Below, in pieces: positions 1-64,000 of a DNA stretch of 64,000 bases. The notes under the pieces are model-generated. The model was given only the letters and a program-made list of their open reading frames with translations. It did no database searches and was not told the DNA's origin. The DNA comes from Pseudomaricurvus alkylphenolicus (lineage in GTDB: Bacteria > Pseudomonadota > Gammaproteobacteria > Pseudomonadales > Cellvibrionaceae). The DNA lies in assembly GCF_011683955.1 (NCBI RefSeq), contig NZ_JAAQPI010000007.1:1-64000 (forward strand). Direction: 5' to 3'. Made by a program: the position numbers and the translations under genes. Positions within the stretch are counted from its first letter, which is position 1. Every line of letters starts with the position of its first letter.

Positions 1-129
1 TAACGCCCGTAGCAGGGGCGGCCTTGGAGCTGGCTGCTTTGCGCAATAATGGCGAAGCCATGCGCAAAGGAGACAGCGGAAAGGACGTCCAGCGCGCAAC
101 GCGCGCGTGCCTGCCTACGATTGTTATGC
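1..129 (-). other. integron attC site (left-most, partial at window edge)
   Basis: Near-palindromic recombination site running from TAACGCC at the window edge to GTTATGC. Its internal arms (GCGCAATAATGGCGAAGCCATGCGC region) resemble those at 1717 and 3888. It is the attC of the small-ORF cassette whose stop codon lies at 124-126. The outer R box is cut off by the window edge, so the array continues to the left. Confidence 0.85.
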
Positions 130-288
130 ACAGCACTGCCCTTCACTACAAAGCCCTACTCTCGCGGTTGGCACTGATGAATGCGGACCGCTTTGATTAA
201 TGTTCAATGACAGGTGATGCGTGCCCTGGAGAGCGGACGGAAGGAGGTGGTTTTGACGACGGACCTTCCGCTGGTACCACGTTGTCAC
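124..288 (-). CDS. 54-aa cassette-borne small ORF (copy 2)
   Basis: GTG-start ORF of 54 codons inside the duplicated small cassette, identical to the one at 1843-2007. Its TAA stop is supplied by the GCATAAC box of the cassette's own attC, the same arrangement as several longer cassette genes here. The product is basic in its first half and ends in a Cys-rich tail (GQCCA). I recognise no family. No strong ribosome binding site is visible, so this could be a chance reading frame in a non-coding or regulatory cassette. Confidence 0.35.
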   Translation of the reverse strand: MTTWYQRKVRRQNHLLPSALQGTHHLSLNINQSGPHSSVPTARVGLCSEGQCCA

Positions 289-386
289 ATTGCTGTTGAG
301 TGTACCCTATTTTGGGGCTGGTACGAACCCAGAAAGCCGAGAACGGCGGGATTTTGTTAGTGATTACCAACTAGAGCTGCGGCAGT

Positions 387-484
387 GCATAACGTCGTGT
401 TAATGGGTTTGGGTAAGATGGCACCTTTTTGGGAACAAAAAAGGTGCCATCTTACCCAAACCCCAATTCAACACCTTGTTAGGC
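387..484 (-). other. integron attC site with near-perfect palindrome
   Basis: Runs from GCATAAC to GTTAGGC. Unlike the other attC sites it has 26-bp perfectly complementary arms (405-430 and 438-463) around a 7-base loop. It terminates the two-gene cassette; the TAA stop of the second gene lies in its GCCTAAC box. Confidence 0.88.
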
Positions 485-991
485 TACATACTTGGATAAT
501 AACTCACCTATATCAAGCGAGCTTTTTAATGTTGGTATTGCCTGGCATAGTGTTCCCCAAGCTAGCTCGATAATTGATTTTCTAGGAACTTCTCCATCTT
601 TATCAATCTTTCCAAGTTCTTCCAAAATTCCAGACAACAGCTCTTCTAGTTCTGGATTGTTATGTGAATTTACTAGATTTGATACATCTTCTAATTCACG
701 GCTATATATGTTTAAAACTGAGTTGTTATTGCTTACAACCTCACTCGACAGGTCAGATTTGCTTGTTGCTGAAGGAGAATTGTTGTTATAGATATGAATG
801 TTTGATGGCTGGGATAGCAAGAGTTGAACGCTTTTTTCTAAGTTAGATATTCTAGTTTTTAGCTCTGAAACTACTGAATCGTCAGTACCAGAAAAATTGT
901 TAATAGAGCTGCCTGCCTTTTGAACATACTTACTCTCTATATCTTTATGCGCACTAATTAGATAATTAGTTACCGCGCTATTTTCTGTCAT
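479..991 (-). CDS. hypothetical protein, second gene of a two-gene cassette
   Basis: A 170-aa protein of unknown function. The N-terminal third contains a short coiled-coil-like stretch (SELKTRISNLEKSVQLLL). An Asn/Ser-rich linker follows, then an acidic helix and a C-terminal hydrophobic helical segment (IIELAWGTLCQAIPTLKSSL). ATG 991 is preferred over GTG 994 because AAGGGG lies six bases upstream. The stop of the preceding gene (995-997) almost abuts this start, so the pair is probably translationally coupled and the products may act together. The stop TAA lies in the attC. The DNA is visibly A/T-richer than the genes right of the integrase. I do not recognise a family. Confidence 0.75.
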   Translation of the reverse strand: MTENSAVTNYLISAHKDIESKYVQKAGSSINNFSGTDDSVVSELKTRISNLEKSVQLLLSQPSNIHIYNNNSPSATSKSDLSSEVVSNNNSVLNIYSRELEDVSNLVNSHNNPELEELLSGILEELGKIDKDGEVPRKSIIELAWGTLCQAIPTLKSSLDIGELLSKYVA

Positions 992-994
992 CAC

Positions 995-1669
995 TTACCC
1001 CTTTTGCAAGGCTTGAATAGCCCTAAGGACGTCAGCGTTATTAGTTCCAGCTTCATTGATGATATAAGCAAGAAGAACCGTTTTTCTCTTGATGTCATCA
1101 ACACTACTCAGAACGTCCAGTAGATTACTCGCTTGTTGTGTTTTTTGTTTAAACTTTCGAGTAAGTAGAAATCTTACGTTCGCTTTTTCCGTAGCTATTG
1201 AAGCTGATATATCTCGAAATTCATCATCATTCATTTTCACGCCTTCAGAAACATTAAAATATGGAATTCTTTTATCCATTAGCATGTTATAAAGGACAAA
1301 TGCGCGCTTTAACTCATTTGAAAAGAACGGATTAGATATTATTCCCCATAGCTCAGAGTAAAATTCCTCAGAAGATAAATTTCTATCAATAAGTGATGCC
1401 AGCATTTCATCAGAAATCTTCCCATAAGAAGCTTTTAGTTCTTCTTTATCCTTATCCGAAATTGATGCGACCTTTAAATCTACGGTATCGTTAGATGAAA
1501 TCGACTCGAAGTTTATGCACGTATATTCTAGAAGATCAGCCACGTTTGAATCTGTTTCAGACTCTATAATAGACAGAATTGCTTGGCAGATATCAAATCT
1601 TGTTCCTTTTCCTGAAGACAAAGCAATGAATATGGCCTTGTGAGCATCCGATTTGAAACTATCGTTCAT
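995..1669 (-). CDS. hypothetical protein, first gene of a two-gene cassette
   Basis: A 224-aa, mostly alpha-helical, soluble-looking protein with no signal peptide and no family I recognise. ATG 1669 has a GGAG nine bases upstream; an in-frame TTG lies directly before it. It is transcribed away from attI, like every cassette gene here, and is followed without a gap by the 170-aa gene at 479. Cassettes carrying two tightly coupled genes are uncommon and often encode toxin-antitoxin or defence modules. That is a family-level expectation, not something shown by this sequence. Confidence 0.75.
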   Translation of the reverse strand: MNDSFKSDAHKAIFIALSSGKGTRFDICQAILSIIESETDSNVADLLEYTCINFESISSNDTVDLKVASISDKDKEELKASYGKISDEMLASLIDRNLSSEEFYSELWGIISNPFFSNELKRAFVLYNMLMDKRIPYFNVSEGVKMNDDEFRDISASIATEKANVRFLLTRKFKQKTQQASNLLDVLSSVDDIKRKTVLLAYIINEAGTNNADVLRAIQALQKG

Positions 1670-1716
1670 CAATATTTCTCCTAATTTTGACTAATTATTT
1701 TGTGCGCAGCTCGATC

Positions 1717-1848
1717 GCCTAACGCCCGTAGCAGGGGCGGCCTTGGAGCTGGCTGCTTTGCGCAATAATGGCGAAGCCATGCGCAAAGGAGACAGCGGAA
1801 AGGACGTCCAGCGCGCAACGCGCGCGTGCCTGCCTACGATTGTTATGC
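1717..1848 (-). other. integron attC site
   Basis: From GCCTAAC to GTTATGC. It is identical to the attC at the window edge over the overlapping part, and nearly identical to that at 3888. It ends the right copy of the duplicated small cassette. Confidence 0.9.
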
Positions 1849-2113
1849 ACAGCACTGCCCTTCACTACAAAGCCCTACTCTCGCGGTTGGCACTGATGAA
1901 TGCGGACCGCTTTGATTAATGTTCAATGACAGGTGATGCGTGCCCTGGAGAGCGGACGGAAGGAGGTGGTTTTGACGACGGACCTTCCGCTGGTACCACG
2001 TTGTCACATTGCTGTTGAGTGTACCCTATTTTGGGGCTGGTACGAACCCAGAAAGCCGAGAACGGCGGGATTTTGTTAGTGATTACCAACTAGAGCTGCG
2101 GCAGTGCATAACG
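1720..2113. repeat. 394-bp exact direct repeat, right copy (duplicated cassette)
   Basis: Second copy of the unit at 1-394, displaced by 1719 bp. The two copies bracket the two-gene cassette. Homologous recombination between them would delete that cassette together with one copy. Confidence 0.9.
1843..2007 (-). CDS. 54-aa cassette-borne small ORF (copy 1)
   Basis: GTG-start ORF of 54 codons that fills most of the short cassette between attC 1717 and attC 2106. The stop TAA falls in the GCATAAC box of the attC. An in-frame TAG lies a short way upstream, so the frame cannot be much longer. The upstream 100 bp of the cassette has no reading frame and could hold a promoter. The product is not recognised; coding status is uncertain. 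Confidence 0.35.
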   Translation of the reverse strand: MTTWYQRKVRRQNHLLPSALQGTHHLSLNINQSGPHSSVPTARVGLCSEGQCCA

Positions 2114-2201
2114 CCGGGCACAGCGGCGCCCTTGGAGGAGCGAAGCTTCGGAGAGGGCGTCCAGCGCACGTAGTGCGCGGTGCTGGTGCCCATGGTTATG
2201 C
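2106..2201 (-). other. integron attC site
   Basis: From GCATAAC to GTTATGC with inner arms around GGAGCGAAGCTTCGGAG. It belongs to the cassette carrying the 121-aa membrane protein, whose TAA stop is inside the right-hand box. Confidence 0.9.
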
Positions 2202-2561
2202 CAGAACTGCATTGTAAACCACTATCATCAAAAAGTAGCATGCTCCGTAAGCTGACAAGCTGCTCAAAAATGCTGTTGGAAAAGTTACAATGAGCACTCT
2301 CCTTAAGATTGCAGACATTAAAACTGTTGATATAAATATGCTTGCTATTACCGAGGTAGTTGCCCCTAAGTAACTCTTGATTAGCAACGCGGTATGGCCC
2401 ACTACCTGACACCCAATATGCGCCAATCCCAAAAAGCTTCCCCGAATCAGAATGTACTCTTTTACTCCCAGATAACCCAATATCACGATATAAGCCGGAA
2501 TCGTCATAAATGCCATTACAACCAGTCCAATGAAAAGAAAGAAAACTAACTCTAATTCCAT
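2196..2561 (-). CDS. small integral membrane protein, cassette gene
   Basis: A 121-aa hydrophobic protein with about four predicted membrane helices: LVFFLFIGLVVMAFMTIPAY, the YLGVKEYILIRGSFLGL region, TTSVIASIFISTVLMSAI, and a C-terminal AYGACYFLMIVVYNAV. No family is recognised. It is the only gene of its cassette, and its stop codon is provided by the attC. It probably sits in the inner membrane. Confidence 0.75.
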   Translation of the reverse strand: MELELVFFLFIGLVVMAFMTIPAYIVILGYLGVKEYILIRGSFLGLAHIGCQVVGHTALLIKSYLGATTSVIASIFISTVLMSAILRRVLIVTFPTAFLSSLSAYGACYFLMIVVYNAVLA

Positions 2562-2582
2562 TTTTTAACCGCGATGTTCGTT

Positions 2583-2675
2583 GCATAACGCCGCTATAAA
2601 CGGACCGCGCTTTTCGCGGGTCCGGTGGAAGGCGCGCTTTTTGCGCCTGGAACGAATTTAATAGCCTTGTTAGCG
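2583..2675 (-). other. integron attC site
   Basis: From GCATAAC to GTTAGCG, with two internal complementary stems (GGACCGCGC/GCGGGTCC and GGCGCGC/GCGCC). It ends the cassette with the 111-aa secreted protein. Confidence 0.88.
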
Positions 2676-2681
2676 TATGGA

Positions 2682-3017
2682 TTACTTAACTTGCACATAG
2701 CTGCCGCCATCTCCATTCTCTACCAGTAACACATAATAGGGAAAAGATCTTTTACAACCAAAAACCATCCACCCCTCTTTGCTCCATACGTGGCCTTTCA
2801 TACCAGTTAGCGGTTCCTCTTTGATAATCTTTTTATCAAGACGGAGTATTGAAGCGCAACCTTGATGACTCATTGAAATTTTAATAGCTTGCAGGGCGGA
2901 ATCTTGTAGTTTCTCACTGACATTAGTATCCCCGCCCTGAGAGAAGCCATTTGCTAATACCTCTTCTGAGAAAAGGATAAGCAAAAGGATATTTATCCAT
3001 ACAATCAATTTTTCCAT
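2682..3017 (-). CDS. small secreted protein, cassette gene
   Basis: A 111-aa protein starting with a typical Sec signal (MEKLIVWINILLLILFSEEVLA, cleavage after LA). The mature part of about 89 residues has two cysteines (HQGCASIL and FGCKRSF) that could form a disulfide, and a basic KKIIK patch. Export to the periplasm is likely. No family is recognised. It is the only gene of its cassette. Confidence 0.75.
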   Translation of the reverse strand: MEKLIVWINILLLILFSEEVLANGFSQGGDTNVSEKLQDSALQAIKISMSHQGCASILRLDKKIIKEEPLTGMKGHVWSKEGWMVFGCKRSFPYYVLLVENGDGGSYVQVK

Positions 3018-3034
3018 AAATCGATACTCAAGAA

Positions 3035-3121
3035 CGCTAACGCCGCCAGCACAGGCCGGAGCAAGCGTAGCTTGCGGAGGTCCAGCCAGCCTGCTGGCGA
3101 TTGTGCCTGGCTTTGTTATGG
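3035..3121 (-). other. integron attC site
   Basis: From CGCTAAC to GTTATGG with arms GGAGCAAGCGTAGCTTGCGGAGG and CAGCCAGC/GCTGGC. It ends the lipoprotein cassette. Confidence 0.88.
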
Positions 3122-3123
3122 CC

Positions 3124-3543
3124 TTACTCCTCCACTCTGCAAAGATACTCTTTATAATCTTCGGCCATAGTAGAATAAAAGCAATTGCCTACAAATTGTA
3201 GTGAGCCACGAAAATCCTCGATATGCTCACTGTCTATCGATATAGTGACAGAATCTTCCGTCTTCGAGATTACCTCGTATTCATTATTCAACTGTGGAGA
3301 TGAATCAGTTTCATTGAGATTTATAACCGCAAACCTGTTCTTTCTGAATTCAAACCCAATTTCACCAAGATGTTCTTCCAAGAACCTGATCTTTGCAGGA
3401 GAGAGTTTGCTTCTATCCAGTTCTTTGAACGTCATCTCTCTATTAGGCTTCCAAATTCCTTCTAGTCTTGGATCATAGGTTTTCACATCCGAGCCACAGC
3501 CAACTAAAATTAGAGCGGCAAGTAAGATTCCCGGAAATCTCAT
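3124..3543 (-). CDS. putative lipoprotein, cassette gene
   Basis: A 139-aa protein with a clear lipoprotein signal: MRFPGILLAALILVGC, lipobox LVGC, modified Cys16. The frame remains open upstream through the neighbouring attC, but those extra 31 codons are encoded by the recombination site, so ATG 3543 is the correct start. The mature protein has charged and acidic regions (FKELDRSKLSPAKIRFLEEHL) and ends CRVEE. It is probably membrane-anchored on the periplasmic side. Function is unknown. Confidence 0.8.
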   Translation of the reverse strand: MRFPGILLAALILVGCGSDVKTYDPRLEGIWKPNREMTFKELDRSKLSPAKIRFLEEHLGEIGFEFRKNRFAVINLNETDSSPQLNNEYEVISKTEDSVTISIDSEHIEDFRGSLQFVGNCFYSTMAEDYKEYLCRVEE

Positions 3544-3547
3544 AGTG

Positions 3548-3625
3548 CCATAACGCCGCCAGCAGGGGCCGAAAAACCAGAGCGAAGCGGCGGTTTTTTG
3601 GTCCCTCTGGCTGGCCTTGTTAGGA
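3548..3625 (-). other. integron attC site
   Basis: From CCATAAC to GTTAGGA, with stems GCCAGCAGGGGCC/GGTCCCTCTGGCTGGC and AAAAACC/GGTTTTTT. It ends the cassette carrying the 82-aa gene. Confidence 0.88.
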
Positions 3626-3632
3626 GCGACGC

Positions 3633-3881
3633 TCATGCAGAATGCTCCGGTGGTGGATTGCTTGTAATGCTAACGCAGTCTTTATCGTCAATTGTTTCGA
3701 TTATGGCCCAGGACGGCTCACCTGAGTGTGGGTAAGAAAAATAATCCGTTACGACGCCATTTATTACGAACTCACCAATGTGTTTTATATCCGAGGCTTT
3801 TACCGAATCTGGATCTTGGATATCTTCGCCATATTCGAGGCGGAGATAGTCGGCGACCCATTCCTCATCTGTTTCTTCCAT
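3633..3881 (-). CDS. small acidic hypothetical protein, cassette gene
   Basis: An 82-aa acidic, soluble protein (MEETDEEWVADYLRLEYGED...). The open frame extends upstream into attC 3888, but ATG 3881 is preceded by GGAG at the right distance. That GGAG is part of the GTTAGGA core site, so the recombination core doubles as the ribosome binding site. No family is recognised. Confidence 0.7.
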   Translation of the reverse strand: MEETDEEWVADYLRLEYGEDIQDPDSVKASDIKHIGEFVINGVVTDYFSYPHSGEPSWAIIETIDDKDCVSITSNPPPEHSA

Positions 3882-3887
3882 GATGAC

Positions 3888-4019
3888 TCCTAACGCCCGT
3901 AGCAGGGGCGGCCTTGGAGCTGGCTGCTTTGCGCGATAATGGCGAAGCCATGCGCAAAGGAGACAGCGGAAAGGACGTCCAGCGCGCAACGCGCGCGTGC
4001 CTGCCTACGATTGTTATGT
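3888..4019 (-). other. integron attC site
   Basis: From TCCTAAC to GTTATGT. Its sequence matches the attC sites at 1 and 1717 except for one internal base (GCGCGATAAT instead of GCGCAATAAT) and the outer box. Shared attC types across unrelated cassettes suggest they were assembled in the same or a related genome. Confidence 0.9.
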
Positions 4020-4364
4020 GCTTCTCCGATTATTAATAACACCTGCGGTTCCTATTCCAAAAATCAGCAACCCAGTATTTAGACCATGAATTGCGATATA
4101 CCATACTAGTACATTTTCATTGACTTCCGGTATTGGGTAGCTAAGCCACACAGAACGAATTTCTCCAGAGTATCGATGCACCAAATTCGCACCAAACACT
4201 AAACAAGCGCCAACTAATGATATGTATGCCCATAGATCTCTTTGAATTTTTATACATAAAGACGAGATCAGAAGAAACATTAATGGAAATGTAACGAAAC
4301 CAACCTTTCTTATAAGGTCCGCCAAAAACCAAAGAGCTGAGCCTGAGTATACTTGCTCTTCCAT
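4014..4364 (-). CDS. small integral membrane protein, cassette gene
   Basis: A 116-aa protein with about three membrane helices: FVTFPLMFLLISSLCI, LWAYISLVGACLVFGANLV, and a C-terminal IAIHGLNTGLLIFGIGTAGVI. It starts at ATG 4364, and its TAA stop lies in the attC box. It is the second cassette from attI. No family is recognised; inner-membrane location is inferred. Confidence 0.72.
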   Translation of the reverse strand: MEEQVYSGSALWFLADLIRKVGFVTFPLMFLLISSLCIKIQRDLWAYISLVGACLVFGANLVHRYSGEIRSVWLSYPIPEVNENVLVWYIAIHGLNTGLLIFGIGTAGVINNRRST

Positions 4365-4405
4365 ATCTACGTTATCTCTCTGAAGTAACGCCGATGCTCA
4401 ATGGC

Positions 4406-4480
4406 ACATAACGCCTCAATAACCGGCGCAGCTTTGCTGCGTCCGGCGCCGTAGGCGCGTAGTTAATTGACTTGTTAGCA
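4406..4480 (-). other. integron attC site (first cassette)
   Basis: From ACATAAC to GTTAGCA with stem CCGGCGCAGC/GCTGCGTCCGG. It belongs to the cassette next to attI. A further TAACGCC-like half box at about 4386 may be the remnant of an older site. Confidence 0.87.
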
Positions 4481-5032
4481 GCTTTTGTCCAAGTTTTTGC
4501 ACTTTTTAATGTACCTGCATAGCCGATCATAATCTTTGTTGTATTGTTTCTCAGTCCAATCATATGCGCCTGGATGATAACTTGATTTAAACATTGAGAA
4601 ATTAAGAAGTTTACACATGCAGATATCATCAGGATCAACCTCGTATATACGCCCTATTACTCTTCGAATATAGATCCGATCAGGATGAGGTTGATACTTG
4701 GAAGATGCTTCTAAGTACGAACTTTCACTCCCATACAATGCATAAGCTATTGGCGCATATCTTGTTTTGAAATTATATCGCCTAATGCTGTGATCAATCT
4801 GATTAGTAGTATAGGTTTTCTTAACACCATGATCTCTTGCCAAATAGAAAGGCAGGTATCGAACATATTTCAAATACTGAAAGCGATAGAACAGATTTCT
4901 GATTAATACTCTAATGTTCAATTTCGTGCCTGCTAACATTATATTCAACGTAACCAAGACGCGATTCTTCGCGTCAGCGTGACGTGTATCTGACAACTTC
5001 CAAAATAAATCAATCTCAAAACTCCCTTTCAA
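4475..5032 (-). CDS. hypothetical protein, first cassette after attI
   Basis: A 185-aa basic, Tyr-rich soluble protein with a conserved-looking central section (DRIYIRRVIGRIYEVDPDDICMCKLLNF). No family is recognised. TTG 5032 is the only start upstream of the first Met (Met32) that keeps most of the frame; an in-frame TAG lies just before it. No good ribosome binding site is visible, so translation may start later. As the cassette nearest attI it is probably the newest and the best expressed from any Pc promoter. Confidence 0.65.
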   Translation of the reverse strand: MKGSFEIDLFWKLSDTRHADAKNRVLVTLNIMLAGTKLNIRVLIRNLFYRFQYLKYVRYLPFYLARDHGVKKTYTTNQIDHSIRRYNFKTRYAPIAYALYGSESSYLEASSKYQPHPDRIYIRRVIGRIYEVDPDDICMCKLLNFSMFKSSYHPGAYDWTEKQYNKDYDRLCRYIKKCKNLDKSC

Positions 5033-5067
5033 ATCACAGAGCTAAGCCCTTCCTGGCTCAGTGACGC

Positions 5068-5074
5068 GTTTAAC
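5068..5074 (-). other. attI core site
   Basis: GTTAAAC on the minus strand, fitting the GTTRRRY integron core. It lies between intI and the first cassette, exactly where cassettes should be joined. The 120 bp to its right should hold the remaining attI sequence. I could not assign a Pc promoter confidently. Confidence 0.7.
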
Positions 5075-5200
5075 TACGTCTTGGGGACATGTATCCAGAT
5101 CCACTACCGAATTCACCCGATCATCTCCCTCTAATCTCATACCTTTGGCCCAAATTCCTTAAAAAGGCGCCGAATCCAACTGAATTTTACGGCTACATTG

Positions 5201-5229
5201 TTGACCACATTCAACACCATCTCAATACT
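5201..5229 (+). promoter_or_regulatory. probable intI promoter (Pint)
   Basis: TTGACC and AATACT separated by 17 bp, about 25 bp upstream of the intI ATG at 5255. The long ORF that begins at 5198 would start inside this promoter, which supports the downstream start. Confidence 0.6.
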
Positions 5230-5243
5230 GGACAAATCAACAG
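5228..5243 (+). promoter_or_regulatory. LexA-type SOS box in the intI promoter
   Basis: CTG-N10-CAG (CTGGACAAATCAACAG) fits the gammaproteobacterial LexA consensus spacing and begins in the -10 hexamer. LexA control of integron integrases is established in Vibrio and class 1 integrons, and the location here is the same. The inner bases are less AT-alternating than in a strong box. Confidence 0.55.
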
Positions 5244-5254
5244 GCAGGGACCGC

Positions 5255-6241
5255 ATGAAATCTCCGTTCATCAGCAAAATCCGCGAGTGTATCCGTGGCA
5301 AGAACTACAGTATTCGAACTGAACGCACCTATGTCTATTGGGTCCTGGCTTACATCCGCTATCACAACAAAGCACACCCCAAGGACATGAATGAGACCCA
5401 CATACGCGCATTCCTTGAGCACTTGGCCATATATGGAAACGTGTCACCCAACACTCAGAAAACGGCTCTGAATGCGCTGGTGTTTATGTACCGCCATGTG
5501 CTGCAACGGGAATTGGGTGATTTCAGCGATTTTTATAGGGCAAACGGTCCAAAGAAATTGCCCACCGTCCTGACCATTGAGGAAGTCACCGAACTATTCA
5601 AACACCTGCGTCATTACGCGTTTCTGTGTGCCGCACTGATGTACGGCTCCGGGCTGCGTGTGATGGAAACCGTCAGACTCCGGTGGCAGGACATCGACTT
5701 TGACAAGTTGTCTGTTCAGGTCAGGGAGGGTAAGGGCCGAAAGTCCCGAATTACGACGCTTGCTGAAGAACTGATCCAGCCTCTGAGGCTACACATGGAA
5801 CATGTGAAAACCCAATACTACATTGATAAATCCGATCCTAGCTGGGACGGTGTATTTCTGCCTAACGCCCTGGAGCGTAAATATCCTGCTGCGCCCTTTG
5901 AACTGGGCTGGCAGTATCTCTTCCCCGCTCAAAACATCAGCACAGACCCGCGCTCTGGAAAGCGACGGCGGCATCACATTGGGGAGCAGGCTATTCAGAG
6001 GGCCGTCAAATCAGCTGTGCGTAAGGCAGGCATTCACAAACCGGCGAGTTGTCACGCGCTTCGGCACACTTTCGCGACCCATTTGCTGGAACGAGGGGCT
6101 GACCTCAGAACAATTCAGGAGCAGCTGGGGCATACCGACGTCAGGACCACCGAGATCTATACCCACGTGATCAATCGAGGCGGCAGAGCAGTAATTAGCC
6201 CATTCAGCAATATAGCAAAGGCAACCAGCAAGCCGTGGTAG
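5255..6241 (+). CDS. intI: integron integrase IntI (site-specific tyrosine recombinase)
   Basis: A 328-aa tyrosine recombinase that excises and inserts cassettes between attI and attC. The N-terminal SAM-like core-binding domain spans about residues 1-90. The catalytic domain shows Arg in GSGLRVMETVRLRW, Lys in GKGRKSR, HALRH, and the nucleophile Tyr in EIYTHV. The insertion between patches II and III that marks IntI enzymes is present (ALERKYPAAPFELGWQYLFPA), which separates it from XerC/D. ATG 5255 is chosen because CAGGGA lies just upstream and Pint lies before it; length then fits the family. It is divergent from the cassettes and looks intact. Confidence 0.95.
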   Translation: MKSPFISKIRECIRGKNYSIRTERTYVYWVLAYIRYHNKAHPKDMNETHIRAFLEHLAIYGNVSPNTQKTALNALVFMYRHVLQRELGDFSDFYRANGPKKLPTVLTIEEVTELFKHLRHYAFLCAALMYGSGLRVMETVRLRWQDIDFDKLSVQVREGKGRKSRITTLAEELIQPLRLHMEHVKTQYYIDKSDPSWDGVFLPNALERKYPAAPFELGWQYLFPAQNISTDPRSGKRRRHHIGEQAIQRAVKSAVRKAGIHKPASCHALRHTFATHLLERGADLRTIQEQLGHTDVRTTEIYTHVINRGGRAVISPFSNIAKATSKPW

Positions 6242-6507
6242 TACAAATTTCCTCCAAACCTGGCATTCTTGCAACAATAACCCCCTATAATACAATCAGG
6301 ACACCGCAGCACATTTTCTGCACAAACGTATGGATCTAAACGCAAACCTGAGGTAAAACTATATACACACCGCAACAAGGAGCCTCACACCCCACCCAGA
6401 CACCAAAAGGCAGATGTCATAGCCCTGAAACAAATTTGATTGAAAGTGGTAAAGCGCCCTGCGCGCGACCCAGCAGTACAAAAAATAGACAGGAGGTTGG
6501 TAAACTG

Positions 6508-6819
6508 ATGAAGACGACCTACGATGAAGAACTGCCTTGGGAGCTTGAAGAAGCTGAATTTCTACTCTACGACCTGGACGATAAGACTAAGCAGTTTTAC
6601 CAGGCGCTGGCTGCCACCTCCAGCCACGAATATGAGCATATTTACCACGCAGTGGAGCGCTGGCTGGACCTGAGAGCCGCGTTGGAGCTGTGTTCTGACC
6701 AGATCCGCAATATTGAAGAAGAGGAGCTAAAGGCTCGATTGCCCGCCGATTGGGAGTATTGGGTAGAGATGGTCCTGCACCCGGAATGTCTGGACGTTAA
6801 GAATCGGACGATTCATTGA
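6508..6819 (+). CDS. conserved-looking hypothetical protein
   Basis: A 103-aa acidic, helical protein (MKTTYDEELPWELEEAEFLL...). ATG 6508 is selected because AGGAGG lies 11 bases upstream; the frame stays open for 24 more codons upstream without a better site. There is no signal peptide and no membrane segment. It stands between the integron and the nitrite reductase operon and reads rightward like intI, but 266 bp separate them. Function unknown. Confidence 0.65.
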   Translation: MKTTYDEELPWELEEAEFLLYDLDDKTKQFYQALAATSSHEYEHIYHAVERWLDLRAALELCSDQIRNIEEEELKARLPADWEYWVEMVLHPECLDVKNRTIH

Positions 6820-6890
6820 TGCCGTAGCGATCCATAGCTGCTCCGCTCCCGGCTCCCCGCCTCCCGCGGAGTACCTTACATCCTGTACAT

Positions 6891-6917
6891 AAAAAAACGG
6901 GGCGCTTGTGGCGCCCC
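6891..6917 (-). terminator. Rho-independent terminator of the nir operon
   Basis: On the minus strand: a perfect 7-bp stem GGGGCGC/GCGCCCC with a 5-base loop, then G and seven T. It lies 38 bp after the nirD stop and ends the cobA-nirB-nirD transcript. Confidence 0.9.
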
Positions 6918-6954
6918 CAGTGCAGAGAACAACTTAGTAAAGTGCTCGAGAAGG

Positions 6955-7284
6955 TCAAGCGGCCTGCAGTTGAACCTCACCACCTTCCAGGCGGATGGGG
7001 TAAGTCTTCAACGTATGCTCGGGTTCCTCCAGACATTCGCCGGTCTTGAGGTTAAAGTGTTGCTTGTACAGCGGTGACGCGACCACCACGTCTTCACCAA
7101 TTGACCCCATAATGCCGCGGCTCAGCACATTGGCCTCACCGATGGGGTCGAAGTTGGATACGGCGTATACCTCTTTGTTTTTGCCGCAGAAGAAGATGGC
7201 TACCTGCTCACCCTCGTGCAGGGCGCAGATGCCGGTGCTTGGGGTCAGGTCGTTTTCGCTGCAAACGGTAATCCAGTTGCTCAT
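6955..7284 (-). CDS. nirD: assimilatory nitrite reductase small subunit NirD
   Basis: A 109-aa small subunit of the cytoplasmic NADH-dependent siroheme nitrite reductase. It has a Rieske-like fold but lacks the cluster ligands, as is normal for NirD: the positions around SRGIMGSIGEDVVVASPLYKQHF carry no Cys-His pair. It lies 34 bp downstream of nirB in the same operon. Its length is typical. Confidence 0.93.
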   Translation of the reverse strand: MSNWITVCSENDLTPSTGICALHEGEQVAIFFCGKNKEVYAVSNFDPIGEANVLSRGIMGSIGEDVVVASPLYKQHFNLKTGECLEEPEHTLKTYPIRLEGGEVQLQAA

Positions 7285-7318
7285 GGGTTATCTCCTAGAA
7301 TTCTGTCTTGCGTAATCT

Positions 7319-9853
7319 TTAGTCCACCAGCTCCACGGACTGGATGCGCTCTTCTTTGGTGGCCGGGCGGCGCTGTTCGCGCTCCACTACGTAAGCGAGG
7401 TTGCTGTCGGTGTCGTCGCTGTTGATAAAGTGCTGGAAGCGCTTGAGCTTCTCCGAGCTTTCAACCGTGGTCTTCCACTCACACTGGTAGTTACCGATGT
7501 TGGCGGCCATTTCGGCCTCCAGCTCCGCGCCCAGACCCAGCTTGTCATCGATAATGACTTCCTTCAGGTAATCCAGGCCGCCTTCGAGGTTTTCCAGCCA
7601 GACGGAGGTACGCTGCAAACGGTCAGCGGTGCGGATGTAGAACATCAGGAAGCGGTCGACGTATTTGATCAGGGTGTCGTCGTCCAGATCCGTGGCGAAC
7701 AGGTCGGCGTGACGAGGGCGCATACCGCCGTTACCACACACGTACAGGTTCCAGCCGTTTTCGGTGGCGATGACACCCACATCCTTACACTGAGCTTCGG
7801 CGCACTCACGGGTACAACCGGATACCGCGAACTTGAGTTTGTGAGGTGAGCGCAGGCCCTTATAGCGGTCTTCGATATTGATGGCAAAGCCGACACTGTC
7901 GTTGACGCCGTAGCGGCACCAGGTGCTGCCCACACAGGACTTGACGGTACGAACCGACTTTCCATAGGCGTGACCGGTTTCAAATCCGGCATCCACCAAT
8001 TTCTTCCAGATAATCGGCAGTTCGTGCAGCTGGGCACCGAACAGGTCAATACGCTGGCCGCCGGTGACCTTGGTGTAGAGGTTAAATTCTTTCGCCACTT
8101 CACCCAAAACGATCAGTTTGTCCGGAGTGATCTCGCCGCCGGCCACGCGAGGTACGATGGAGTAGGTACCGTCTTTCTGCATGTTTCCGAGGAAGATGTC
8201 GTTGGTGTCCTGCAGGCCCATGTGCTCTTCTTCCAGCACATAGTCGTTCCAGTAAGAGGCCAGGATGGAACCCACGGCAGGCTTACAAACATCACAGCCC
8301 AGACCTTTGCCGTGGCTGTCCAGCAGCTCGTCAAAGGTTTTGATTTTCTTGACGCGGATGATGTCGGCCAGCTCTTTACGGGAATAGGCAAAGTGCTCAC
8401 AGATATCGTTCTTCACTTCGTAGCCCAGGTTGGCCAGTTCGGCGTCCAGAACCTGCTTGGTCAGCGCGGCACAACCACCACAACCGGTAGAGGCCTTGGT
8501 TTCACCCTTGATGGCCGCCATGTCGGTGCAGCCATTAGCCACCGCCGCCATAATGTCGCCCTTGGTGACGTCGTAACAGGAACAGATCTGTGCAGTTTCC
8601 GGCAGAGCGTCCACACCCAGCCCCATGGCTTCTTCGCCACCGGTGTTGGGCAGGATCAGACCGGCGGGGTTTTCCGGCAGGTCCATATCGTTGAGCATCA
8701 TCTGCAGCAGGTTGCCGTAGGCGTCTACATCGCCAACCAGTACGGCACCCAGTACTTTCTTGCCGTCTTCGGAAACGATCAGGCGCTTGTAGACTTGCTC
8801 GATTTCATCGTTGTAAGTGTAAGACTGCGCACCGGGAGTGTTGCCGTGGGCGTCGCCGATGGAGGCTACATCCACACCCAGCAACTTCAGCTTGGTGCTC
8901 ATGTCGGCGCCCAGGAATTTCTCTTCTCCACCAGTGATATGAGAAACCGCCACCTTGGCCATGGTGTAGCCGGGTGCAACCAGACCAAAGATACGACCGC
9001 CCCACAGGGCACATTCGCCGATGGCGTAAACATTGTCGACGTTGGTCTGGCAGAAGTCGTTAACCACAATGCCGCCACGTTCGCCGATTTCCAGATCGAA
9101 CTGACGGGCCAGTTCGTCCTGTGGACGAATACCCGCCGAGAACAGGATCATGTCGGTTTCCAGGTGACTGCCGTCTGCGAAGTTCATGCGGTAGCGGCAG
9201 GTTTCACCGGCGACGATTTCAGTAGTCGCTTTTTCCGTGTGTACATTGACACCCAGGTCTTCAATCTTGCGACGCAGCAAGTTACCGCCGCCTTCGTCCA
9301 GCTGTACGGCCATCAAACGAGGCGCGAATTCAACCACGTGAGTTTCGAGACCGGCAGCCTTAAGTGCATTGGCTGCTTCCAGGCCCAGCAGACCACCACC
9401 CACAACCACACCCACTTTGCTCTGGGAGGCAGAGGCGTTGATGGCTTCGAGATCTTCGATGGTGCGATAAACCAGGCAGTGCTCCTGATCGTTGCCAGGG
9501 ATCGGCGGAACGAACGGGAAAGAACCGGTGGCCAGCACCAGTTTGTCGTAACTTTCTTTGCGACCGCTGGCTGTGACGACGTAGTTATCACTGGTGTTGA
9601 GTTCGGTAACCTTGTCGTTCAGGACAAAGTTAACGCCATTGTCGTTGTAGTAACCTTCGTCGGTCAACGCCAGGTCGGCGGCGGTGGCGCCGGTGAAGTA
9701 GCTGCTCAACTGAACACGATCATAAGCCAGCCGGGGCTCTTCGGAAAAGGTGATAATTTCAAATTCGTCGGCTTTGGTGTCTTGCAGCAAGTTATCAATA
9801 AACTTGTGGCCGACCATTCCGTTACCAACAACAACAACACGTTGCTTACTCAT
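7319..9853 (-). CDS. nirB: assimilatory nitrite reductase large subunit NirB
   Basis: An 844-aa enzyme that reduces nitrite to ammonium with NADH in the cytoplasm. The N-terminal FAD/NAD domain has GNGMVG (10-15) and a second dinucleotide site VGGGLLGLEAA (151-161). A BFD-like [2Fe-2S] domain carries Cys424, Cys426, Cys458 and Cys461. The siroheme/[4Fe-4S] ligands are Cys640 and Cys646 (CVGSTWC), then Cys680 and Cys684 (CTREC). The start has GAGGAA a few bases upstream. Cotranscription with cobA and nirD is implied by gaps of 16 and 34 bp. Long frames on the opposite strand here are shadows. Confidence 0.97.
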   Translation of the reverse strand: MSKQRVVVVGNGMVGHKFIDNLLQDTKADEFEIITFSEEPRLAYDRVQLSSYFTGATAADLALTDEGYYNDNGVNFVLNDKVTELNTSDNYVVTASGRKESYDKLVLATGSFPFVPPIPGNDQEHCLVYRTIEDLEAINASASQSKVGVVVGGGLLGLEAANALKAAGLETHVVEFAPRLMAVQLDEGGGNLLRRKIEDLGVNVHTEKATTEIVAGETCRYRMNFADGSHLETDMILFSAGIRPQDELARQFDLEIGERGGIVVNDFCQTNVDNVYAIGECALWGGRIFGLVAPGYTMAKVAVSHITGGEEKFLGADMSTKLKLLGVDVASIGDAHGNTPGAQSYTYNDEIEQVYKRLIVSEDGKKVLGAVLVGDVDAYGNLLQMMLNDMDLPENPAGLILPNTGGEEAMGLGVDALPETAQICSCYDVTKGDIMAAVANGCTDMAAIKGETKASTGCGGCAALTKQVLDAELANLGYEVKNDICEHFAYSRKELADIIRVKKIKTFDELLDSHGKGLGCDVCKPAVGSILASYWNDYVLEEEHMGLQDTNDIFLGNMQKDGTYSIVPRVAGGEITPDKLIVLGEVAKEFNLYTKVTGGQRIDLFGAQLHELPIIWKKLVDAGFETGHAYGKSVRTVKSCVGSTWCRYGVNDSVGFAINIEDRYKGLRSPHKLKFAVSGCTRECAEAQCKDVGVIATENGWNLYVCGNGGMRPRHADLFATDLDDDTLIKYVDRFLMFYIRTADRLQRTSVWLENLEGGLDYLKEVIIDDKLGLGAELEAEMAANIGNYQCEWKTTVESSEKLKRFQHFINSDDTDSNLAYVVEREQRRPATKEERIQSVELVD

Positions 9854-9869
9854 GACAATTCCTCAAATA

Positions 9870-10721
9870 TCAGGCTGACAATTTTTGAATAGATTTTTTA
9901 AATTCGGTTTGTGCGGCGGCGGCTTCGCTGAACCAGTCGAGCTGGTCGGCCAGGTTAACCACATCACCCACAACAATCAGGGCCGGAGACTGAACTTGTT
10001 CACGCTCTACCAGCTCGGCCAATTCGCTCAGATCACCGCGAATCACTCGCTGCTGTGGGCAGCAACCGTTTTCGATCAGGGCGGCAGGCGTTTCCATCGG
10101 CAGGCCTGCGGCGATCAGGTTGCTGCTGATCATCCCGGCTTTGCTCAGGCCCATGTAAAACACCAGAGTGTGCTTTAACTGAGCCAGTGCGTACCAATCC
10201 ACGCCCAGCTCTTTCTCGGCATGTGCCGTGACGAAGGTGCAACCCTGAGACACACCGCGGTGAGTCAGTGGAATACCGGCATAACTGGTGCAACCGGCGG
10301 CGGCGGTAATGCCCGGCACCAACTCTACGATGATGTTGTTCTGCTTCAGGCGCAGCATCTCTTCACCACCGCGACCAAATACAAAAGAGTCGCCGCCTTT
10401 AATACGGCAAACGTTCAGACCCTGCTCGGCTTTCTCTACCAGCAGCTCATTGAGTTGGTCCTGAGGAATGGAGTGGTTATCCTTGATTTTGCCCACATAG
10501 AATGCGGGAGTAGATGCCGGGAACAGGTCGCGGATCTCCTGGCTGACCAGATTGTCATAAAGAATCAGGTCGGCCTGCTCAATAGCGCGCAGGGCTTTAA
10601 GAGTCAGCAGATCGGGGTCGCCCGGTCCGGCACCCACCAACCACACTTTGCCAGGCTTGATGCCGACCTTAGTGTCGGGGGTTTTCAGTTTGACGACTTC
10701 TGTCTTGGCTGTAGAGGGCAT
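9870..10721 (-). CDS. cobA: uroporphyrinogen-III C-methyltransferase (siroheme synthesis)
   Basis: A 283-aa SAM-dependent enzyme that methylates uroporphyrinogen III to precorrin-2, the route to the siroheme needed by NirB. It shows the family signatures VWLVGAGPGDPDLLTLKA (residues 26-43), KGGDSFVFGRGGEE, and the VPGITAAAGCTSYAGIPLTHR segment. It is the one-domain SUMT form, without the CysG dehydrogenase/chelatase part. It is first in the leftward nir operon and divergent from nasA. Confidence 0.95.
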   Translation of the reverse strand: MPSTAKTEVVKLKTPDTKVGIKPGKVWLVGAGPGDPDLLTLKALRAIEQADLILYDNLVSQEIRDLFPASTPAFYVGKIKDNHSIPQDQLNELLVEKAEQGLNVCRIKGGDSFVFGRGGEEMLRLKQNNIIVELVPGITAAAGCTSYAGIPLTHRGVSQGCTFVTAHAEKELGVDWYALAQLKHTLVFYMGLSKAGMISSNLIAAGLPMETPAALIENGCCPQQRVIRGDLSELAELVEREQVQSPALIVVGDVVNLADQLDWFSEAAAAQTEFKKSIQKLSA

Positions 10722-11004
10722 TGCGTGAGTCCCAGCTTCGATAAACGATGCCAGGGATAGAGCAAAGACAGTGCCAGGGTGTTATCAGAGCAAATATTTA
10801 TTTTTAAATTCCTTAGAAAACAAAAGGTTACAATCCGAGCACTCCATTCGACCAGTCTCATTATTACGCCACCAAGCGCACTGAGGCACCCCAGGACAAC
10901 CAACTTCCGCACCATGAATGAGCACTGCGCCCCAGTTCAGTCCACCTTCCGAGCACTAAAACACAATTCGCACTCTTTTTGATTGACTAAGCAACATTAT
11001 TATT

Positions 11005-11024
11005 TTGCACCAAAATATTGCACC
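11005..11024 (+). promoter_or_regulatory. TTGCACC direct repeat
   Basis: TTGCACC occurs twice, six bases apart (13-bp period), in the AT-rich part of the nasA/cobA control region. It could be a regulator or sigma-factor site; the spacing does not fit sigma54. Confidence 0.3.
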
Positions 11025-11076
11025 AGTTAGGGCAGGGCCCAATAAGTTAACTGTGCTGAGTATATGCATATAAGTG

Positions 11077-11117
11077 AGCAGCCCGAGGGCGACCGGTCGC
11101 GCTTAGAGCGCGCTGCT
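11077..11117 (+). promoter_or_regulatory. structured leader upstream of nasA
   Basis: AGCAGC (11077-11082) can pair with GCTGCT (11112-11117), and GCGC-TTAGA-GCGC forms an adjoining hairpin. The self-complementary GACCGGTC lies between them. Leader hairpins bound by ANTAR antiterminators (NasT/NasR) control nas operons in other proteobacteria. No U-run follows here, so an antitermination role is only a guess. Confidence 0.3.
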
Positions 11118-11201
11118 ACGGGAGCCATTCGAGATGCAATTTCATTGTTGGCCCAATAGTTGCTGTGCCCAGATCAGTTTAGAATTTTCGGAGTTCAGAT
11201 T

Positions 11202-13919
11202 GTGTCAGCAACTTCAGACAACACTTCAGGAAAGTCATCCGGCTGGATCAAGAGTACCTGCGCCTATTGCGGTGTTGGCTGCGGCATCGAAGCCCGCCCC
11301 AAAACCAACGGCCAGCTGGAGATTCGCGGTGATCACGAGCATCCGGCCAACTTCGGGCGCTTGTGCTCTAAAGGTCTGGCTTTGGGTGAAACGGTTATTC
11401 CCGACGGTCGCCTGCTGCATCCCAAAATAGGCGGTGTACGTACCGACTGGAATACCGCCCTCGACCACGTGGCCAAGAGTTTTGAAGACGTTATTAAAGA
11501 ACACGGCCCCGAAGCAGTGGCCTTTTACGTCTCGGGTCAGCTACTGACCGAAGACTATTATGTCGCCAACAAGTTAATGAAAGGCTTTATCGGCTCGGGG
11601 AACATCGACACCAATTCACGTCTTTGCATGTCCTCCACGGTAGCCGGGCACAAGCGCGCCTTTGGCAGCGATACGGTACCCGGTTGCTACAGCGACCTGG
11701 AACAGGCCGATATGGTGGTGATAACCGGCTCCAATATGGCTTGGTGCCACCCGGTACTGTTTCAGCGCCTGAAGGCTGCCAAACAGCAGCGCCCTGAGTT
11801 GAAGATTGTTGTTATCGACCCGCGAGCAACCGATACCTGTGCCATTGCGGACCTGCATCTGCCGGTCAAGCCCGGCACGGATGTAGCCCTGTTTAACGGA
11901 TTGCTCAGCCACTTGGCAACCAGCCAAAAGGTGGATGAGAGCTACGTGCGCCAACACACAGAGGGCTTTAACCAGGCCTTGATGTGCGCCATGGAAGACG
12001 GCAGTGATCCCGCGACACTGGCCAGAACGCTGGAAGTTGAACAACAGGATCTCAAGACCTTCTTCGATTGGTACGCCCGCACCGACAAGGTGGTCACTCT
12101 CTTTTCCCAGGGTGTTAATCAATCCACCAGTGGCGCGGATAAAGTCAACAGCATCATTAACTGCCACCTGGCCACCGGCCGTATCGGCAAGCCCGGCAGC
12201 GGTCCGTTTTCGCTCACTGGCCAACCCAATGCCATGGGCGGTCGCGAGGTGGGTGGCCTCGCCAATACCTTAGCCGCTCATATGGAATTGGATAACGAGC
12301 ACCACCATGGCCTTGTCAGCGAATTCTGGAAGACCGACTCACTGACGACCAAATCGGGCTTAAAAGCGATCGATCTGTTTGATGCCATTGAGGATGGTCG
12401 CATCAAAGCGGTTTGGATTATGGCCACCAATCCGGTGGTCAGCCTGCCGGATGCCGACAAGATTCAGCGTGCGCTCCGCAATTGCCCCTTAGTGGTGGTG
12501 TCAGACTGCATTGCCGACACTGACACCACCCGCTGTGCCGACGTGCTCCTGCCTGCACAGGGATGGAGCGAAAAATCCGGCACTGTCACCAATTCTGAGC
12601 GTCGCATCAGCCGCCAGCGCCGCCTCTTGCCCACTCCTGGTGAGGGCAAACCCGATTGGTGGATCATGAGTGAAGTGGCCAAGCGCATGGGCTTCGGCCA
12701 CGCTTTTGACTATCTGCACGAGGGCGATGTATTTAACGAATACGTACGCATGACCGGCTTGGATAACTCGATGGTCGCGGGCAAGACCCAACGGGATTTG
12801 GACCTGACGGGGCTCGCCGACATGAGCCATCGCGATTACGCCGGTATGGCACCGCAACAATGGCCGCTGGTACAAATGGATCGGAAGATTGAACATAAGC
12901 GGCTCTTCGCAGACGGTCGCTTTTTCACACCCTCCGGTAAAGCCCAATTTGTAGCCGTGCGTCATAGGCAGCCGGCGTCGCGACTGAGCAGTGACTACCC
13001 GTTGAGCCTCAACAGTGGCCGTATCCGCGATCAGTGGCATACCATGACCCGCACCGGACTGTCCGCACGTCTTGGAGCCCACTTGCCGGAGCCCTATGTT
13101 TCTGTGCATCCTGCCGATGCCGAGGTATTTGGTTTAACCCATGGCAAGGTGGCGGCGCTGTCCAACGAGTGGGGTTATGCCCGTATTCGCGTGGATGTTT
13201 CTGAGCGGGTTAATCCAGGCCAGCTTTTTATGCCCATCCACTGGACTGGCGTTATGGCCAGCGCCGGTCGAGTTTGCACACTGGTCAGCCCGGATACCGA
13301 CGCCATCTCCGGCCAACCCGAGTTTAAGTTCACCCCGGTGGCCATCGGCCCCTGGGAATACCAGAGCGAAGCCCTGTTACTGTCTCCTGGCGTGATCGAT
13401 ACCAGCGACCTGGATTACTGGGTACGTCAAAAAGTGGCCGGTGGCTACCTCTACCGGATCGCCAGCTCTGAAACGCCTAAACAGTTGGAAGCCCGCCTCA
13501 AACCCCACTGCCTGGGATTGACGGCCAGCCAAGGCAAACAGCTCGATTTCGCCAGCCCCAGCAAGGGTCAGTTCCGCTTTGCGGTGATCGACGGCATTGA
13601 GCTCAAGGGCTGTTATCTGGTGGCCCCCAATCTACAGGAACAAGACCTCGACTGGGTTCAGAACCTGCTGCATGAGCCCGTTAACGAGATGGTGCAGCGC
13701 TCCATCCTAACCGGTATCGCCGAAGGCAAACTGGCCCGGGGTAAAACCGTGTGCGCCTGCAAACAAGTAGGCCGCAACACCATTGAACAGGCCATTCGCG
13801 AAGGTGACCTGGAATCCGTCAGCCAAATCAGTGAGTGTACCGGGGCTGGCACCGGCTGCGGCAGCTGCGTACCGGAATTGCAGGAAATTCTGGACGAATC
13901 TCTCGCCTATAGTCTCTAA
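11202..13919 (+). CDS. nasA: assimilatory nitrate reductase catalytic subunit NasA
   Basis: A 905-aa cytoplasmic molybdoenzyme that reduces nitrate to nitrite. The N-terminal [4Fe-4S] motif is CAYCGVGC (Cys20, 23, 27) plus Cys55 in LCSKG. The Mo-bis-MGD domain includes NSRLCMSS, whose Cys is the expected Mo ligand, and TGQPNAMGGREVGG. The C-terminus carries a BFD-like [2Fe-2S] domain (CACKQVG ... CTGAGTGCGSC), typical of bacterial NasA. GTG 11202 is preferred, with CGGAG eight bases upstream; the frame is open 14 codons further. No nitrate transporter is present in the window. Confidence 0.95.
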   Translation: MSATSDNTSGKSSGWIKSTCAYCGVGCGIEARPKTNGQLEIRGDHEHPANFGRLCSKGLALGETVIPDGRLLHPKIGGVRTDWNTALDHVAKSFEDVIKEHGPEAVAFYVSGQLLTEDYYVANKLMKGFIGSGNIDTNSRLCMSSTVAGHKRAFGSDTVPGCYSDLEQADMVVITGSNMAWCHPVLFQRLKAAKQQRPELKIVVIDPRATDTCAIADLHLPVKPGTDVALFNGLLSHLATSQKVDESYVRQHTEGFNQALMCAMEDGSDPATLARTLEVEQQDLKTFFDWYARTDKVVTLFSQGVNQSTSGADKVNSIINCHLATGRIGKPGSGPFSLTGQPNAMGGREVGGLANTLAAHMELDNEHHHGLVSEFWKTDSLTTKSGLKAIDLFDAIEDGRIKAVWIMATNPVVSLPDADKIQRALRNCPLVVVSDCIADTDTTRCADVLLPAQGWSEKSGTVTNSERRISRQRRLLPTPGEGKPDWWIMSEVAKRMGFGHAFDYLHEGDVFNEYVRMTGLDNSMVAGKTQRDLDLTGLADMSHRDYAGMAPQQWPLVQMDRKIEHKRLFADGRFFTPSGKAQFVAVRHRQPASRLSSDYPLSLNSGRIRDQWHTMTRTGLSARLGAHLPEPYVSVHPADAEVFGLTHGKVAALSNEWGYARIRVDVSERVNPGQLFMPIHWTGVMASAGRVCTLVSPDTDAISGQPEFKFTPVAIGPWEYQSEALLLSPGVIDTSDLDYWVRQKVAGGYLYRIASSETPKQLEARLKPHCLGLTASQGKQLDFASPSKGQFRFAVIDGIELKGCYLVAPNLQEQDLDWVQNLLHEPVNEMVQRSILTGIAEGKLARGKTVCACKQVGRNTIEQAIREGDLESVSQISECTGAGTGCGSCVPELQEILDESLAYSL

Positions 13920-13937
13920 ACCATAAGTACCTCTTCT

Positions 13938-13966
13938 GGGGCAGTTGGAATACCCCCTCCTGCCCC
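13938..13966 (+). terminator. possible hairpin after nasA
   Basis: GGGGCAG and CTGCCCC separated by 15 bases, about 20 bp past the nasA stop. There is no clear T-run, so it may only stabilise the 3' end. Confidence 0.3.
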
Positions 13967-14108
13967 GGCCTGCCTCCTGTTTGGCCAATGTCCTCGCCCC
14001 GTAAACCGGGTTATGCTGGCATTCAATTTATCCACAAACACAGAAATCATGAGTACCAATTTGGAACCGTGGTACACTTGAGCCTCTATTTGCGGCAGAA
14101 TAGCTACT

Positions 14109-15104
14109 ATGACTTCGACCAGACTTACTGATGCCTTTGGCCGCCAGATCACCTACCTCCGCCTTTCCGTCACGGATCGCTGCGATTATCGCTGCGTCTA
14201 CTGCATGGCGGAGGACATGGTATTCCTGCCCCGAGCCCAGGTACTGAGCCTCGAAGAAAGCATCGAAATCTGCCAGGCCTTCGCCGAACTTGGGGTGACC
14301 AAGATCCGCATCACCGGTGGCGAACCCCTGGTTCGCAATGGCATCCAGACTCTGTTTAGCGAAGTCGGCGCCGTCGACAGCCTAAGAGAACTTACCCTCA
14401 CCACCAATGGCTCTCGGCTCAGCCGCTTTGCTCCAGAGCTGGCCGCCGCAGGGGTTAAGCGCATCAACGTCAGCCTGGACACCCTCGACAGCGCCCAATT
14501 CACCGAACTGACCCGTTTCGGCAAGATGGAAGACGTGCTCCAGGGCATCGAAGACGCCAAGGCCGCCGGCATAGAACGCATCAAGCTCAATGCCGTGATT
14601 CTGCGCAACCGCAACCTCGACCAGGTGCTGCCGCTGGTCAACTACGCGCTCGACCACCAGCTGGACATCAGCTTTATCGAAGAAATGCCCCTGGGTGAGG
14701 TCACCCACCACGGCCGCGAAGACGAATTCTGCTCCAGCGCCGAATTGCGCGAGTTGATTGCCACACAGCACAGCCTCACCCCCAGTGACTACCAGACCGG
14801 CGGCCCCTCCCGCTACTGGCAAGTGGCCGGATCAGACTCCCAGATTGGCTTTATCTCCCCCCACAGCGACAATTTCTGCTCCAGCTGCAACCGCGTGCGG
14901 GTCACTGCCGAAGGCAAGCTGCTGCTGTGCCTGGGCAACGAAAATTCTGTAGATCTTAAAGCCGTGATCCGCCGCCACCCCGGAGATCGCGAAAGGCTTA
15001 AGCAGACCATTGTCGACGCCATGAGCAACAAGCCCGAAAAACATTACTTCTACGAAGACGATGCCCCCCAGATCGTACGCTTTATGAACACCACTGGCGG
15101 TTAA
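14109..15104 (+). CDS. moaA: GTP 3',8-cyclase MoaA (molybdopterin synthesis)
   Basis: A 331-aa radical-SAM enzyme for the first step of molybdenum-cofactor synthesis. The N-terminal radical-SAM motif is C25-x3-C29-x2-C32 (DRCDYRCVYC). The C-terminal [4Fe-4S] ligands lie in FCSSCNRVRVTAEGKLLLC. The essential C-terminal Gly-Gly is present (NTTGG). It is the first of three molybdenum-cofactor genes downstream of nasA and fits the needs of NasA and the type II molybdoenzyme further right. Confidence 0.97.
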   Translation: MTSTRLTDAFGRQITYLRLSVTDRCDYRCVYCMAEDMVFLPRAQVLSLEESIEICQAFAELGVTKIRITGGEPLVRNGIQTLFSEVGAVDSLRELTLTTNGSRLSRFAPELAAAGVKRINVSLDTLDSAQFTELTRFGKMEDVLQGIEDAKAAGIERIKLNAVILRNRNLDQVLPLVNYALDHQLDISFIEEMPLGEVTHHGREDEFCSSAELRELIATQHSLTPSDYQTGGPSRYWQVAGSDSQIGFISPHSDNFCSSCNRVRVTAEGKLLLCLGNENSVDLKAVIRRHPGDRERLKQTIVDAMSNKPEKHYFYEDDAPQIVRFMNTTGG

Positions 15105-15125
15105 CCGCCAACGGAATCTACCTCC

Positions 15126-15671
15126 ATGAGCATAGACATCTCCCCCCACCGGGCCGTATTCGGCATCACCGGTTGGAAGAACAGCGGCAAGACTACCCTT
15201 GTCAGCGAACTGGTTACCTGGTTCACCGAGCAGGGGCTCAAGGTCTCCACCATCAAACATGCCCACTGCAATTTCGACATCGACAAACCCGGCACCGACA
15301 GTTACAAGCACCGCGAGGCAGGCGCCCAACAAGTGCTGCTCGCCTCCAGCAGCCGCTGGGCCCTGATGAACGAGCTGAGGCAAGACCGAGAGCCCGAACT
15401 GCAAGACCTACTGCCGCAGTTAGCGCCCACTGACTTAGTGCTGGTGGAAGGCTTTAAAATGGGCGATCAGCCCAAAATCCAAGTAGTACGCCCCGCCAAC
15501 AACACCGAACGACTGAGCCAAGAAGCCCAACCGATCGTTGCGGTCGCCAGTGACGAAACCATCGACCCGGCTGACTATGGCTGCGACGGCCCACTGCTGC
15601 CGCTCAACGACATCGCCGCCATCGGCCGCTTTATCGCCGACTACTGTGGCCTGACGCTGCCGAATAGCTAG
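15126..15671 (+). CDS. mobB: molybdopterin-guanine dinucleotide biosynthesis protein MobB
   Basis: A 181-aa GTP-binding accessory protein of MGD synthesis. Walker A is seen in GWKNSGKTTLVSEL near residue 16. The family segment TIKHAHCNFDIDKPGTDS follows, then VEGFK. It starts 21 bp after moaA in the same direction. MobA is not in the window. Confidence 0.93.
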   Translation: MSIDISPHRAVFGITGWKNSGKTTLVSELVTWFTEQGLKVSTIKHAHCNFDIDKPGTDSYKHREAGAQQVLLASSSRWALMNELRQDREPELQDLLPQLAPTDLVLVEGFKMGDQPKIQVVRPANNTERLSQEAQPIVAVASDETIDPADYGCDGPLLPLNDIAAIGRFIADYCGLTLPNS

Positions 15672-15703
15672 TACCCAATATCCAGACATTAAGAGACCAA
15701 ACC

Positions 15704-16225
15704 ATGGGACACGCCAACCCCAACCCAGAATTTATCTCCCTCAACCTGGCGGTGCTGACCGTCTCCGACACCCGCACTGAAGACACCGACACCTCCGGCC
15801 AACTGTTGCGGTGCGCGCTGGTAGAAGCGGGCCACAAAGACTACGACCACTGCATCGTCAAAGACGACATCTACCAGATTCGCGCCGTCACCTCCCGCTG
15901 GATTGCGGACCCCGAGATTAGCGCCATTGTCATCACCGGTGGCACCGGCTTCTCCGGCCGCGACAGCACCCCGGAGGCCATGCTGCCCCTGTTCGACAAA
16001 GTCATCGATGGATTTGGAGAACTTTTCCGCCAGGTCTCCCACGAACAAATTGGCAGCTCCACCATCCAGTCTCGCTGCATTGGAGGGCTGGCCAACGGCA
16101 CCGTCATCTTCTGCCTGCCGGGCTCCAACAACGCCTGCAAGACCGGTTGGGAACAGATTATTCAGCCGCAGTTGGATAACCGAACCCGGCCTTGTAACTT
16201 TGTAGAATTGATTACACGAAAGTAA
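15704..16225 (+). CDS. moaB: molybdenum cofactor biosynthesis protein MoaB
   Basis: A 173-aa MoaB/Mog-family protein acting on molybdopterin adenylylation. Family marks are LAVLTVSDTRTEDTDTSG near the N-terminus, ITGGTGFSGRDSTPEA and FCLPGSNNAC. It is 32 bp after mobB and ends the molybdenum-cofactor operon; repeat element A follows. Confidence 0.93.
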   Translation: MGHANPNPEFISLNLAVLTVSDTRTEDTDTSGQLLRCALVEAGHKDYDHCIVKDDIYQIRAVTSRWIADPEISAIVITGGTGFSGRDSTPEAMLPLFDKVIDGFGELFRQVSHEQIGSSTIQSRCIGGLANGTVIFCLPGSNNACKTGWEQIIQPQLDNRTRPCNFVELITRK

Positions 16226-16264
16226 ATCTCACCCAGCGACTCTCAGTGCCGACGTGACGGAATT

Positions 16265-16476
16265 CAAGGGGTCAGATCCTTGATTCTGAGGCACAGATAT
16301 TGATGAACTACGGTGTAAAAGGCGGTCAGGGTGTTGTTTTCGGAGCATTAAAGAGGGCGCCGAAAACAACACCCTGACTGCCGCTTGAGGCACCCAACCG
16401 GAAGCCTTACTTCGCCCTGGGCCGCCTCAATAGTGAGGGATAAAATCAAGGAGTCCGGTCCCTTGATCTGTGGCAC
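16265..16476. repeat. pair of 30-bp modules flanking repeat element A
   Basis: Imperfect direct repeats at 16265-16294 and 16447-16476. Each has a small hairpin (CAAGG...CCTTG) followed by TTGAT and TG(A/T)GGCAC. The same TG(A/T)GGCAC octamer closes all three copies of the large structured repeat. The modules resemble REP-like short palindromes. Confidence 0.6.
16307..16393 (+). repeat. structured repeat element, copy A (short form)
   Basis: CGG-GTAAAAGGCGG at the left and GCCGCTTGAGGCAC at the right bound an inverted repeat: arms about 16321-16343 and 16360-16384, 19 bp of perfect pairing. The loop keeps GGAGCATTAAAGAGGGCG, close to the start of the interior of copy B; the rest of the interior is missing. 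It lies between the convergent genes moaB and the MBL hydrolase and could act as a bidirectional terminator. Confidence 0.8.
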
Positions 16477-16481
16477 CCAAC

Positions 16482-17429
16482 CTAAGACCGGCCAGCCAAC
16501 CAAACCTCCAACCCCTGCGCATTCAACCCCATATCAAACGCAATATGCTCCCGCGCAGTCGCCTCCTCACACCCATGCGCCAACGCCCGAGCCAGCGTAA
16601 ACTCCGTCAGCCGCTCCTGAATCAACGCCCCCCGCTCAAACCCCGCCTCAGGCATCTGCGCTAAAACCTCATCACAGATCGCCACATAACCATCAATCTG
16701 CTCATAAAGCTCCAATGCCAAAGCGGCGGGCTCCTCCACCATCCCATAGTGCGTTAGAAACATGCGCTCGGTACCAAACTCCAACATTCGCTGAATGGAA
16801 GCCTTCAGCGCCTCAGGATTAAACTGCACCGGCGTTGAGGACGGGAAAATAAAAGGCCGCCCCGCCACCAACAACTCACGGTAAGCAATCCCGAACGTAT
16901 CCCCCGTAAAAAAGCCATTACTCACGGACTCATGCACACAAAAATGATGATTGGCGTGGCCCGGAGTATCCAAAAACGTCAGCGTCGAAGCGCCCAGCGT
17001 TAAAGTGGAACCATCCTCAGCGATATGCATCCGATCCTCCGACACCGGGATCAAATCCCCGTACATCTGCTGATAGGCCTCCTCGCCATAGACTGCCGTC
17101 GCCCCCGCCTGCAATTTAGCCGGCTGCGCCATATGCCGAGCCCCACGGGGATGAATCACCAAAGTTGCCCCCTCAATCTCCTGCATCAACAACCCCACAC
17201 CACCGGCGTGATCCAAATGCACATGAGTTGCGATCACATAATCCACCTGATCACGGCCGTAGCTATTATCCGCCAGCCAGGCCAGAATACGAGGCACCGA
17301 GTTGCGTGTGCCGGTCTCGATAATCGCAATACGTCCATCGCGCTCCAGCGCGTAGCACGCCGCCAGGCCCTCACGAATCATACCGCTGTCGATCAGAGTA
17401 ATGCCGTCCATCAAGGGTAAATTGCTCAT
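16482..17429 (-). CDS. MBL-fold metallo-hydrolase
   Basis: A 315-aa metallo-beta-lactamase-fold hydrolase. The metal-binding motif ATHVHLDHAGG (HxHxDH) is intact. Further ligands are likely in TPGHANHHF and in FFTGDTFG, and FLTHYG near the C-terminal side. ATG 17429 is chosen over the longer frame because GGAG lies ten bases upstream. There is no signal peptide, so it is cytoplasmic; the substrate is not evident. It ends at repeat element A. Confidence 0.85.
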   Translation of the reverse strand: MSNLPLMDGITLIDSGMIREGLAACYALERDGRIAIIETGTRNSVPRILAWLADNSYGRDQVDYVIATHVHLDHAGGVGLLMQEIEGATLVIHPRGARHMAQPAKLQAGATAVYGEEAYQQMYGDLIPVSEDRMHIAEDGSTLTLGASTLTFLDTPGHANHHFCVHESVSNGFFTGDTFGIAYRELLVAGRPFIFPSSTPVQFNPEALKASIQRMLEFGTERMFLTHYGMVEEPAALALELYEQIDGYVAICDEVLAQMPEAGFERGALIQERLTEFTLARALAHGCEEATAREHIAFDMGLNAQGLEVWLAGRS

Positions 17430-17562
17430 TGGTACCGCTCCTACACAATTTTCTGTCCGGCAGCTACGATACACCCGGGCTCAAGATGCAACAATAGTCA
17501 CGTGATGTGCTGCCGTTCGAAATCACCCCCCTCTTGAAACTCACTGAATTTCTTCTGCAACA

Positions 17563-17922
17563 TCAGAATAACCATTTCGACCACAGGAGAAGCAATATTC
17601 CATAGGGCTGCCGGTCAAACAATGAGAGTTCATAATAGTCTTCAAGCAGATCCCAAAAGCAAACAACATTCTTCACTGGCTCGGTCATTGGGTCCATGCA
17701 AACGATGGTCATGTCTCCCCGCGCTGCCAGTTCTCGATAGTCACCCAATCGTGCCGTTTCCAGAAACACGACCTTGCGTTGTACCAACTCGATCTGCCGC
17801 AAGTGCTCCTCTACCGAGTCCCGGTAGTTTGTCCAGCAGGGCGTGGCCTCGCCTTTGAGCGATGTCCACAAGTGCAGCAGACTCAAGTTGTCGTTTTCCA
17901 AAATGCAAAAGTTGTATTTCAC
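17563..17922 (-). CDS. small hypothetical protein coupled to enoyl-CoA hydratase
   Basis: A 119-aa protein starting with GTG two bases after the enoyl-CoA hydratase stop, so translational coupling is likely. It is soluble, with several Cys and Trp residues, and has no signal peptide. I recognise no family. It is the last gene of a three-gene leftward set (58-aa protein, hydratase, this). Confidence 0.6.
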   Translation of the reverse strand: MKYNFCILENDNLSLLHLWTSLKGEATPCWTNYRDSVEEHLRQIELVQRKVVFLETARLGDYRELAARGDMTIVCMDPMTEPVKNVVCFWDLLEDYYELSLFDRQPYGILLLLWSKWLF

Positions 17923-17924
17923 GG

Positions 17925-18731
17925 TTATCGCCCCACATACTTGGGTTGACGTTTTTCGGCAAAAGCTCTGGGGCCTTCCAGCGCATCCTGTGTGCGAAAC
18001 ACCGCTGCGCCCTCCTCGTCTTCCAGAGCAAAAGCCTCTTCCAAAGTCATGCCGCTGGTAGCAAGGGCTGTGCGTTTGATGGCCTGCATAGACAGTGGGG
18101 CGTTTCGCTTAAGTTGATCCACTAGACGTTCGACTTCATCGTAAAGATCCTGCGGTTCTACCACCGTATTGATCAGCCCCATCTCCAGGGCGCGCTCGGC
18201 GTTAATGGTCTCGCCGGTCAAGAGGAATTTCATGGCGTGGCACCATGGTAATTGTCTGGGTAAGCGAGAAGTTGAACCCCCGGCGGCAATCACGCCCACC
18301 TTCACTTCTGAAAGTGCGAAAGTTGCATTAGAAGCGGCGATACGAATGTCCGTTGCCAGCATCATTTCGATACCACCTGCCATGGCTGCTCCATTAATCG
18401 CAGCAATCACGGGTTTTGAAAAGGTGCGATTTCGCTGAAACACATGGTAGGGCCAATCGGGGGTATCCATATACCGGTGATCAAATTCGTTCTCGGGCTG
18501 ACGAGCCCCCGTGAGTAAGGGAATGGTGAGTTTAAGATCGCCACCCGAGGAAAAGGCTTTGTCACCTGCACCGGTCAACACCACCAGCTTGACACTGTCA
18601 TCTCTCTCCGCCATTTCCCACATATCCATGATGGCGCACATCATTTCCGGGCAGAAGCTGTTGAAAGCCTCGGGACGATTAAAGGTGACCCAGAGTGCGC
18701 CATCACGGTTTTCGACCAGTAGTACCGACAT
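17925..18731 (-). CDS. enoyl-CoA hydratase/isomerase family protein
   Basis: A 268-aa crotonase-fold protein. The oxyanion-hole segments are AFSSGGDL and GAAMAGGIEM. A Glu at the first catalytic position is seen in ALSEVKVGV. AGGAG precedes the ATG. It probably hydrates or isomerises an enoyl-CoA thioester in fatty acid or side-chain beta-oxidation; the substrate is unknown. It is 15 bp downstream of the 58-aa ORF. Confidence 0.9.
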   Translation of the reverse strand: MSVLLVENRDGALWVTFNRPEAFNSFCPEMMCAIMDMWEMAERDDSVKLVVLTGAGDKAFSSGGDLKLTIPLLTGARQPENEFDHRYMDTPDWPYHVFQRNRTFSKPVIAAINGAAMAGGIEMMLATDIRIAASNATFALSEVKVGVIAAGGSTSRLPRQLPWCHAMKFLLTGETINAERALEMGLINTVVEPQDLYDEVERLVDQLKRNAPLSMQAIKRTALATSGMTLEEAFALEDEEGAAVFRTQDALEGPRAFAEKRQPKYVGR

Positions 18732-18745
18732 CGTTGTCTCCTCTT

Positions 18746-18922
18746 TTACAATGTGTAACGCCGGGCGATCTGCCCATTCAGCGCATTCAAACGTTTGCCC
18801 ATGAAGAGCATCGCTGCAGAATCACGAACAAAGCGCTGAATGTCGTCTGGGGAGACACGGATATCCGCAACACCGGGTGTCGTACCTACACCGTCCAAAC
18901 CGAACGTTCGGGAATCAGACAT
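18746..18922 (-). CDS. 58-aa small protein upstream of enoyl-CoA hydratase
   Basis: ATG-start ORF of 58 codons with GAGAGGGG upstream, 15 bp before the enoyl-CoA hydratase start and in the same direction. Sequence begins MSDSRTFGLDGVGTTPGVAD and has an amphipathic C-terminal helix with MLFMGKRLNAL. No family is recognised. Good ribosome binding site, tight spacing and natural composition argue for a real gene; it may bind or regulate the neighbouring enzyme. Confidence 0.6.
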   Translation of the reverse strand: MSDSRTFGLDGVGTTPGVADIRVSPDDIQRFVRDSAAMLFMGKRLNALNGQIARRYTL

Positions 18923-19144
18923 TCGAGTACCCCTCTCGATTCATCGAATTTGATTCTGAGAGGGTTTGCCGGGATACGGAATGTTCAAAAAAGTACTTTT
19001 GCTTACCCCAAACGGTCATCATCAGCTATAAGCGCATTGATTCAATGTCGTTTTGGAACAAGTCCCCACATCGGGAGTATCGCAGAATTTATACGGGGAA
19101 ATTCAAGCCTACCCGCCCGAGAGACGGGTAATAACTTTGTACTT

Positions 19145-21796
19145 TTACATTTCTTCTGGAGGGAACAGGGTTGGCTGAGGCGCTTTGGTGCCTACCTTAC
19201 CGCCAACAAGGCCAGGAATACTCATCGCATTGTGAGGAAGAAACGCCCCTCCGAAATAGAGTCTATGCTCCCCAAGGAGTTGCTGATTGCTTTTGTTCAC
19301 AAACTCCAACGGCACCTGGTGCCCTTTATAGATGGAGTTTTCCTCTGGCATTGGTACAAAATCTGGAACCTGTTGATCGAAATAGACACCGAGGTCGCGA
19401 TAACCTTCAAAGTCAAATGTGATGCGGTCTGGCATTAGGAAGAACAACGGATGCTTGGCTGAACTCCCCCGCTCCTCACCATTGAGAATTTTGGCATTCA
19501 GTGTAAAGTCTGGCTCCAGACTGAAGTTAACCACATCGGCAATGGAAGATAAGAATGAATCGGACAGTTGAATATCTCTGAACAACAGGTTGCGAGGCGC
19601 CAGTTGTGGATTTTCGATACGGAAGTTGATTTTATTGCTGAACCTTCCGCCTTGAACAAGGACATCACCTTGGGTTGGGACATCCATGCCGAGGCCAAAT
19701 CCTTCGATTTCGAAATTTTCAAACTTCCAGGATACCAGATTGTGAAAATGCCCGGCATCTACACCAATCTTGTTGACGTCACCATCGCCCACCAAACGAA
19801 CATTCTTAAGTTCAACGCCTTCGGAAGAATGAAAACCCACGCCATACTTTTTGACATTCCAGATCGTAAGATCTTCGAAAGTAGACCCCAGCTGCTCAAC
19901 ATACTCCTCGGTTACCCACTGCTGCTCAACCGTGAAATTGTGGTGCGCATGCAAATAGAACACCTCCAGTCCTTTGGTGGTATTGTAGGCTTTATTGTTT
20001 TTGAAGGAAGATATGGGCATATACCAAACGTCGATTTTCCCGTTGGTATCCAATAGATGGCTATTAGGGAATTGCGCGACGTCGATTTTTGTTAATCCGG
20101 TTTCTCCATCTAAGGTTTCAATGAGACCTTCCGTCCAATAGATATAAGCGTGCCCGGAAGCCCCTGCAACAACATTGCCTTCCATTCTCGGCATACCGCC
20201 ATGCAGCCAGAAGCCGTCACCTTGAAACGCAAAGTCCTGACGATCTTCTCTGACATCAACGACGGCTTCAATACAATCGCAATTGAGAGGATCTTTGGGG
20301 TTGATGGTACGTAAAGCGATGTTGCCTATAAACGAGCCCCTTTCATCGCCGGCCTCCGTTTGATAAGCCCCTCCAACAACGTTATAAGAAACATTATCGA
20401 CAAAGTCGACATTGCTGGAATGATTCACATAAGCCCAGCCGGGATTGTCCTCGACCACCGATCCACGAACTCTGGCGGGTATTGAGTCCAAGCCTGTTCC
20501 ACCTCGATGAAAATGTATCGAGTAACGACCTCGAATATTGTTCCCTTCCAGTTGTTCTCTAACAAGCTCCTCCCCGGACCAGGTATAGTCATCGATGGGG
20601 ATCGTCTTATCCGTTCTGCCCAGCTGGAAAAACCTGGCGTGATTCACATCGACGTTCAGGTTATGCATAAACATAACGTGTCCACGATGCTTTATATCGG
20701 CATTTTCAGAGAGGAACTCTACGTTGCGGGTCAAATTAGCCACATGAACCGCCAGATCATTTCTAAACGCGACATGATCTTTTTGCAAAGGGCTGGATAA
20801 ATAAACCACATTTCCTTCTATGGCAGCAATCGTGACCACTTCGTCACTCGAAGGATCATCCACATCGGTGGCGGCTACGACCAATCTGTCACCCACTCGC
20901 CATCCGATGGGCTCTGAAGATAGCAACAATTCCATTTCATTTCTTTGTGGATGCCTGGCCAGCTCCAACCAAGAGGTCTTTTCCGCACCCCAGATTTCTA
21001 CCGGCCCCATCAAGACGGCTCCACGATAGAGTTGCTGCGGATCAACATTTCGATCAATGGGGCCAAAATCAGCAAAAATAATTCGAGCGCTCACGTCATT
21101 ATCAACGGGTTGATCTTCACTTCCGATCTCAAGCCGACCATGATGGTTGCTTATCAATGTGTCAACGGTAAGTTGGGTATTAACCTTCGTCGAAAATCGC
21201 AAATTGCCGTCGATGGTAATACGCTTTAACCGGCTTGGAATTTCACCATCAACGGTCAAGGTTATGCCAGAGGGAATGATTATCTCCGCACCGTCAGTCG
21301 GTAAGGCACCGTTTACCCAGATGCTTTCGTCTGTCCAGTTTCCCGAAGAAAGCAGCTGGGCAGGCTGATCTTGGCGCTGATCTACATTAGCGTCATCGTC
21401 ACCGGCGACGGAATCGGATTCGACGTAGTCTACAATTGCAGACAGTGAGAACTGATCGTCTCTCTCCTCTATGAGATCAACGACGTAGGCCTCATCCTTA
21501 TCTCCTCCCTCTATGACCAGTTTGGGTATGTGCAGAGTATCTGCTTGGGGATCATAGATGGCGATGTTTTTATCGATAAGCTCCGCACCTTCATATTCAG
21601 CAACATCGATGGCCGTGAAGACATAGTCGCCTTGATTGATCATGTCTACGGAATAGATTACATCCGGCGGGTCGCCCTCAATATGCAAGCTTGGGATATA
21701 TAGCGTGCCGTTGGATGGGTCGTAGATTGATTCATTATCTGCACTGGCCATCATTGGAGTGAAAAAGATAATCAGCGTAAAGACGATATATTTCAT
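19145..21796 (-). CDS. secreted G8-domain, beta-helix protein
   Basis: An 883-aa exported protein. The Sec signal is MKYIVFTLIIFFTPMMASA. Two imperfect repeats of about 45 residues follow (YDPSNGTLYIPSLHIEG near 26 and YDPQADTLHIPKLVIEG near 81). A G8 domain spans roughly 150-270 (GNWTDESIWVNGALPTDG ... IPSGITLTVDG). A long beta-helix region contains RYSIHFHRGG near residue 420, like the histidine motif of the animal CEMIP/TMEM2 group. It is probably periplasmic or extracellular and may bind or act on carbohydrate. Neighbours give no clear partner. Confidence 0.8.
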   Translation of the reverse strand: MKYIVFTLIIFFTPMMASADNESIYDPSNGTLYIPSLHIEGDPPDVIYSVDMINQGDYVFTAIDVAEYEGAELIDKNIAIYDPQADTLHIPKLVIEGGDKDEAYVVDLIEERDDQFSLSAIVDYVESDSVAGDDDANVDQRQDQPAQLLSSGNWTDESIWVNGALPTDGAEIIIPSGITLTVDGEIPSRLKRITIDGNLRFSTKVNTQLTVDTLISNHHGRLEIGSEDQPVDNDVSARIIFADFGPIDRNVDPQQLYRGAVLMGPVEIWGAEKTSWLELARHPQRNEMELLLSSEPIGWRVGDRLVVAATDVDDPSSDEVVTIAAIEGNVVYLSSPLQKDHVAFRNDLAVHVANLTRNVEFLSENADIKHRGHVMFMHNLNVDVNHARFFQLGRTDKTIPIDDYTWSGEELVREQLEGNNIRGRYSIHFHRGGTGLDSIPARVRGSVVEDNPGWAYVNHSSNVDFVDNVSYNVVGGAYQTEAGDERGSFIGNIALRTINPKDPLNCDCIEAVVDVREDRQDFAFQGDGFWLHGGMPRMEGNVVAGASGHAYIYWTEGLIETLDGETGLTKIDVAQFPNSHLLDTNGKIDVWYMPISSFKNNKAYNTTKGLEVFYLHAHHNFTVEQQWVTEEYVEQLGSTFEDLTIWNVKKYGVGFHSSEGVELKNVRLVGDGDVNKIGVDAGHFHNLVSWKFENFEIEGFGLGMDVPTQGDVLVQGGRFSNKINFRIENPQLAPRNLLFRDIQLSDSFLSSIADVVNFSLEPDFTLNAKILNGEERGSSAKHPLFFLMPDRITFDFEGYRDLGVYFDQQVPDFVPMPEENSIYKGHQVPLEFVNKSNQQLLGEHRLYFGGAFLPHNAMSIPGLVGGKVGTKAPQPTLFPPEEM

Positions 21797-21871
21797 GCGA
21801 ATTCCAGCCTCTATTGATTAGGGGTTCATTCGTAAATCGATTTGGTTGAAACCATGCTAGCACCGAGTGCT

Positions 21872-21906
21872 CCTCCAACAGATCAGTGCTTTGTGGGAGG
21901 TTTTTT
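21872..21906 (+). terminator. rightward intrinsic terminator upstream of the MATE gene
   Basis: CCTCC-A-ACA pairs with TGT-G-GGAGG (one mismatch) and six T follow. It reads rightward between the divergent G8 and MATE genes. It could shield the MATE gene from upstream transcription or end a short transcript. Confidence 0.5.
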
Positions 21907-22052
21907 AGAGTTTTGTTGGAGTTTTGTAATCATGAGGAGTATTCGGGGCAGAGATCCGCAGAGTGAGCTATTAGACTGATTGAGTGCCAGGGAATGGCGA
22001 TCTGAGGACCGGAAGTCCTCACAGCCCTTGAAATTGCCCCCACTCGCCTATA

Positions 22053-22068
22053 TTGTCAATTCTGACAA
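22053..22068. promoter_or_regulatory. TTGTCA-N4-TGACAA operator at the MATE gene
   Basis: Perfect inverted repeat with 6-bp arms, 15 bp before the MATE start codon. The same palindrome with a different 4-bp spacer stands at 26177, just before the TetR gene. Confidence 0.65.
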
Positions 22069-22082
22069 TTATCGAGGTCCCC

Positions 22083-23432
22083 ATGTCTGACAGCACCAAT
22101 CACGCCCTGCAGGGCGCCCCTTTCCAGAGCTTCCTGCGCTACGCCATCCCATCCGCTCTGGGGCTGCTGGCCATGTCTACGGCCTCCGTGGTGGACGGCA
22201 TCTTTGTAGGGCGCTACGAGGGCAGTGAGGCGCTGGCGGCCATCAACCTGATCATCCCGGTGTTCTCCATTACCTTTGGCATGGCCTTTATGATGGCGGT
22301 AGGAGGCTCTGTGGCCGCCGGCAAATGCGTGGGCGAGAAGGACCATCGCGGCGCCAGCAATATCTTCAGTAAAACGCTGATGGCCACCCTCACCTATGCC
22401 TCCCTGCTGCTGGCGCTGGGGCTCTATGCCGCTGAACACCTCTACGCCCTGCTGGGAGCCGGCCCTGAGCTGTTTCCGCTGATGGCGGAGTACTTTGAAA
22501 CCCTGATCTGGTTTCTGCCCGCCCAGCTGCTGACGGTGACCTATTACTTTTTCGTGCGTATTGCCGGCTACCCCAGCCTCGCCTCGGCGGGCCTGATCGT
22601 GGGCGCCGCAGCCAACCTGGTGCTGGACTGGCTGTTGATCGGCGTTTGGGGGCTGGGGCTGAGAGGCGCTGCTATGGCCACGGGACTTTCGAGCGTGATC
22701 ACTATCCTTACCCTGTTGTTCTACCTGTTCAAACCCGGTCGCTGGATGCGCTTTTACTGGCGCCAGTCTCGCTGGATAGAGCTTGGACGCGCCTGCTTTA
22801 ATGGTCTGTCGGAATTTATTAATGAGATATCCGCCGGCGTGGTTACCTTTATCCTCAACCTGGTGATCATTCAACGCTTGGGGGTTGATGGCGTGGCCGC
22901 TTTTACCGTGGTCAGCTACAGCCTGTTTATTGGTTTGCTGCTGGCCTTTAGCGTAGCGGACGCTTTGCAGGCCGTCTGCAGCCAATGCTTTGGCGCACGC
23001 AACGCCCAGCGCATGCAGCAATTTCTGGCCATCGCTACGACCACGGTGATCATCAACGCGGTGATCTTTATCGTGCTGCTTCTAAGCCAGGGCACACAAA
23101 TGGTGAGTCTGTTTGTCACTGACGGAGATACCAGGCTGGTCAGCATCGCCGAAGACTTTATCCAGGTGCTCTGGCCCGTATTCGTGTTTAACGGCCTTAA
23201 CGTGGTGGTCTCCGCCTACCTCACCTCCATCCACCATTCGGTAGCCTCAGCCAGTGTCGCCACTTTGCGCAGTCTGGCTTTGCCTCTGCTGCTGTTGGCA
23301 ATACTGACTCAGTGGCTGCCAAACTGGCCTTTCCTGCTGGCACTGACCGGTGCCGAAGCGCTGACACTGCTGGTGGCCGCCATGCTGTTTTACCGCTTTC
23401 GGCCACAAAGGGTATTGGCAGAAACGCTGTAG
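22083..23432 (+). CDS. MATE-family multidrug/toxin exporter
   Basis: A 449-aa inner-membrane protein with about 12 helices in two homologous halves, as in MATE (NorM/VmrA-like) cation-coupled exporters. The first half starts FLRYAIPSALGLLAMSTASVVDGIFVG and the second contains GLSEFINEISAGVV. ATG 22083 is chosen because AGG precedes it and the operator lies upstream of it; the longer frame starts in the operator. Repression by the TetR at 25583 is inferred from the shared palindrome. Confidence 0.9.
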   Translation: MSDSTNHALQGAPFQSFLRYAIPSALGLLAMSTASVVDGIFVGRYEGSEALAAINLIIPVFSITFGMAFMMAVGGSVAAGKCVGEKDHRGASNIFSKTLMATLTYASLLLALGLYAAEHLYALLGAGPELFPLMAEYFETLIWFLPAQLLTVTYYFFVRIAGYPSLASAGLIVGAAANLVLDWLLIGVWGLGLRGAAMATGLSSVITILTLLFYLFKPGRWMRFYWRQSRWIELGRACFNGLSEFINEISAGVVTFILNLVIIQRLGVDGVAAFTVVSYSLFIGLLLAFSVADALQAVCSQCFGARNAQRMQQFLAIATTTVIINAVIFIVLLLSQGTQMVSLFVTDGDTRLVSIAEDFIQVLWPVFVFNGLNVVVSAYLTSIHHSVASASVATLRSLALPLLLLAILTQWLPNWPFLLALTGAEALTLLVAAMLFYRFRPQRVLAETL

Positions 23433-23446
23433 CATGAATTCGGAGT

Positions 23447-24193
23447 TCACGTTGTCGTCAGGGAGGCACCCGGTTTAAGCATCAAAATACCTGGCATCCT
23501 TATTTCGTCCTCGTTCAGAAACCGCCATTGTCCCGCACTGAGACCCGGGTCAAGCTCTATAGCTCCAACAGCCTCGCGATGCAATTCCAATACTTCATTC
23601 TGAAAGCGACCAAACATGCGTTTTATCTGATGATATCGCCCCTCTTCCAGAATGACCTCGGCCTCGTGTGAAGACAGAATGCTCAACTTTGCCGGACGGG
23701 TGGTAATGCCTTCGTAAGGGAAATACATTCCTTCGGCAAATGCCCTTACACAGTGTTCGGTGATGGGCTTGGCCATGTGCACCCGGTAGCGTTTGGAGAC
23801 CTTGGTTTCCGGCAATGTCAGCGTTCTTGACCACTGACCATCGTTCGTCAGCAGAACCAACCCCGTGCTGTTATAGTCCAGACGCCCCACCAGATGCAGA
23901 TTCTCACGCAGGTGTTTTGGCAACAACTCAAGCACCGTTCGATGTTGTTCATCGCTAGTGGCGCTGACAATACCCGCCGGTTTATTGAGCATGATGTAGA
24001 CAGGCCGAGCCGCGGATAATAACTCACCATCCACTTCAACTCGCGAGAATCGATCGATGACCTGGTGAATCTCCGTTGCCGGCTGTTGATCCACTCGAAC
24101 ACGGGCTTGGGCCAGCATCAGTCGAACATCACGACGATTGATCTTGAGTTGTGAACTCAGGTATCGGTCAAGGCGGGTACGGCTGGTAATCAT
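23447..24193 (-). CDS. RsuA-type rRNA pseudouridine synthase
   Basis: A 248-aa enzyme of the RsuA/RluB/E/F family. The N-terminal S4 RNA-binding domain is SRTRLDRYLSSQLKINRRDVRLMLAQARVRV. The catalytic Asp lies in GRLDYNSTGLVLLTNDG. EGRYHQIKRMFGRF is a family motif, best matching RsuA (16S position 516). ATG 24193 is used; an in-frame start at 24223 lacks support. It converges with the MATE gene 14 bp away. Confidence 0.9.
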   Translation of the reverse strand: MITSRTRLDRYLSSQLKINRRDVRLMLAQARVRVDQQPATEIHQVIDRFSRVEVDGELLSAARPVYIMLNKPAGIVSATSDEQHRTVLELLPKHLRENLHLVGRLDYNSTGLVLLTNDGQWSRTLTLPETKVSKRYRVHMAKPITEHCVRAFAEGMYFPYEGITTRPAKLSILSSHEAEVILEEGRYHQIKRMFGRFQNEVLELHREAVGAIELDPGLSAGQWRFLNEDEIRMPGILMLKPGASLTTT

Positions 24194-24268
24194 AGCCACT
24201 ATTCTAACACGCGTATTTATCATTTCTGCCTATACTTAAGACAGGTCTGCGGCTTATCAGGGGGAAGT

Positions 24269-24964
24269 TTGTACGAGAACGTGGTGACTGAACCGATTCT
24301 GCGTTTGTTGATTGCGGTTCTGATTGGCGGCCTGATTGGTTTGGATCGCGCCTACCGGGGGCGCGCTGCGGGATTTCGTACACATATATTGGTTTGCCTG
24401 GCGTCGGCATTGCTGATGCTGCTCATGGATTTTCAATGGGAGATGATTCCCAGCAAACACGCAGAGAGCGTTCGGGTGGACCCCACCCGCATGGCCCAGG
24501 GAATCATGACCGGCATCGGCTTCCTCGGTGCCGGTGTCATCATGCAAGACAAAATGATCGTACGGGGACTGACAACCGCGGCCTCCATTTGGATCACATC
24601 CGCCATAGGCATAGTGGTGGGGGCAGGATTTTATCTGGCCGCCGCATGGTGCACGGTGCTGGTTCTGGTCACTCTGACAGTCTTTAATCGCATGATCGAC
24701 ATGATGCCGACACGCCAGTATGCGCGACTGACGGTCAGCTTCAATCGCGATGAGAGCCTGTCCCCCAATCAAGTCGAATCCATGGTTCGGGAGTATCAAG
24801 CCACCGTCAGCAGTTTTTCTCATAAGCTGGAGAGTGAGGGCAAGGTCATCGCCTATCAGATGATCATCCATACCAAAGAAACCTCTAACTTCAGCGCCAT
24901 TGCCCGACATTTTTTGGCGCTGCAACAGGTGAGAGGCTTTCACCTGTGGCCGCTGGGCGAGTGA
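24269..24964 (+). CDS. MgtC/SapB-family membrane protein
   Basis: A 231-aa protein with about four to five N-terminal membrane helices and a soluble C-terminal domain of about 80 residues resembling an ACT fold. MgtC motifs are IGGLIGLDRAYRGRAAGFRTH, GIMTGIGFLGAGVIMQD and GLTTAASIWITSAIG. It starts with TTG (GGGGGAAG upstream); a GTG a few codons on is an alternative. Divergent from the pseudouridine synthase. Role in Mg2+ limitation or ATP synthase control is known for the family only. Confidence 0.88.
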   Translation: MYENVVTEPILRLLIAVLIGGLIGLDRAYRGRAAGFRTHILVCLASALLMLLMDFQWEMIPSKHAESVRVDPTRMAQGIMTGIGFLGAGVIMQDKMIVRGLTTAASIWITSAIGIVVGAGFYLAAAWCTVLVLVTLTVFNRMIDMMPTRQYARLTVSFNRDESLSPNQVESMVREYQATVSSFSHKLESEGKVIAYQMIIHTKETSNFSAIARHFLALQQVRGFHLWPLGE

Positions 24965-25112
24965 GAGAAGCTCCGGCCATGTTTGAATCTTTAACCCAGT
25001 AAAAAACCTGGTTTATCTTCATCAACATCTACTCTGTTCGGGCTCATTTTACCTCAGGCCTGTAGGAATACTTGACCCTTTCAGCCTGAAAAAAGACCAA
25101 TTCGGACAATTT

Positions 25113-25329
25113 GTGTCTTCGCTGACATTGAGAAACGATTATCCCGATCTGGAGATTGCTTTTATCAACGCCGGCATCGTGGAAATCGGCCCGCTTGCAG
25201 AAAGAGAGCCCAGTGCGATTGATCGCGAGACCGATGTCGATTGGCGGTACTTTTGCCTTACAGGGAAGCAGTGTCTATTCTGCCACCAAATTTGCCGAAA
25301 ACATCAATATTCGGATAAATTGCAGATAA
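25113..25329 (+). pseudogene. remnant of a short-chain dehydrogenase
   Basis: The frame from 25113 shows an SDR-like YPDLEIAFINAGIVEIGPLAE segment (the NAG motif). The continuation is in another frame from 25246: GTFALQGSSVYSATKFAENINIR, with the YxxxK catalytic motif. The about 40 residues expected between them are missing, and the N-terminal cofactor site and the C-terminal half are absent. So deletion and frameshift have destroyed the gene. Confidence 0.75.
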
Positions 25330-25416
25330 AATCCGCGTTCTTCGCCAAACTCGCAAGCCGCGACGAGCATCTCCAGAGCTCAGCCAGAAAAAAGTGATAA
25401 ATTTGTGAGAATTTTG

Positions 25417-25444
25417 GGAACCTTTTGGGATGACCCCAGTCAGA
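25417..25444 (+). promoter_or_regulatory. sigmaE/AlgU-like promoter
   Basis: GGAACCT, then 16 bases, then TCAGA: close to the RpoE/AlgU consensus (GGAACTT-N16-TCTGA). It lies just upstream of two hairpins and a U-tract that look like a small RNA. Found by eye and unproven. Confidence 0.4.
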
Positions 25445-25448
25445 GTAT

Positions 25449-25516
25449 GCAAGAGATGGTGTTTTCTCTTGCTCTCCTCTTGCTTAGGCTCCGTTTATCG
25501 GGGCTTTTCTTTTTTT
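25449..25516 (+). ncRNA. candidate small RNA with intrinsic terminator
   Basis: About 68 nt. A perfect 8-bp hairpin (GCAAGAGA-TGGTGTTT-TCTCTTGC) comes first, then a pyrimidine-rich single strand (CTCTCCTC). An intrinsic terminator follows: GCTCCG-TTTAT-CGGGGC (25488-25504) and TTTTCTTTTTT. The layout recalls sigmaE-dependent Hfq-binding RNAs such as MicA and RybB, but there is no sequence match that I know. It may instead be just a terminator region of the decayed SDR. Confidence 0.45.
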
Positions 25517-25582
25517 GGGACCACTAAAATTCGGTCGTTTGGCAGGCCTTGGCATGCTAACGAAATTTGCCCCTCTAAGCGC

Positions 25583-26161
25583 TTAACCTAACGTTGATGC
25601 CAGCAATCGGGCTGCTTCAGCCGACGCCTTCCCGTAACGACTGGGTAAGCCCAATGAGCCCATAGAGTCGTGGTTAAAAAAGATACTGACGATCCCCAAG
25701 GCCACCATCCAACAGCGATCCTTGTCAACATCCGGATAATCCGCAGATATTGCCGCCGCAAAGTAGCCTACCAGCCGGTCGTACCAATCACGAAGCTTCC
25801 CCTGCACAACCGGATAGCGTTCAGCACTGGCGATCAGGGCTTCGGCCACCAGTGTCGTGGAATCTTCCGGTTCATAGGGAGTAAACCAGTGATCGATCAT
25901 GGCTCCTATGCGATTTTCTTCGGGAAGCTCGGCTTCCAACTCTCGAAAATACCCTTCGGTCCTGGCAATAAATCGATCAGCCAACGCCTCCACCATCTCG
26001 TCGCGGTTGCCGATGTAATAGCGCAGCAGGCTGCGCCGCAATCCCGACTCTTCCGCAATGCGCTCCAACGACGTCCCCTCTACCCCATAACGCGCCACAC
26101 AGCGCTCAAAGGCATTCAATATTTCTTCGGTGCGCTCGGCTTTTACACTGGGTCTGCCCAT
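25583..26161 (-). CDS. TetR-family transcriptional regulator
   Basis: A 192-aa repressor-type protein. The N-terminal HTH (about residues 8-55) reads EEILNAFERCVARYGVEGTS and IAEESGLRRSLLRYYIGNRDE. The helical C-terminal ligand domain is typical in size. A TTGTCA-N4-TGACAA palindrome lies 15 bp upstream of its ATG, and an identical-arm palindrome lies before the MATE exporter 3.5 kb away. Autoregulation and control of the exporter are therefore likely. Confidence 0.9.
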   Translation of the reverse strand: MGRPSVKAERTEEILNAFERCVARYGVEGTSLERIAEESGLRRSLLRYYIGNRDEMVEALADRFIARTEGYFRELEAELPEENRIGAMIDHWFTPYEPEDSTTLVAEALIASAERYPVVQGKLRDWYDRLVGYFAAAISADYPDVDKDRCWMVALGIVSIFFNHDSMGSLGLPSRYGKASAEAARLLASTLG

Positions 26162-26176
26162 GGTCTTTCCTGATAC

Positions 26177-26192
26177 TTGTCAGATTTGACAA
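26177..26192. promoter_or_regulatory. TTGTCA-N4-TGACAA operator at the TetR gene
   Basis: Perfect 6-bp-arm palindrome (spacer GATT) between the TetR gene and the divergent HD-domain gene. Same arms as the site at 22053 (spacer ATTC). Confidence 0.65.
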
Positions 26193-26459
26193 TAAATCAT
26201 ATAAAAAGACCCGGCAACCCCTGAGACAAATGCTGACAATGCAGTGGTAGCCGCGTGCAGACATCCTCATCCGATTGACAACCGACGGCACCGAGTTCAG
26301 CGGCTCGCAATCCAGATGGGTGATTGGCTGTATGTTGGCCACTGTCTAAATTGTTACCTAGGCGACAGTTGGCATATCGATGTTGAGCTAAGCTGAAAAC
26401 AACAATTCAACACCCAATAGCCTATTTCCAACAACTCAGGCAGCCTGGAGAACATCAAT

Positions 26460-27047
26460 ATGAGCACAGACGCAGCGGCCCCGAGAGCCAAATTCAAGCA
26501 AATGACAGAAGGGACTCAGGAAGACTGGGCCATCATCGGCGAGCAATACTTTGCCTTCGCTCAAGAACTGCCCAAACGTATTATCGACCACCTGATGCTG
26601 CTCAAAGGCGACTTTGGTGGTTTTCCCGTCGACCGCCTCGAACACTGCCTCCAGACCGCCACCCGTGCCCACCGCGATGGCCGTGACGAAGAATACGTGG
26701 TTTGCGCACTACTGCACGACATTGGCGACACCCTCGGCCCCACCAACCACGCCGACGTCGCCGCCGTCCTGCTGCAGCCCTACGTCAGCGAAGAAAACCA
26801 CTGGATCATCAAACACCACGGCATCTTCCAGGGCTACTACTTCTTCCACTACCTCGGCCTCGACCGCAATGGCCGCGACGCCTTCAAAGACAGTCCCTAC
26901 TATCAGGCCTGCGCCGAATTTTGCCACCGCTACGACCAAAACAGTTTTGACCCCGACTACGACAGCGAGCCGTTGGAATTTTTTATACCTATGATCGAAA
27001 AAGTGTTTGCTGAGCCCAAGCGCTCACTTTACAAAGAAGCGATGTAA
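26460..27047 (+). CDS. HD-domain protein, PhnZ/MIOX-like
   Basis: A 195-aa cytoplasmic protein. Metal-binding histidines are visible in RLEHCLQTATRAHRDG, CALLHDIGDTLG (the HD pair), TNHADVAAVLL and IIKHHG. The order H...HD...H...H fits the PhnZ/TmpB and inositol-oxygenase-like HD oxygenases better than nucleotide phosphohydrolases. That assignment is an inference. Divergent from the TetR gene with the shared control region; repeat element B follows its stop. Confidence 0.8.
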   Translation: MSTDAAAPRAKFKQMTEGTQEDWAIIGEQYFAFAQELPKRIIDHLMLLKGDFGGFPVDRLEHCLQTATRAHRDGRDEEYVVCALLHDIGDTLGPTNHADVAAVLLQPYVSEENHWIIKHHGIFQGYYFFHYLGLDRNGRDAFKDSPYYQACAEFCHRYDQNSFDPDYDSEPLEFFIPMIEKVFAEPKRSLYKEAM

Positions 27048-27072
27048 ACCATTAAGGCACAAGACTGCGCAT

Positions 27073-27240
27073 ACCTCGGTGTAAAGGGTGGTCGGGGTGT
27101 TGTTTTCGGAGCGTAAAGAGCGAGCGCCGATGGAGTCAAAAAGACCGGCGTTTTTTGCCGGGCTTTTTGGGGACTGAGGGCAGCCCGGAGGGCCGCCGAT
27201 CAGCGCCGAAAACAACACCCCGACCGCCCGTTGAGGCACG
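27073..27240 (+). repeat. structured repeat element, copy B (full form)
   Basis: Left end CTCGGTGTAAAGGGTGG and right end CCGCCCGTTGAGGCAC. Outer stem 27087-27109 with 27206-27228: 23 bp with one G-T wobble. Inside are hairpin 1 (27134-27175; AGTC-AAAAAG-ACCGGC against GCCGGG-CTTTTT-GGGGACT) and hairpin 2 (27178-27197; loop GGA). The predicted fold is therefore a three-way junction. Hairpin 1 and the outer stem differ from copy C in both strands of each stem. It lies between the convergent HD and Usp genes. Confidence 0.85.
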
Positions 27241-27292
27241 GGACTAAAAGCCCATTCACGATGAAAATTTTACAGAACCTGAACATCTAAAC

Positions 27293-27322
27293 GGTGGATT
27301 ACGGCGCAAGCGCCTAATCCAC
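27293..27322. repeat. short REP-like palindrome
   Basis: GGTGGATTA-CGGCG-CAA-GCGCC-TAATCCACC: a near-perfect hairpin of a kind found in intergenic regions of many proteobacteria. It is 50 bp beyond repeat element B, in the 360-bp gap between convergent genes. A second small hairpin (CGGGAT-TAC-ATCCCG) follows. Confidence 0.7.
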
Positions 27323-27407
27323 CCTACGAGAGTTTTCGGGATTACATCCCGATCATAAGATTACGATTAAATTCCGGTCATGGAATTTCAAGACCAGATT
27401 GCTGTTG

Positions 27408-28217
27408 TCAATGCGCAGCCATGATATCGCAATTAATCTTTTGCCCAAGCCGATGAATATAAGCCCCCTCGCGCTTGCCCAAAGCCTTCGCCTTAATAAT
27501 ATCCACCGCCAATAAATCAATATCCCATTCGTCAATCAACTCCGGCACCACCTTCTCCGGCTCACCCCACCGAAACATCATATGCGTCGCTCGCACCGCA
27601 TCCGAATCCTGCAACTTATCCGCCCCTTCCATCTTTTGGGACTCCGGATACACACAGAGATAAAACACCTCCAGTCCAAAAGACTCCAGCTGCTTGCCGC
27701 AGGCCGCCGTGCGCTGAATCACATCCATTACATTATCGTCTTTGTGCTTGCCGTTATCGCTCAACTCCGGCCCCATCAACATCAACGCACGGTGCTGCTG
27801 CCAATGCTCACGCTCTTTTACCATCAACACATCACAGGGGAACTGAAAAATAAACTTGTTAATCACCGCCGAGGGCAACCACTGCTGCCACAAATGCCGG
27901 TCCGGATAACTCGTCACCACCACCGGATTTTCCTGATTCTTCAGGATTGCCAGAAACGCCGACTCCCACAAGTGGCCATGACTTTGCGACGTTGTGGTGG
28001 TGATACCCAACTCCTGGGCGCGATGTTTGATATCCGACAATTGGCTGTCCATCATCAACAGTTCCTTGCCATTGCCACCGCTCTTTTCGCTGTAACCGCA
28101 GCTCAGGCCATGGAGATGCAAGGTCGCCCCCTGGTGAAGCGCCAAATCAAAAGCACGATCCAGCGTATGCTGATCCGTATGCGAAGTATCGACAATCGTG
28201 GTCACGGTATTCATCAC
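27408..28217 (-). CDS. tandem universal stress (UspE-like) protein
   Basis: A 269-aa cytoplasmic protein made of two Usp-like alpha/beta domains (about 1-135 and 140-269), the arrangement of UspE. The first domain contains VVVTSYPDRHLWQQWLPSAVINKFIFQFPCDVLMVK, a Usp C-terminal segment. The ATP-binding GxxGxxG motif is not obvious in either half. It lies 136 bp downstream of the hybrid kinase gene in the same direction and may be cotranscribed. Confidence 0.75.
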   Translation of the reverse strand: MMNTVTTIVDTSHTDQHTLDRAFDLALHQGATLHLHGLSCGYSEKSGGNGKELLMMDSQLSDIKHRAQELGITTTTSQSHGHLWESAFLAILKNQENPVVVTSYPDRHLWQQWLPSAVINKFIFQFPCDVLMVKEREHWQQHRALMLMGPELSDNGKHKDDNVMDVIQRTAACGKQLESFGLEVFYLCVYPESQKMEGADKLQDSDAVRATHMMFRWGEPEKVVPELIDEWDIDLLAVDIIKAKALGKREGAYIHRLGQKINCDIMAAH

Positions 28218-28353
28218 TGGAACCTCGCGATGATGCGTTCAGAAAGAATCCCTGCCGCTGCTGCTCCCAATTGGCTAAAGTATAGTCGGTTTTATTAGAG
28301 GAAAACGATTTAACAAACGGGCTGCTAATGCCCGAAAAGAGAGGCATTAAACG

Positions 28354-31347
28354 CTATTCGCTGGAAAAATCTGCCCGCTCGCAGTATTTCTCCAGGGTTT
28401 GTTCCAGCGCATCGGCCTTCAATGGTTTGGCAAGATGGGCATCCATACCGGCATTAATCACCTGCTGGCGATGCTCATCCATCGCATGGGCGGTGAGCGC
28501 CACGATCGGCGTGTAATTCTCCGCGTTATCATGCTCGATTTCACGAATCCGGCGAGTCGCCTCGAGGCCATCCATCTCCGGCATTTCGCAATCCATCAAG
28601 ATGATGTCGAAACCGTGGGGGACCGTCTCCAGACTTTCCTCATAACTGGTCAGCGCTTCTATGCCGTTGTTGGCAATCACCGGCGTAATGCCAAACTTCT
28701 TCAGCAAACCTTTGATAACCATCTGGTTAACCTGATTATCTTCGGCCACCAGAACTCTCAGGCTACCGAAACGGGCGGGCTTGTCTGCCACCGTTGCTTC
28801 GCTCGCCGCCGCAGTTTTGGGAATATTCAGGAACTGCTGCATCAAGACATTATGCAGACGGCTGGGCGCCAGTGGTGTCTCCATAACACCGGCGAGCCCG
28901 CTGTCCTTGAGCATTTGCGGTGACATCGGAGAAGAACTCAGCAGCATCAACGGCGGGCAGCTGACATGCTGACGCAGCGCGCGCGCCACCTCAAGCCCGC
29001 TTTGATCACCCACCTGCTCCGACAGCAGAATCAGGTGCATGGGGTGATTTTGCATACGGCTGACGGTATCGGCTGCATTGCGGGTAATCTCGGAATGCAT
29101 ACCCCAGGCATCCACGTGCTCCAGCAAAAGCTCATGCTCACCGGTGGGATCCAGCAGTAACAGATTGTGACCTTTGAGAGGCTGACTGAAGACCTCAGTG
29201 GCCTCCTCGACCTCAACCATGGGCAACGTCAGACTGAACGTCGACCCCTGCCCCAACTTGCTCTTAACATGCAACTCCCCACCCATCAGCGCTGCCAATC
29301 GCTGGCTGATCGCCAACCCCAGACCGGTGCCGCCATAACGACGGGTGGTACTGGTATCCGCCTGGGTAAAGGCGCTGAAGATATTGCGGCATTGTTCGGG
29401 CGAGAGACCGGTACCCGTATCCTTCACACTGATGTGGAAGCGGCTTTCGCCGTTCTCACACTCCACCTCTCCGGCAAACAGGCGGATCTCGCCGGATTCG
29501 GTAAATTTGAACGCGTTACTGAGCAAATTCAGCACCACCTGGCGAATGCGGGTGGGATCACCCTTCAGGCGCGTATTCAGCGAGGGAGGTATGTGCGTGG
29601 CAAAGGTCAGGTCATCATGGGTGCGCAGTGCAAAAATGTCGGCACAGCCATAAATCAGCTGTTCCAGATCGAACTCCACCTTCTCGATGGTCATCTTGCC
29701 GGCTTCGATCTTGGAGAAGTCCAGAATGTCGTTAATAACGCTGAGCAGCACTTCGCCTGAAGTGTGGATGGTTTCCAGATAGCGTCCCTGTTGAGCGGTG
29801 AGGGAGGTATCCTTGAGCAGCTCCACCATCCCCAGCACACCGTTGAGCGGGGTGCGGATTTCGTGGCTCATGGTGGAGAGGAACTGGCTCTTGGCCTCAG
29901 TCAGCTGCACCAGCTTCTCATTGGCCTCTTGCAGCTGAGCGGTGCGATTTCTGACCTTCTGCTCCAGCATCGAGTTCAGTTCATTGAGTTCGTGCTCCGC
30001 CTGCACCAGCTTTTTATGATCCTCCATCAGCGTACGGCTGGTATTGTTGATACCGTCGACGATGATCTGCAGCTCTTCATCGGTACTGGCCTCACCGGTA
30101 TTGGCTTCCAGCGCCAGCGGGGTGTAGTTATCTTCAAAGTCCAGATTGCGGGCAAAATCAGCAATGCTGGACAGGTGTTTCGCCACCATCGCTTTACTTT
30201 CAAGCAGCTGGGACTGCGCCCGGCTCAGTTCACCCATGGTGTCCTGCAGCGCCTGGGTCTTGCGTTCGAGCATCAGGTTAGCGCGGTTCTTGGCCCGATA
30301 ATTTCGATAAATCAGGCTCACCAATGCAATAACCAGCAAGATGACACCGCCGGCCGCCACCAGAATGAATTGCTGGTTGCGGATGACCCCGACCTGCTCA
30401 TTCAGCACGGCGTTCTTTTCAGCGATGGACTGTTCCTGCATTTGCAGTTGCTGCAACTGCGCCGCCAACAGTGTCTGGTTTTGTTCGATCTTCTGGGAAT
30501 AGCCCTCGATACTGGCTTCTTTTTCGGCGAGGATCGCTTCTTTTTCCTGCAGCAGAGCCTCTTTTGCTGACAATTTTGCAATATTTGTGGCCAGCCGCTG
30601 CTCACTCTGGTTCAGGTTGGACTGGATCTCACCCAGGTTTTTCTCCAGAGCGCCCAGCTCCCGCTCCTTGTCGACAATCTTTTTCTCCTGCTTGCCCAGC
30701 AGCTCCTGTTGAGCGCGCAGTTTTTCCTGCTGTTTGCGAGCCTGGGTCACCACCTTCTGCAGCTTGGCCTCAGTCTCGCGATAGAGCTCGGCCACATCCA
30801 GCTCGGTACCGCCAAACAGCAGGATTTCTTTCGAAAGTTGCAGCCCTTCATAAATCACATTGCTGCGGTTCAGTTCAAAGGAGAGTCGGTTGGAGGAGGG
30901 ATAGACAAAGTTGATCATGACGCTGCCGCGGTCGTCGTGATCGTCCGTAATGATCAAGGTGCCGCTCTGGCGCAGCAGGCGGTTGGCATCAAACAGGCGG
31001 TCGTTCTTGCTGTTGCTCATCAGCAGCACGTGTGCTTCGCGTGCGGCGTAGAGCGACTGGTACTGTACAGCTCTCAGCCGCTTGCCCCGGACACTGTATT
31101 TGCCGAGGTCTCGCTGCAGAACCCGCATCAACTCCGGGTCGCGGCCATACATACCGACAATAAATTCACCAAATCGCTCTTCACCGGGCCAACGCATATT
31201 CATCATGATGGCATTGACCATCTGCACTTTGCCCTCGGGAATGGTCGTGGCGAAGGTCGACGGTGCGGCCAGATTCAGCAACAGGAGAAGGAGAGCGCCA
31301 AGACAAAAACGGCTCGGGAATTTGGGTTGAAATTGCAGCAATGCCAT
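28354..31347 (-). CDS. hybrid sensor histidine kinase with YfiR-like sensor domain
   Basis: A 997-aa membrane sensor. A Sec signal (residues 1-34) comes first, then a YfiR/DUF4154-type periplasmic domain (about 35-180) and a long coiled coil (about 184-324). A membrane helix follows (about 327-347), then a second coiled coil and HisKA with His495 in TMSHEIRTPLNG. The HATPase has NLLSNAFKF, DTGTGLS and GGTGLGLA. Next is a degenerate receiver (LLLLDPTGEHEL, lacking the usual Asp), then an intact C-terminal receiver (DIILMDCEMPEMDG). ATG 31347 is used because it gives the signal peptide; the longer frame adds 51 residues before it. No cognate regulator is adjacent. Confidence 0.88.
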   Translation of the reverse strand: MALLQFQPKFPSRFCLGALLLLLLNLAAPSTFATTIPEGKVQMVNAIMMNMRWPGEERFGEFIVGMYGRDPELMRVLQRDLGKYSVRGKRLRAVQYQSLYAAREAHVLLMSNSKNDRLFDANRLLRQSGTLIITDDHDDRGSVMINFVYPSSNRLSFELNRSNVIYEGLQLSKEILLFGGTELDVAELYRETEAKLQKVVTQARKQQEKLRAQQELLGKQEKKIVDKERELGALEKNLGEIQSNLNQSEQRLATNIAKLSAKEALLQEKEAILAEKEASIEGYSQKIEQNQTLLAAQLQQLQMQEQSIAEKNAVLNEQVGVIRNQQFILVAAGGVILLVIALVSLIYRNYRAKNRANLMLERKTQALQDTMGELSRAQSQLLESKAMVAKHLSSIADFARNLDFEDNYTPLALEANTGEASTDEELQIIVDGINNTSRTLMEDHKKLVQAEHELNELNSMLEQKVRNRTAQLQEANEKLVQLTEAKSQFLSTMSHEIRTPLNGVLGMVELLKDTSLTAQQGRYLETIHTSGEVLLSVINDILDFSKIEAGKMTIEKVEFDLEQLIYGCADIFALRTHDDLTFATHIPPSLNTRLKGDPTRIRQVVLNLLSNAFKFTESGEIRLFAGEVECENGESRFHISVKDTGTGLSPEQCRNIFSAFTQADTSTTRRYGGTGLGLAISQRLAALMGGELHVKSKLGQGSTFSLTLPMVEVEEATEVFSQPLKGHNLLLLDPTGEHELLLEHVDAWGMHSEITRNAADTVSRMQNHPMHLILLSEQVGDQSGLEVARALRQHVSCPPLMLLSSSPMSPQMLKDSGLAGVMETPLAPSRLHNVLMQQFLNIPKTAAASEATVADKPARFGSLRVLVAEDNQVNQMVIKGLLKKFGITPVIANNGIEALTSYEESLETVPHGFDIILMDCEMPEMDGLEATRRIREIEHDNAENYTPIVALTAHAMDEHRQQVINAGMDAHLAKPLKADALEQTLEKYCERADFSSE

Positions 31348-31793
31348 AAATATTTTGTAAGAGTTGGTATGGCGTGTATTCCCACCTAGTATAGACCACT
31401 CAGGCGCCAGTCCAGAATACGCCTGATTCTGGCCGCTAGCAACCGCAAACCGCCGTCCCACGGGCATTTGAGCGATTTTTCTCCATCTTGATGACAACAT
31501 CTACCGATTTCGAGGTCGGGCAGCTGAAAGTGATTCAGGAAGTTATTCACAATATGATGGGTCAATGAGCAGCCACCGTTGCCAGACAAGCTGTCACGAT
31601 AATGGTGATGGTATGGGATTCCCAGGGGTTAAGGTCCCTTTATAAAAGGCGTCCTTGATACTGCAGAAATATCCCACAAGTGTTTTATGAACCTGGGGCA
31701 TATAGCGGCGTAAACCGCCTCAAGGGAGCATAGATAACAAATCCTGCAACCCGAAGACATCCGCACGGATGGCTTCGGGCACAGATATTCCAA
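31348..31793. other. 446-bp intergenic region
   Basis: Between the kinase start and the sulfatase 3' end, both leftward. It contains the hairpin at 31750-31779 just after the sulfatase stop, and presumably the kinase promoter. I see no gene. Confidence 0.5.
31750..31779 (-). terminator. hairpin after sulfatase gene
   Basis: CCCGAAG-A-CATCCG and CGGATG-G-CTTCGGG-type arms (one mismatch) with a short loop, 15 bp past the sulfatase stop. There is no T-run on the minus strand, so it is an RNA-stabilising or weak termination hairpin. Confidence 0.45.
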
Positions 31794-33416
31794 TCAGTGC
31801 GGAACGGTCTCAGAAAGCCTTTCGGCTTCCAGGGGCAGATCCCTGATGCCGGTGTAAGGTTTGCCCAGAGTAGGCTGGCGATTGGGGTATTGCTGCATCT
31901 GTTCCAGATGGCGGGTTTTCATATGGTCAAACGCTGCCCATGCCCACAGATAGGGAGGCATGTCTCCATGCTCTTCACGCACATCCTTATATAGGTCGTA
32001 AAAGTTTTCGCCGACCAGCCCAGGTCGCTCTCCCACCCACACCCGCTTGAATTGCTGTTTGATGCTGGCCGCCAATACGGGGCCGGTATACACATGGTAA
32101 TAATCCCGACGGGACTCGCCATCGCCCAACAACAGCAACGCCGTCTGGTCTATGCCGTCGATGACTCTATCGGTGGGCACTCGCTTTTGCGCCTCTCCCA
32201 GGCGCGCGAAGGTGGTGAACAGGTCGTGCACAGAAATCATGTCTCCCACTACTTGTCCCGGCGCAATAGTTCCGGGCCACCAGGCGAATGCGGGCACACG
32301 GATGCCGCCTTCCAGATAATCGCCCTTGCCACCGCGAAACACCGCTTCGTGAGGACCCAGGGGTGCCAGCTCGTGCATGGGACCATTGTCCGCCATGGCG
32401 ATGACCAGAGTATTCTCGGCGATACCGACCTGCCTTAACTGCGCCAGAATTTCCCCAACCTGGCGATCGAGGTCGACAATACTCTGGGCGTAAGGAGTAC
32501 TGGCACTGGTGGTATATTCGCTGGGTTTACGGGCAAAGTCATAGACGTGAGGCCAGTAGGCCAGGTAAAAGGGCTTGTCGCCATCGGCGTGCTCGCGAAT
32601 ATAGGCCAGCGTTTTAGCCTGGTGATCGCGCAGAATCTGTTTGTAGTCCTTGCCACTCATGCCCAGATAGACCTCGGGCTTTTCGCCCTTGCGGCCTTCC
32701 AGCTGATTGAGATACCCCAGCGGGCGAAAGCGCTGATCCAGTGTGTAGCGTTTATCCTGTTGGAATGGAAACAGTCCCTGCACCATACCGGCAGCCGCCG
32801 CCGGCACCTGCCAGGTCATATAGGGAAACTGGTTGTACATGGAAAAATTGGCGTAGTCGAAGCCCTGATGGTTGAGGTAACTTTGTTCGATATCCCCCTG
32901 GTGCCCCTTACCAATAAATCCGGTGTGATAGCCCGCCTTGGACAGCACCTCGGCAATAGTGACCTCGTCCTTGTGCAATCCCATGCCGTCGGGCGGGAAC
33001 CCCACTTTGGTCATGCCGGCGCGAACCGCCAGCCGACCGGTCAAGGCCGCAGTGCGGGTTGGGGTACACGAAGGTTCAGTGTACATGCGGGTAAAACTCA
33101 TGCCCTCGGCGGCCATCTGATTGATATTGGGTGTGTCAAAGCCCAACACTTTGTTCATCAGTGGTACACCCACTTCCCCCAAACTGTTGTCGTCCCACAG
33201 AATATGGATGATATTCGGGGGTTTTCCATGTTCTTTCTTCATCGCCGCCAACAGGCGATCCAGTTGTTTATCCTGCTCACGCCAACGTGCCTGATGCTGT
33301 TGGCGAAGTTTTTTGAATTCCGCGTCGTATTGCACCGACCTGGCCTCAGTGCTGGTGGTTATCAGCACCACCAGCGTCAGCGTTAGCAGCTGCATAACGG
33401 GTTTTAGACTTGGCAT
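31794..33416 (-). CDS. exported formylglycine-dependent sulfatase
   Basis: A 540-aa type I sulfatase of the alkaline-phosphatase superfamily. A Sec signal (about 1-25) is followed by a charged helical stretch (28-62). Metal-binding DD follows in IIHILWDDN. The formylglycine motif is C117-T-P-T-R. GFIGKGHQG and MADNGPMHE are further family segments. It probably hydrolyses a sulfate ester in the periplasm. It lies 26 bp downstream of the TorD-like chaperone, so it appears to be the last gene of the molybdoenzyme operon. Confidence 0.92.
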   Translation of the reverse strand: MPSLKPVMQLLTLTLVVLITTSTEARSVQYDAEFKKLRQQHQARWREQDKQLDRLLAAMKKEHGKPPNIIHILWDDNSLGEVGVPLMNKVLGFDTPNINQMAAEGMSFTRMYTEPSCTPTRTAALTGRLAVRAGMTKVGFPPDGMGLHKDEVTIAEVLSKAGYHTGFIGKGHQGDIEQSYLNHQGFDYANFSMYNQFPYMTWQVPAAAAGMVQGLFPFQQDKRYTLDQRFRPLGYLNQLEGRKGEKPEVYLGMSGKDYKQILRDHQAKTLAYIREHADGDKPFYLAYWPHVYDFARKPSEYTTSASTPYAQSIVDLDRQVGEILAQLRQVGIAENTLVIAMADNGPMHELAPLGPHEAVFRGGKGDYLEGGIRVPAFAWWPGTIAPGQVVGDMISVHDLFTTFARLGEAQKRVPTDRVIDGIDQTALLLLGDGESRRDYYHVYTGPVLAASIKQQFKRVWVGERPGLVGENFYDLYKDVREEHGDMPPYLWAWAAFDHMKTRHLEQMQQYPNRQPTLGKPYTGIRDLPLEAERLSETVPH

Positions 33417-33442
33417 TCATGGCTCCTTTGTCAAATTCTGAT

Positions 33443-34009
33443 TTATGAGAGGGCTGTGTGAGTAAGAAACGAAGCAGACAGTTGTGCGGGGCTGGTGTTG
33501 AGCTGTTGCAACTCCTGCGCGACAAAATCAAACAGATTGGCGATCTGTTCACGCGCCTGCTCGTCCCGGCTGTGAAAGCCCTGATACAGGCCATCGCACA
33601 ACGGCCACAGGTGGTGACTGAGAAAATCCCGCTGCGCCCGTCTGATGTCTGACGGGTTTTCGTTACGCACAAGGCACTGCTGCTCCAGATAGGTCAGGTA
33701 GTGCATAAAATCCAGCTCCACACTCAGGTGATCCGGCAATTCGGCATCGGCGGCCCGCTGCAATCCGAAAAAATCGTAAAATCGGGTCAGTTCCTCATAA
33801 ATCAGGTCTTGTGTTTTGGAAGTATAGGCCGACTCATAGAGCGCGCTGGCCTGCTGGTAAACCGCCGGGTCGAAAGCCTCCATATACGCCTGCATGGCCT
33901 CGCTGCCGCAATCGGGCACCCGAAACAGCGCCGCAAATCGCTGGTAAAGGGAGGAGCGTTGAACCGGGCTCAAAGGTAGCGAGCCGGATTTGAGTGTTGC
34001 TTGGGGCAT
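33443..34009 (-). CDS. TorD/DmsD-family molybdoenzyme chaperone
   Basis: A 188-aa all-helical protein of the TorD-like family that guards cofactor loading and Tat export of a molybdoenzyme. Typical features are RFAALFRVPDC, YEELTRFYDFFGL, the conserved DHLSVELDFMHYL segment and HLWPLCDG. ATG 34009 is selected; the longer frame reads into the alpha-subunit gene. It is 25 bp downstream of the alpha subunit, the position of the delta gene in ddh, ebd and ser operons. Confidence 0.85.
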   Translation of the reverse strand: MPQATLKSGSLPLSPVQRSSLYQRFAALFRVPDCGSEAMQAYMEAFDPAVYQQASALYESAYTSKTQDLIYEELTRFYDFFGLQRAADAELPDHLSVELDFMHYLTYLEQQCLVRNENPSDIRRAQRDFLSHHLWPLCDGLYQGFHSRDEQAREQIANLFDFVAQELQQLNTSPAQLSASFLTHTALS

Positions 34010-34034
34010 GTTTTGGTCCGTCCGTTCATTATAG

Positions 34035-36911
34035 TTATTGGGCCTTGGTGGGCAGGCGTTCGACTTCGACCAGCGTGTCCCGATCGAAAAAACCGATCTG
34101 CCCCCAGCCAAATGCGATCTTCAAGTGAGGATGGTCGCCGGCCAGCTCCACAGGGTTCAGCGGCGAAGGCGTCACATCGCGCATACTGCCCTTGCGGAAC
34201 TGGTGGTCCTCCCAGGCATGGTAAATAATCACCTGCCCCGGACGGGTCGATGGCGCCAGTTTGGCCCGCACCTCGTAGCCCCCGACATCGTTGTATACCC
34301 GCAGCCAATCACCATCTTCTATGCCCCGGAGTTTGGCATCTTCGGTGCCGATACAGAGGAACGGTTGCCCGCGAGTCAGTTGCAACATCAGCGGATTATC
34401 CCGCCAGGTGGAATGGATGCTCTCGCGGGCGTGGCCGCTGCTCATCACCAGCGGGAACTTGCCTCCCACATTGGGCGCGTCTTTATGGCACGGCAGCTGC
34501 TCTTGCATTTCTTTATAAATAGGGTGATCCAGATAAAACTGCATGCGTCGGGTCTGGGTCGCCCAGGGAACCTTGTCGCGAGTGTGATGAGTGAATTGTG
34601 TAATGGTTTCCCCAGGTTCGATATCGGTCATATTACCCGCGGTAAAAGCGGCGTTGCCATAACCCGTGTAGCGGGCAAAACCCTTTTGCTTGAGTTCCTC
34701 CCAAGGCATCTGTTCCACATTCGACGACAGTTCGTAAAGAGCCTGGGCCACTTTTTCATCATCCTTGGGACCAAACATGCCGCCCATGCTGAACAGATCG
34801 TAGACTTTGTCCAGATGAATATCTTCTCCGTAGTCGTTGGTGATCCGTGTCAGCCCTCTTTGTCTGGCCTTCTGTTGAATCCGTTCGGCAATCAGCGCGC
34901 AGATTTCCCAGTCGGGTTTGGATTCCCCCAAGGGCTCGGTGGCTTTGGTGGTTAAGGTATAAAAAGGCGTTAACTGGGTAGACCAACGGCTGCTGGTGCG
35001 CTCATACCAGGCAGCCGACGGCAGTACATAGTCGGCGTAGCGCGTGGTGCTGTTCATGCGGAAATCCATCACCACATGCATCAGGTGCGGCCACATCTTT
35101 TTCACAATATGCTTGGAACCACGTAGCCGGCGCACCGTATTGGTGGAAATGCTAAACAGCAGTCGAGGCGTTTTTTCCTTTGGGGGATAGAGAGGCTGCC
35201 AACCTTTGTCCAAGGCCTCCGTCAGGTATTGGTCTGCATCTTTTTGCAGATAGGGGTCCCAATCTTTTTTGGACAGATCCGTCATGCCGCCATGGACCAT
35301 CCAAAAAAGTGCACCGGAGGTATGAAACGGCAGACCTGAATTGGGGTAGAACGCCGAGGCGCCTATGTCATAACTGATCTGCTCTGCCAGGTCGCCCTGC
35401 TTCATGCGCTCAACAAAAATCGAGTGCATTTTATGGTGCAGCTCCTTTAAGCTGGCCAAATCAGGGGTTGCGGTAAAAGGCTCCAGACCGTCACCGAGAA
35501 TAAACGGGAACGCGGAAAATCCGCTGCCCTTGTGACCGTATTGCCCCCGCAAGGCCCAAACCAACATCTGGGCGCGCTCAATCAGGTTGCCGTGGTACAT
35601 CTTGGTCAGGGTACTCGAGGTTACATTGGAAAGCGCCTTACTGTTTGCAATCTCGTCGGTAAGACGGCGAATCATGCCTTCGGAGACACCCGTGATTTTC
35701 GAAACCTTGTCCAGAGAATATTCCCGCAGTGAACGTTTGAGCTGCTGGAATACCGACTGTACACGCACTTTCTCCCCCGTGTGCAGCACAACCTCGGTAT
35801 CGGCGTCCAGGCGGGGAATGAAGCCGTCGAGCTTTAATGTTTCAAACGGCGCAAGAGTCAGTTTATCGGTCTTATCATCCATAAAGTAAAAACGATGATC
35901 GCGCCCACCTGCGATAACATCTGACTCCTTGAGGAAGTCTCCACTATCTGTACGTACCAGTAGCGGCATGTCGGTTTGTTCTCGCAGAAAATTTTTGTCG
36001 ATTCGGCCGCTTTGCACCAACTGTTGGCAAATACCCATCGCCAGCGCTCCATCCGTGGTGGGTTTTATAGGCACCCACAGATCCGACTTAGTGGCCGAAG
36101 CGTTGTAGTCCGGGGCAATAGTAATGATCTTGGTGCCGTTGTATCGGGCTTCTGTAAAAAAGTGGGCGTTTGGGATTTGGGTGTAGACCGGGTTGGAGCC
36201 CCAGATCAGAATCAGGTCGGAATAGAAAAAGTCGTCCGCCGAGCGCTCGCCACCACAGGTGCCGATAGTTTCCGCCGCTCCCCGGTGGCTGTCTCCGGTT
36301 TCAGACACCATATCGAGAATAATCGCGCGAGTGAAATTGGCAAGACGCATAAACCCGGCCGAGGTAGTGCCCATATCCACGCCAGGACCCTGATCCCAGA
36401 TCACGCAGTCGGAGCCGTCCTCCAATAGGGTATCGAGATATTTTTCGGCGATATCATCCAGGGCCTCATCCCAGCTGACCCGCTGCCATTGATTCGAGCC
36501 CCGCTCTCCCACCCGCTTCAGCGGGTAACGAATACGGGTGGGGTCGTAGATTCTCTGGGAAAACGAGCAACCCTTTTGACAGCCTCGGGGATTAAAATCG
36601 GGTACGTCGGCGTTGGTTTGAGGGTATTCCGCCGCCTGCTCTTCCCGGTACACCAGCCCATCGCGCACGTACACATCCCAGGAACAGGCCGCCTGGTACC
36701 AGCAATTGATCAGATGCGTACCCCGTACGACCTTGTCCCAACGCCATTGCTCCCGCCAGAGATCTTTATAGCTTTGATAGGCAGGTGCGCGTTTGTCAGC
36801 CAGGCTGGTCAAACTGCTGGCGGCTTGAGTGGTAAAGCTCGGGGCCGCCAGGGTGCCGCTGGCCATACCCAGCATTTTTAGAAAACCGCGACGTTTTATC
36901 TCCGCCGTCAT
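34035..36911 (-). CDS. type II DMSO-reductase-family molybdoenzyme, alpha subunit
   Basis: A 958-aa Tat-exported catalytic subunit (RRGFLK at residues 7-12). The FS0 [4Fe-4S] ligands are H66-x3-C70-x5-C76-x34-C111. Asp207 in ETGDSHRG stands 30 residues before WGSN, exactly as the Mo-ligand Asp does in NarG, which marks type II enzymes. Close relatives are alpha subunits of ethylbenzene, dimethylsulfide, p-cymene and steroid C25 dehydrogenases. It likely hydroxylates or oxidises a hydrocarbon-type substrate with water in the periplasm. The C70-x5-C76 spacing is two residues longer than in NarG. A reductase role (selenate, chlorate) cannot be excluded from sequence alone. Confidence 0.9.
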   Translation of the reverse strand: MTAEIKRRGFLKMLGMASGTLAAPSFTTQAASSLTSLADKRAPAYQSYKDLWREQWRWDKVVRGTHLINCWYQAACSWDVYVRDGLVYREEQAAEYPQTNADVPDFNPRGCQKGCSFSQRIYDPTRIRYPLKRVGERGSNQWQRVSWDEALDDIAEKYLDTLLEDGSDCVIWDQGPGVDMGTTSAGFMRLANFTRAIILDMVSETGDSHRGAAETIGTCGGERSADDFFYSDLILIWGSNPVYTQIPNAHFFTEARYNGTKIITIAPDYNASATKSDLWVPIKPTTDGALAMGICQQLVQSGRIDKNFLREQTDMPLLVRTDSGDFLKESDVIAGGRDHRFYFMDDKTDKLTLAPFETLKLDGFIPRLDADTEVVLHTGEKVRVQSVFQQLKRSLREYSLDKVSKITGVSEGMIRRLTDEIANSKALSNVTSSTLTKMYHGNLIERAQMLVWALRGQYGHKGSGFSAFPFILGDGLEPFTATPDLASLKELHHKMHSIFVERMKQGDLAEQISYDIGASAFYPNSGLPFHTSGALFWMVHGGMTDLSKKDWDPYLQKDADQYLTEALDKGWQPLYPPKEKTPRLLFSISTNTVRRLRGSKHIVKKMWPHLMHVVMDFRMNSTTRYADYVLPSAAWYERTSSRWSTQLTPFYTLTTKATEPLGESKPDWEICALIAERIQQKARQRGLTRITNDYGEDIHLDKVYDLFSMGGMFGPKDDEKVAQALYELSSNVEQMPWEELKQKGFARYTGYGNAAFTAGNMTDIEPGETITQFTHHTRDKVPWATQTRRMQFYLDHPIYKEMQEQLPCHKDAPNVGGKFPLVMSSGHARESIHSTWRDNPLMLQLTRGQPFLCIGTEDAKLRGIEDGDWLRVYNDVGGYEVRAKLAPSTRPGQVIIYHAWEDHQFRKGSMRDVTPSPLNPVELAGDHPHLKIAFGWGQIGFFDRDTLVEVERLPTKAQ

Positions 36912-36946
36912 TGTCGTTAACCTCGTTTCGATACTCTTTAAGGTTG

Positions 36947-38071
36947 TTAGGAATTAGCGGGATCGATCAAGCGTACAATCTGTGTCTCTTCTTCTACGGC
37001 GGTCGTCGCCAGTTGAGGATCAAACATCTTGATGGGGTCTGCCGCGTCAGTGATACGCAATCGCTCGGCGTCTCTGGGGTGTTTGCTGAAGGGGCCGAAC
37101 AGATCCTGCCACTTGCGGGAAATCAGCAGATCCATCAGTTCCGACTCGCCACCCGTCTGGGTTATGGCCCGCTCGGATTTGAGTAAGTCCAGTGCCTCCT
37201 TAACCCCATCGCCAAACAACGATTCCAGATACGATAGAGGTATTCGATCCTGCCCTGTTGGATTGCCTTGGTCGTCAATCATTTCCGGTGACAGCGGCGG
37301 TACATAAAACACATTGGGGCCCGTTTCGTATTCAGGATGCAGAGGCAGTGCCACCTTGTATTTGTACACCAACTTGTGGATTGGCCCCTCTTCATCGTCC
37401 AGGTAGCCAACAAAGCGCACCCGCCCCGGGCACTGGCGTGCACAAGCGTTGGCAACCCCTTCGTCCAGGCGAGGAAAACAGAAAATGCATTTTTGCGAGA
37501 CTCCCTTTTGTTCGTTGAAATAGATTTTTTTGTAGGGACAGGCCTCGGCGCAGAATTGATAACCGCGACAGCGGTCTTCATTAATCAATACCACGCCGTC
37601 TTCTTCGCGTTTTTCAATGGCCTTGCGAGGGCAGGCCGCCATGCAGGCGGGATGGGTACAGTGGTTGCAGATGCGGGGCAAATAGAAGTAATAGCTGTTG
37701 GGGTATTCTCCCGCGCCCACATCTTCATCCCAATTGGCGCTCCAATCGGGTTCGCCGGTTTTGGCGTTTAGTGGCATGTCTGATTCGCCGCCGTAGAATA
37801 CCTCATCAAAGTTTAACTCGAATTTTTCTCCCCAGTCCGCCATAGTCGGCAGCTGGCCGGATTGCGCCTTACCGTTGCGAAATCCACCACCCATTTGTTC
37901 AAAATTGCGCGGGGTTCCTGCACCCGGTGCAGTGTTAACCGTATTGAACAACATGTGCTCCTGGCCTTCATTGCGAGTCCAAAGAGTCTTGCAGGCAACG
38001 GTGCAGGTCTGACAACCGATGCACTTGTTCAGATCCATCACCATGGCCACTTGACGTTGATTAACGCTCAT
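36947..38071 (-). CDS. type II molybdoenzyme iron-sulfur beta subunit
   Basis: A 374-aa NarH/EbdB-like electron-transfer subunit. Four cluster motifs are seen: CIGCQTCTVAC near the N-terminus; CNHCTHPACMAACP; CRGYQFCAEACP; and CIFCFPRLDEGVANACARQC. In CRGYQFC, Tyr replaces a Cys, which in this family gives a [3Fe-4S] cluster. It has no signal of its own, so it is expected to be exported with the alpha subunit. It is 35 bp upstream of alpha in the same operon. Confidence 0.93.
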   Translation of the reverse strand: MSVNQRQVAMVMDLNKCIGCQTCTVACKTLWTRNEGQEHMLFNTVNTAPGAGTPRNFEQMGGGFRNGKAQSGQLPTMADWGEKFELNFDEVFYGGESDMPLNAKTGEPDWSANWDEDVGAGEYPNSYYFYLPRICNHCTHPACMAACPRKAIEKREEDGVVLINEDRCRGYQFCAEACPYKKIYFNEQKGVSQKCIFCFPRLDEGVANACARQCPGRVRFVGYLDDEEGPIHKLVYKYKVALPLHPEYETGPNVFYVPPLSPEMIDDQGNPTGQDRIPLSYLESLFGDGVKEALDLLKSERAITQTGGESELMDLLISRKWQDLFGPFSKHPRDAERLRITDAADPIKMFDPQLATTAVEEETQIVRLIDPANS

Positions 38072-38089
38072 AGTCTTTATCCCGGGGTA

Positions 38090-38698
38090 TTACAGATGCA
38101 ATTCTTTCCAGTCGATTGAAAACGCTTTGAGGCCGGCGCGCTCGTCGTTGGCTCCGTTCCAGATGGCAAACCCCACTTTGGTGGGTTGGCCGGGAATCAA
38201 GGGCGCAACCTCCGCGTCTCGCCCCAGAGCACGTGTGATCACCAAACGCCAGCGCCCATCGCTCCAGTGAGCTTCAGCACCCGGCAATACCTCGGCACCC
38301 GGGCGGGTACTGCCGATGCCCTCCGAAAAAGTGGAGCGGACCGGTTTGCCATCGTTGCGCCAGTGCAGAAAGTGAATGGGGTCTGTACGCGATCCCATCA
38401 TCACCAGGATCGGATTTCCCTTAACCGGTAACGCGATGGCCGCCGCGTCTTTGCCGTGTTTACTGCCGCTAAACCAGCTTAGGTGAAAGGCGATTTCGCG
38501 TTCGTCGCGCACCACCTGAACGTCCACAGAAGGGGTTTGGCCGTAAGGCTTTTCCTTCCACTTTTCTCGGATATATTCCGTGGGCTGCATAGGCAGCGGG
38601 GTGGCCATCAGCGGCACCGATTCAACCTCTACGCCTCGCCATAAATCAGCTTTGGGGTCGCGCCAGGGGTCCAATTGTTTAATGGATTGAACTTGCAT
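38090..38698 (-). CDS. heme-b gamma subunit, ethylbenzene-dehydrogenase type
   Basis: A 202-aa protein of the EbdC/DdhC/SerC family, which binds one heme b and passes electrons to periplasmic cytochromes. The family-like core is VRDEREIAFHLSWFSG ... NPILVMMGSRTDPIHFLHWRNDG ... KVGFAIWNGANDERAG. I could not assign the axial ligands with certainty. ATG 38698 has GGGAG upstream; a GTG lies directly before it. No Sec signal is visible, so it may leave the cell with the Tat-exported alpha subunit. Gene order gamma-beta-alpha-delta differs from ebdABCD. Confidence 0.85.
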   Translation of the reverse strand: MQVQSIKQLDPWRDPKADLWRGVEVESVPLMATPLPMQPTEYIREKWKEKPYGQTPSVDVQVVRDEREIAFHLSWFSGSKHGKDAAAIALPVKGNPILVMMGSRTDPIHFLHWRNDGKPVRSTFSEGIGSTRPGAEVLPGAEAHWSDGRWRLVITRALGRDAEVAPLIPGQPTKVGFAIWNGANDERAGLKAFSIDWKELHL

Positions 38699-38710
38699 CA
38701 CGTGCTCCCA

Positions 38711-39109
38711 CTAGACAAACGCCTGCAACATGGCGGCAGTGTGGTTGTATTCCCGCACATAGACAATTTTGCCGTCGGTGATTTTGTAGAGATGCACCCA
38801 ATGGATCTGATACTCCTTGCCAGTGGAACGAGCGGTACTGGACTCTCGCCCGACAACAACAACCGTATCGTCCTGAGCCACCATTTGATCGACCTCCATA
38901 GGGCCCATTTCCAGTGCCGCCATCAACTCTGTCCAATATGCGATGACGGCAGCCCTCCCCCGGTATTCTCCACCAAAGGGAATCTGCTCGGGCATAGGGT
39001 TATGCCACTCGATGTCTTCGGAAAGCAGATCGGCGGCAGCCTCAGCATTGCCGGACTCAAAGAGGTGATAAAAGCTGGTCACCAATTCGACCAATGCCTG
39101 TGGTGTCAT
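38711..39109 (-). CDS. SnoaL/NTF2-like protein
   Basis: A 132-aa small alpha+beta protein of the SnoaL-like polyketide cyclase/ketosteroid isomerase fold (LVTSFYHLFESGNAEAAADLLSEDIEWHNP ...). It is cytoplasmic and 12 bp upstream of the gamma subunit, so it is part of the molybdoenzyme operon. In catabolic clusters such proteins are isomerases, dehydratases or binding proteins; the actual role is unknown. Confidence 0.8.
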   Translation of the reverse strand: MTPQALVELVTSFYHLFESGNAEAAADLLSEDIEWHNPMPEQIPFGGEYRGRAAVIAYWTELMAALEMGPMEVDQMVAQDDTVVVVGRESSTARSTGKEYQIHWVHLYKITDGKIVYVREYNHTAAMLQAFV

Positions 39110-39124
39110 AGGATTCTCCTTCGT

Positions 39125-40408
39125 TTAGATAGCGCAGCAAGAACGAGCCTTGGCAACGGCAGTGGTGCGATTCTTCACACCCAGTTTTGCGTAGACCTTA
39201 TTCAGGTGCCACTTGACGGTTTGCTCTGAGATAAACAGTTTTTCAGCAATCTCCCGATTGGTATCGCCGTCGGAAATCAGCTGTAACAATTGCTGCTCAC
39301 GGTTGGTCAGGGATTCCACCATGGGCCAGGATTCCGCTTGGGTGGCCTGCTGGCGATGATGGGAATCGAAATCCGCATAAATCACGCGATTGGGCTTGTC
39401 GTGATCACTAACCGTCGTTTCACTGGTACGGCGGTATTGAGCCTCCAGATTCAGAAACTCTTGAAACAGTGGCAGTAAATGACAATACGAACGATCACGG
39501 GCGATTTCTGTTGTTAACACCCCCTGAGACTCAATGGCCTCCATCATTCGAACGCCATCGCTGCGTATCTTGTCGATCTGGGCCAGGGAGATCAGGGGAT
39601 TTTCGCAAAATGTGAGCAGGAATTGTTGCAGTTCAGTCCCCAGACGGGAAAACACGTTCTCGCGGAAATAGCTGACAAGCCCCCTGTCGCGCCCGCTGAA
39701 TTGTTGCAGCGAAGACTTCGGTTCCTGTGCTTGTTGCAGGGCCTGCAGCGCAGCTGTCACGCCGGCACTCCAACCCATGGTCTTTTTCTGAATGCCATCA
39801 ATCAACGTCGAATCCAGCTTATAACCCAGGATTCGGGCGCCCAACTCGCCCACTTCAGAATCTGACAGAGACAACTGCTGCAGAGTCGGTTCCAATAAAC
39901 GTCCCTGCATTCGCAACTCACTCAGGGGCAGAGGCAGTTCAGTTCGCGACAGCAACATAAAGGTAACGGCTGCCGACGACGAAAAGATCATGCGACTGAT
40001 AAACTCCTGGATCTCCCGACTGAGAATATGCTCCAAGCCATCGAGAACAATCACCAGGGTATCCTGACGGCAGTCCAACTGATCAATAATCAAGTTGCGA
40101 AAGCGAGTGAAGTTCTGGCGGCAAGTTTCCAGACGACAGGAATTGCGCTGCAACAAATCGACAAATGCTGCACGCTTGTTATGTTGCGCAGTCAAGCTCA
40201 GATAACGACAATCAACGCCCTGTTGTTCCAAAAGGCGCTGGCTCTGACGCGCCAGTGTGGTTTTCCCGTACCCGGCTGGCGCCCTCAGACTGACCACCTT
40301 AGTGCCGTGGGTCAAAGATTCCGAGATCTGCCGACAGAGTCGTCTTTCAATCTCTTGCAATGGGCCTTGCTCAAAATGACCGGTGGTAAGCAAATGTGGA
40401 ACAACCAT
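39125..40408 (-). CDS. LuxR-type ATP-dependent regulator (short MalT-like)
   Basis: A 427-aa regulator. The N-terminal P-loop NTPase has Walker A APAGYGKTTL (about 43-52) and Walker B-like LVIVLDGLEH. The C-terminal LuxR HTH is SLTNREQQLLQLISDGDTNREIAEKLFISEQTVKWHLNKVYAKLGVKNRT. It is about half the size of MalT because the long TPR sensor part is absent or much reduced. It is 15 bp upstream of the SnoaL gene, so it is probably cotranscribed with and controls the molybdoenzyme operon. AGAGGAAAG precedes the ATG. Confidence 0.88.
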   Translation of the reverse strand: MVVPHLLTTGHFEQGPLQEIERRLCRQISESLTHGTKVVSLRAPAGYGKTTLARQSQRLLEQQGVDCRYLSLTAQHNKRAAFVDLLQRNSCRLETCRQNFTRFRNLIIDQLDCRQDTLVIVLDGLEHILSREIQEFISRMIFSSSAAVTFMLLSRTELPLPLSELRMQGRLLEPTLQQLSLSDSEVGELGARILGYKLDSTLIDGIQKKTMGWSAGVTAALQALQQAQEPKSSLQQFSGRDRGLVSYFRENVFSRLGTELQQFLLTFCENPLISLAQIDKIRSDGVRMMEAIESQGVLTTEIARDRSYCHLLPLFQEFLNLEAQYRRTSETTVSDHDKPNRVIYADFDSHHRQQATQAESWPMVESLTNREQQLLQLISDGDTNREIAEKLFISEQTVKWHLNKVYAKLGVKNRTTAVAKARSCCAI

Positions 40409-40488
40409 GACGCTTTCCTCTCATTGCCGGGGTTTGCCGGATCTCGCCGGGGATGTGTCTAAGGTAATCCAGGAAAAGCATCTGACGG

Positions 40489-40524
40489 TATCGAGTTTGC
40501 GCGCAGTCGCTATCGAGTTTGCGC
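40489..40524. promoter_or_regulatory. 14-bp direct repeat with 22-bp period between LuxR and AraC genes
   Basis: TATCGAGTTTGCGC occurs exactly twice, at 40489 and 40511, so the two half-sites lie on the same face of the helix. It sits in the 285-bp divergent promoter region. AraC-family and LuxR/MalT-type proteins both bind direct repeats of this kind. Confidence 0.6.
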
Positions 40525-40693
40525 AAATGCCCCAACTGCTTATTTCCATTGAGCATTAAGAATTGCAATGCTTCGAAGGCATTGATCTAAAGGCAGATAC
40601 CCATGGGCTATCATTTGAATGAGGCCGTGCTGTCAGCGCAGATTCTGATACACTGAAACCTGCACCGGCTATTCGAAGCAAACAACAACCACC

Positions 40694-41680
40694 ATGGACA
40701 GCCCTCACCTGCCTAAAACGGCTCAACCGCCCCAGACATACCCATTCGACAGCTATGAATACCTGTCGTCTACGGAGTTGTCCGAGGTGGAGTCTGCAGT
40801 TGCGCGAATATTTGAGCCGCGCCACTACAAAGCAAAAGGCCCGGGGCAGGTGCGGGGTTCACTGGTGCGTCTGCCTTGTCTGGATGTCGGCGGCGCCTGC
40901 TTTAGTGGCGACATTCACGAACGCTTTACCAGCCCTGCCGAGAACTACTTCCTCCTGGCCCCCCAATCCGGCGGTATCCTGGCCAATCACAGCCAACAAG
41001 ATGCCAGGGCGCAGCATTCCGCTCTACTGTTGTCACCCGGTGACCCCGTGGACTTATACTGGAAAGATTGCAGCGTGGTACTGGTACGGATTCGTCCTGA
41101 TGTGATCCAGGAATTTGCACAACAACATCAAGGCACGGATGGTCTGGCTCGCATCCAATTGCCCACCATGCTCGATATGCAACAAGGTACCGGGTTAAGT
41201 ATCGCCAATTTACTGCGATCCATGGCAACAGAGATGGAAGATGAGCAGTCTCTGCTCAGTCGCGGCATCAGTGGTAGAGCCATGAATGAAATGCTGTTGA
41301 CGGCACTGATGTACACCAACCTGGAAGAGGAACCTCAACTTCCCGGGCAGGTCGACAACAAGTTGAAATTGGCCGTGGAATATGTGATGGCGAATTTGCG
41401 ACAGGACATCGCCATCAGTGATCTGGTTAAAGTGACCGGGGTCAGCGCCCGCAAGTTGCAATCCGATTTTTCCCGTCGCTATGGACTGGGCCCCATGTCG
41501 TTTATCAAAATGGAGCGATTAAAACGGGTTCGTGAAGAATTGTCCGTTCCCCACCGCACGGGAACCAATGTCGCCGATGTGGCATTTGCCTGGGGTTTTA
41601 CCAACCCCAGTCACTTCACCCAGCTGTACAAGAAGCACTTTGGCGAGACGCCGTCGGAGACATTGAATCGGCGGCACTAG
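40694..41680 (+). CDS. AraC-family transcriptional regulator
   Basis: A 328-aa regulator with an AraC_binding_2-type N-terminal domain and a C-terminal double HTH (from about 225: LKLAVEYVMANLRQDIAISDL ... VADVAFAWGFTNPSHFTQLYKKHFGETPSE). It is divergent from the LuxR-molybdoenzyme operon, which it may regulate through the direct repeat at 40489. It resembles the AraC regulator at 56567 in layout and motif (DEQSLLSRGI in both). The 3' end overlaps the convergent DUF3179 gene by 65 bp. Confidence 0.9.
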   Translation: MDSPHLPKTAQPPQTYPFDSYEYLSSTELSEVESAVARIFEPRHYKAKGPGQVRGSLVRLPCLDVGGACFSGDIHERFTSPAENYFLLAPQSGGILANHSQQDARAQHSALLLSPGDPVDLYWKDCSVVLVRIRPDVIQEFAQQHQGTDGLARIQLPTMLDMQQGTGLSIANLLRSMATEMEDEQSLLSRGISGRAMNEMLLTALMYTNLEEEPQLPGQVDNKLKLAVEYVMANLRQDIAISDLVKVTGVSARKLQSDFSRRYGLGPMSFIKMERLKRVREELSVPHRTGTNVADVAFAWGFTNPSHFTQLYKKHFGETPSETLNRRH

Positions 41681-42896
41681 CACCCACTCTGTTAAGGTCT
41701 GTGTCTGAAAAATAATTCACCCACACGCACCAATAGAGCCCCGCCTTAACCGTCTCAACCCTTGGCAAACGGTTTTGAGGATTTTCATCTCCGTTGAGAT
41801 TGCCCCAGAAATCAATACTGGACGCGGCTTGGCCGCTGGTGTTGTAGTAGACACCAATACTCTCCATCTGCGCATCGTAGGCCACCACAATATCGCGCCC
41901 ACCAACCTCGGTATTAATCAGGTTGCCATTGTCGCGGATAAAACTCTCGGTATAGGCAACGCAGTCGCGGCCCACATTAAATCCCCACACGTATTCTTTG
42001 CGGCGCAGACGGGAGTCCTCGACATCCATGGTATTAAACAACAGCTTTTCGGTGCGGTCGTGGGGAATAGTACCCCACAGAAACACCTGCTCGACGATAT
42101 TGTCCACCAGCCACAGAAACGGATTTCTGGTGAATTGGGGAATCTTGTTGAGAAACACCTTACCCTCGGGAAATGCCCGCTTAAAACCGCGATAGGTCAT
42201 GCGATAGGTCGGCCACTCCTGCATCTTCTTATCCGAGTAGCGGCCGTCACATTCGCGCGTGCCGTAGACCTGCTGGATCGGTTCGCCGGTGGTCATGTCC
42301 TTCATGATCAAGTTGTTGCCGTGCTGGGCCAGGACTTCGAGATCCAGCTTTTTATGGTCAATCTCCGGTTTGTAGGCGTGACCAAGATGGGTCATGCAGC
42401 AATAGGTCATAATCACATTTTCCCCGGCCAGCCCTTCGGGAGTACCGGCCAAATGCGGGCGTTTGATATGATAGTCCGGATGCGCCCGGGCTTCGCCCTG
42501 ATGATCAATCACAATCACGCTCTCTTCGGGTCTCACCCAGTGGTCGGCCTCCTCAATGGAGTAAAAAGTGGCGTGATCCTGCTGATTGCGAAGACCAATG
42601 TGCAGCCAACCCCAGACAAAACCCACCATGACGACATTGGCGCAGGCTAAACTGTAAAACACCCAATCCACCCCCGCATCCGACCAGACGTGCAACAGTG
42701 CGGCCACCCCGGTGCCTCCAAGAGCAGCCGTAATCAGGCGTGGTTCCTGTCGTATCGCCCGCATCATGTTTTTGCGTTCGACATGCATCAGTGCCTGGGT
42801 GACATCGCCCAGATCCCGAAAATAGATATACGCAAAGAACGTACCCACAGCGAGAGTCAGCCAGTGCAGACATTCAATGATCATCGATCCCATCAT
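41616..42896 (-). CDS. DUF3179-family membrane protein
   Basis: A 426-aa protein with about three N-terminal membrane helices (to about residue 115), then a soluble DUF3179 domain. The domain has conserved-looking segments PHLAGTPEGLAGENVIMTYCCMTHLG and GTRECDGRYSDKKMQEWPTYRMTY. Biochemical function of the family is unknown. The last about 20 codons overlap the AraC gene and look unconstrained (SMSPTASRQSASCTAG), which suggests stop-codon read-on late in evolution. Confidence 0.75.
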   Translation of the reverse strand: MMGSMIIECLHWLTLAVGTFFAYIYFRDLGDVTQALMHVERKNMMRAIRQEPRLITAALGGTGVAALLHVWSDAGVDWVFYSLACANVVMVGFVWGWLHIGLRNQQDHATFYSIEEADHWVRPEESVIVIDHQGEARAHPDYHIKRPHLAGTPEGLAGENVIMTYCCMTHLGHAYKPEIDHKKLDLEVLAQHGNNLIMKDMTTGEPIQQVYGTRECDGRYSDKKMQEWPTYRMTYRGFKRAFPEGKVFLNKIPQFTRNPFLWLVDNIVEQVFLWGTIPHDRTEKLLFNTMDVEDSRLRRKEYVWGFNVGRDCVAYTESFIRDNGNLINTEVGGRDIVVAYDAQMESIGVYYNTSGQAASSIDFWGNLNGDENPQNRLPRVETVKAGLYWCVWVNYFSDTDLNRVGASAADSMSPTASRQSASCTAG

Positions 42897-43258
42897 GGGC
42901 GACTCCAGCTAACGAGTATGGTTAGAGTATAGCCTTGTTGGTTGCAGGCGAACGGAAAGGGAAAGGGAAAGCACTTGAACATGAAAAGCTCCGCAATGTC
43001 TGACACAAGTTGTGGGAACATGATGTAACTTTCTCTTGCGTGTTTTCAATATGGCACCGGCCATAAGGCCTCAATGGGGTTTCGTTTTCTCGCTATCGAT
43101 ACCGGTGAAGCGGATATACCCTCATACTCCGTGCAGGGAAGGGTCAGACTTGAAGCTTTCGTTTTTTTGCTAGCCCCTGGCAAACCCATCTTTAGTTCGG
43201 TGCCTCCATCCTTCCATTCGGGCACAGTGGGAATCTCACTCTATCAGGAGATCCGCCC
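42897..43258. other. 362-bp divergent intergenic region
   Basis: Between the leftward DUF3179 gene and the rightward amidase gene. A 62-codon frame (43074-43262) overlaps the amidase start by four bases, but it has no recognisable protein character. No repeat or convincing promoter was identified. Confidence 0.5.
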
Positions 43259-44659
43259 ATGAGTCTGGATTCACTCTGCCAGTCCACCATTGGAGACATT
43301 GCACCACTACTGGCCAACAAGGATATTTCTCCTATTGAACTGACCCAAGCCATGCTTGAACGCATCGCACATTATGACGACCGACTTCACAGCTATGTCA
43401 CGGTCACTCAGGAAAAGGCTTTGCAGCAGGCGAAAAGCGCGGAGAGAGAAATTCTTTCGGGTAACTACCGCAGTGCATTGCACGGCATTCCCCTGGCGGT
43501 AAAAGATCTGTTCAATGTGGAGAATGTGGAAACTGCCTGCGCCTCGACAATCCTTCGTGGCAACGTCCCCGACCAAGACGCCACCGCCGTGCGCCGTTTG
43601 CACGAAGCCGGTGCCATCAATCTCGGTAAACTGAGCATGACCGAGTTTGCCCAGGGGGGATACCACCCTAGCGTGGAGCCACCGATCAACCCCTGGAATC
43701 CCGAGCATTGGTCGGGGCTGTCATCCAGCGGTTCCGCGGTGGCCACGGCAGCATCCCTTTGCTTTGGCGCCTTGGGCACAGACACCGGCGGCTCGATTCG
43801 ATTTCCCGCCGCCAGTTGTGGCGTGGTTGGCTTAAAACCCACTTACGGTCGCGTCAGCCGTCACGGCGCTTTTCCGCTGGCCGAAAGCCTCGACCATGTT
43901 GGGCCCATGACCCGCAGCGTCAAAGACGCCGCATTGATATTGCAAGCGATCGTCAGCGGTGATGAGAAAGATCCAAGCAGCCTTGATGCACCGGTGCCAG
44001 ACTACTTCCAAGAGATCGACCGCGAGATCAAAGGTCTGCGGATCGGTGTGGATGAACACTATTGCACACACAACGTGGACCCACGGGTCAGTGCCGCCGT
44101 GTTTGCCGCCGTGGACCAACTGGTACACCTGGGCGCAGAGAGAGTGAACGTCGATTTAAGCGGTGTAATCGACATTTGTCACTACTGGTACCCGGTGACG
44201 GCAACACAAGCCGCTGCAACACATCGCGACTATTATCCTGCGCGTGCGCAGGATTACGGTCCAACCTTTCGTGCGCTACTTGAATGGGGCCACCGCTACA
44301 GCGCCCAGGATATCAGTCAGGCGCTACCGGCACTGAACAGCGCCTGGCAAAGCCTCAACGTCGCCTTTGGCAGGGCGGACATCATCGCCTGCCCCTCCAT
44401 GGCCATGCCTGCTCCACCCGCCGCAGCCTTCCCGCCGGACATGGTGGCACCGCCGGAGACCATAGCCCCGTTGCTGCACTTTTGTGCCCCCTACAACTTC
44501 ACCGGCCACCCAACCTTAAGTCTGCCCTGCGGATTCGCGGATGAACTGCCACTGAGTTTGCAACTCATTGGCCGCCATCAGCAAGAAGCCACCATTCTTC
44601 GCGCTGCTCACCATTACCAACAAGCCACCACTTGGCACCAACGTCGACCGACACTTTAA
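43259..44659 (+). CDS. amidase-signature family hydrolase
   Basis: A 466-aa amidase-signature enzyme (GatA/6-aminohexanoate/aryl-acylamidase-like). The Ser-cisSer-Lys triad is present: Lys82 in LAVKDLFNVE, cis-Ser around 157 in SSSGSAVATAAS, nucleophile Ser179 in GTDTGGSIRFPA. It is cytoplasmic. It hydrolyses an amide bond of an unknown substrate. The SnoaL-like gene begins 19 bp downstream in the same operon. Confidence 0.92.
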   Translation: MSLDSLCQSTIGDIAPLLANKDISPIELTQAMLERIAHYDDRLHSYVTVTQEKALQQAKSAEREILSGNYRSALHGIPLAVKDLFNVENVETACASTILRGNVPDQDATAVRRLHEAGAINLGKLSMTEFAQGGYHPSVEPPINPWNPEHWSGLSSSGSAVATAASLCFGALGTDTGGSIRFPAASCGVVGLKPTYGRVSRHGAFPLAESLDHVGPMTRSVKDAALILQAIVSGDEKDPSSLDAPVPDYFQEIDREIKGLRIGVDEHYCTHNVDPRVSAAVFAAVDQLVHLGAERVNVDLSGVIDICHYWYPVTATQAAATHRDYYPARAQDYGPTFRALLEWGHRYSAQDISQALPALNSAWQSLNVAFGRADIIACPSMAMPAPPAAAFPPDMVAPPETIAPLLHFCAPYNFTGHPTLSLPCGFADELPLSLQLIGRHQQEATILRAAHHYQQATTWHQRRPTL

Positions 44660-44678
44660 ATACCAAAGGAGAGAATCA

Positions 44679-45155
44679 ATGACCAACTCAGAGCTGTTAC
44701 TGCGACTGCAACAACTGGAAGACGTCGAAGCCATTCGCCGCCTTAAAGCTGAATACTGCCTGGCCTGCGACGACAACTACAACCCAGAGCGATTAGCCCC
44801 GATGTTCTCCGAAGATGCCATCTGGGACGGCGGTGTCCTGGGTGTGGCCGAAGGTCGTGAAGGAATTCGAGAATTTTTTCGCGCCGCCTCCCGGCAAGTG
44901 CCCTTTGCCCTGCACTACGTCACCAACCCCATCATCAACGTCGATGGTCATGCGGCGACCGGCCACTGGTTGCTGTGGGAACCCATGACCTTCAATACGG
45001 AGAAAGGCAAGCAAGGAATCTGGCACAGCGCAAGCTACCAAGACCGCTATATCAAACAAGACGATCAGTGGTTGTTCCAGACTGTAAAAATAGACATCGA
45101 ACTGCTGTCACCAGTGGGCAACAATTTTGGAGAAACTCCAATCCTGGTGCCTTAA
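44679..45155 (+). CDS. SnoaL-like domain protein
   Basis: A 158-aa protein of the SnoaL_4/NTF2-like fold (DVEAIRRLKAEYCLACDDNYNPERLAPMFSEDAIWDGG ...). This type resembles the small subunits and cyclases found in aromatic and steroid catabolic clusters. ATG 44679 with AAAGGAGAG upstream. It is cotranscribed with the amidase. Not related closely to the SnoaL protein at 38711 by eye. Confidence 0.82.
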   Translation: MTNSELLLRLQQLEDVEAIRRLKAEYCLACDDNYNPERLAPMFSEDAIWDGGVLGVAEGREGIREFFRAASRQVPFALHYVTNPIINVDGHAATGHWLLWEPMTFNTEKGKQGIWHSASYQDRYIKQDDQWLFQTVKIDIELLSPVGNNFGETPILVP

Positions 45156-45172
45156 CACTGAAGGCCGTAATT

Positions 45173-46225
45173 TCAATGGCTTTGATCCTTTGACTCTTGA
45201 ACCACCGCACCACTGCGAACGGAGGAAGGTGACAGGCCGCTGCATCTTTTGAAAGCCCGCCCAAAGTCAGAAGCGTTGCTGAACCCAAGTTCGTAGGCTA
45301 TAGAAGAAATAGGCTCATCGGTTTCTTTGAGTAATTTGATGCCCATCTTAATACGAATGGAATCGAGTATTTTTTGGTAAGTGGTACCTGACTCCGCCAA
45401 CTTTCTCCTCAACCCACGGTCGGAAATGCCCAGCATTTTTGCCACCTGGTTCAGTTTCGGCGGCGATGCAATCTGATCGATGAGAATCGACTTGACGGCA
45501 CCGACGAGACTCATTTCCGCTTCGGCTTCCACCAATTGCCGCTCACTCATTTCGGTCAGCAATCGCACCGTCTGGGGGTCTGCCTGCCCCATAGGCCGAT
45601 CCAAGAGTCCTTTGTAGAAGTAGACCCGATTGCGGGAATGATTAAACCTTACCGGGAAGGGAAACTCGGCACTGACCTCGGCAAAACCGGCTGGCTCTGG
45701 AACGGTCATTTCCACGCGCTCAATAAGATGAGCATCCTTGAGCACTCGAACAAAGAAGTCGTCCAGAAACAGAACAAACGCACCCATGGCAAAGTAGAGA
45801 ACGGCTTCGTGTTCCAAATGTGAATCAATGTCCATGAATGCATGGTCGTCAGTTTCGACTGTTCGAATTGAGAATACGCGCGTGAGTATTTCATTGTAGC
45901 GTACGATCATGCGCAATGCCTTGGCAATATTGCCGCTGTTGGCCGCCGTGAGTAATGCAAAATTGGCCTGCGAAAAATCCTGCATCTTCCCGATGCGGGT
46001 GGCCAAATGAGGATCGTCGGTGACTTCCAGTGCACGGAGGATAAAGCGTTCGTGCTGCTCTATGCTGAGGCGATAGTTTTCATCGTGCAGCTGCTCAGCA
46101 GACAGGTCCACACCACAAAACAGTTGTTCTTCGGGGTGCCCCAGGTCGAGCAGTGACAGAAACACGAGCCTGGGGTAGTAGGGCAGCAGAATCGGTTCGC
46201 TACGCGAGTAGAATTTTTTGTCCAT
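45173..46225 (-). CDS. AraC-family regulator (OruR/ArgR-like N-terminus)
   Basis: A 350-aa regulator with an Arabinose_bd-type N-terminal domain (about 25-200) and a C-terminal HTH. The HTH is KLNQVAKMLGISDRGLRRKLAESGTTYQKILDSIR and ISSIAYELGFSNASDFGRAFKRCSG. It converges with the SnoaL gene (17 bp apart) and is the first regulator right of the amidase operon. Its target could be the amidase operon or the SDR-GMC-TonB set. Confidence 0.9.
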   Translation of the reverse strand: MDKKFYSRSEPILLPYYPRLVFLSLLDLGHPEEQLFCGVDLSAEQLHDENYRLSIEQHERFILRALEVTDDPHLATRIGKMQDFSQANFALLTAANSGNIAKALRMIVRYNEILTRVFSIRTVETDDHAFMDIDSHLEHEAVLYFAMGAFVLFLDDFFVRVLKDAHLIERVEMTVPEPAGFAEVSAEFPFPVRFNHSRNRVYFYKGLLDRPMGQADPQTVRLLTEMSERQLVEAEAEMSLVGAVKSILIDQIASPPKLNQVAKMLGISDRGLRRKLAESGTTYQKILDSIRIKMGIKLLKETDEPISSIAYELGFSNASDFGRAFKRCSGLSPSSVRSGAVVQESKDQSH

Positions 46226-46303
46226 CGCCTGACAGTGAAACTCAAGTGAAGTTAGCGATGGAAGTATAGCAGATCTAAACGCCCCCTCCGCGAGGGTGGC
46301 TTG

Positions 46304-47272
46304 TCACGCCTCGGCCAGCATGGCTTCTGTCAGCTGCCAAAGGCGCTCAGCACCCTGCTCATTGACCGCGTGCGGTGATACATCACCGATGGGCGAGGGA
46401 TTGTCGAGCACCAAGTTGGCGACGTCGCAGTCCTCACAGTAGAGTCCGCCAATGTCATTCAACTGTGTGCTGGTGGCTGCCCACAACGTGGTGGCACAAC
46501 CCTGCGACGGCGATTTGTACACCGCCTGCATCAGCTCCGACACGCCCCCGCTTTCATCCTCCCAACCCATGGCCCGCAGTTCTTCATGGGGCAAATGACG
46601 TTGCAGCGGCGTGCGGATAATACCGGGGTGCACGGAGAAAGCCCGTAACCCCTGGTCGCCAAACTTCATGTCCAGGGCCAATGCAAACAATGCATTGGCG
46701 GTTTTTGACTGTCCGTAGGCGCTCCACTTTTCGTAGTCATCGTGATCAAAGTGAATATCATGCCAGCGAATATCCGACATATGATGCGCCGACGACGACA
46801 GCACGATGACCCTCGACTTCTGAGCCGCAAGCAGGATTGGCAGCAGTGTAGTGGTCAATACAAAGTGACCGAGATGATTGATCGCAAATTGAGATTCCCA
46901 ACCATTGCCAACCCTCGCTTCCGGGCAGGTCATAACCCCGGCGTTGTTGATCAATAGGTCCAGTCGCGATTCTCGGCTCAGCACCTTCTCGGCAAAACCG
47001 CGCACGCTGGCGAGATCTGCCAGATCCATGGATTCGAGGATAACGCCCTGCAAATCCGCCAGGTTGTCTCTCGCTGAAGCCATCGAGCGCGCCGGCACGT
47101 ACACTCGTGCGCCGGCTTCAACCAATGCCCGCGTGGTTTCCAGACCAATGCCGGAATAGCCTCCGGTAACAACGGCAACCTTACCCGATAGATCAACTCC
47201 CTCCATGACTTCAGAGGCGTGCGACTGAGCGCCGAAGCCCGAGTTCATTTTTCGCTGCGTTCGTTGAGACAT
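46304..47272 (-). CDS. short-chain dehydrogenase/reductase, retinol-dehydrogenase type
   Basis: A 322-aa NAD(P)-dependent oxidoreductase. The nucleotide site is VVTGGYSGIGLE, then INNAGVM. The catalytic Ser is in VLSSSAHH and Tyr-x3-Lys in YGQSKTANALF. The long form resembles retinol dehydrogenase/WWOX-like SDRs that oxidise hydrophobic alcohols. ATG 47272 is used because AAGGA lies eight bases upstream; ATG 47290 has none. It follows the GMC oxidoreductase and TonB receptor in the same direction. Confidence 0.9.
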   Translation of the reverse strand: MSQRTQRKMNSGFGAQSHASEVMEGVDLSGKVAVVTGGYSGIGLETTRALVEAGARVYVPARSMASARDNLADLQGVILESMDLADLASVRGFAEKVLSRESRLDLLINNAGVMTCPEARVGNGWESQFAINHLGHFVLTTTLLPILLAAQKSRVIVLSSSAHHMSDIRWHDIHFDHDDYEKWSAYGQSKTANALFALALDMKFGDQGLRAFSVHPGIIRTPLQRHLPHEELRAMGWEDESGGVSELMQAVYKSPSQGCATTLWAATSTQLNDIGGLYCEDCDVANLVLDNPSPIGDVSPHAVNEQGAERLWQLTEAMLAEA

Positions 47273-47352
47273 TTGGGTTTCCTTAGTCATAATATAAATT
47301 AGAATTCGTCGATGTGATTGGGCAGCACAGCGCCGCCCTCGCGGGTTTGCAG

Positions 47353-48846
47353 TTAATTCTGTGACCCGTACTCTGCCTTCATCTTCTGCGCCACGCGCTC
47401 GGCCACCATGACGCACCCCAGATAGGTGTTGCCGCTGGGGATCGTGGGCATCACTGAGGCGTCCGCCACACGCAGACCGTCAATGCCGTGCACGCGGCAA
47501 TCGGCATCCAGCACCGTTCCCATCGGGCAGGTGCTGGTCATATGGAAATAGCTGAAAATGCCCTGTTCCAGCGCCGCCGTTACCGCCCCCGCAGCGGTAA
47601 GATCACGGGGCTCACCCAGTTGCCGCACGTCGATAGCTCTCGCGGCCGCCGACTGCTCCCAGGCCGCCAAGGCCCGAAATGCGTGCGACAGGCGCACTTC
47701 GGTATCATCGGGCATTGGTGGCGCGACAACATTCGGTTCGGCATCGATCGACTCCCCCAGCCGCACGCTGCCCCGCCCGGAAGAGCGCAGCAGGAAGGTC
47801 ACGACCTGAAATTCCGTGCGCCCCTCATTCTCCGTCCAATGCAACGGCAAGCCGTGGTAGTCGACATTGGTACCGTTGGAGGCACCGACCAGAACAACCT
47901 GGGCCGGTCCCCCGTTACCTCCCTGCGCCCCTTCGTGACTGTAATAGACGGCCGGGCCAAGATGGTCACTCATGGTGGCGCCCACCGGCAGATCCGCCTG
48001 TACGGCAATGCCGTAATCGGCCAAATGTGCCCCCGGCCCCACACCGGAGCGTAACAGCAGAGTTGGCGAGTACAGCGCCCCCGCCGTGAGAACAACTTCA
48101 TCGGCCTGCAGCTCCTCACCGGAGGTCAGAATCACACCGGTTGCACGGCCGTTCTCAATGCACACCCTGTGTACCTCGGCTTGAGTGCGAAGCGTGAAGT
48201 TTTGCCGCGAGCGTACCTCTTCAGTGAGATAGGCCAGGCTGGTGGTTACCCGACGTGATTGCTCATCGATGGTTGCGGGAAACACACCCACCCCCGGAAG
48301 CTGCGCCGGATCGTTAATATCGTTGGCGGCGTGCACCCCCACTTCGGCCATCCCATCCATAAAGGCCTTGTGTTTCACCGTGAACTCATCCCGACGCCAA
48401 CGCCGCACCGGCAACGGACCGCTGTTGCCGTGCAATGGTGATGAACCAAAGTCGGCATCCCGTTCGGCGGCGATAAAGGTGTTTATCACGTCGTCCCATC
48501 CCCAACCGTCGAGCCCTGCGGATTTCCAGGCGTTATAGTCGGCCGGTTGTCCCCGCAGTGTTGCCGATGCGTTGAGCGCTGAGGTTCCGCCAAGAATCCG
48601 ACCCTGGCGTGCGGGAATATCGCCCCATTCGCTGGCCATGTTGCAGGTTGCGGTGGGCAAGGTCCCGGCCCACACTTCGTAGGTCCGCCCCGGTTCGAGT
48701 ACGGATGCATGGTAGGCCTCATCGCCGGGCCCCGCTTCCAGCAGGGTCACCGCTAACCCACTGTTCTCACTCAAGCGAGCCGCCAGTACGGCGCCCGCCG
48801 TGCCACCGCCCACCACCAGAATATTTTTTGTCGCACCTTTGCTCAT
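47353..48846 (-). CDS. GMC-family FAD-dependent oxidoreductase
   Basis: A 497-aa flavoenzyme, likely an alcohol dehydrogenase or oxidase. The FAD-binding ILVVGGGTAGAVLAARLSE is at the N-terminus and GRILGGTSALNA is the GMC signature 1. HMTSTCPMG and GLRVADASVMPTIPSGNTYL form the C-terminal catalytic part. ATG 48846 is used; the longer frame overlaps the receptor gene. It lies 28 bp after the TonB receptor and 80 bp before the SDR, so the three may form an operon for one substrate. Confidence 0.9.
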   Translation of the reverse strand: MSKGATKNILVVGGGTAGAVLAARLSENSGLAVTLLEAGPGDEAYHASVLEPGRTYEVWAGTLPTATCNMASEWGDIPARQGRILGGTSALNASATLRGQPADYNAWKSAGLDGWGWDDVINTFIAAERDADFGSSPLHGNSGPLPVRRWRRDEFTVKHKAFMDGMAEVGVHAANDINDPAQLPGVGVFPATIDEQSRRVTTSLAYLTEEVRSRQNFTLRTQAEVHRVCIENGRATGVILTSGEELQADEVVLTAGALYSPTLLLRSGVGPGAHLADYGIAVQADLPVGATMSDHLGPAVYYSHEGAQGGNGGPAQVVLVGASNGTNVDYHGLPLHWTENEGRTEFQVVTFLLRSSGRGSVRLGESIDAEPNVVAPPMPDDTEVRLSHAFRALAAWEQSAAARAIDVRQLGEPRDLTAAGAVTAALEQGIFSYFHMTSTCPMGTVLDADCRVHGIDGLRVADASVMPTIPSGNTYLGCVMVAERVAQKMKAEYGSQN

Positions 48847-48874
48847 ATTTGTTTTCCGCCTGTGTCTATATTCG

Positions 48875-51091
48875 TTAAAACCGATAGCGCAGTGTCGCGC
48901 CGTAGGTGCGCGGTGCCTGCAGGAACTCGGCTTCGGTACCGGTAAACGCGAGCGGTGCCGCGGTAAGCGAGGCGTAAACCTCATCGGTGACGTTGTTCAC
49001 CCAAAGGGCCGCGTCCCATCGGTCATCGCGCCATCCCAGGCGAATGTTCATCAGTTCCTTGTCCTGTTCGGCAGTGGCCGGCTGATAAGTGGGATTGTTA
49101 AAATGATCGCCCATAAAGGTGTAGTCGCCACGCAGATAAACTTCCCCTCCCGCAAGCGGCAGGGTCGTGGTCACGGCGATATTGCCACTCCATTTGGGTG
49201 CCTGAGGCACGCTTGCGCCCATCTCACTCAAGGCTCCCTCGCTGTATTCGGCGTCCAGGTACTGCAGGCCTCCGGATACCATAAGGAACGGCCAGGGCAA
49301 GGCAGAAAAGTCGACACTTAAGCCGGTGCTGGTGCCCTGTGCTGCGTTGCTGACAAAGAAGCCAACTCCATTGGGTAACTGGGCCTGAAACTGCAAGTCG
49401 TCAAATAGGGTATGGAACGCGGTCACGTTCAGTTGCAGTCGGTTATCAAACAGTTGTGATTTGATGCCCAACTCGTAGTTGGTCGTGTTTTCTTCATCGA
49501 AGTCGGGGGAGGCATCATCGGCCGAGACACCATTAAAACCTCCGGATTTGGTCCCCGTTGACACCGAGGCGAACAACATCACGCCGGTATCCCAGAAATA
49601 GGAAATACTCGCCAAACCTGTCACACCGGAAAAATCACGTTCCAGGTCAGCATCAATGGCGCTGTAGGCTTGCTCCACCAATGTCTGGCCAGTGCCAAAC
49701 AGCGCCGCGCTGGAATAGGGCTGCGCATAGAGTCGCGCCTGTTTTGATTCCCTGGTATAACGCAACCCCAGTGTCGCCACCCAGTCTTCCGACATTTCAT
49801 AAGTGGCTTGCCCGAATATCGCCAGATTCTCTGTCTCCCACTCTGCGTCGAAGGACACGTAGTCGCCAGGCTGGGCACCCAGCGCAAAGAGTGGACCCAG
49901 ACCCGATTGCGCTCCCGCGACCGCAACCACATCATCGCCAATCACGATGGCGCGGTCCCCCGGGCCACCCCGTGTGCGCGTCTCTTGAGAGTAGTAGAAT
50001 CCAGCCACATATTGCAGTGGCCCGGCGAGATCACTGGTGAGCCTGATTTCCTGTGACATCAATTCACCGGTGTAGCTGTCGTCCACCACGTGTATGACAA
50101 ACAACTCTGAACGATCGCCGTCGTAGGAGGTGGCATAGCTGTAGTCATTCCAGGCTGTGATCGATGACAGGGTGGCATTGCCAAACTCGTAATCAACGGT
50201 GACATTGATGGCATCAGCACTGAGATCGAAGGCCGATTCCATATCGACATTGTTGCGATAATCAAATGCATCATTGGCGGGAACCGGGAGCCCCTGGGCA
50301 AGAAGTTCGTCCGTCACAGCACGGGTTTGTTTGGCATCGGCACCGCAGCAGTTGGTGTCGCGCTCTACCCGACTGGCGGTGAGTTTTACCGATAATTCAT
50401 CGCTGACCTGCCATAGCAATTTACCTCGGAGGTTCCAGTCCTCCACCGCGTTGAGATCGTCTCCGCGGCCATTCTCCAGCCAACCGTCCTGTTGATTCCA
50501 ACTGCCCGACAGCAAATAGGCCACTGAATCGGATACCGGCCCGGTAATTGAGGCCACGTATTTGCGTAGTCCGTAATTCCCGGCTGTGGCTTCGACATAG
50601 CCTTCGGTATTGATCAGACTGGGCGATTTGGTGATGACACTGACCACGCCGGCATTGCTGTTTTTTCCGTACAGAGTGCCCTGGGGTCCCTGCAAGACCT
50701 CAATACGTTCAATATCCGTAAGATCCGACATGCCGAGACCCGAGTTTCCCATGTAAACACCGTCCAATATGAAGGCCACGGAAGCTTCAAGAGCGGGATC
50801 GTTTTGGGAGGTACCAAAGCCGCGAATACTGATGGCTGTGGCGAATGGGTTGAGGTTGGACACCACCGTCAGGGACGGCACCTGCGAGGCAACATCATTG
50901 AGATTGCCGACACCGGCTTCCTGCAGTGTATCAGCGGACAGGGCCGTTACCGAGACCGGGATATCCTGCAGGCTTTCCGCGCGCTTGGTGGCGGTAACGA
51001 TTATTTCTTCGAGCTGTACCCCTTGCGCACGAGGAACATTTGAGATTGTGGAAGCTGCGACTACAGATAAGATTATTGGGCTAAAACGCAT
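48875..51091 (-). CDS. TonB-dependent outer-membrane receptor (1)
   Basis: A 738-aa receptor. Signal peptide (about 1-23), a TonB-box-like EEIIVTATKRAESLQDIPVSV, then the plug with RGFGTSQNDP and IEVLQGPQGTLYGKNSNAGVVSVITK. A 22-strand barrel follows, ending in ...TYGATLRYRF with the usual terminal aromatic. It probably imports a hydrophobic or sulfated substrate rather than iron, judged by the downstream GMC and SDR genes; this is an inference. Confidence 0.92.
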   Translation of the reverse strand: MRFSPIILSVVAASTISNVPRAQGVQLEEIIVTATKRAESLQDIPVSVTALSADTLQEAGVGNLNDVASQVPSLTVVSNLNPFATAISIRGFGTSQNDPALEASVAFILDGVYMGNSGLGMSDLTDIERIEVLQGPQGTLYGKNSNAGVVSVITKSPSLINTEGYVEATAGNYGLRKYVASITGPVSDSVAYLLSGSWNQQDGWLENGRGDDLNAVEDWNLRGKLLWQVSDELSVKLTASRVERDTNCCGADAKQTRAVTDELLAQGLPVPANDAFDYRNNVDMESAFDLSADAINVTVDYEFGNATLSSITAWNDYSYATSYDGDRSELFVIHVVDDSYTGELMSQEIRLTSDLAGPLQYVAGFYYSQETRTRGGPGDRAIVIGDDVVAVAGAQSGLGPLFALGAQPGDYVSFDAEWETENLAIFGQATYEMSEDWVATLGLRYTRESKQARLYAQPYSSAALFGTGQTLVEQAYSAIDADLERDFSGVTGLASISYFWDTGVMLFASVSTGTKSGGFNGVSADDASPDFDEENTTNYELGIKSQLFDNRLQLNVTAFHTLFDDLQFQAQLPNGVGFFVSNAAQGTSTGLSVDFSALPWPFLMVSGGLQYLDAEYSEGALSEMGASVPQAPKWSGNIAVTTTLPLAGGEVYLRGDYTFMGDHFNNPTYQPATAEQDKELMNIRLGWRDDRWDAALWVNNVTDEVYASLTAAPLAFTGTEAEFLQAPRTYGATLRYRF

Positions 51092-51255
51092 CGATTTTCC
51101 TCTACATCGTGGGTTTCGTTGGGTAGTCCAAGCTCAAGGAGAAAGGCTACTGGCTTGCGAACAATGTTAGCGAAACCGATGCAAACGGGAGAAGCGCTCA
51201 GGCGGCCAGATGAGATGCAGATACGGCCAGCGGCGAGGAGGGTTCCAAGCCGGGA

Positions 51256-51282
51256 CCGCTGGTGTTTGCACCAGCGGTTTTT
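51256..51282 (+). terminator. rightward intrinsic terminator between two leftward genes
   Basis: CCGCTGGTG-TTTG-CACCAGCGG followed by five T: a perfect 9-bp stem with a U-tract on the plus strand. Both neighbouring genes are on the minus strand, so it either serves an unseen rightward transcript or, as a hairpin without T-run on the minus strand, ends the acyl-CoA ligase transcript. Confidence 0.6.
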
Positions 51283-51298
51283 ATCGACGACTTCAGAC

Positions 51299-52924
51299 TC
51301 ACGACGCTAGAAAATGATCACGAAATCTCTGTTTCAAAGACAACTTATGAATCTTGCCGGTAGCCCCAAGGGGAAATTCCGACACAAAAACCACATCATC
51401 CGGAATCGCCCACTTGGCCAGCTTGCCCACATAGCTATCGCGAATCTCCTGCGCGGACAGGTGATTCCCCTCAACCGTTTTCACCACTAATAGGGGCCGT
51501 TCGTCCCACTTGGGATGCTCAACCGCAATCGCGCTGGCCATCTCAATCAGTGGGTGTTCCAACGCAATGTCCTCCAATTGCGCCGAACTGATCCACTCCC
51601 CTCCGGACTTGATCAAATCCTTAAGACGATCCGTCAGCTGCAAACTGCCCTCCGGTGTAATCATCCCGACATCACCGGTTGCCAGCCAACCCCCTTCGTC
51701 CACAGCGGTATCATGCCGGTTATGGTAGCTCTCACAGACCCAATGCCCCCGAACTTTCAATTCACCCACGCTTCCACTGTCGCGAGGCAGCTCCTGCCCC
51801 TCTTCGTTGACCACCTTCAAATCCACTCCCCACAACGGCGGCCCCTGCAGCGACATATGGTCGCAATAATCATTCATCGAAAGCCCTTTTTCCTCCGCCG
51901 TCTGCGTATTCAAGGTCACCACGGAACTGGTTTCCGTCATACCCCAACCATGCATCACCCGAATGCCATGTGTCTCGTGCAACTCCCGAATAATCGAACG
52001 CGGACAGGCAGAGCCGCCGGTTCCCACTTTCTTCAACTCCGGCAGTGACAGCGCATTGTCTTTCATATACTTCAACAACCCCATCCAAATGGTAGGAACC
52101 CCCGCCGACAGGGTCACCCCCTCCGTCTGCATTAATTCGAACAGACTTTCACCGTCCAACTGCGCACCCGGCAGCACCAACTTGGCCCCGCTCATGGCGC
52201 AGATATAGGGCAGTTCCCACGCGTTGATATGAAACAGCGGCACCACGGGCAACACACAATCACTGCGACTCACTCCCAACGCGTTAGCGCTGGCGGCAAC
52301 CAAGGTATGCAGACAGGTAGAACGATGCGTATAGCCAACGCCCTTGGGGTTACCCGTGGTGCCCGAGGTATAACACAGAGACACCAAATTATTTTCATCC
52401 AATGGCGGCCAGTCATAAACATCAGAAACTTCTAATAATAGAGTTTCATAGCACATCAGGTTCTTTAAGGAGGATTGCGACGGCATGCGCGCTTTATCCT
52501 CCATCAAAACAAAACCCCGAATAGAATCACAGTGCGGCGCGACCGCCTCCACTATAGGCAGCAGATCTCGATCAAAGAACAGATAACTGTCCTTGGCGTC
52601 ATTGATGATAAAGCGAATCTGGTCAGTCGTATAACGGGGGTTGATGGTATGAATCACCGCACCGCTACCGCCAATGCCATAATAAAGCTCGAAATGACGA
52701 TGGCTATTCCAAGCCAGCGTCGCCACCCGCTCGCCGTTCTCCACTCCCCATTGCGCTAACAGGTTCGCCACCCGGCAGCTGCGCCGATAAGCATCGCGGT
52801 AACTATAGCGATGGATGCTGCCCTCAGACAGCCGCGACACGATTTCCTGATCACCGTGCCAGCGGTGGGCATGCTCTATAAAGGATGACGTCAGCAGCGG
52901 AATCTGTTGCATTGGACTGGACAT
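51299..52924 (-). CDS. AMP-forming acyl-CoA ligase
   Basis: A 541-aa adenylate-forming enzyme that activates a carboxylic acid to its CoA thioester. Motifs: YTSGTTGNPKGVGYTHRS (P-loop), HGWGMTETSS, GWLATGDVG and GATGKIHKLSLKQ with the catalytic Lys. ATG 52924 is chosen because GGAG lies nine bases upstream; a GTG at 52957 lacks one. Its size fits medium/long-chain or steroid side-chain ligases. Divergent from TonB receptor 2. Confidence 0.92.
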   Translation of the reverse strand: MSSPMQQIPLLTSSFIEHAHRWHGDQEIVSRLSEGSIHRYSYRDAYRRSCRVANLLAQWGVENGERVATLAWNSHRHFELYYGIGGSGAVIHTINPRYTTDQIRFIINDAKDSYLFFDRDLLPIVEAVAPHCDSIRGFVLMEDKARMPSQSSLKNLMCYETLLLEVSDVYDWPPLDENNLVSLCYTSGTTGNPKGVGYTHRSTCLHTLVAASANALGVSRSDCVLPVVPLFHINAWELPYICAMSGAKLVLPGAQLDGESLFELMQTEGVTLSAGVPTIWMGLLKYMKDNALSLPELKKVGTGGSACPRSIIRELHETHGIRVMHGWGMTETSSVVTLNTQTAEEKGLSMNDYCDHMSLQGPPLWGVDLKVVNEEGQELPRDSGSVGELKVRGHWVCESYHNRHDTAVDEGGWLATGDVGMITPEGSLQLTDRLKDLIKSGGEWISSAQLEDIALEHPLIEMASAIAVEHPKWDERPLLVVKTVEGNHLSAQEIRDSYVGKLAKWAIPDDVVFVSEFPLGATGKIHKLSLKQRFRDHFLAS

Positions 52925-53149
52925 AGGGGCTTTCTCCGTAATCTCGTGGTCGGTCACTATAGCAACCGCGCGAAGCGCAGAACCCCAACCAAGGTTGGGC
53001 TGCCGTGGCTGTCGCGGAGGCCATCCATCAAAAATCCCAACTAAAGTTAGTGTTATTGAGCAACGACAGTTTCTAGACTGAACTCACAACATGGGAAAAC
53101 CCCTCAATTCCAATAACGTCACAGACACCAAGAGGAAGAGTTCACTATC

Positions 53150-55573
53150 ATGAAGCGGATCAGCAACCCACACCGACTCGCCCTGGCCATCGGCCTCATC
53201 AGCGCCAGCCTCAACGCCCACTCGCTGGAAGACTTTGCGCTGGAAGAGGTGGTCGTTACCGCCCAGAAACGCAGCGAAAGCATGCAGGAAGTACCGGTGG
53301 CCGTCTCCGCCATTGGATCGGAGGATATCGAAGCACTGGGCTGGGACAACCCCACCGATGTCGCCTCACAAGTACCGAATATGCAGGTCAGCGCACCGCT
53401 TGGAGACGCCCAGCCAATCTTTGCCATCCGCGGTATTTCCATGGCCGATTACAACCCCAGTCAGGCCAGCCCCATTGGTGTCTACGCCGATGAAGCCTAC
53501 CTGGGCTCCACCTACACCCATGGCCTGAGTATGTTCGACATTGAGCGTATTGAGGTCCTGCGTGGTCCACAGGGCACCCTTTACGGTAAAAACACCACCG
53601 GTGGGGCGATCAATATTATTACCCGCAATCCTGAACTGGACGGCTATACCACCGGCTACACAACCCTGGGGGTTGAAGACTACGACGGTCGCTCGGCCAG
53701 CATGGCCGTAGAATCTCCGCTCATCGATGGCGTTCTGGGAGCTCGTCTGGCCCTGAAGACCAAAAAAGATGAAGGCAAATGGGACAATCACAACGGTTCT
53801 GATATGGCCCAGACGGACTACCGGGCCGGACGTTTGACACTCAATTGGCAACCGACAGACGAACTGAACGCGCTGCTCAAAATCACCTCCGCCAAGAGCA
53901 CACCGCGCTCCTCTGTACCACGTGCCGAAGGTACCTTACCGGGTGGCATGACGTTGGCTGGTGTCGTCACGGATGGCGAGCACTATGAAGGCGCCACCGA
54001 TTATGTGGGCAAGACGGAGACAGAAATGACCTCCGTCAATCTCAAGGTCAGCTATGACTTTGAAAACTTTACTCTGGTCTCCGTCAGCTCTTTCTACGAT
54101 GCCGACTACCTGGCTGAAACCGACACTGATGGTACCACTGCGAACCTGCTCTCTATCGATTGGCAATCCGATAGCGAAGCCTTCGGTCAAGATCTGCGTC
54201 TGGTCTCCAGCTTTGATGGTCCCTTTAACTTTATTGCCGGTCTCTATTACGGACACGAAGACATTAATACCGACATCGTCCATCACACTTTTTTCGCCGA
54301 TCCGGTGGTTCCGGTGATGCTTAACAACCTCAGCAATGCCATGAACGCCATGGGCAATGTTCCCATGGCCGATCACTTTGCCGCACTCGCCGTTGCCGCC
54401 CCCAACATGGGGCAGGTACAACGAGGTTTCGATGTAGTCAAGGAATCCTATGCGGTTTACACCCATATGACCTACGACATTAATGACAACCTTGGTCTCA
54501 CTGTCGGCCTGCGCTATACCGAAGACGAAAACCGTCGTAACTACATTAACTACTCACACCTTGACCACTCGGGTAACCCCATCGGCAGCTGGCTGCCCAA
54601 TAACCTGCTGAGCACACCGTTTATCGCCATGGGAATCGATGCACCCTTTGTTACTTCGGGTCTTTCCGCACAAACCGGATTGCCGGCCGGCATGTTCCTC
54701 GACGGCCCCTACACCACCGCTTCCGGCGAAAAGCGCAGCGTAAAGGAAGACGCCTTTACCGGTAAGATTGCACTGGACTACCAACTCAATGCCGACGTTA
54801 TGCTCTACGCCAGCTACTCCAAGGGATTCCGTTCCGGCAGTTTCAACAATGGACTGGTCTATGCCGACCAGACCAACGAAAACGGCGCTTATGCCGCTCC
54901 GGAATACGTAGACGCTTATGAGGTAGGCGTAAAGAGCGAATTTTTCGACAGTCGCGTGCGCCTCAACGCCAACTACTTCTTTTACGAGTACGAAGACCAG
55001 CAGTTTGTCAATCAGGTGGGTATCTCCGCCCAGTTGGTCAATGCCGGCGGTGCTGACATCCAGGGATTGGAAGTCGAATTGCTCGCCATGCCGATGGAAG
55101 GGTTAACCGTGCAGGCAGGACTGGGTCTGATCGACGCGGAATACACCGAGTTGAACTTGCCCCGACTGTCCACACCACTGGACCCGGCCGACACCATTGA
55201 CCTGAAAGGCAACCAGCCGGTATCCAGCCCTGAGCTCAACTTTAACTTTGCGCTGGACTATGAATTCCAACCCAGCGACGCCATTATCGCTCGGGCCCAC
55301 TTTGACGGTACCTATACCGATGAGCAATGGTTCAGTGCCTACAACGAACTGGACGGACACAGCAATATCCGCCAGGACAGTTACTGGATTTACAATGCCC
55401 GTGTGACGCTCTCTGACCTCGCGGAGAAATACGCGCTGTCCCTGTGGGTACAAAACCTGACTGAAGAAGAGTACGACGTATACGCCATCAACCTGCAGGG
55501 CGGATTCGGATACAACTACTTCCTCGAAGGTGCGCCACGAACCTACGGAGTCGATTTCACCGTGCGTTTTTGA
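53150..55573 (+). CDS. TonB-dependent outer-membrane receptor (2)
   Basis: An 807-aa receptor. Signal peptide, then EEVVVTAQKRSESMQEVPVAV, the plug with RGISMADYNPSQASPIGVY and IEVLRGPQGTLYGKNTTGGAINIITR, and a barrel ending TYGVDFTVRF. It starts at ATG 53150 with AGGAAGAG upstream. It is followed by a terminator, the degenerate ferredoxin-reductase and an AraC regulator. It is distinct from receptor 1, but of the same catabolic-type family. Confidence 0.93.
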   Translation: MKRISNPHRLALAIGLISASLNAHSLEDFALEEVVVTAQKRSESMQEVPVAVSAIGSEDIEALGWDNPTDVASQVPNMQVSAPLGDAQPIFAIRGISMADYNPSQASPIGVYADEAYLGSTYTHGLSMFDIERIEVLRGPQGTLYGKNTTGGAINIITRNPELDGYTTGYTTLGVEDYDGRSASMAVESPLIDGVLGARLALKTKKDEGKWDNHNGSDMAQTDYRAGRLTLNWQPTDELNALLKITSAKSTPRSSVPRAEGTLPGGMTLAGVVTDGEHYEGATDYVGKTETEMTSVNLKVSYDFENFTLVSVSSFYDADYLAETDTDGTTANLLSIDWQSDSEAFGQDLRLVSSFDGPFNFIAGLYYGHEDINTDIVHHTFFADPVVPVMLNNLSNAMNAMGNVPMADHFAALAVAAPNMGQVQRGFDVVKESYAVYTHMTYDINDNLGLTVGLRYTEDENRRNYINYSHLDHSGNPIGSWLPNNLLSTPFIAMGIDAPFVTSGLSAQTGLPAGMFLDGPYTTASGEKRSVKEDAFTGKIALDYQLNADVMLYASYSKGFRSGSFNNGLVYADQTNENGAYAAPEYVDAYEVGVKSEFFDSRVRLNANYFFYEYEDQQFVNQVGISAQLVNAGGADIQGLEVELLAMPMEGLTVQAGLGLIDAEYTELNLPRLSTPLDPADTIDLKGNQPVSSPELNFNFALDYEFQPSDAIIARAHFDGTYTDEQWFSAYNELDGHSNIRQDSYWIYNARVTLSDLAEKYALSLWVQNLTEEEYDVYAINLQGGFGYNYFLEGAPRTYGVDFTVRF

Positions 55574-55596
55574 TTGCCCTTTTTCTTTCGAGGGTT

Positions 55597-55624
55597 GGGG
55601 GAAGTTCTCTTCCCCCCGCTTTTC
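55597..55624 (+). terminator. intrinsic terminator after TonB receptor 2
   Basis: GGGGGAAG-TTCT-CTTCCCCC then CGCTTTT, 24 bp after the receptor stop and before the ferredoxin-reductase start at 55641. Partial read-through may lower expression of the two downstream genes. Confidence 0.7.
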
Positions 55625-55640
55625 CCCGAGGTTATACGTT

Positions 55641-56570
55641 ATGGCTGAACTCTGCTTTGAACAAAACGCCTATGTCGTGGAAGATGGAGATACCGTCCTC
55701 AATTCTTTGCTCAGGCGCGGCCACGCCATTCCCAACTTCTGCCGTAGCGGCTACTGCCAATCCTGCCTGATGCGATGTGACCAGGGAACGCCGCTGCCCA
55801 GCGCCCAAGCAGGTCTCGAAGATTCTCTGATTGAAAGTAACCACTTTCTCGCCTGCCAATGCCCCGTGTTTATGCCCATGACCATCTCCCACCCGGCACC
55901 AGAAATTCGCACCCGTTTTGTGGCCATGGTACGTGGCAAACAGAAGATGGACGATAAGATACTTCGGCTGCAACTGAGTCCCGGCCATGCCTTTCACTAC
56001 CACGCCGGGCAATACACCACTCTGATAGATATCAACGGTCACAGGGGCGAATACCCCATAGCCAGCCTGCACAACGACAGCGGGATGATGGAATTTCACA
56101 TTTCCATTAGTGAGGCAGATCCCTTCAGTCAGATACTGGCGGAGCAACTGGAAGAAGGAGACGCGCTGGAAATCCAGACAGCGCTGGGCAAAAGCTATTA
56201 CCGCCCCAAGTTGCTTGATTGCCATCTGTTGTTCATCGTGGAACAGGAAGGCCTGGGCGTCGCCACCGCCATCATCGAAGACGCCTTGCAACAGCAACAC
56301 GCGGCGCCAATATCATTGATTGCGTTGGATACCGCGAGGCTCACTGACTATAGCCGTCAAACTCTGACTGATATCGACCCGATGGTAAACCTGTTGCAGT
56401 TGCCGCTGCTGCCTCAATCCTTTACTCCGTGCAGCGATCTGCAATGGAGCCGTTGTCACGCCTTTACCTACACCTATCAGGAATCGGTTCTTAGAAACCG
56501 TTTGTTGAGCCAGGGTATGGTTACCGCGCAGATCTCATCGCTGGTTCCACCAAAGGGTCCCAGCCAGTGA
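55641..56570 (+). CDS. ferredoxin-reductase-like protein with degenerate flavin/NAD sites
   Basis: A 309-aa protein. The N-terminal plant-type [2Fe-2S] domain is intact (CRSGYCQSC and a later Cys in FLACQC). An FNR-like FAD domain and NAD-like domain follow. The FAD motif RxYS is replaced by EYPIAS, and the NAD motif GGxG is replaced by EQEGLG, so classic reductase activity is doubtful. ATG 55641 follows the terminator. It overlaps the AraC gene by four bases (GTGA), which implies coupling. It may be an electron carrier or a regulator partner. Confidence 0.75.
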   Translation: MAELCFEQNAYVVEDGDTVLNSLLRRGHAIPNFCRSGYCQSCLMRCDQGTPLPSAQAGLEDSLIESNHFLACQCPVFMPMTISHPAPEIRTRFVAMVRGKQKMDDKILRLQLSPGHAFHYHAGQYTTLIDINGHRGEYPIASLHNDSGMMEFHISISEADPFSQILAEQLEEGDALEIQTALGKSYYRPKLLDCHLLFIVEQEGLGVATAIIEDALQQQHAAPISLIALDTARLTDYSRQTLTDIDPMVNLLQLPLLPQSFTPCSDLQWSRCHAFTYTYQESVLRNRLLSQGMVTAQISSLVPPKGPSQ

Positions 56571-57529
56571 GTGAACGTCTGTTTGCCCTGCAGGACTTTA
56601 ACTTTGTCGCCACTGACCGACTGGATGTGGTCCAGGACACCTTTAACCGCCTCTTCCAGACCAGGCGTATCTCCCAACTCAACCTTGAACAGTCTCCGGA
56701 CATCAACATCTCACTGGCCAGACTGCCCTACTCCAATCTGTTTGTAGGCAGTTTTGGCTGCAACATCAATGCTGAACTTGATGAGGAACTCGAAGACTAT
56801 CACTTGTTTGTTCCGCTCAGAGGCGAAATCCTGTACCGCGGTGCCAACAGCTATCGAGTAACACCGGGACAAGGGTTGATGGTCTCGCCCGGAAGCCAAC
56901 TGAACATCAGCTGGAAACACGATTGCTACGGCATTAACCTGGTGACTGCCAAGGAACAAATGCAACGGGTCGCCAAAGAACAGGTGGGGGTTGACGAGGT
57001 ACCGCCCCTACCACTGCTGATTGATCTGACCTCTGGGGTGGGGCTGAGCCTGGCCAATATTCTACAGACAATATTAACCGAGCTGGAAGACGAACAGTCG
57101 CTTCTCAGCCGCGGCATCACTACCCGCGCTCACAATGAACTGTTACTGAGCGCCCTGCTGCAAACTGCCGATCGCTCCCAGGAGATACCTGCCGGGTTAC
57201 CGGCACCGGTCGATCTGGCCCTGAACTATATTGAACAGCATTTGCAAGAACCCATTACGCTCAAACAACTGGCCACTGCCAGCCACACCAGTTGTCGCAA
57301 CCTGCAGTTGTTGTTTCGCAAATACCTGCAACAGTCACCCATGGCGGTGATCAAACGCGAGAAACTCAACCATATCCGCCGCCAATTGCTACAGGCGGAT
57401 GCGGAGACCACCAGCGTAGCGGACCTGGCGGCCTCTCACGGGTTCTATCATGCCAGCAATTTTACCCGGCTTTATCGTCAGGCGTTTGGAGAGACACCAA
57501 CCGAAACATTAAAATCCAAAAAGGAATAG
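56567..57529 (+). CDS. AraC-family transcriptional regulator
   Basis: A 320-aa regulator with an AraC_binding_2-like N-terminal domain and a C-terminal HTH pair (LKQLATASHTSCRNLQLLFRKYLQ and VADLAASHGFYHASNFTRLYRQAFGETPTE). GTG 56567 overlaps the preceding stop, so it is translated from the same mRNA as the [2Fe-2S] protein. The motif DEQSLLSRGI and general layout match the AraC regulator at 40694, so the two look like paralogues controlling parts of this island. Confidence 0.9.
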   Translation: MSERLFALQDFNFVATDRLDVVQDTFNRLFQTRRISQLNLEQSPDINISLARLPYSNLFVGSFGCNINAELDEELEDYHLFVPLRGEILYRGANSYRVTPGQGLMVSPGSQLNISWKHDCYGINLVTAKEQMQRVAKEQVGVDEVPPLPLLIDLTSGVGLSLANILQTILTELEDEQSLLSRGITTRAHNELLLSALLQTADRSQEIPAGLPAPVDLALNYIEQHLQEPITLKQLATASHTSCRNLQLLFRKYLQQSPMAVIKREKLNHIRRQLLQADAETTSVADLAASHGFYHASNFTRLYRQAFGETPTETLKSKKE

Positions 57530-57555
57530 CCGCGCAGCAATCAATCGCTTGCGAC

Positions 57556-58491
57556 TCAGTCCGAATAAAGAAAAGCGCGCCCTCTCAGATTGTCATTGGC
57601 TCTGGCAATATTGATCGCTGCTTTGATCGCGCCGATGATGGCATTAGTCGCTGCCGATTGTGTTTCCTGCAACGAAGAGACTAGGCAAACCGTGCGCTCC
57701 ATGGGCGGGTTAACTATTTTCCGCGCCGAAATCAGTTTTGTTCTCGTATAATCGTGAATCAGATCCCAGGGAGCAAAGCTGTGCGCCAGACCCGCCTCCA
57801 CAATCTTCAGGCTGGCATGCGCTGACTGAAAGTCCAGGGAATAGTTGAGCTGTACACCATTATCAAAAGCGTATTTTTCTACCGTTCGCCGCATGGAATG
57901 GGTGCCTGGGCTGGAAACGATTGGCAGGTCTTCAATATCCTTTCCGTCGATAGATGTCACTTGATCGAGGATCGGATCGTAGGCGCTAACCAAATAGAGA
58001 TGCTCGATATACAAGGGCACACACTTCTTGTCCATTTGTTCGGGCATGTCGTAAGTAATCATCACGTCAAGCAAATCGTTGTCGTAAGAGCGCTCCAGGC
58101 TGGTGGTATTACCCTCTTCAATAATCAGGTTAATATCGGGAAAGTTTTCCAATAGCAGTTTAAACAGCGGTGCCGCCAGGGCATTGTTGGCACCGTAGGG
58201 CAAACCCAGCCTGACGTTGCCACTCGGGCTTTTCTGAGTACCCTGCAATGAGGCCCTGAGATCATCAATCTGCCGCAGGATGGCATGAGCTCCGATCAGA
58301 AACTGCTCACCTGCATAGGTCATTGCCACGCCTTTTCTGCCCTTATTAAGCAGCTGAACCCCCAGATCCGTCTCCAGGTTCTTGATGCTCATACTCAGAG
58401 CCGGATGGCTGATATGGATATTTTCGCTGGCCTGGCGCAGATTACCGGCCTCCACAGCGGCGATAAAATGTCGTAACTGTCTGATTTCCAT
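57556..58491 (-). CDS. LysR-family transcriptional regulator
   Basis: A 311-aa regulator. N-terminal HTH (about 1-60): MEIRQLRHFIAAVEAGNLRQAS and SHPALSMSIKNLETDLGVQLL. The substrate-binding domain follows, of normal length. It is divergent from TonB receptor 3 with 237 bp between them, so control of the receptor-sulfatase pair is likely. It converges with the AraC gene 26 bp away. Confidence 0.92.
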   Translation of the reverse strand: MEIRQLRHFIAAVEAGNLRQASENIHISHPALSMSIKNLETDLGVQLLNKGRKGVAMTYAGEQFLIGAHAILRQIDDLRASLQGTQKSPSGNVRLGLPYGANNALAAPLFKLLLENFPDINLIIEEGNTTSLERSYDNDLLDVMITYDMPEQMDKKCVPLYIEHLYLVSAYDPILDQVTSIDGKDIEDLPIVSSPGTHSMRRTVEKYAFDNGVQLNYSLDFQSAHASLKIVEAGLAHSFAPWDLIHDYTRTKLISARKIVNPPMERTVCLVSSLQETQSAATNAIIGAIKAAINIARANDNLRGRAFLYSD

Positions 58492-58728
58492 AGCTTTTAT
58501 CTCACAGGCTATTATGGATAGAAGGTCCTTGTATCAACGCAAGCTTCTCGCTGCAGCCGTTAACTGACTTTTATTAAGAAAAACTTACCCTTTTTGTCAA
58601 AAAAAACAAATTTATTTAACCAACAGCAGAGCTTACAGTTTATCGACACATTGTGGTACATATAAACCACATTGCGGCAAGCGAACTATCATAACAACGA
58701 AAAAGCTCTCTGAGCAGGAGATAAAGAC

Positions 58729-61188
58729 ATGCAGAACACTGAGTTCAGTGGTAAATACGCTTTGAGAAGCGCCATTGCTCTCGCCACTTTGGCGACTTCA
58801 ATGGAAAGTTTTACAGCATACGCAGAAAGCAGTTTCTCCATTGAAGAGGTCGTGGTTACCGCACGGAGGGTAGAAGAAGGACTGCAGAACGCTCCAATCG
58901 CCGTTTCTGCCTTCACCGGCAAGGATCTGGAAAACCGCGGCGCCATCGATGTTACTGACGTGGCAGCAGCCTCGCCCAATGTTCACTTCCAGACCGGGGG
59001 TTCCACCAGCGGTATGTCCGCTGCACCCACAGTGTTTATTCGAGGAATCGGGCAAAGCGATTTCAACATCAACAATGATCCTGCGGTGGGAATGTATATC
59101 GACGGAATATACCTGGGCCGCATGGTGGGCAGCTTGACCGATCTTATGGACCTGGAACGTGCAGAAGTCTTGCGTGGTCCCCAGGGCACGCTGTTTGGCC
59201 GTAACTCCATTGGCGGCGCAATCAATCTGATCACCAAAAAACCCAGCACTGATGAAGGTTTTAATGGGGATGTCATGGTTTCCCTCGGCGAGCGGGATCT
59301 GCGCTATGTCAAAGCCTCTGCCAATGTCCCCATATCCGATAAAGTGGCGGCCAGACTGGGGGCCTTCTACCGGGAACGCGATGGCTACGTCGATGCCGTC
59401 CAATATGATGACCTTAAGTTGGGCGGCGAGGATGTCTGGGGCGTGCGTGGCGCACTCAGGATGGATCTGAGTGAGAACGCCACGCTTGATCTTGCCGTTG
59501 ACTGGTCAGAGAGGCGTGATCCCCCTGCCGCAGTCATTCCGCTGCAACTGGGTAATGTTTCCCTTAATCCCGGCTCGGGAAATGTCGCCGGAGATGATCG
59601 CTCCAGTTTTGCCAGCGGTTTTCGTTTTAATACCGGATTGAATCACTATGGTTCTGCGCCGCTGCCGCCACCCAACCCCGCCTGGGTTTCATCTGATACC
59701 ACCACCTGTAGCAATCAGTCGCTGGTGAACGCCAGTCTCGCCTGTTACGGCAATGCGCATATACTGGGGGACGACAAAGTCAACTCAGTTTGGGTGGATA
59801 AGAATGGTAATAAAATAACGCCCGAACAGGTACTGGATGTGGGCGGCCTGTCGGCAGTATTGACCTGGGAGTTACCGTTCGGGACCTTGACCTCAACAAC
59901 CGCCTATCGGGAAATGGATGCCAGCTTCAATAATGACAATGACTATACCCCCTATGTTATTTTCCAAAACCTCAACGATAATTTTGAGCAGGATCAATTC
60001 TCACAGGAAATCCAATTAACCGGTTCCTTCACCGAAGATCTGACCTACGTTGCCGGCTTGTACTATTTCAAGGAGGAAGGGCTGCAAGTGGTCTCCCTGG
60101 TGACCCCGCTGCTACCGCCTGCGGGAGCACCGCCGGCGGCGGCCACCCTGCCGTTCTTTCAGACCATTGATCGAGAAGTAGAAAACGAATCTAAAGCGAT
60201 CTACGGACAGGTAGTCTACAACTTAAACCATGACCTGCGATTAACCTCTGGAGTCCGCTATACCGAAAACGAAAAAGACATTGGTCTGTTCCTGTTTCGG
60301 GGAGACGAAGCTGCTCCCTGGTTCACAGTGGAAGGTACCGATCAACAATCAGCGGCTGAAACCAATGTTCTGCTAAACCTCTCCTGGGATGTCAATGAAG
60401 ACATGATGCTGTATGGGCAATACGCCAATGGATTTCGTGATGGCGGTTGGCCGGTACGATTCCCGGGTCTTCCGGCAGGCATTCCGCCATTGGACACTGT
60501 AGACTTTGGTCCTGAAACCGTCGACTCCTTTGAATTGGGGCTCAAATCAACCTGGCTGGATGGCGACTTGCGGTTGAACGCCGCGCTGTTCACCACCAAA
60601 TACGATGATATGCAAATTGAGTTTTCCGATCCTGTGTTGAACGGCGCCCCCAACACTTCCAATGTCGGTGAAGCGACCATCTCCGGACTGGAAGCTGAAC
60701 TCAATCTATTGGTCACCGACAATCTGCGTTTTGATATCTCCCTGGGGTATCTGGACGCTGGTCTGGACAAAATTGAAGGTGGCAACCTGAATTCCGGCGC
60801 AGACAACACCCGCACGGTACTGACCACCAACAACGAAATGCCCTACACCCCGGACTGGCAGATTTCCATCGGTGCAAATCACTCTATCAATCTTGATGGG
60901 GGGGCCTATATACGCACACGGATCGACTGGGTTTACACCGACGAACAGTTCTACACCATCGAAAACAGCCACCGCAATTTTCAGGACTCCTACTCTATCG
61001 TCAATGCCAACGCAACCTATGTGTCACCCGACGAAACCTGGGAAATCACACTGGGCGCCAAGAACCTGACCGACGAAGATTATCTGACGACCTCAAGAAC
61101 CCAGGCTGACTCTTCAAGTGTGTTTGGCAGTGTCGCCCGCCCGCTGGAAGTATATATCCAGGCGCGCTACCGCTTTGGTAGCCAATAA
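58729..61188 (+). CDS. TonB-dependent outer-membrane receptor (3)
   Basis: An 819-aa receptor. Signal peptide, EEVVVTARRVEEGLQNAPIAV, plug with RGIGQSDFNINNDPAVGMY and AEVLRGPQGTLFGRNSIGGAINLITK, and a barrel ending VYIQARYRFGSQ (short tail after the last strand). ATG 58729 has GGAG upstream. The downstream sulfatase 85 bp later suggests that it takes up a sulfated compound. Confidence 0.93.
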   Translation: MQNTEFSGKYALRSAIALATLATSMESFTAYAESSFSIEEVVVTARRVEEGLQNAPIAVSAFTGKDLENRGAIDVTDVAAASPNVHFQTGGSTSGMSAAPTVFIRGIGQSDFNINNDPAVGMYIDGIYLGRMVGSLTDLMDLERAEVLRGPQGTLFGRNSIGGAINLITKKPSTDEGFNGDVMVSLGERDLRYVKASANVPISDKVAARLGAFYRERDGYVDAVQYDDLKLGGEDVWGVRGALRMDLSENATLDLAVDWSERRDPPAAVIPLQLGNVSLNPGSGNVAGDDRSSFASGFRFNTGLNHYGSAPLPPPNPAWVSSDTTTCSNQSLVNASLACYGNAHILGDDKVNSVWVDKNGNKITPEQVLDVGGLSAVLTWELPFGTLTSTTAYREMDASFNNDNDYTPYVIFQNLNDNFEQDQFSQEIQLTGSFTEDLTYVAGLYYFKEEGLQVVSLVTPLLPPAGAPPAAATLPFFQTIDREVENESKAIYGQVVYNLNHDLRLTSGVRYTENEKDIGLFLFRGDEAAPWFTVEGTDQQSAAETNVLLNLSWDVNEDMMLYGQYANGFRDGGWPVRFPGLPAGIPPLDTVDFGPETVDSFELGLKSTWLDGDLRLNAALFTTKYDDMQIEFSDPVLNGAPNTSNVGEATISGLEAELNLLVTDNLRFDISLGYLDAGLDKIEGGNLNSGADNTRTVLTTNNEMPYTPDWQISIGANHSINLDGGAYIRTRIDWVYTDEQFYTIENSHRNFQDSYSIVNANATYVSPDETWEITLGAKNLTDEDYLTTSRTQADSSSVFGSVARPLEVYIQARYRFGSQ

Positions 61189-61272
61189 CCCCTCGCTCAC
61201 AGCTCTCTTCCCCATTTCATCCCTCTGCTGGGCAAAAAAGGGGAAGAGCCACTAAGGCTCCAGAATTAGACT

Positions 61273-62970
61273 ATGAAAAAAACAATTCAGTTGTTGGCCG
61301 CGATAACCACTGTTGTCCTGACCGCTTGCCGGACAGAACAAACCGCTGTAGTAACGGCGGCAGAAAACGAAGCCTCCAATCCCAGCCGACCCAATATCCT
61401 GCTTATCGTTGCCGACGACCTCGGTATGCTGGACATTGGTGCCTTTGGCAGCGAAATCCGAACCCCCAACATCGACAAACTGGCCCGCAGCGGCATCAGC
61501 TTCAACAACTTTTATACCTCCGCCACCTGCTCCCCGACCAGGGCCATGCTTCTCTCCGGTACAGACAGCCATACCGCCGGCCTGGGAAACATGGTTGAAC
61601 ATATGGCCCCCAACCAACGAGGGAAGAGCGGCTATGAAGGCCACCTGAGCTCAAACATCGTGTCGGTTGCCACCCTGCTCAGAGACAACGGCTACCGCAC
61701 CTACATGGCCGGCAAATGGCATCTGGGGATGAAATACGAACAACTCCCCTACAACCGCGGCTTTGATGAATCCTTCGCGTTAATGCAAGGAGGATCGAGC
61801 TACTTCAACGACATGATGGGGTTAACCTCCAAAGTGCCAAGAGCACACTATCGCCGCAATGGTGACATCGTCACCGAATTGCCATCCGACTTCTATTCTT
61901 CAGAGTACTACGCCTCGTTTATTATCGATCAACTGAAAGCAGACAAAGCAACCGGCAAACCCTTCTTCGCCTACCTTGCCTTTACCGCTCCTCACTGGCC
62001 CCTGCAAGTCAAAGATGAGCACCTGAACCTTTACCAGGGCCGTTACGACCAGGGTTATGACGCACTGTACGAAAAACGCGTGGCAGCAGCCAAGAAACAT
62101 GGTGTATTTCCACCCGACGTCCACGACTCGCAGCCTCCGGCACACATCAAACCCTGGTCATCGCTAAGCGAACAAGAACAGCGCAGACAATCCCGCACTA
62201 TGGAAATCTACGGCGCCGTGGTAGAAAGAATGGACCACCATCTGGGGCGCGTGATTGAACACCTGAAAGACAGCGGTGAGCTGAATAACACCCTGATCGT
62301 ATTTATGTCAGACAACGGCGCAGACGGATCGGACAGATCAAAACTTCCGGGCAATGACACCTGGCTGCCACAAGCCTGGAATCTCAGCTACGAAAACATG
62401 GGAAGAATAGGCTCATACGTCTACCCCGGAGCCGCCTGGGCGCGCACCAGCGTCGGGCCTTACAGAATGTACAAATCATTTCTGTCCGAAGGCGGAATCA
62501 AATCTCCGGCCATCATCGTTCATCCGAACCTCAACGCCAGCAACACAATGACAAATGAATTTATTACCGTGAAAGATATCACGCCAACGATTCTGGACTA
62601 TGCCGACGTTCGCCACCCGGGCACTCACTACCAAGGACGAGCCGTAAAGCCACCAACTGGAGTCTCACTATTACCGTTCCTCACCGGCAGGGACAATAAC
62701 CCGCATCGACCCGATGAAATTATTGGTTGGGAGCTGTTCGGCCAAAAAGCCATCAGGAAAGACAACTGGAAACTGGTGCATCTCTCCTCCAAACCAAAGT
62801 GGCTGGTAAAACCCGATCTTTCCGATCAATGGGCCCTTTACAACCTCGCGGAAGACCCGACAGAACTCAACGACCTGTCAGCGGTAGAAGCCCAGATATT
62901 TTCAGAAATGAAAAAACACTGGCAAGAATACGCAACAAAACAAAAAGTGGTACTTCCAGAATGGAAATAA
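61273..62970 (+). CDS. arylsulfatase-type lipoprotein sulfatase
   Basis: A 565-aa type I sulfatase. A lipoprotein signal with lipobox LTAC (Cys19) anchors it to a membrane. Metal-binding ADDLG is near residue 47. The formylglycine motif is C86-S-P-T-R followed by AMLLSGTDSHTAGLG, which is close in pattern to Pseudomonas arylsulfatase AtsA. MSDNGADGSD supplies a further metal ligand. It follows TonB receptor 3. An anaerobic-type maturase or FGE is not in the window. Confidence 0.93.
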   Translation: MKKTIQLLAAITTVVLTACRTEQTAVVTAAENEASNPSRPNILLIVADDLGMLDIGAFGSEIRTPNIDKLARSGISFNNFYTSATCSPTRAMLLSGTDSHTAGLGNMVEHMAPNQRGKSGYEGHLSSNIVSVATLLRDNGYRTYMAGKWHLGMKYEQLPYNRGFDESFALMQGGSSYFNDMMGLTSKVPRAHYRRNGDIVTELPSDFYSSEYYASFIIDQLKADKATGKPFFAYLAFTAPHWPLQVKDEHLNLYQGRYDQGYDALYEKRVAAAKKHGVFPPDVHDSQPPAHIKPWSSLSEQEQRRQSRTMEIYGAVVERMDHHLGRVIEHLKDSGELNNTLIVFMSDNGADGSDRSKLPGNDTWLPQAWNLSYENMGRIGSYVYPGAAWARTSVGPYRMYKSFLSEGGIKSPAIIVHPNLNASNTMTNEFITVKDITPTILDYADVRHPGTHYQGRAVKPPTGVSLLPFLTGRDNNPHRPDEIIGWELFGQKAIRKDNWKLVHLSSKPKWLVKPDLSDQWALYNLAEDPTELNDLSAVEAQIFSEMKKHWQEYATKQKVVLPEWK

Positions 62971-62989
62971 CAATGAGGTACCACACAGC

Positions 62990-63162
62990 GGGTACCGCGG
63001 AGTAAAGGGTGGCTGGGTGTCCCCTGGAGGGGCATTTCAAGCGAACGCCGAAAGAGTCAATGAGACAAGCGTTTTTCAGCTTGGCTCATTGGGGACTGAG
63101 GGAAGCCCGGAGGGCCGGTAGCGTGCCCCTCCAGGGGATTCCCAGCCGCCCGATGTGGCACA
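62990..63162 (+). repeat. structured repeat element, copy C (full form)
   Basis: Left end GTACCGCGGAGTAAAGGGTGG and right end CCGCCCGATGTGGCAC. Outer stem 63008-63033 with 63125-63150, a new sequence (GGCTGGGTGTCCCCTGGAGG) compared with copy B. Hairpin 1 is 63055-63097 (AATGAG/CTCATT and CAAGC/GCTTG instead of AAAAAG/CTTTTT and CCGGC/GCCGG in B). Hairpin 2 near 63100-63116 is conserved. It lies between the convergent sulfatase and enoyl-CoA hydratase genes. Confidence 0.85.
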
Positions 63163-63203
63163 TGCCCTGCTGGCCCTTTCGCACTTCCCTGCCCGCGCAG
63201 CGA

Positions 63204-63986
63204 TCACTTACCGGTAAACACCGGCTTTTCCTTCTTAAAGAAAGCGGCAACCGCATTCAGACTATCGGCGCTGGTAGAACACGCCACCTGATGGTGAGCC
63301 TCCATATCCAACACCTCCTCCATTGCCCTCTGCTGAGACGCCTTCAGACACTTCTTCCCCCAGCGATGAGCAAGAGGCGCACCTTCGGCCAGCACCTCAG
63401 CCCACTGCTGAGTCACTTCCCGCAACTGATCAGAAGGTACCACCTTATTGGCCAGACCATACTCCAAACAATCGTTAGCCTTAAGACGCCCAGCCTCCAC
63501 AAACAACTGCAAGGCGCGCTTATACCCCATAGCCTTAACCACATGGAAACTCGCACCACCGTCCGGAACCAGACTGATACCCGCGAACGGAAGATAAATA
63601 AACGCATCCTCCGACATCACCGTCAAATCACAACCCATAGCCAGGGCACTACCGATACCGGCACAAGCCCCATGCACAGAAGAAATAAACAACTTACTGC
63701 TCTGATCGATCCCCATCAGAATTGGCTTATACTCTTCCTGGATTTGATCCTCAATCGTCTCAAACCCTGCCAGCCCCTCAGACAAATCCGTACCGGAAGA
63801 AAACCCGCGGCCTTCAGCGGCAATAACAGCAATACGGACACCCTCATCAGTCTCCACCTGCTGAACTGCTGCCAGCAGTTCATGACGCATCTTCTGACTG
63901 ATCGCATTCATGGTGCCGGGCAGATTCAAGGTAATTGTGGCTACCCGATTGGTAACCTCATAGTTGATCGTTTCAAAATCGCTCAT
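63204..63986 (-). CDS. enoyl-CoA hydratase/isomerase family protein
   Basis: A 260-aa crotonase-fold protein. Oxyanion-hole segments are FSSGTDLSEG and GACAGIGSALAMG. PFAGISLVPDGGASF lies at the catalytic region, where the first Glu is replaced by an uncharged residue, as in isomerase-like members. It may act on the CoA thioester made by the ligase at 51299. Beginning of a leftward unit whose upstream part may lie outside the window. Confidence 0.9.
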   Translation of the reverse strand: MSDFETINYEVTNRVATITLNLPGTMNAISQKMRHELLAAVQQVETDEGVRIAVIAAEGRGFSSGTDLSEGLAGFETIEDQIQEEYKPILMGIDQSSKLFISSVHGACAGIGSALAMGCDLTVMSEDAFIYLPFAGISLVPDGGASFHVVKAMGYKRALQLFVEAGRLKANDCLEYGLANKVVPSDQLREVTQQWAEVLAEGAPLAHRWGKKCLKASQQRAMEEVLDMEAHHQVACSTSADSLNAVAAFFKKEKPVFTGK

Positions 63987-64000
63987 AATTCCATCCTCCC

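Follow-up and report, generated by a model that had tools for sequence, protein, structure and literature searches.

The repeats A, B and C of the 64,000-nt stretch of DNA analysed here (the window) are members of a large and apparently undescribed family, made up of short DNA elements that fold. On the sequence evidence, the likeliest reading is that of a parasite-like repeat that borrows the enzyme by which it is moved. A full copy carries a long outer stem, freely varying in sequence, that encloses a conserved three-way-junction core; the fold of the single strand persists even where the arms differ in sequence.

Copies A, B and C in the Window

Re-reading of the window confirmed copy A at 16307-16393, copy B at 27073-27240 and copy C at 62990-63162 together with the end boxes described for them in an earlier note, as well as an interior that is common to the sequences of B and C and absent from A. 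The arm swaps reported there, from AAAAAG/CTTTTT to AATGAG/CTCATT and from CCGGC/GCCGG to CAAGC/GCTTG, are real in the alignment. The extent given for the element was too short, as both of its sides carry a direct box, TGAGGCACNNAAC or a degenerate version. The parts of the three copies are as follows.

16287..16294, + strand: copy A, left direct box TGAGGCAC (read from the sequence; family alignment)
16321..16346, + strand: copy A, outer stem, 5' arm, 26 nt, 92% complementary to the 3' arm (folding)
16357..16382, + strand: copy A, outer stem, 3' arm (folding, alignment)
16385..16399, + strand: copy A, right direct box TTGAGGCACCCAACC (box search)
27052..27066, + strand: copy B, left direct box, degenerate, TTAAGGCACAAGACT (box search)
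27086..27112, + strand: copy B, outer stem P1, 5' arm (folding)
27115..27206, + strand: copy B, conserved core (model R1, 57.0 bits, E 6.4e-11)
27137..27169, + strand: copy B, hairpin P2, with the conserved A.G mismatch at 27144/27162 (folding, model R1, alignment)
27183..27193, + strand: copy B, hairpin P3, GCCC-GGA-GGGC, with the invariant GGA loop (model R1, alignment)
27203..27229, + strand: copy B, outer stem P1, 3' arm (folding)
27231..27245, + strand: copy B, right direct box TTGAGGCACGGGACT (box search)
62974..62981, + strand: copy C, left direct box TGAGGTAC (read from the sequence)
63007..63034, + strand: copy C, outer stem P1, 5' arm (folding)
63036..63128, + strand: copy C, conserved core (model R1, 54.9 bits, E 1.9e-10)
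63124..63151, + strand: copy C, outer stem P1, 3' arm (folding)
63154..63161, + strand: copy C, right box TGTGGCAC (read from the sequence)

The folding energies of A, B and C corresponded to z values of -8.0, -7.0 and -6.9, respectively, as compared with dinucleotide shuffles, and none of 200 shuffles folded as well as the copy concerned. Copy A is an internal-deletion derivative, whose interior was apparently lost at a CCGAA microhomology. A second box lies 3' of copy A, at 16468-16482. The left box of copy C is separated by three bases from the stop codon of a sulfatase ORF (61273-62970).

Fold and Covariation

The outer stem of a full copy comprises 27 pairs around a core of approximately 90 nt, which is characterized by tandem G.A next to CC/GG and by two hairpins, one with an A.G mismatch that hardly varies and a short one whose GGA loop is invariant. 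Covariation was examined in 32 copies from the same genome, namely 31 locus references (among them L010, which is copy B) and copy C; the alignment was made without copy A and L008, which have no interior, without L005, L022, L039 and L154, and without most of the copies found by the covariance model only. We found changes on both sides in 34 of the 52 pairs, with 97.7% of the cells paired, as compared with 15.6 ± 2.1 pairs in shuffled alignments and 9-17 in slid registers. An independent RNAalifold analysis gave 40 pairs, 28 of them with double changes.

The covariation of the paired arms described in the earlier note is thus far above the controls. The three-way junction proposed with it holds for full copies, by both the alignment and RNAalifold, but not for copy A, a deletion derivative without the junction. 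The further claim, that the arms are under selection for a fold, stands in so far as the fold is constrained; joint change of the arms is insufficient as proof of selection, because DNA template switching can produce and preserve paired arms as well, as described in PMC8794818. Selection on a single-stranded fold is argued instead from a strand asymmetry, namely the excess of G.U over A.C.

Strand Asymmetry of the Imperfect Pairs

In the 32 copies, G.U exceeded A.C by 48 to 5 cells and by 17 to 5 pairs, and when the commonest G.U pair was left out the counts were 28 and 4 cells. The outer stems of the same genome, counted without gaps in 41 rows (those with at least 14 paired columns among 43 matched by a regular expression), showed 62 G.U and 1 A.C. 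The bias was weaker in 25 rows from another genus of the family (28 vs. 10), in which six of the ten A.C cells fall in a single column of the loop next to the core, and was not significant in 17 rows from the remaining genomes (16 vs. 7, p 0.09). The outer-stem rows include duplicate or overlapping records (L022 twice; L227 of the other genus twice) and close relatives, and hence the cells are not independent. A gapped count was weaker (77 vs. 50 in the own genome, 34 vs. 17 in other genomes, and a reversed 36 vs. 40 in the other genus); it extended into the internal loop and the flanks, and the ungapped count was used instead.

Since the imperfect pairs are G.U and seldom A.C, the sequences indicate that the fold is kept on one strand. 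An excess of G.U over A.C is compatible with single-stranded DNA (ssDNA) and RNA alike. Orthologous copies in the other genus differed by 20 double Watson-Crick-to-Watson-Crick and 17 single Watson-Crick-to-G.U changes, with pairing kept; changes that led to other mismatches were fewer, 7 single and 4 double.

Copy Number, End Boxes and Decayed Copies

The count of three copies in the earlier note proved to be an understatement. BLAST, with 40 of 83 initial candidates scored, detected at least 40 long matches to copy B in the genome, copy B included (E 1.8e-23 or better). A whole-genome covariance-model search, with 150 of 2469 candidates scored, found at least 60 copies of this high-copy dispersed family. 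The model was trained on 25 sequences, all from other organisms, and recovered copies B and C of the window among the 60. With its boxes the repeat unit measures about 190 bp; the end boxes are direct and the arms subterminal.

Exact forms of TGAGGCACNNAAC occur 34 times in the genome, as compared with 3 for the reversed pattern. Among these 34 we read nine sites outside known copies, and two known ones as reference. Six of the nine lie at elements, whether full, truncated or collapsed (L141, L145, L147, L148, L154 and L162), while three have no element (L146, apparently coding, L152 and L165). Because six of nine newly read sites are at elements, the box mostly belongs to the element, and the possibility that it is a pre-existing target site is disfavoured. 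Decayed copies include L008 and L141, with a probable internal deletion like that of copy A, and the truncated L148, in which the 5' end is kept and the 3' end absent; L229 is a probable tandem recombinant.

Neighbouring Copies, Genes and Transcription Signals

With duplicate site records removed, 21 of 28 adjacent pairs no more than 400 bp apart, mostly in other genomes, were inverted 5'-to-5'; inclusion of two marginal Silvimonas pairs (L112 and L068, partner E 0.02-0.04) gave 23 of 30. Close inverted pairs are few among the 60 copies of the own genome. Gene orientation was counted by place for 46 of these 60, 45 of which have neighbours on both sides: 18 lie between convergent, 24 between tandem and 3 between divergent genes. 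Between tandem genes, 12 copies run with transcription and 12 against it, and repeat orientation is independent of transcription direction. In the window, A, B and C are all in + orientation, each behind a + gene.

When the 1630 stop-to-stop frames lying up to 1.5 kb from copies were clustered, no conserved neighbour gene family emerged, and a dedicated neighbour gene was rejected; the largest clusters were spurious translations of repeats, followed by ordinary families at no more than seven loci. Copies B and C were not seen to share a promoter or terminator. In these two copies, which were scanned for a GC hairpin followed by a T-run, P2 of copy B is terminator-like on both strands whereas no such signal lies within the hairpins of copy C, so that an intrinsic terminator fits B and not C.

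Known Families and Distribution

A search of the window against Rfam gave no match at the gathering threshold, in agreement with the earlier statement that no named family is known with these motifs, and a relaxed threshold, applied to the window and six loci, gave only weak, implausible matches over the elements. Three of the outcomes that the earlier note had named as refuting, namely a lack of further copies, a lack of covariation and a match to an Rfam family, were thus contradicted by the data. In literature searches, two long motif strings were not found among the matches listed, no paper joining the host genus with topic words was found, and queries on known repeat types returned only comparator systems.

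The 60-copy genome contrasts with five congeneric genomes, in none of which a copy was found. Positive genomes numbered 5 of 144 in Cellvibrionaceae, four of them in one other genus, and 14 of 390 in the order-level search, own genome included. Genomes of beta- and gammaproteobacteria contained the exact core motif in 97 stretches; the core is conserved from one class to the other, and the family is patchily distributed. Carriers include Silvimonas terrae DSM 18233 and Seongchinamella unica. Neither the phages nor the plasmids searched gave a match, and viral contigs, scanned with one exact motif only, gave none; an origin from phage or plasmid was rejected on the lack of a match in either collection.

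One site is filled in genomes G393 and G394, shorter and element-free in G390, and occupied in G391 by a relic and a different, inverted copy. One arm of the G393 copy persists in G391, but a relic is likelier than an arm captured from the insertion site, because the arm then runs into the element's own 3' tail. A clean empty site with defined ends or a target duplication was not found in the congeners for copies A and B or at the G390-G394 site.

Search for a Mobilising Gene

No mobilising gene was identified in a search that covered Y1 transposase loci and the neighbours of the copies. The Y1 transposase (PF01797) does not track the element: G390 has two copies and no PF01797 match, and G386-388 have PF01797 and no copies. 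The R1 core gave no match in 22 Y1 loci of 10 genomes, flanks of about 1.5 kb included, and mobilisation by a linked RAYT was therefore rejected for these loci. The Y1 genes L138 and L139 of the own genome have a different repeat on their flanks, TAGGGTGGATTA...TAATCCACC, as read by eye.

Discussion

The reading that we favour, and to which we give an even chance, is that the family is a new non-autonomous mobile element of the REPIN/ERIC kind, recognised as a folded single strand, with ssDNA more probable than RNA. A trans-encoded enzyme would read the strand as written, most likely as ssDNA exposed at the replication fork. It would recognise the end boxes and the invariant core with its three-way junction; of the outer stem, only pairing would be required. 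Handling in trans by a hairpin-recognising transposase would be analogous to that of REPs by TnpA_REP, for which strand-specific ssDNA binding is described (PMC8266576). Intergenic copies would be tolerated and would then either decay by internal deletion, as in copy A, L008 and L141, or undergo tandem recombination, as in L229.

Like the REP, REPIN and BIME sequences associated with TnpA_REP (RAYT), the elements are dispersed intergenic imperfect palindromes with a strand-specific fold. Adjacent copies are usually inverted, in 21 of 28 cases here, with few close pairs in the own genome, and in 93% of 430 doublets in PMC3116915, and copies are found mainly between convergent or tandem genes (18 and 24 of 45), likewise in the account of PMC3733652. 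Unlike REPs and REPINs, they measure about 150-190 nt instead of 20-40 nt, have a core conserved across orders, a freely varying outer stem and direct GGCAC-type end boxes, and have no linked RAYT flanked by the repeat in the 22 Y1 loci examined. In the own genome they also have no GTAG tag, the consensus at the 5' foot of the hairpin being GnGTnAAnGGTGG; in the other genus GGTAGAAGG occurs at the hairpin foot of some copies (L211) but is not general. ERIC/RU-1, YPAL/RU-2 and Correia/NEMIS are similar in their length of 100-200 bp, intergenic place and long stem-loops, and are presumed in PMC2229807 to be moved in trans. Variable target duplications are found in YPAL, and mostly 5'-TA ends and terminal inverted repeats in the others of this group; direct end boxes, a conserved core and varying arms set the present family apart from ERIC, YPAL and Correia. 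The repeats bcr1-bcr18 of the Bacillus cereus group are likewise dispersed and are MITE-like or have conserved RNA-like folds, according to PMC3446304; they were described from B. cereus strains, whereas the present core spans beta- and gammaproteobacteria, a comparison made by description only. TIRtron repeats, which flank Y1 transposases as terminal inverted repeats, also form hairpins and are dispersed in Y1-bearing genomes (PMC3733652), but the own Y1 genes L138 and L139 carry their other repeat and not the three-way-core element.

A possible, though on balance unlikely, alternative is a structured RNA that acts after transcription, as a multi-copy sRNA or 3'-UTR module (e.g., a protein-binding or an RNase-III-processed hairpin), with dispersal secondary. 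The strand asymmetry of the mismatches fits this equally well; the tandem G.A, the A.G mismatch and the GGA loop, all of them fixed, resemble RNA motifs; orthologous copies in the other genus stay paired while their stems diverge; and all three window copies are oriented behind + genes. For bcr repeats, PMC3446304 reports frequent transcription within UTRs, with roughly half of the copies expressed, either in UTRs or between genes. Nevertheless, 12 of the 45 copies run against both neighbours and those between tandem genes are evenly divided, and neither a promoter or terminator shared by B and C, nor a conserved neighbour family, nor an Rfam family was seen. An RNA as the mobile intermediate, copied by a trans-acting reverse transcriptase like a bacterial SINE, would also explain a strand-specific fold with invariant core and varying arms, but no poly-A or target duplication was noticed, inverted pairing is unexpected, and L148, the sole truncated copy read, keeps its 5' end, the opposite of the usual target-primed outcome; we regard such a retroposon as very improbable.

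A classical MITE, derived from a DNA transposon, in which a DDE transposase working on double-stranded DNA would use the long inverted arms as terminal repeats, would fit the size, intergenic place, inverted arms, patchy distribution and internal-deletion derivatives. It seems quite improbable, as a transposase acting on duplex ends needs conserved sequence and here the arms are subterminal and freely varying and the conservation interior; moreover, the end boxes are direct and not inverted, the strand asymmetry is unexpected, and no recurrent transposase was found near the copies examined. Least credible is a fold under no selection, with template switching at replication keeping the arms identical and an old repeat otherwise drifting. 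Hairpins can arise and persist by template switching (PMC8794818), and a one-base length change does occur in both arms together, in columns 19 and 150 of the own alignment and between L217 and L222; yet template switching predicts equal G.U and A.C, in contrast to the 48 vs. 5 and 62 vs. 1 observed, and the core is conserved between beta- and gammaproteobacteria.

A bolder extension of the candidate mobile element, which we consider unlikely, is a distinct mobile class, in which the signal would be the folded strand with its invariant three-way junction, tandem G.A and GGA-loop hairpin, the enzyme would belong to a non-RAYT, non-DDE family, the intermediate might be RNA, and head-to-head dimers would be the unit that replicates in several lineages. 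For the idea that transposases move ERIC, YPAL and similar small repeats, PMC2229807 noted no experimental support as of 2007.

The present family offers a clean test case for such repeats, as its arms vary yet pair, its core is fixed across orders and its mismatches mark the strand. To our knowledge, how most small structured repeats of the ERIC and YPAL type move is still open. The element provides a definable single-strand substrate for fishing out the enzyme, and a genome with 60 copies that can be set against congeners in which none was found.

Structure and Covariation of the Repeat

The end boxes described in an earlier note were found in the window in three copies, with the interior motifs in B and C; each copy lies between convergent genes:

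A, 16307-16393, internal-deletion derivative (MoCF and metallo-beta-lactamase-fold genes)
B, 27073-27240 (HD and Usp genes)
C, 62990-63162 (sulfatase and enoyl-CoA hydratase genes)

The folds of A, B and C were far better than those of dinucleotide shuffles (z about -8, -7 and -7, respectively). No Rfam family matched at the gathering score across the whole window, in line with the note, which put no family name to these motifs, and relaxed scans of copy C and six further loci gave, over the elements, just implausible microRNA-type matches. Judged by Rfam and by a literature search of open-licence papers, the structured repeat appears to be undescribed.

The note had also claimed that the two arms of the stems change together. 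Thirty-two copies from the same genome, including B and C, were aligned with MAFFT without any fitting to structure. The 52 named pairs comprise 27 in the outer stem, 5 in the lower junction stem, 2 in a CC/GG step, 2 in an AG/CU step, 12 in hairpin P2 and 4 in hairpin P3. Pairing was found in 97.7% of 1591 cells, and double-sided changes occurred at 34 of the 52 pairs (178 cells), bearing out the claim; in 500 shuffles these figures averaged 84.9% paired, 15.6 pairs and 38.8 cells and were never as high as those observed. Slid registers showed double-sided change at 9-17 pairs (14-38 cells), a comparison that favours the named structure, since it was read from the aligned sequences themselves. 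The prediction made by RNAalifold on its own contained 40 pairs, 28 of them with double changes, at -65.1 kcal/mol. Three features did not vary in any of the 32 rows: the G-A of each side of the tandem G.A step, the P3 loop GGA and, in the A.G mismatch of P2, the A, whose partner G was present in 31. The CC/GG step adjoining the tandem G.A covaries, C-G being replaced by U-A in 3 of 32 rows. When the core structure was applied to 25 sequences from other organisms, 96.0% of cells were paired, compared with 30-52% in slid registers, although P3 was hardly able to vary in this set because it had been chosen by exact motif.

Copy Number and Genomic Context

A BLAST search of the 8.88 Mb genome (70 contigs) with copy B gave at least 40 long matches (40 of 83 candidates scored), and alignment of 30 of these loci with A, C and two further loci (L005 and L008) resulted in one family. 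This genome and its relatives were searched with a covariance model of the core, built from 25 sequences to which this genome contributed none, and many further copies were recovered. In this genome there were at least 60, every one with an E-value of 3.6e-4 or better (150 of 2469 candidates scored); B and C scored 57.0 and 54.9 bits. The assembly is 8.88 Mb as against 4.0-5.7 Mb in the five congeners searched, and the 60-copy expansion coincides with this larger size.

In the alignment of the BLAST loci, direct boxes similar to TGAGGCACNNAAC flanked most copies on both sides, beside the long hairpin. The exact box occurred 34 times in the genome, compared with 3 occurrences of the reversed pattern. 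Nine box sites away from known copies were read: six carried elements, including the collapsed L141 and the 3'-truncated L148, and three (L146, L152 and L165) showed a box without a recognisable element. In copy A and L008 the interior has been deleted and the outer stem retained. By eye, gammaproteobacterial copies (e.g., L079, L094, L105 and L226) carry after the 3' arm a tail of [AG]CCG, 5-7 bases and GGMAC or GCAC, which resembles the GGCAC box of this genome.

Gene context was taken for the 46 of the 60 copies with retrieved flanks, using long open frames as the criterion rather than a gene caller. Eighteen lay between convergent genes, 3 between divergent genes and 1 had no neighbours; in tandem settings 12 were oriented with the genes and 12 against, and orientation is thus independent of transcription. 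A long frame overlapped the element in 8 of the 46, and no recurrent neighbouring protein family was seen near copies beyond ordinary ones.

Among 28 neighbouring pairs of copies at most 400 bp apart, 21 were inverted 5'-to-5', 2 were 3'-to-3' and 5 were direct; adding two marginal pairs brings the 5'-to-5' inverted class to 23 of 30. By reading, one direct pair (L317) apparently encloses an inverted copy that went unscored, and pair partners often differ in stem type (e.g., L054, L079, L094, L314 and L315). Neighbouring copies of REPINs are likewise paired in inverse orientation, with 93% of 430 doublets reported as inverted (PMC3116915). Close pairs are few in this genome, at two sites (contig C55, about 180.4-180.8 kb, and contig C34, about 303.1-303.8 kb, the latter exceeding 400 bp). 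At L312 (G664:C3:260400-261100), a head-to-head pair lies inside further inverted repeats, the whole being a composite palindrome several hundred bases long. L229 (G394:C2:14800-18000) holds three elements in tandem, with cores at 442, 629 and 816, spaced by exactly 187 bp. Read by eye, the middle element combines 5' and 3' arms of different stem types, which is what unequal recombination would produce.

Relatives in Other Genomes

The exact core pattern GACTGAGGGNAGCCCGGAGGGCC matched 97 stretches of other genomes, the largest share in Silvimonas terrae, with further carriers in S. amylolytica, Chitinolyticbacter, Chitinibacter, Deefgea, Andreprevotia, Formivibrio, Haliea MAGs, Seongchinamella unica and several gammaproteobacterial MAGs. 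Viral contigs gave no exact match to this pattern, and plasmids and phages searched with copy B gave none. Directly 5' of many Silvimonas copies (e.g., L046, L060, L099 and L116) stand tandem hexamers (GTTGCC or GTTGCT, for example), and a GTTACTTTCTTTG...CAAAGAAAGTAAC-type hairpin follows on the 3' side.

With the covariance model, 5 of 144 genomes of the Cellvibrionaceae were positive, namely this one and four of another genus with 2, 8, 10 and 9 copies. The order (Pseudomonadales) yielded 14 positives among 390 genomes, this one included, and a class-wide spread of 274 genomes had this genome as the sole positive; these large searches ran under stricter filters, by which weak matches are lost. 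Under laxer filters 3 of 29 relatives were positive, including one with two tandem copies (G419), and the five congeners showed no copies even so.

Possible Mobility and the Constrained Strand

One site in the other genus was informative. The same copy fills it in G393 and G394; G391 has just a 3' relic of that copy plus another copy in inverse orientation; G390 has no element, its conserved flanks lying 146 bp apart as against about 370 bp. Within the genus of the present genome, neither A nor B had a clean empty site among the genomes searched. Orthologous copies of the other genus stay paired as their stems differ (11 comparisons at 7 sites), with 20 double Watson-Crick-to-Watson-Crick and 17 single Watson-Crick-to-G.U changes, against which other mismatches arose from 7 single and 4 double changes. 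Some of these differences may, however, be replacements by other copies. Y1 transposases did not track with element copies across genomes, and the core was present in none of 22 Y1 loci. Directly 3' of copy B (window about 27291-27325) is a hairpin, GGTGGATTA...TAATCCACCCTACG, which is probably a TIRtron-type repeat, since L138 and L139, two of this genome's Y1 transposase genes, are flanked by repeats like it.

Among imperfect pairs, G.U and A.C would be expected equally often if the arms simply served as templates for each other, or if the element were recognised in double-stranded form. In the 32-copy alignment G.U outnumbered A.C by 48 cells to 5 (binomial p 7e-10), by 28 to 4 without the commonest G.U pair, and by 17 to 5 when counted by pair (p 0.017). 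Ungapped outer stems gave 62 G.U versus 1 A.C in this genome (41 rows), 28 versus 10 in the other genus (25 rows, p 0.005) and 16 versus 7 in the remaining genomes (17 rows, p 0.09), the same direction in all three groups, strong in the first and weak in the last. Because the rows are related, all of these p-values overstate the case. A gapped count, weaker and reaching into loops and flanks, gave 77/50, 36/40 and 34/17, respectively. The preference for G.U over A.C therefore places the constraint on the strand as written. Since length changes appear jointly in both arms, part of the joint change is likely to come from template switching as well.

The main rival explanation is that the element functions as RNA, and the data on the constrained strand fit RNA and single-stranded DNA alike. 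The element differs from a REP by definition, having no general GTAG, another size and no linked RAYT, but its behaviour is like that of a REPIN. The best explanation is that it is a non-autonomous mobile repeat, whose movement we infer, recognised as a folded single strand.
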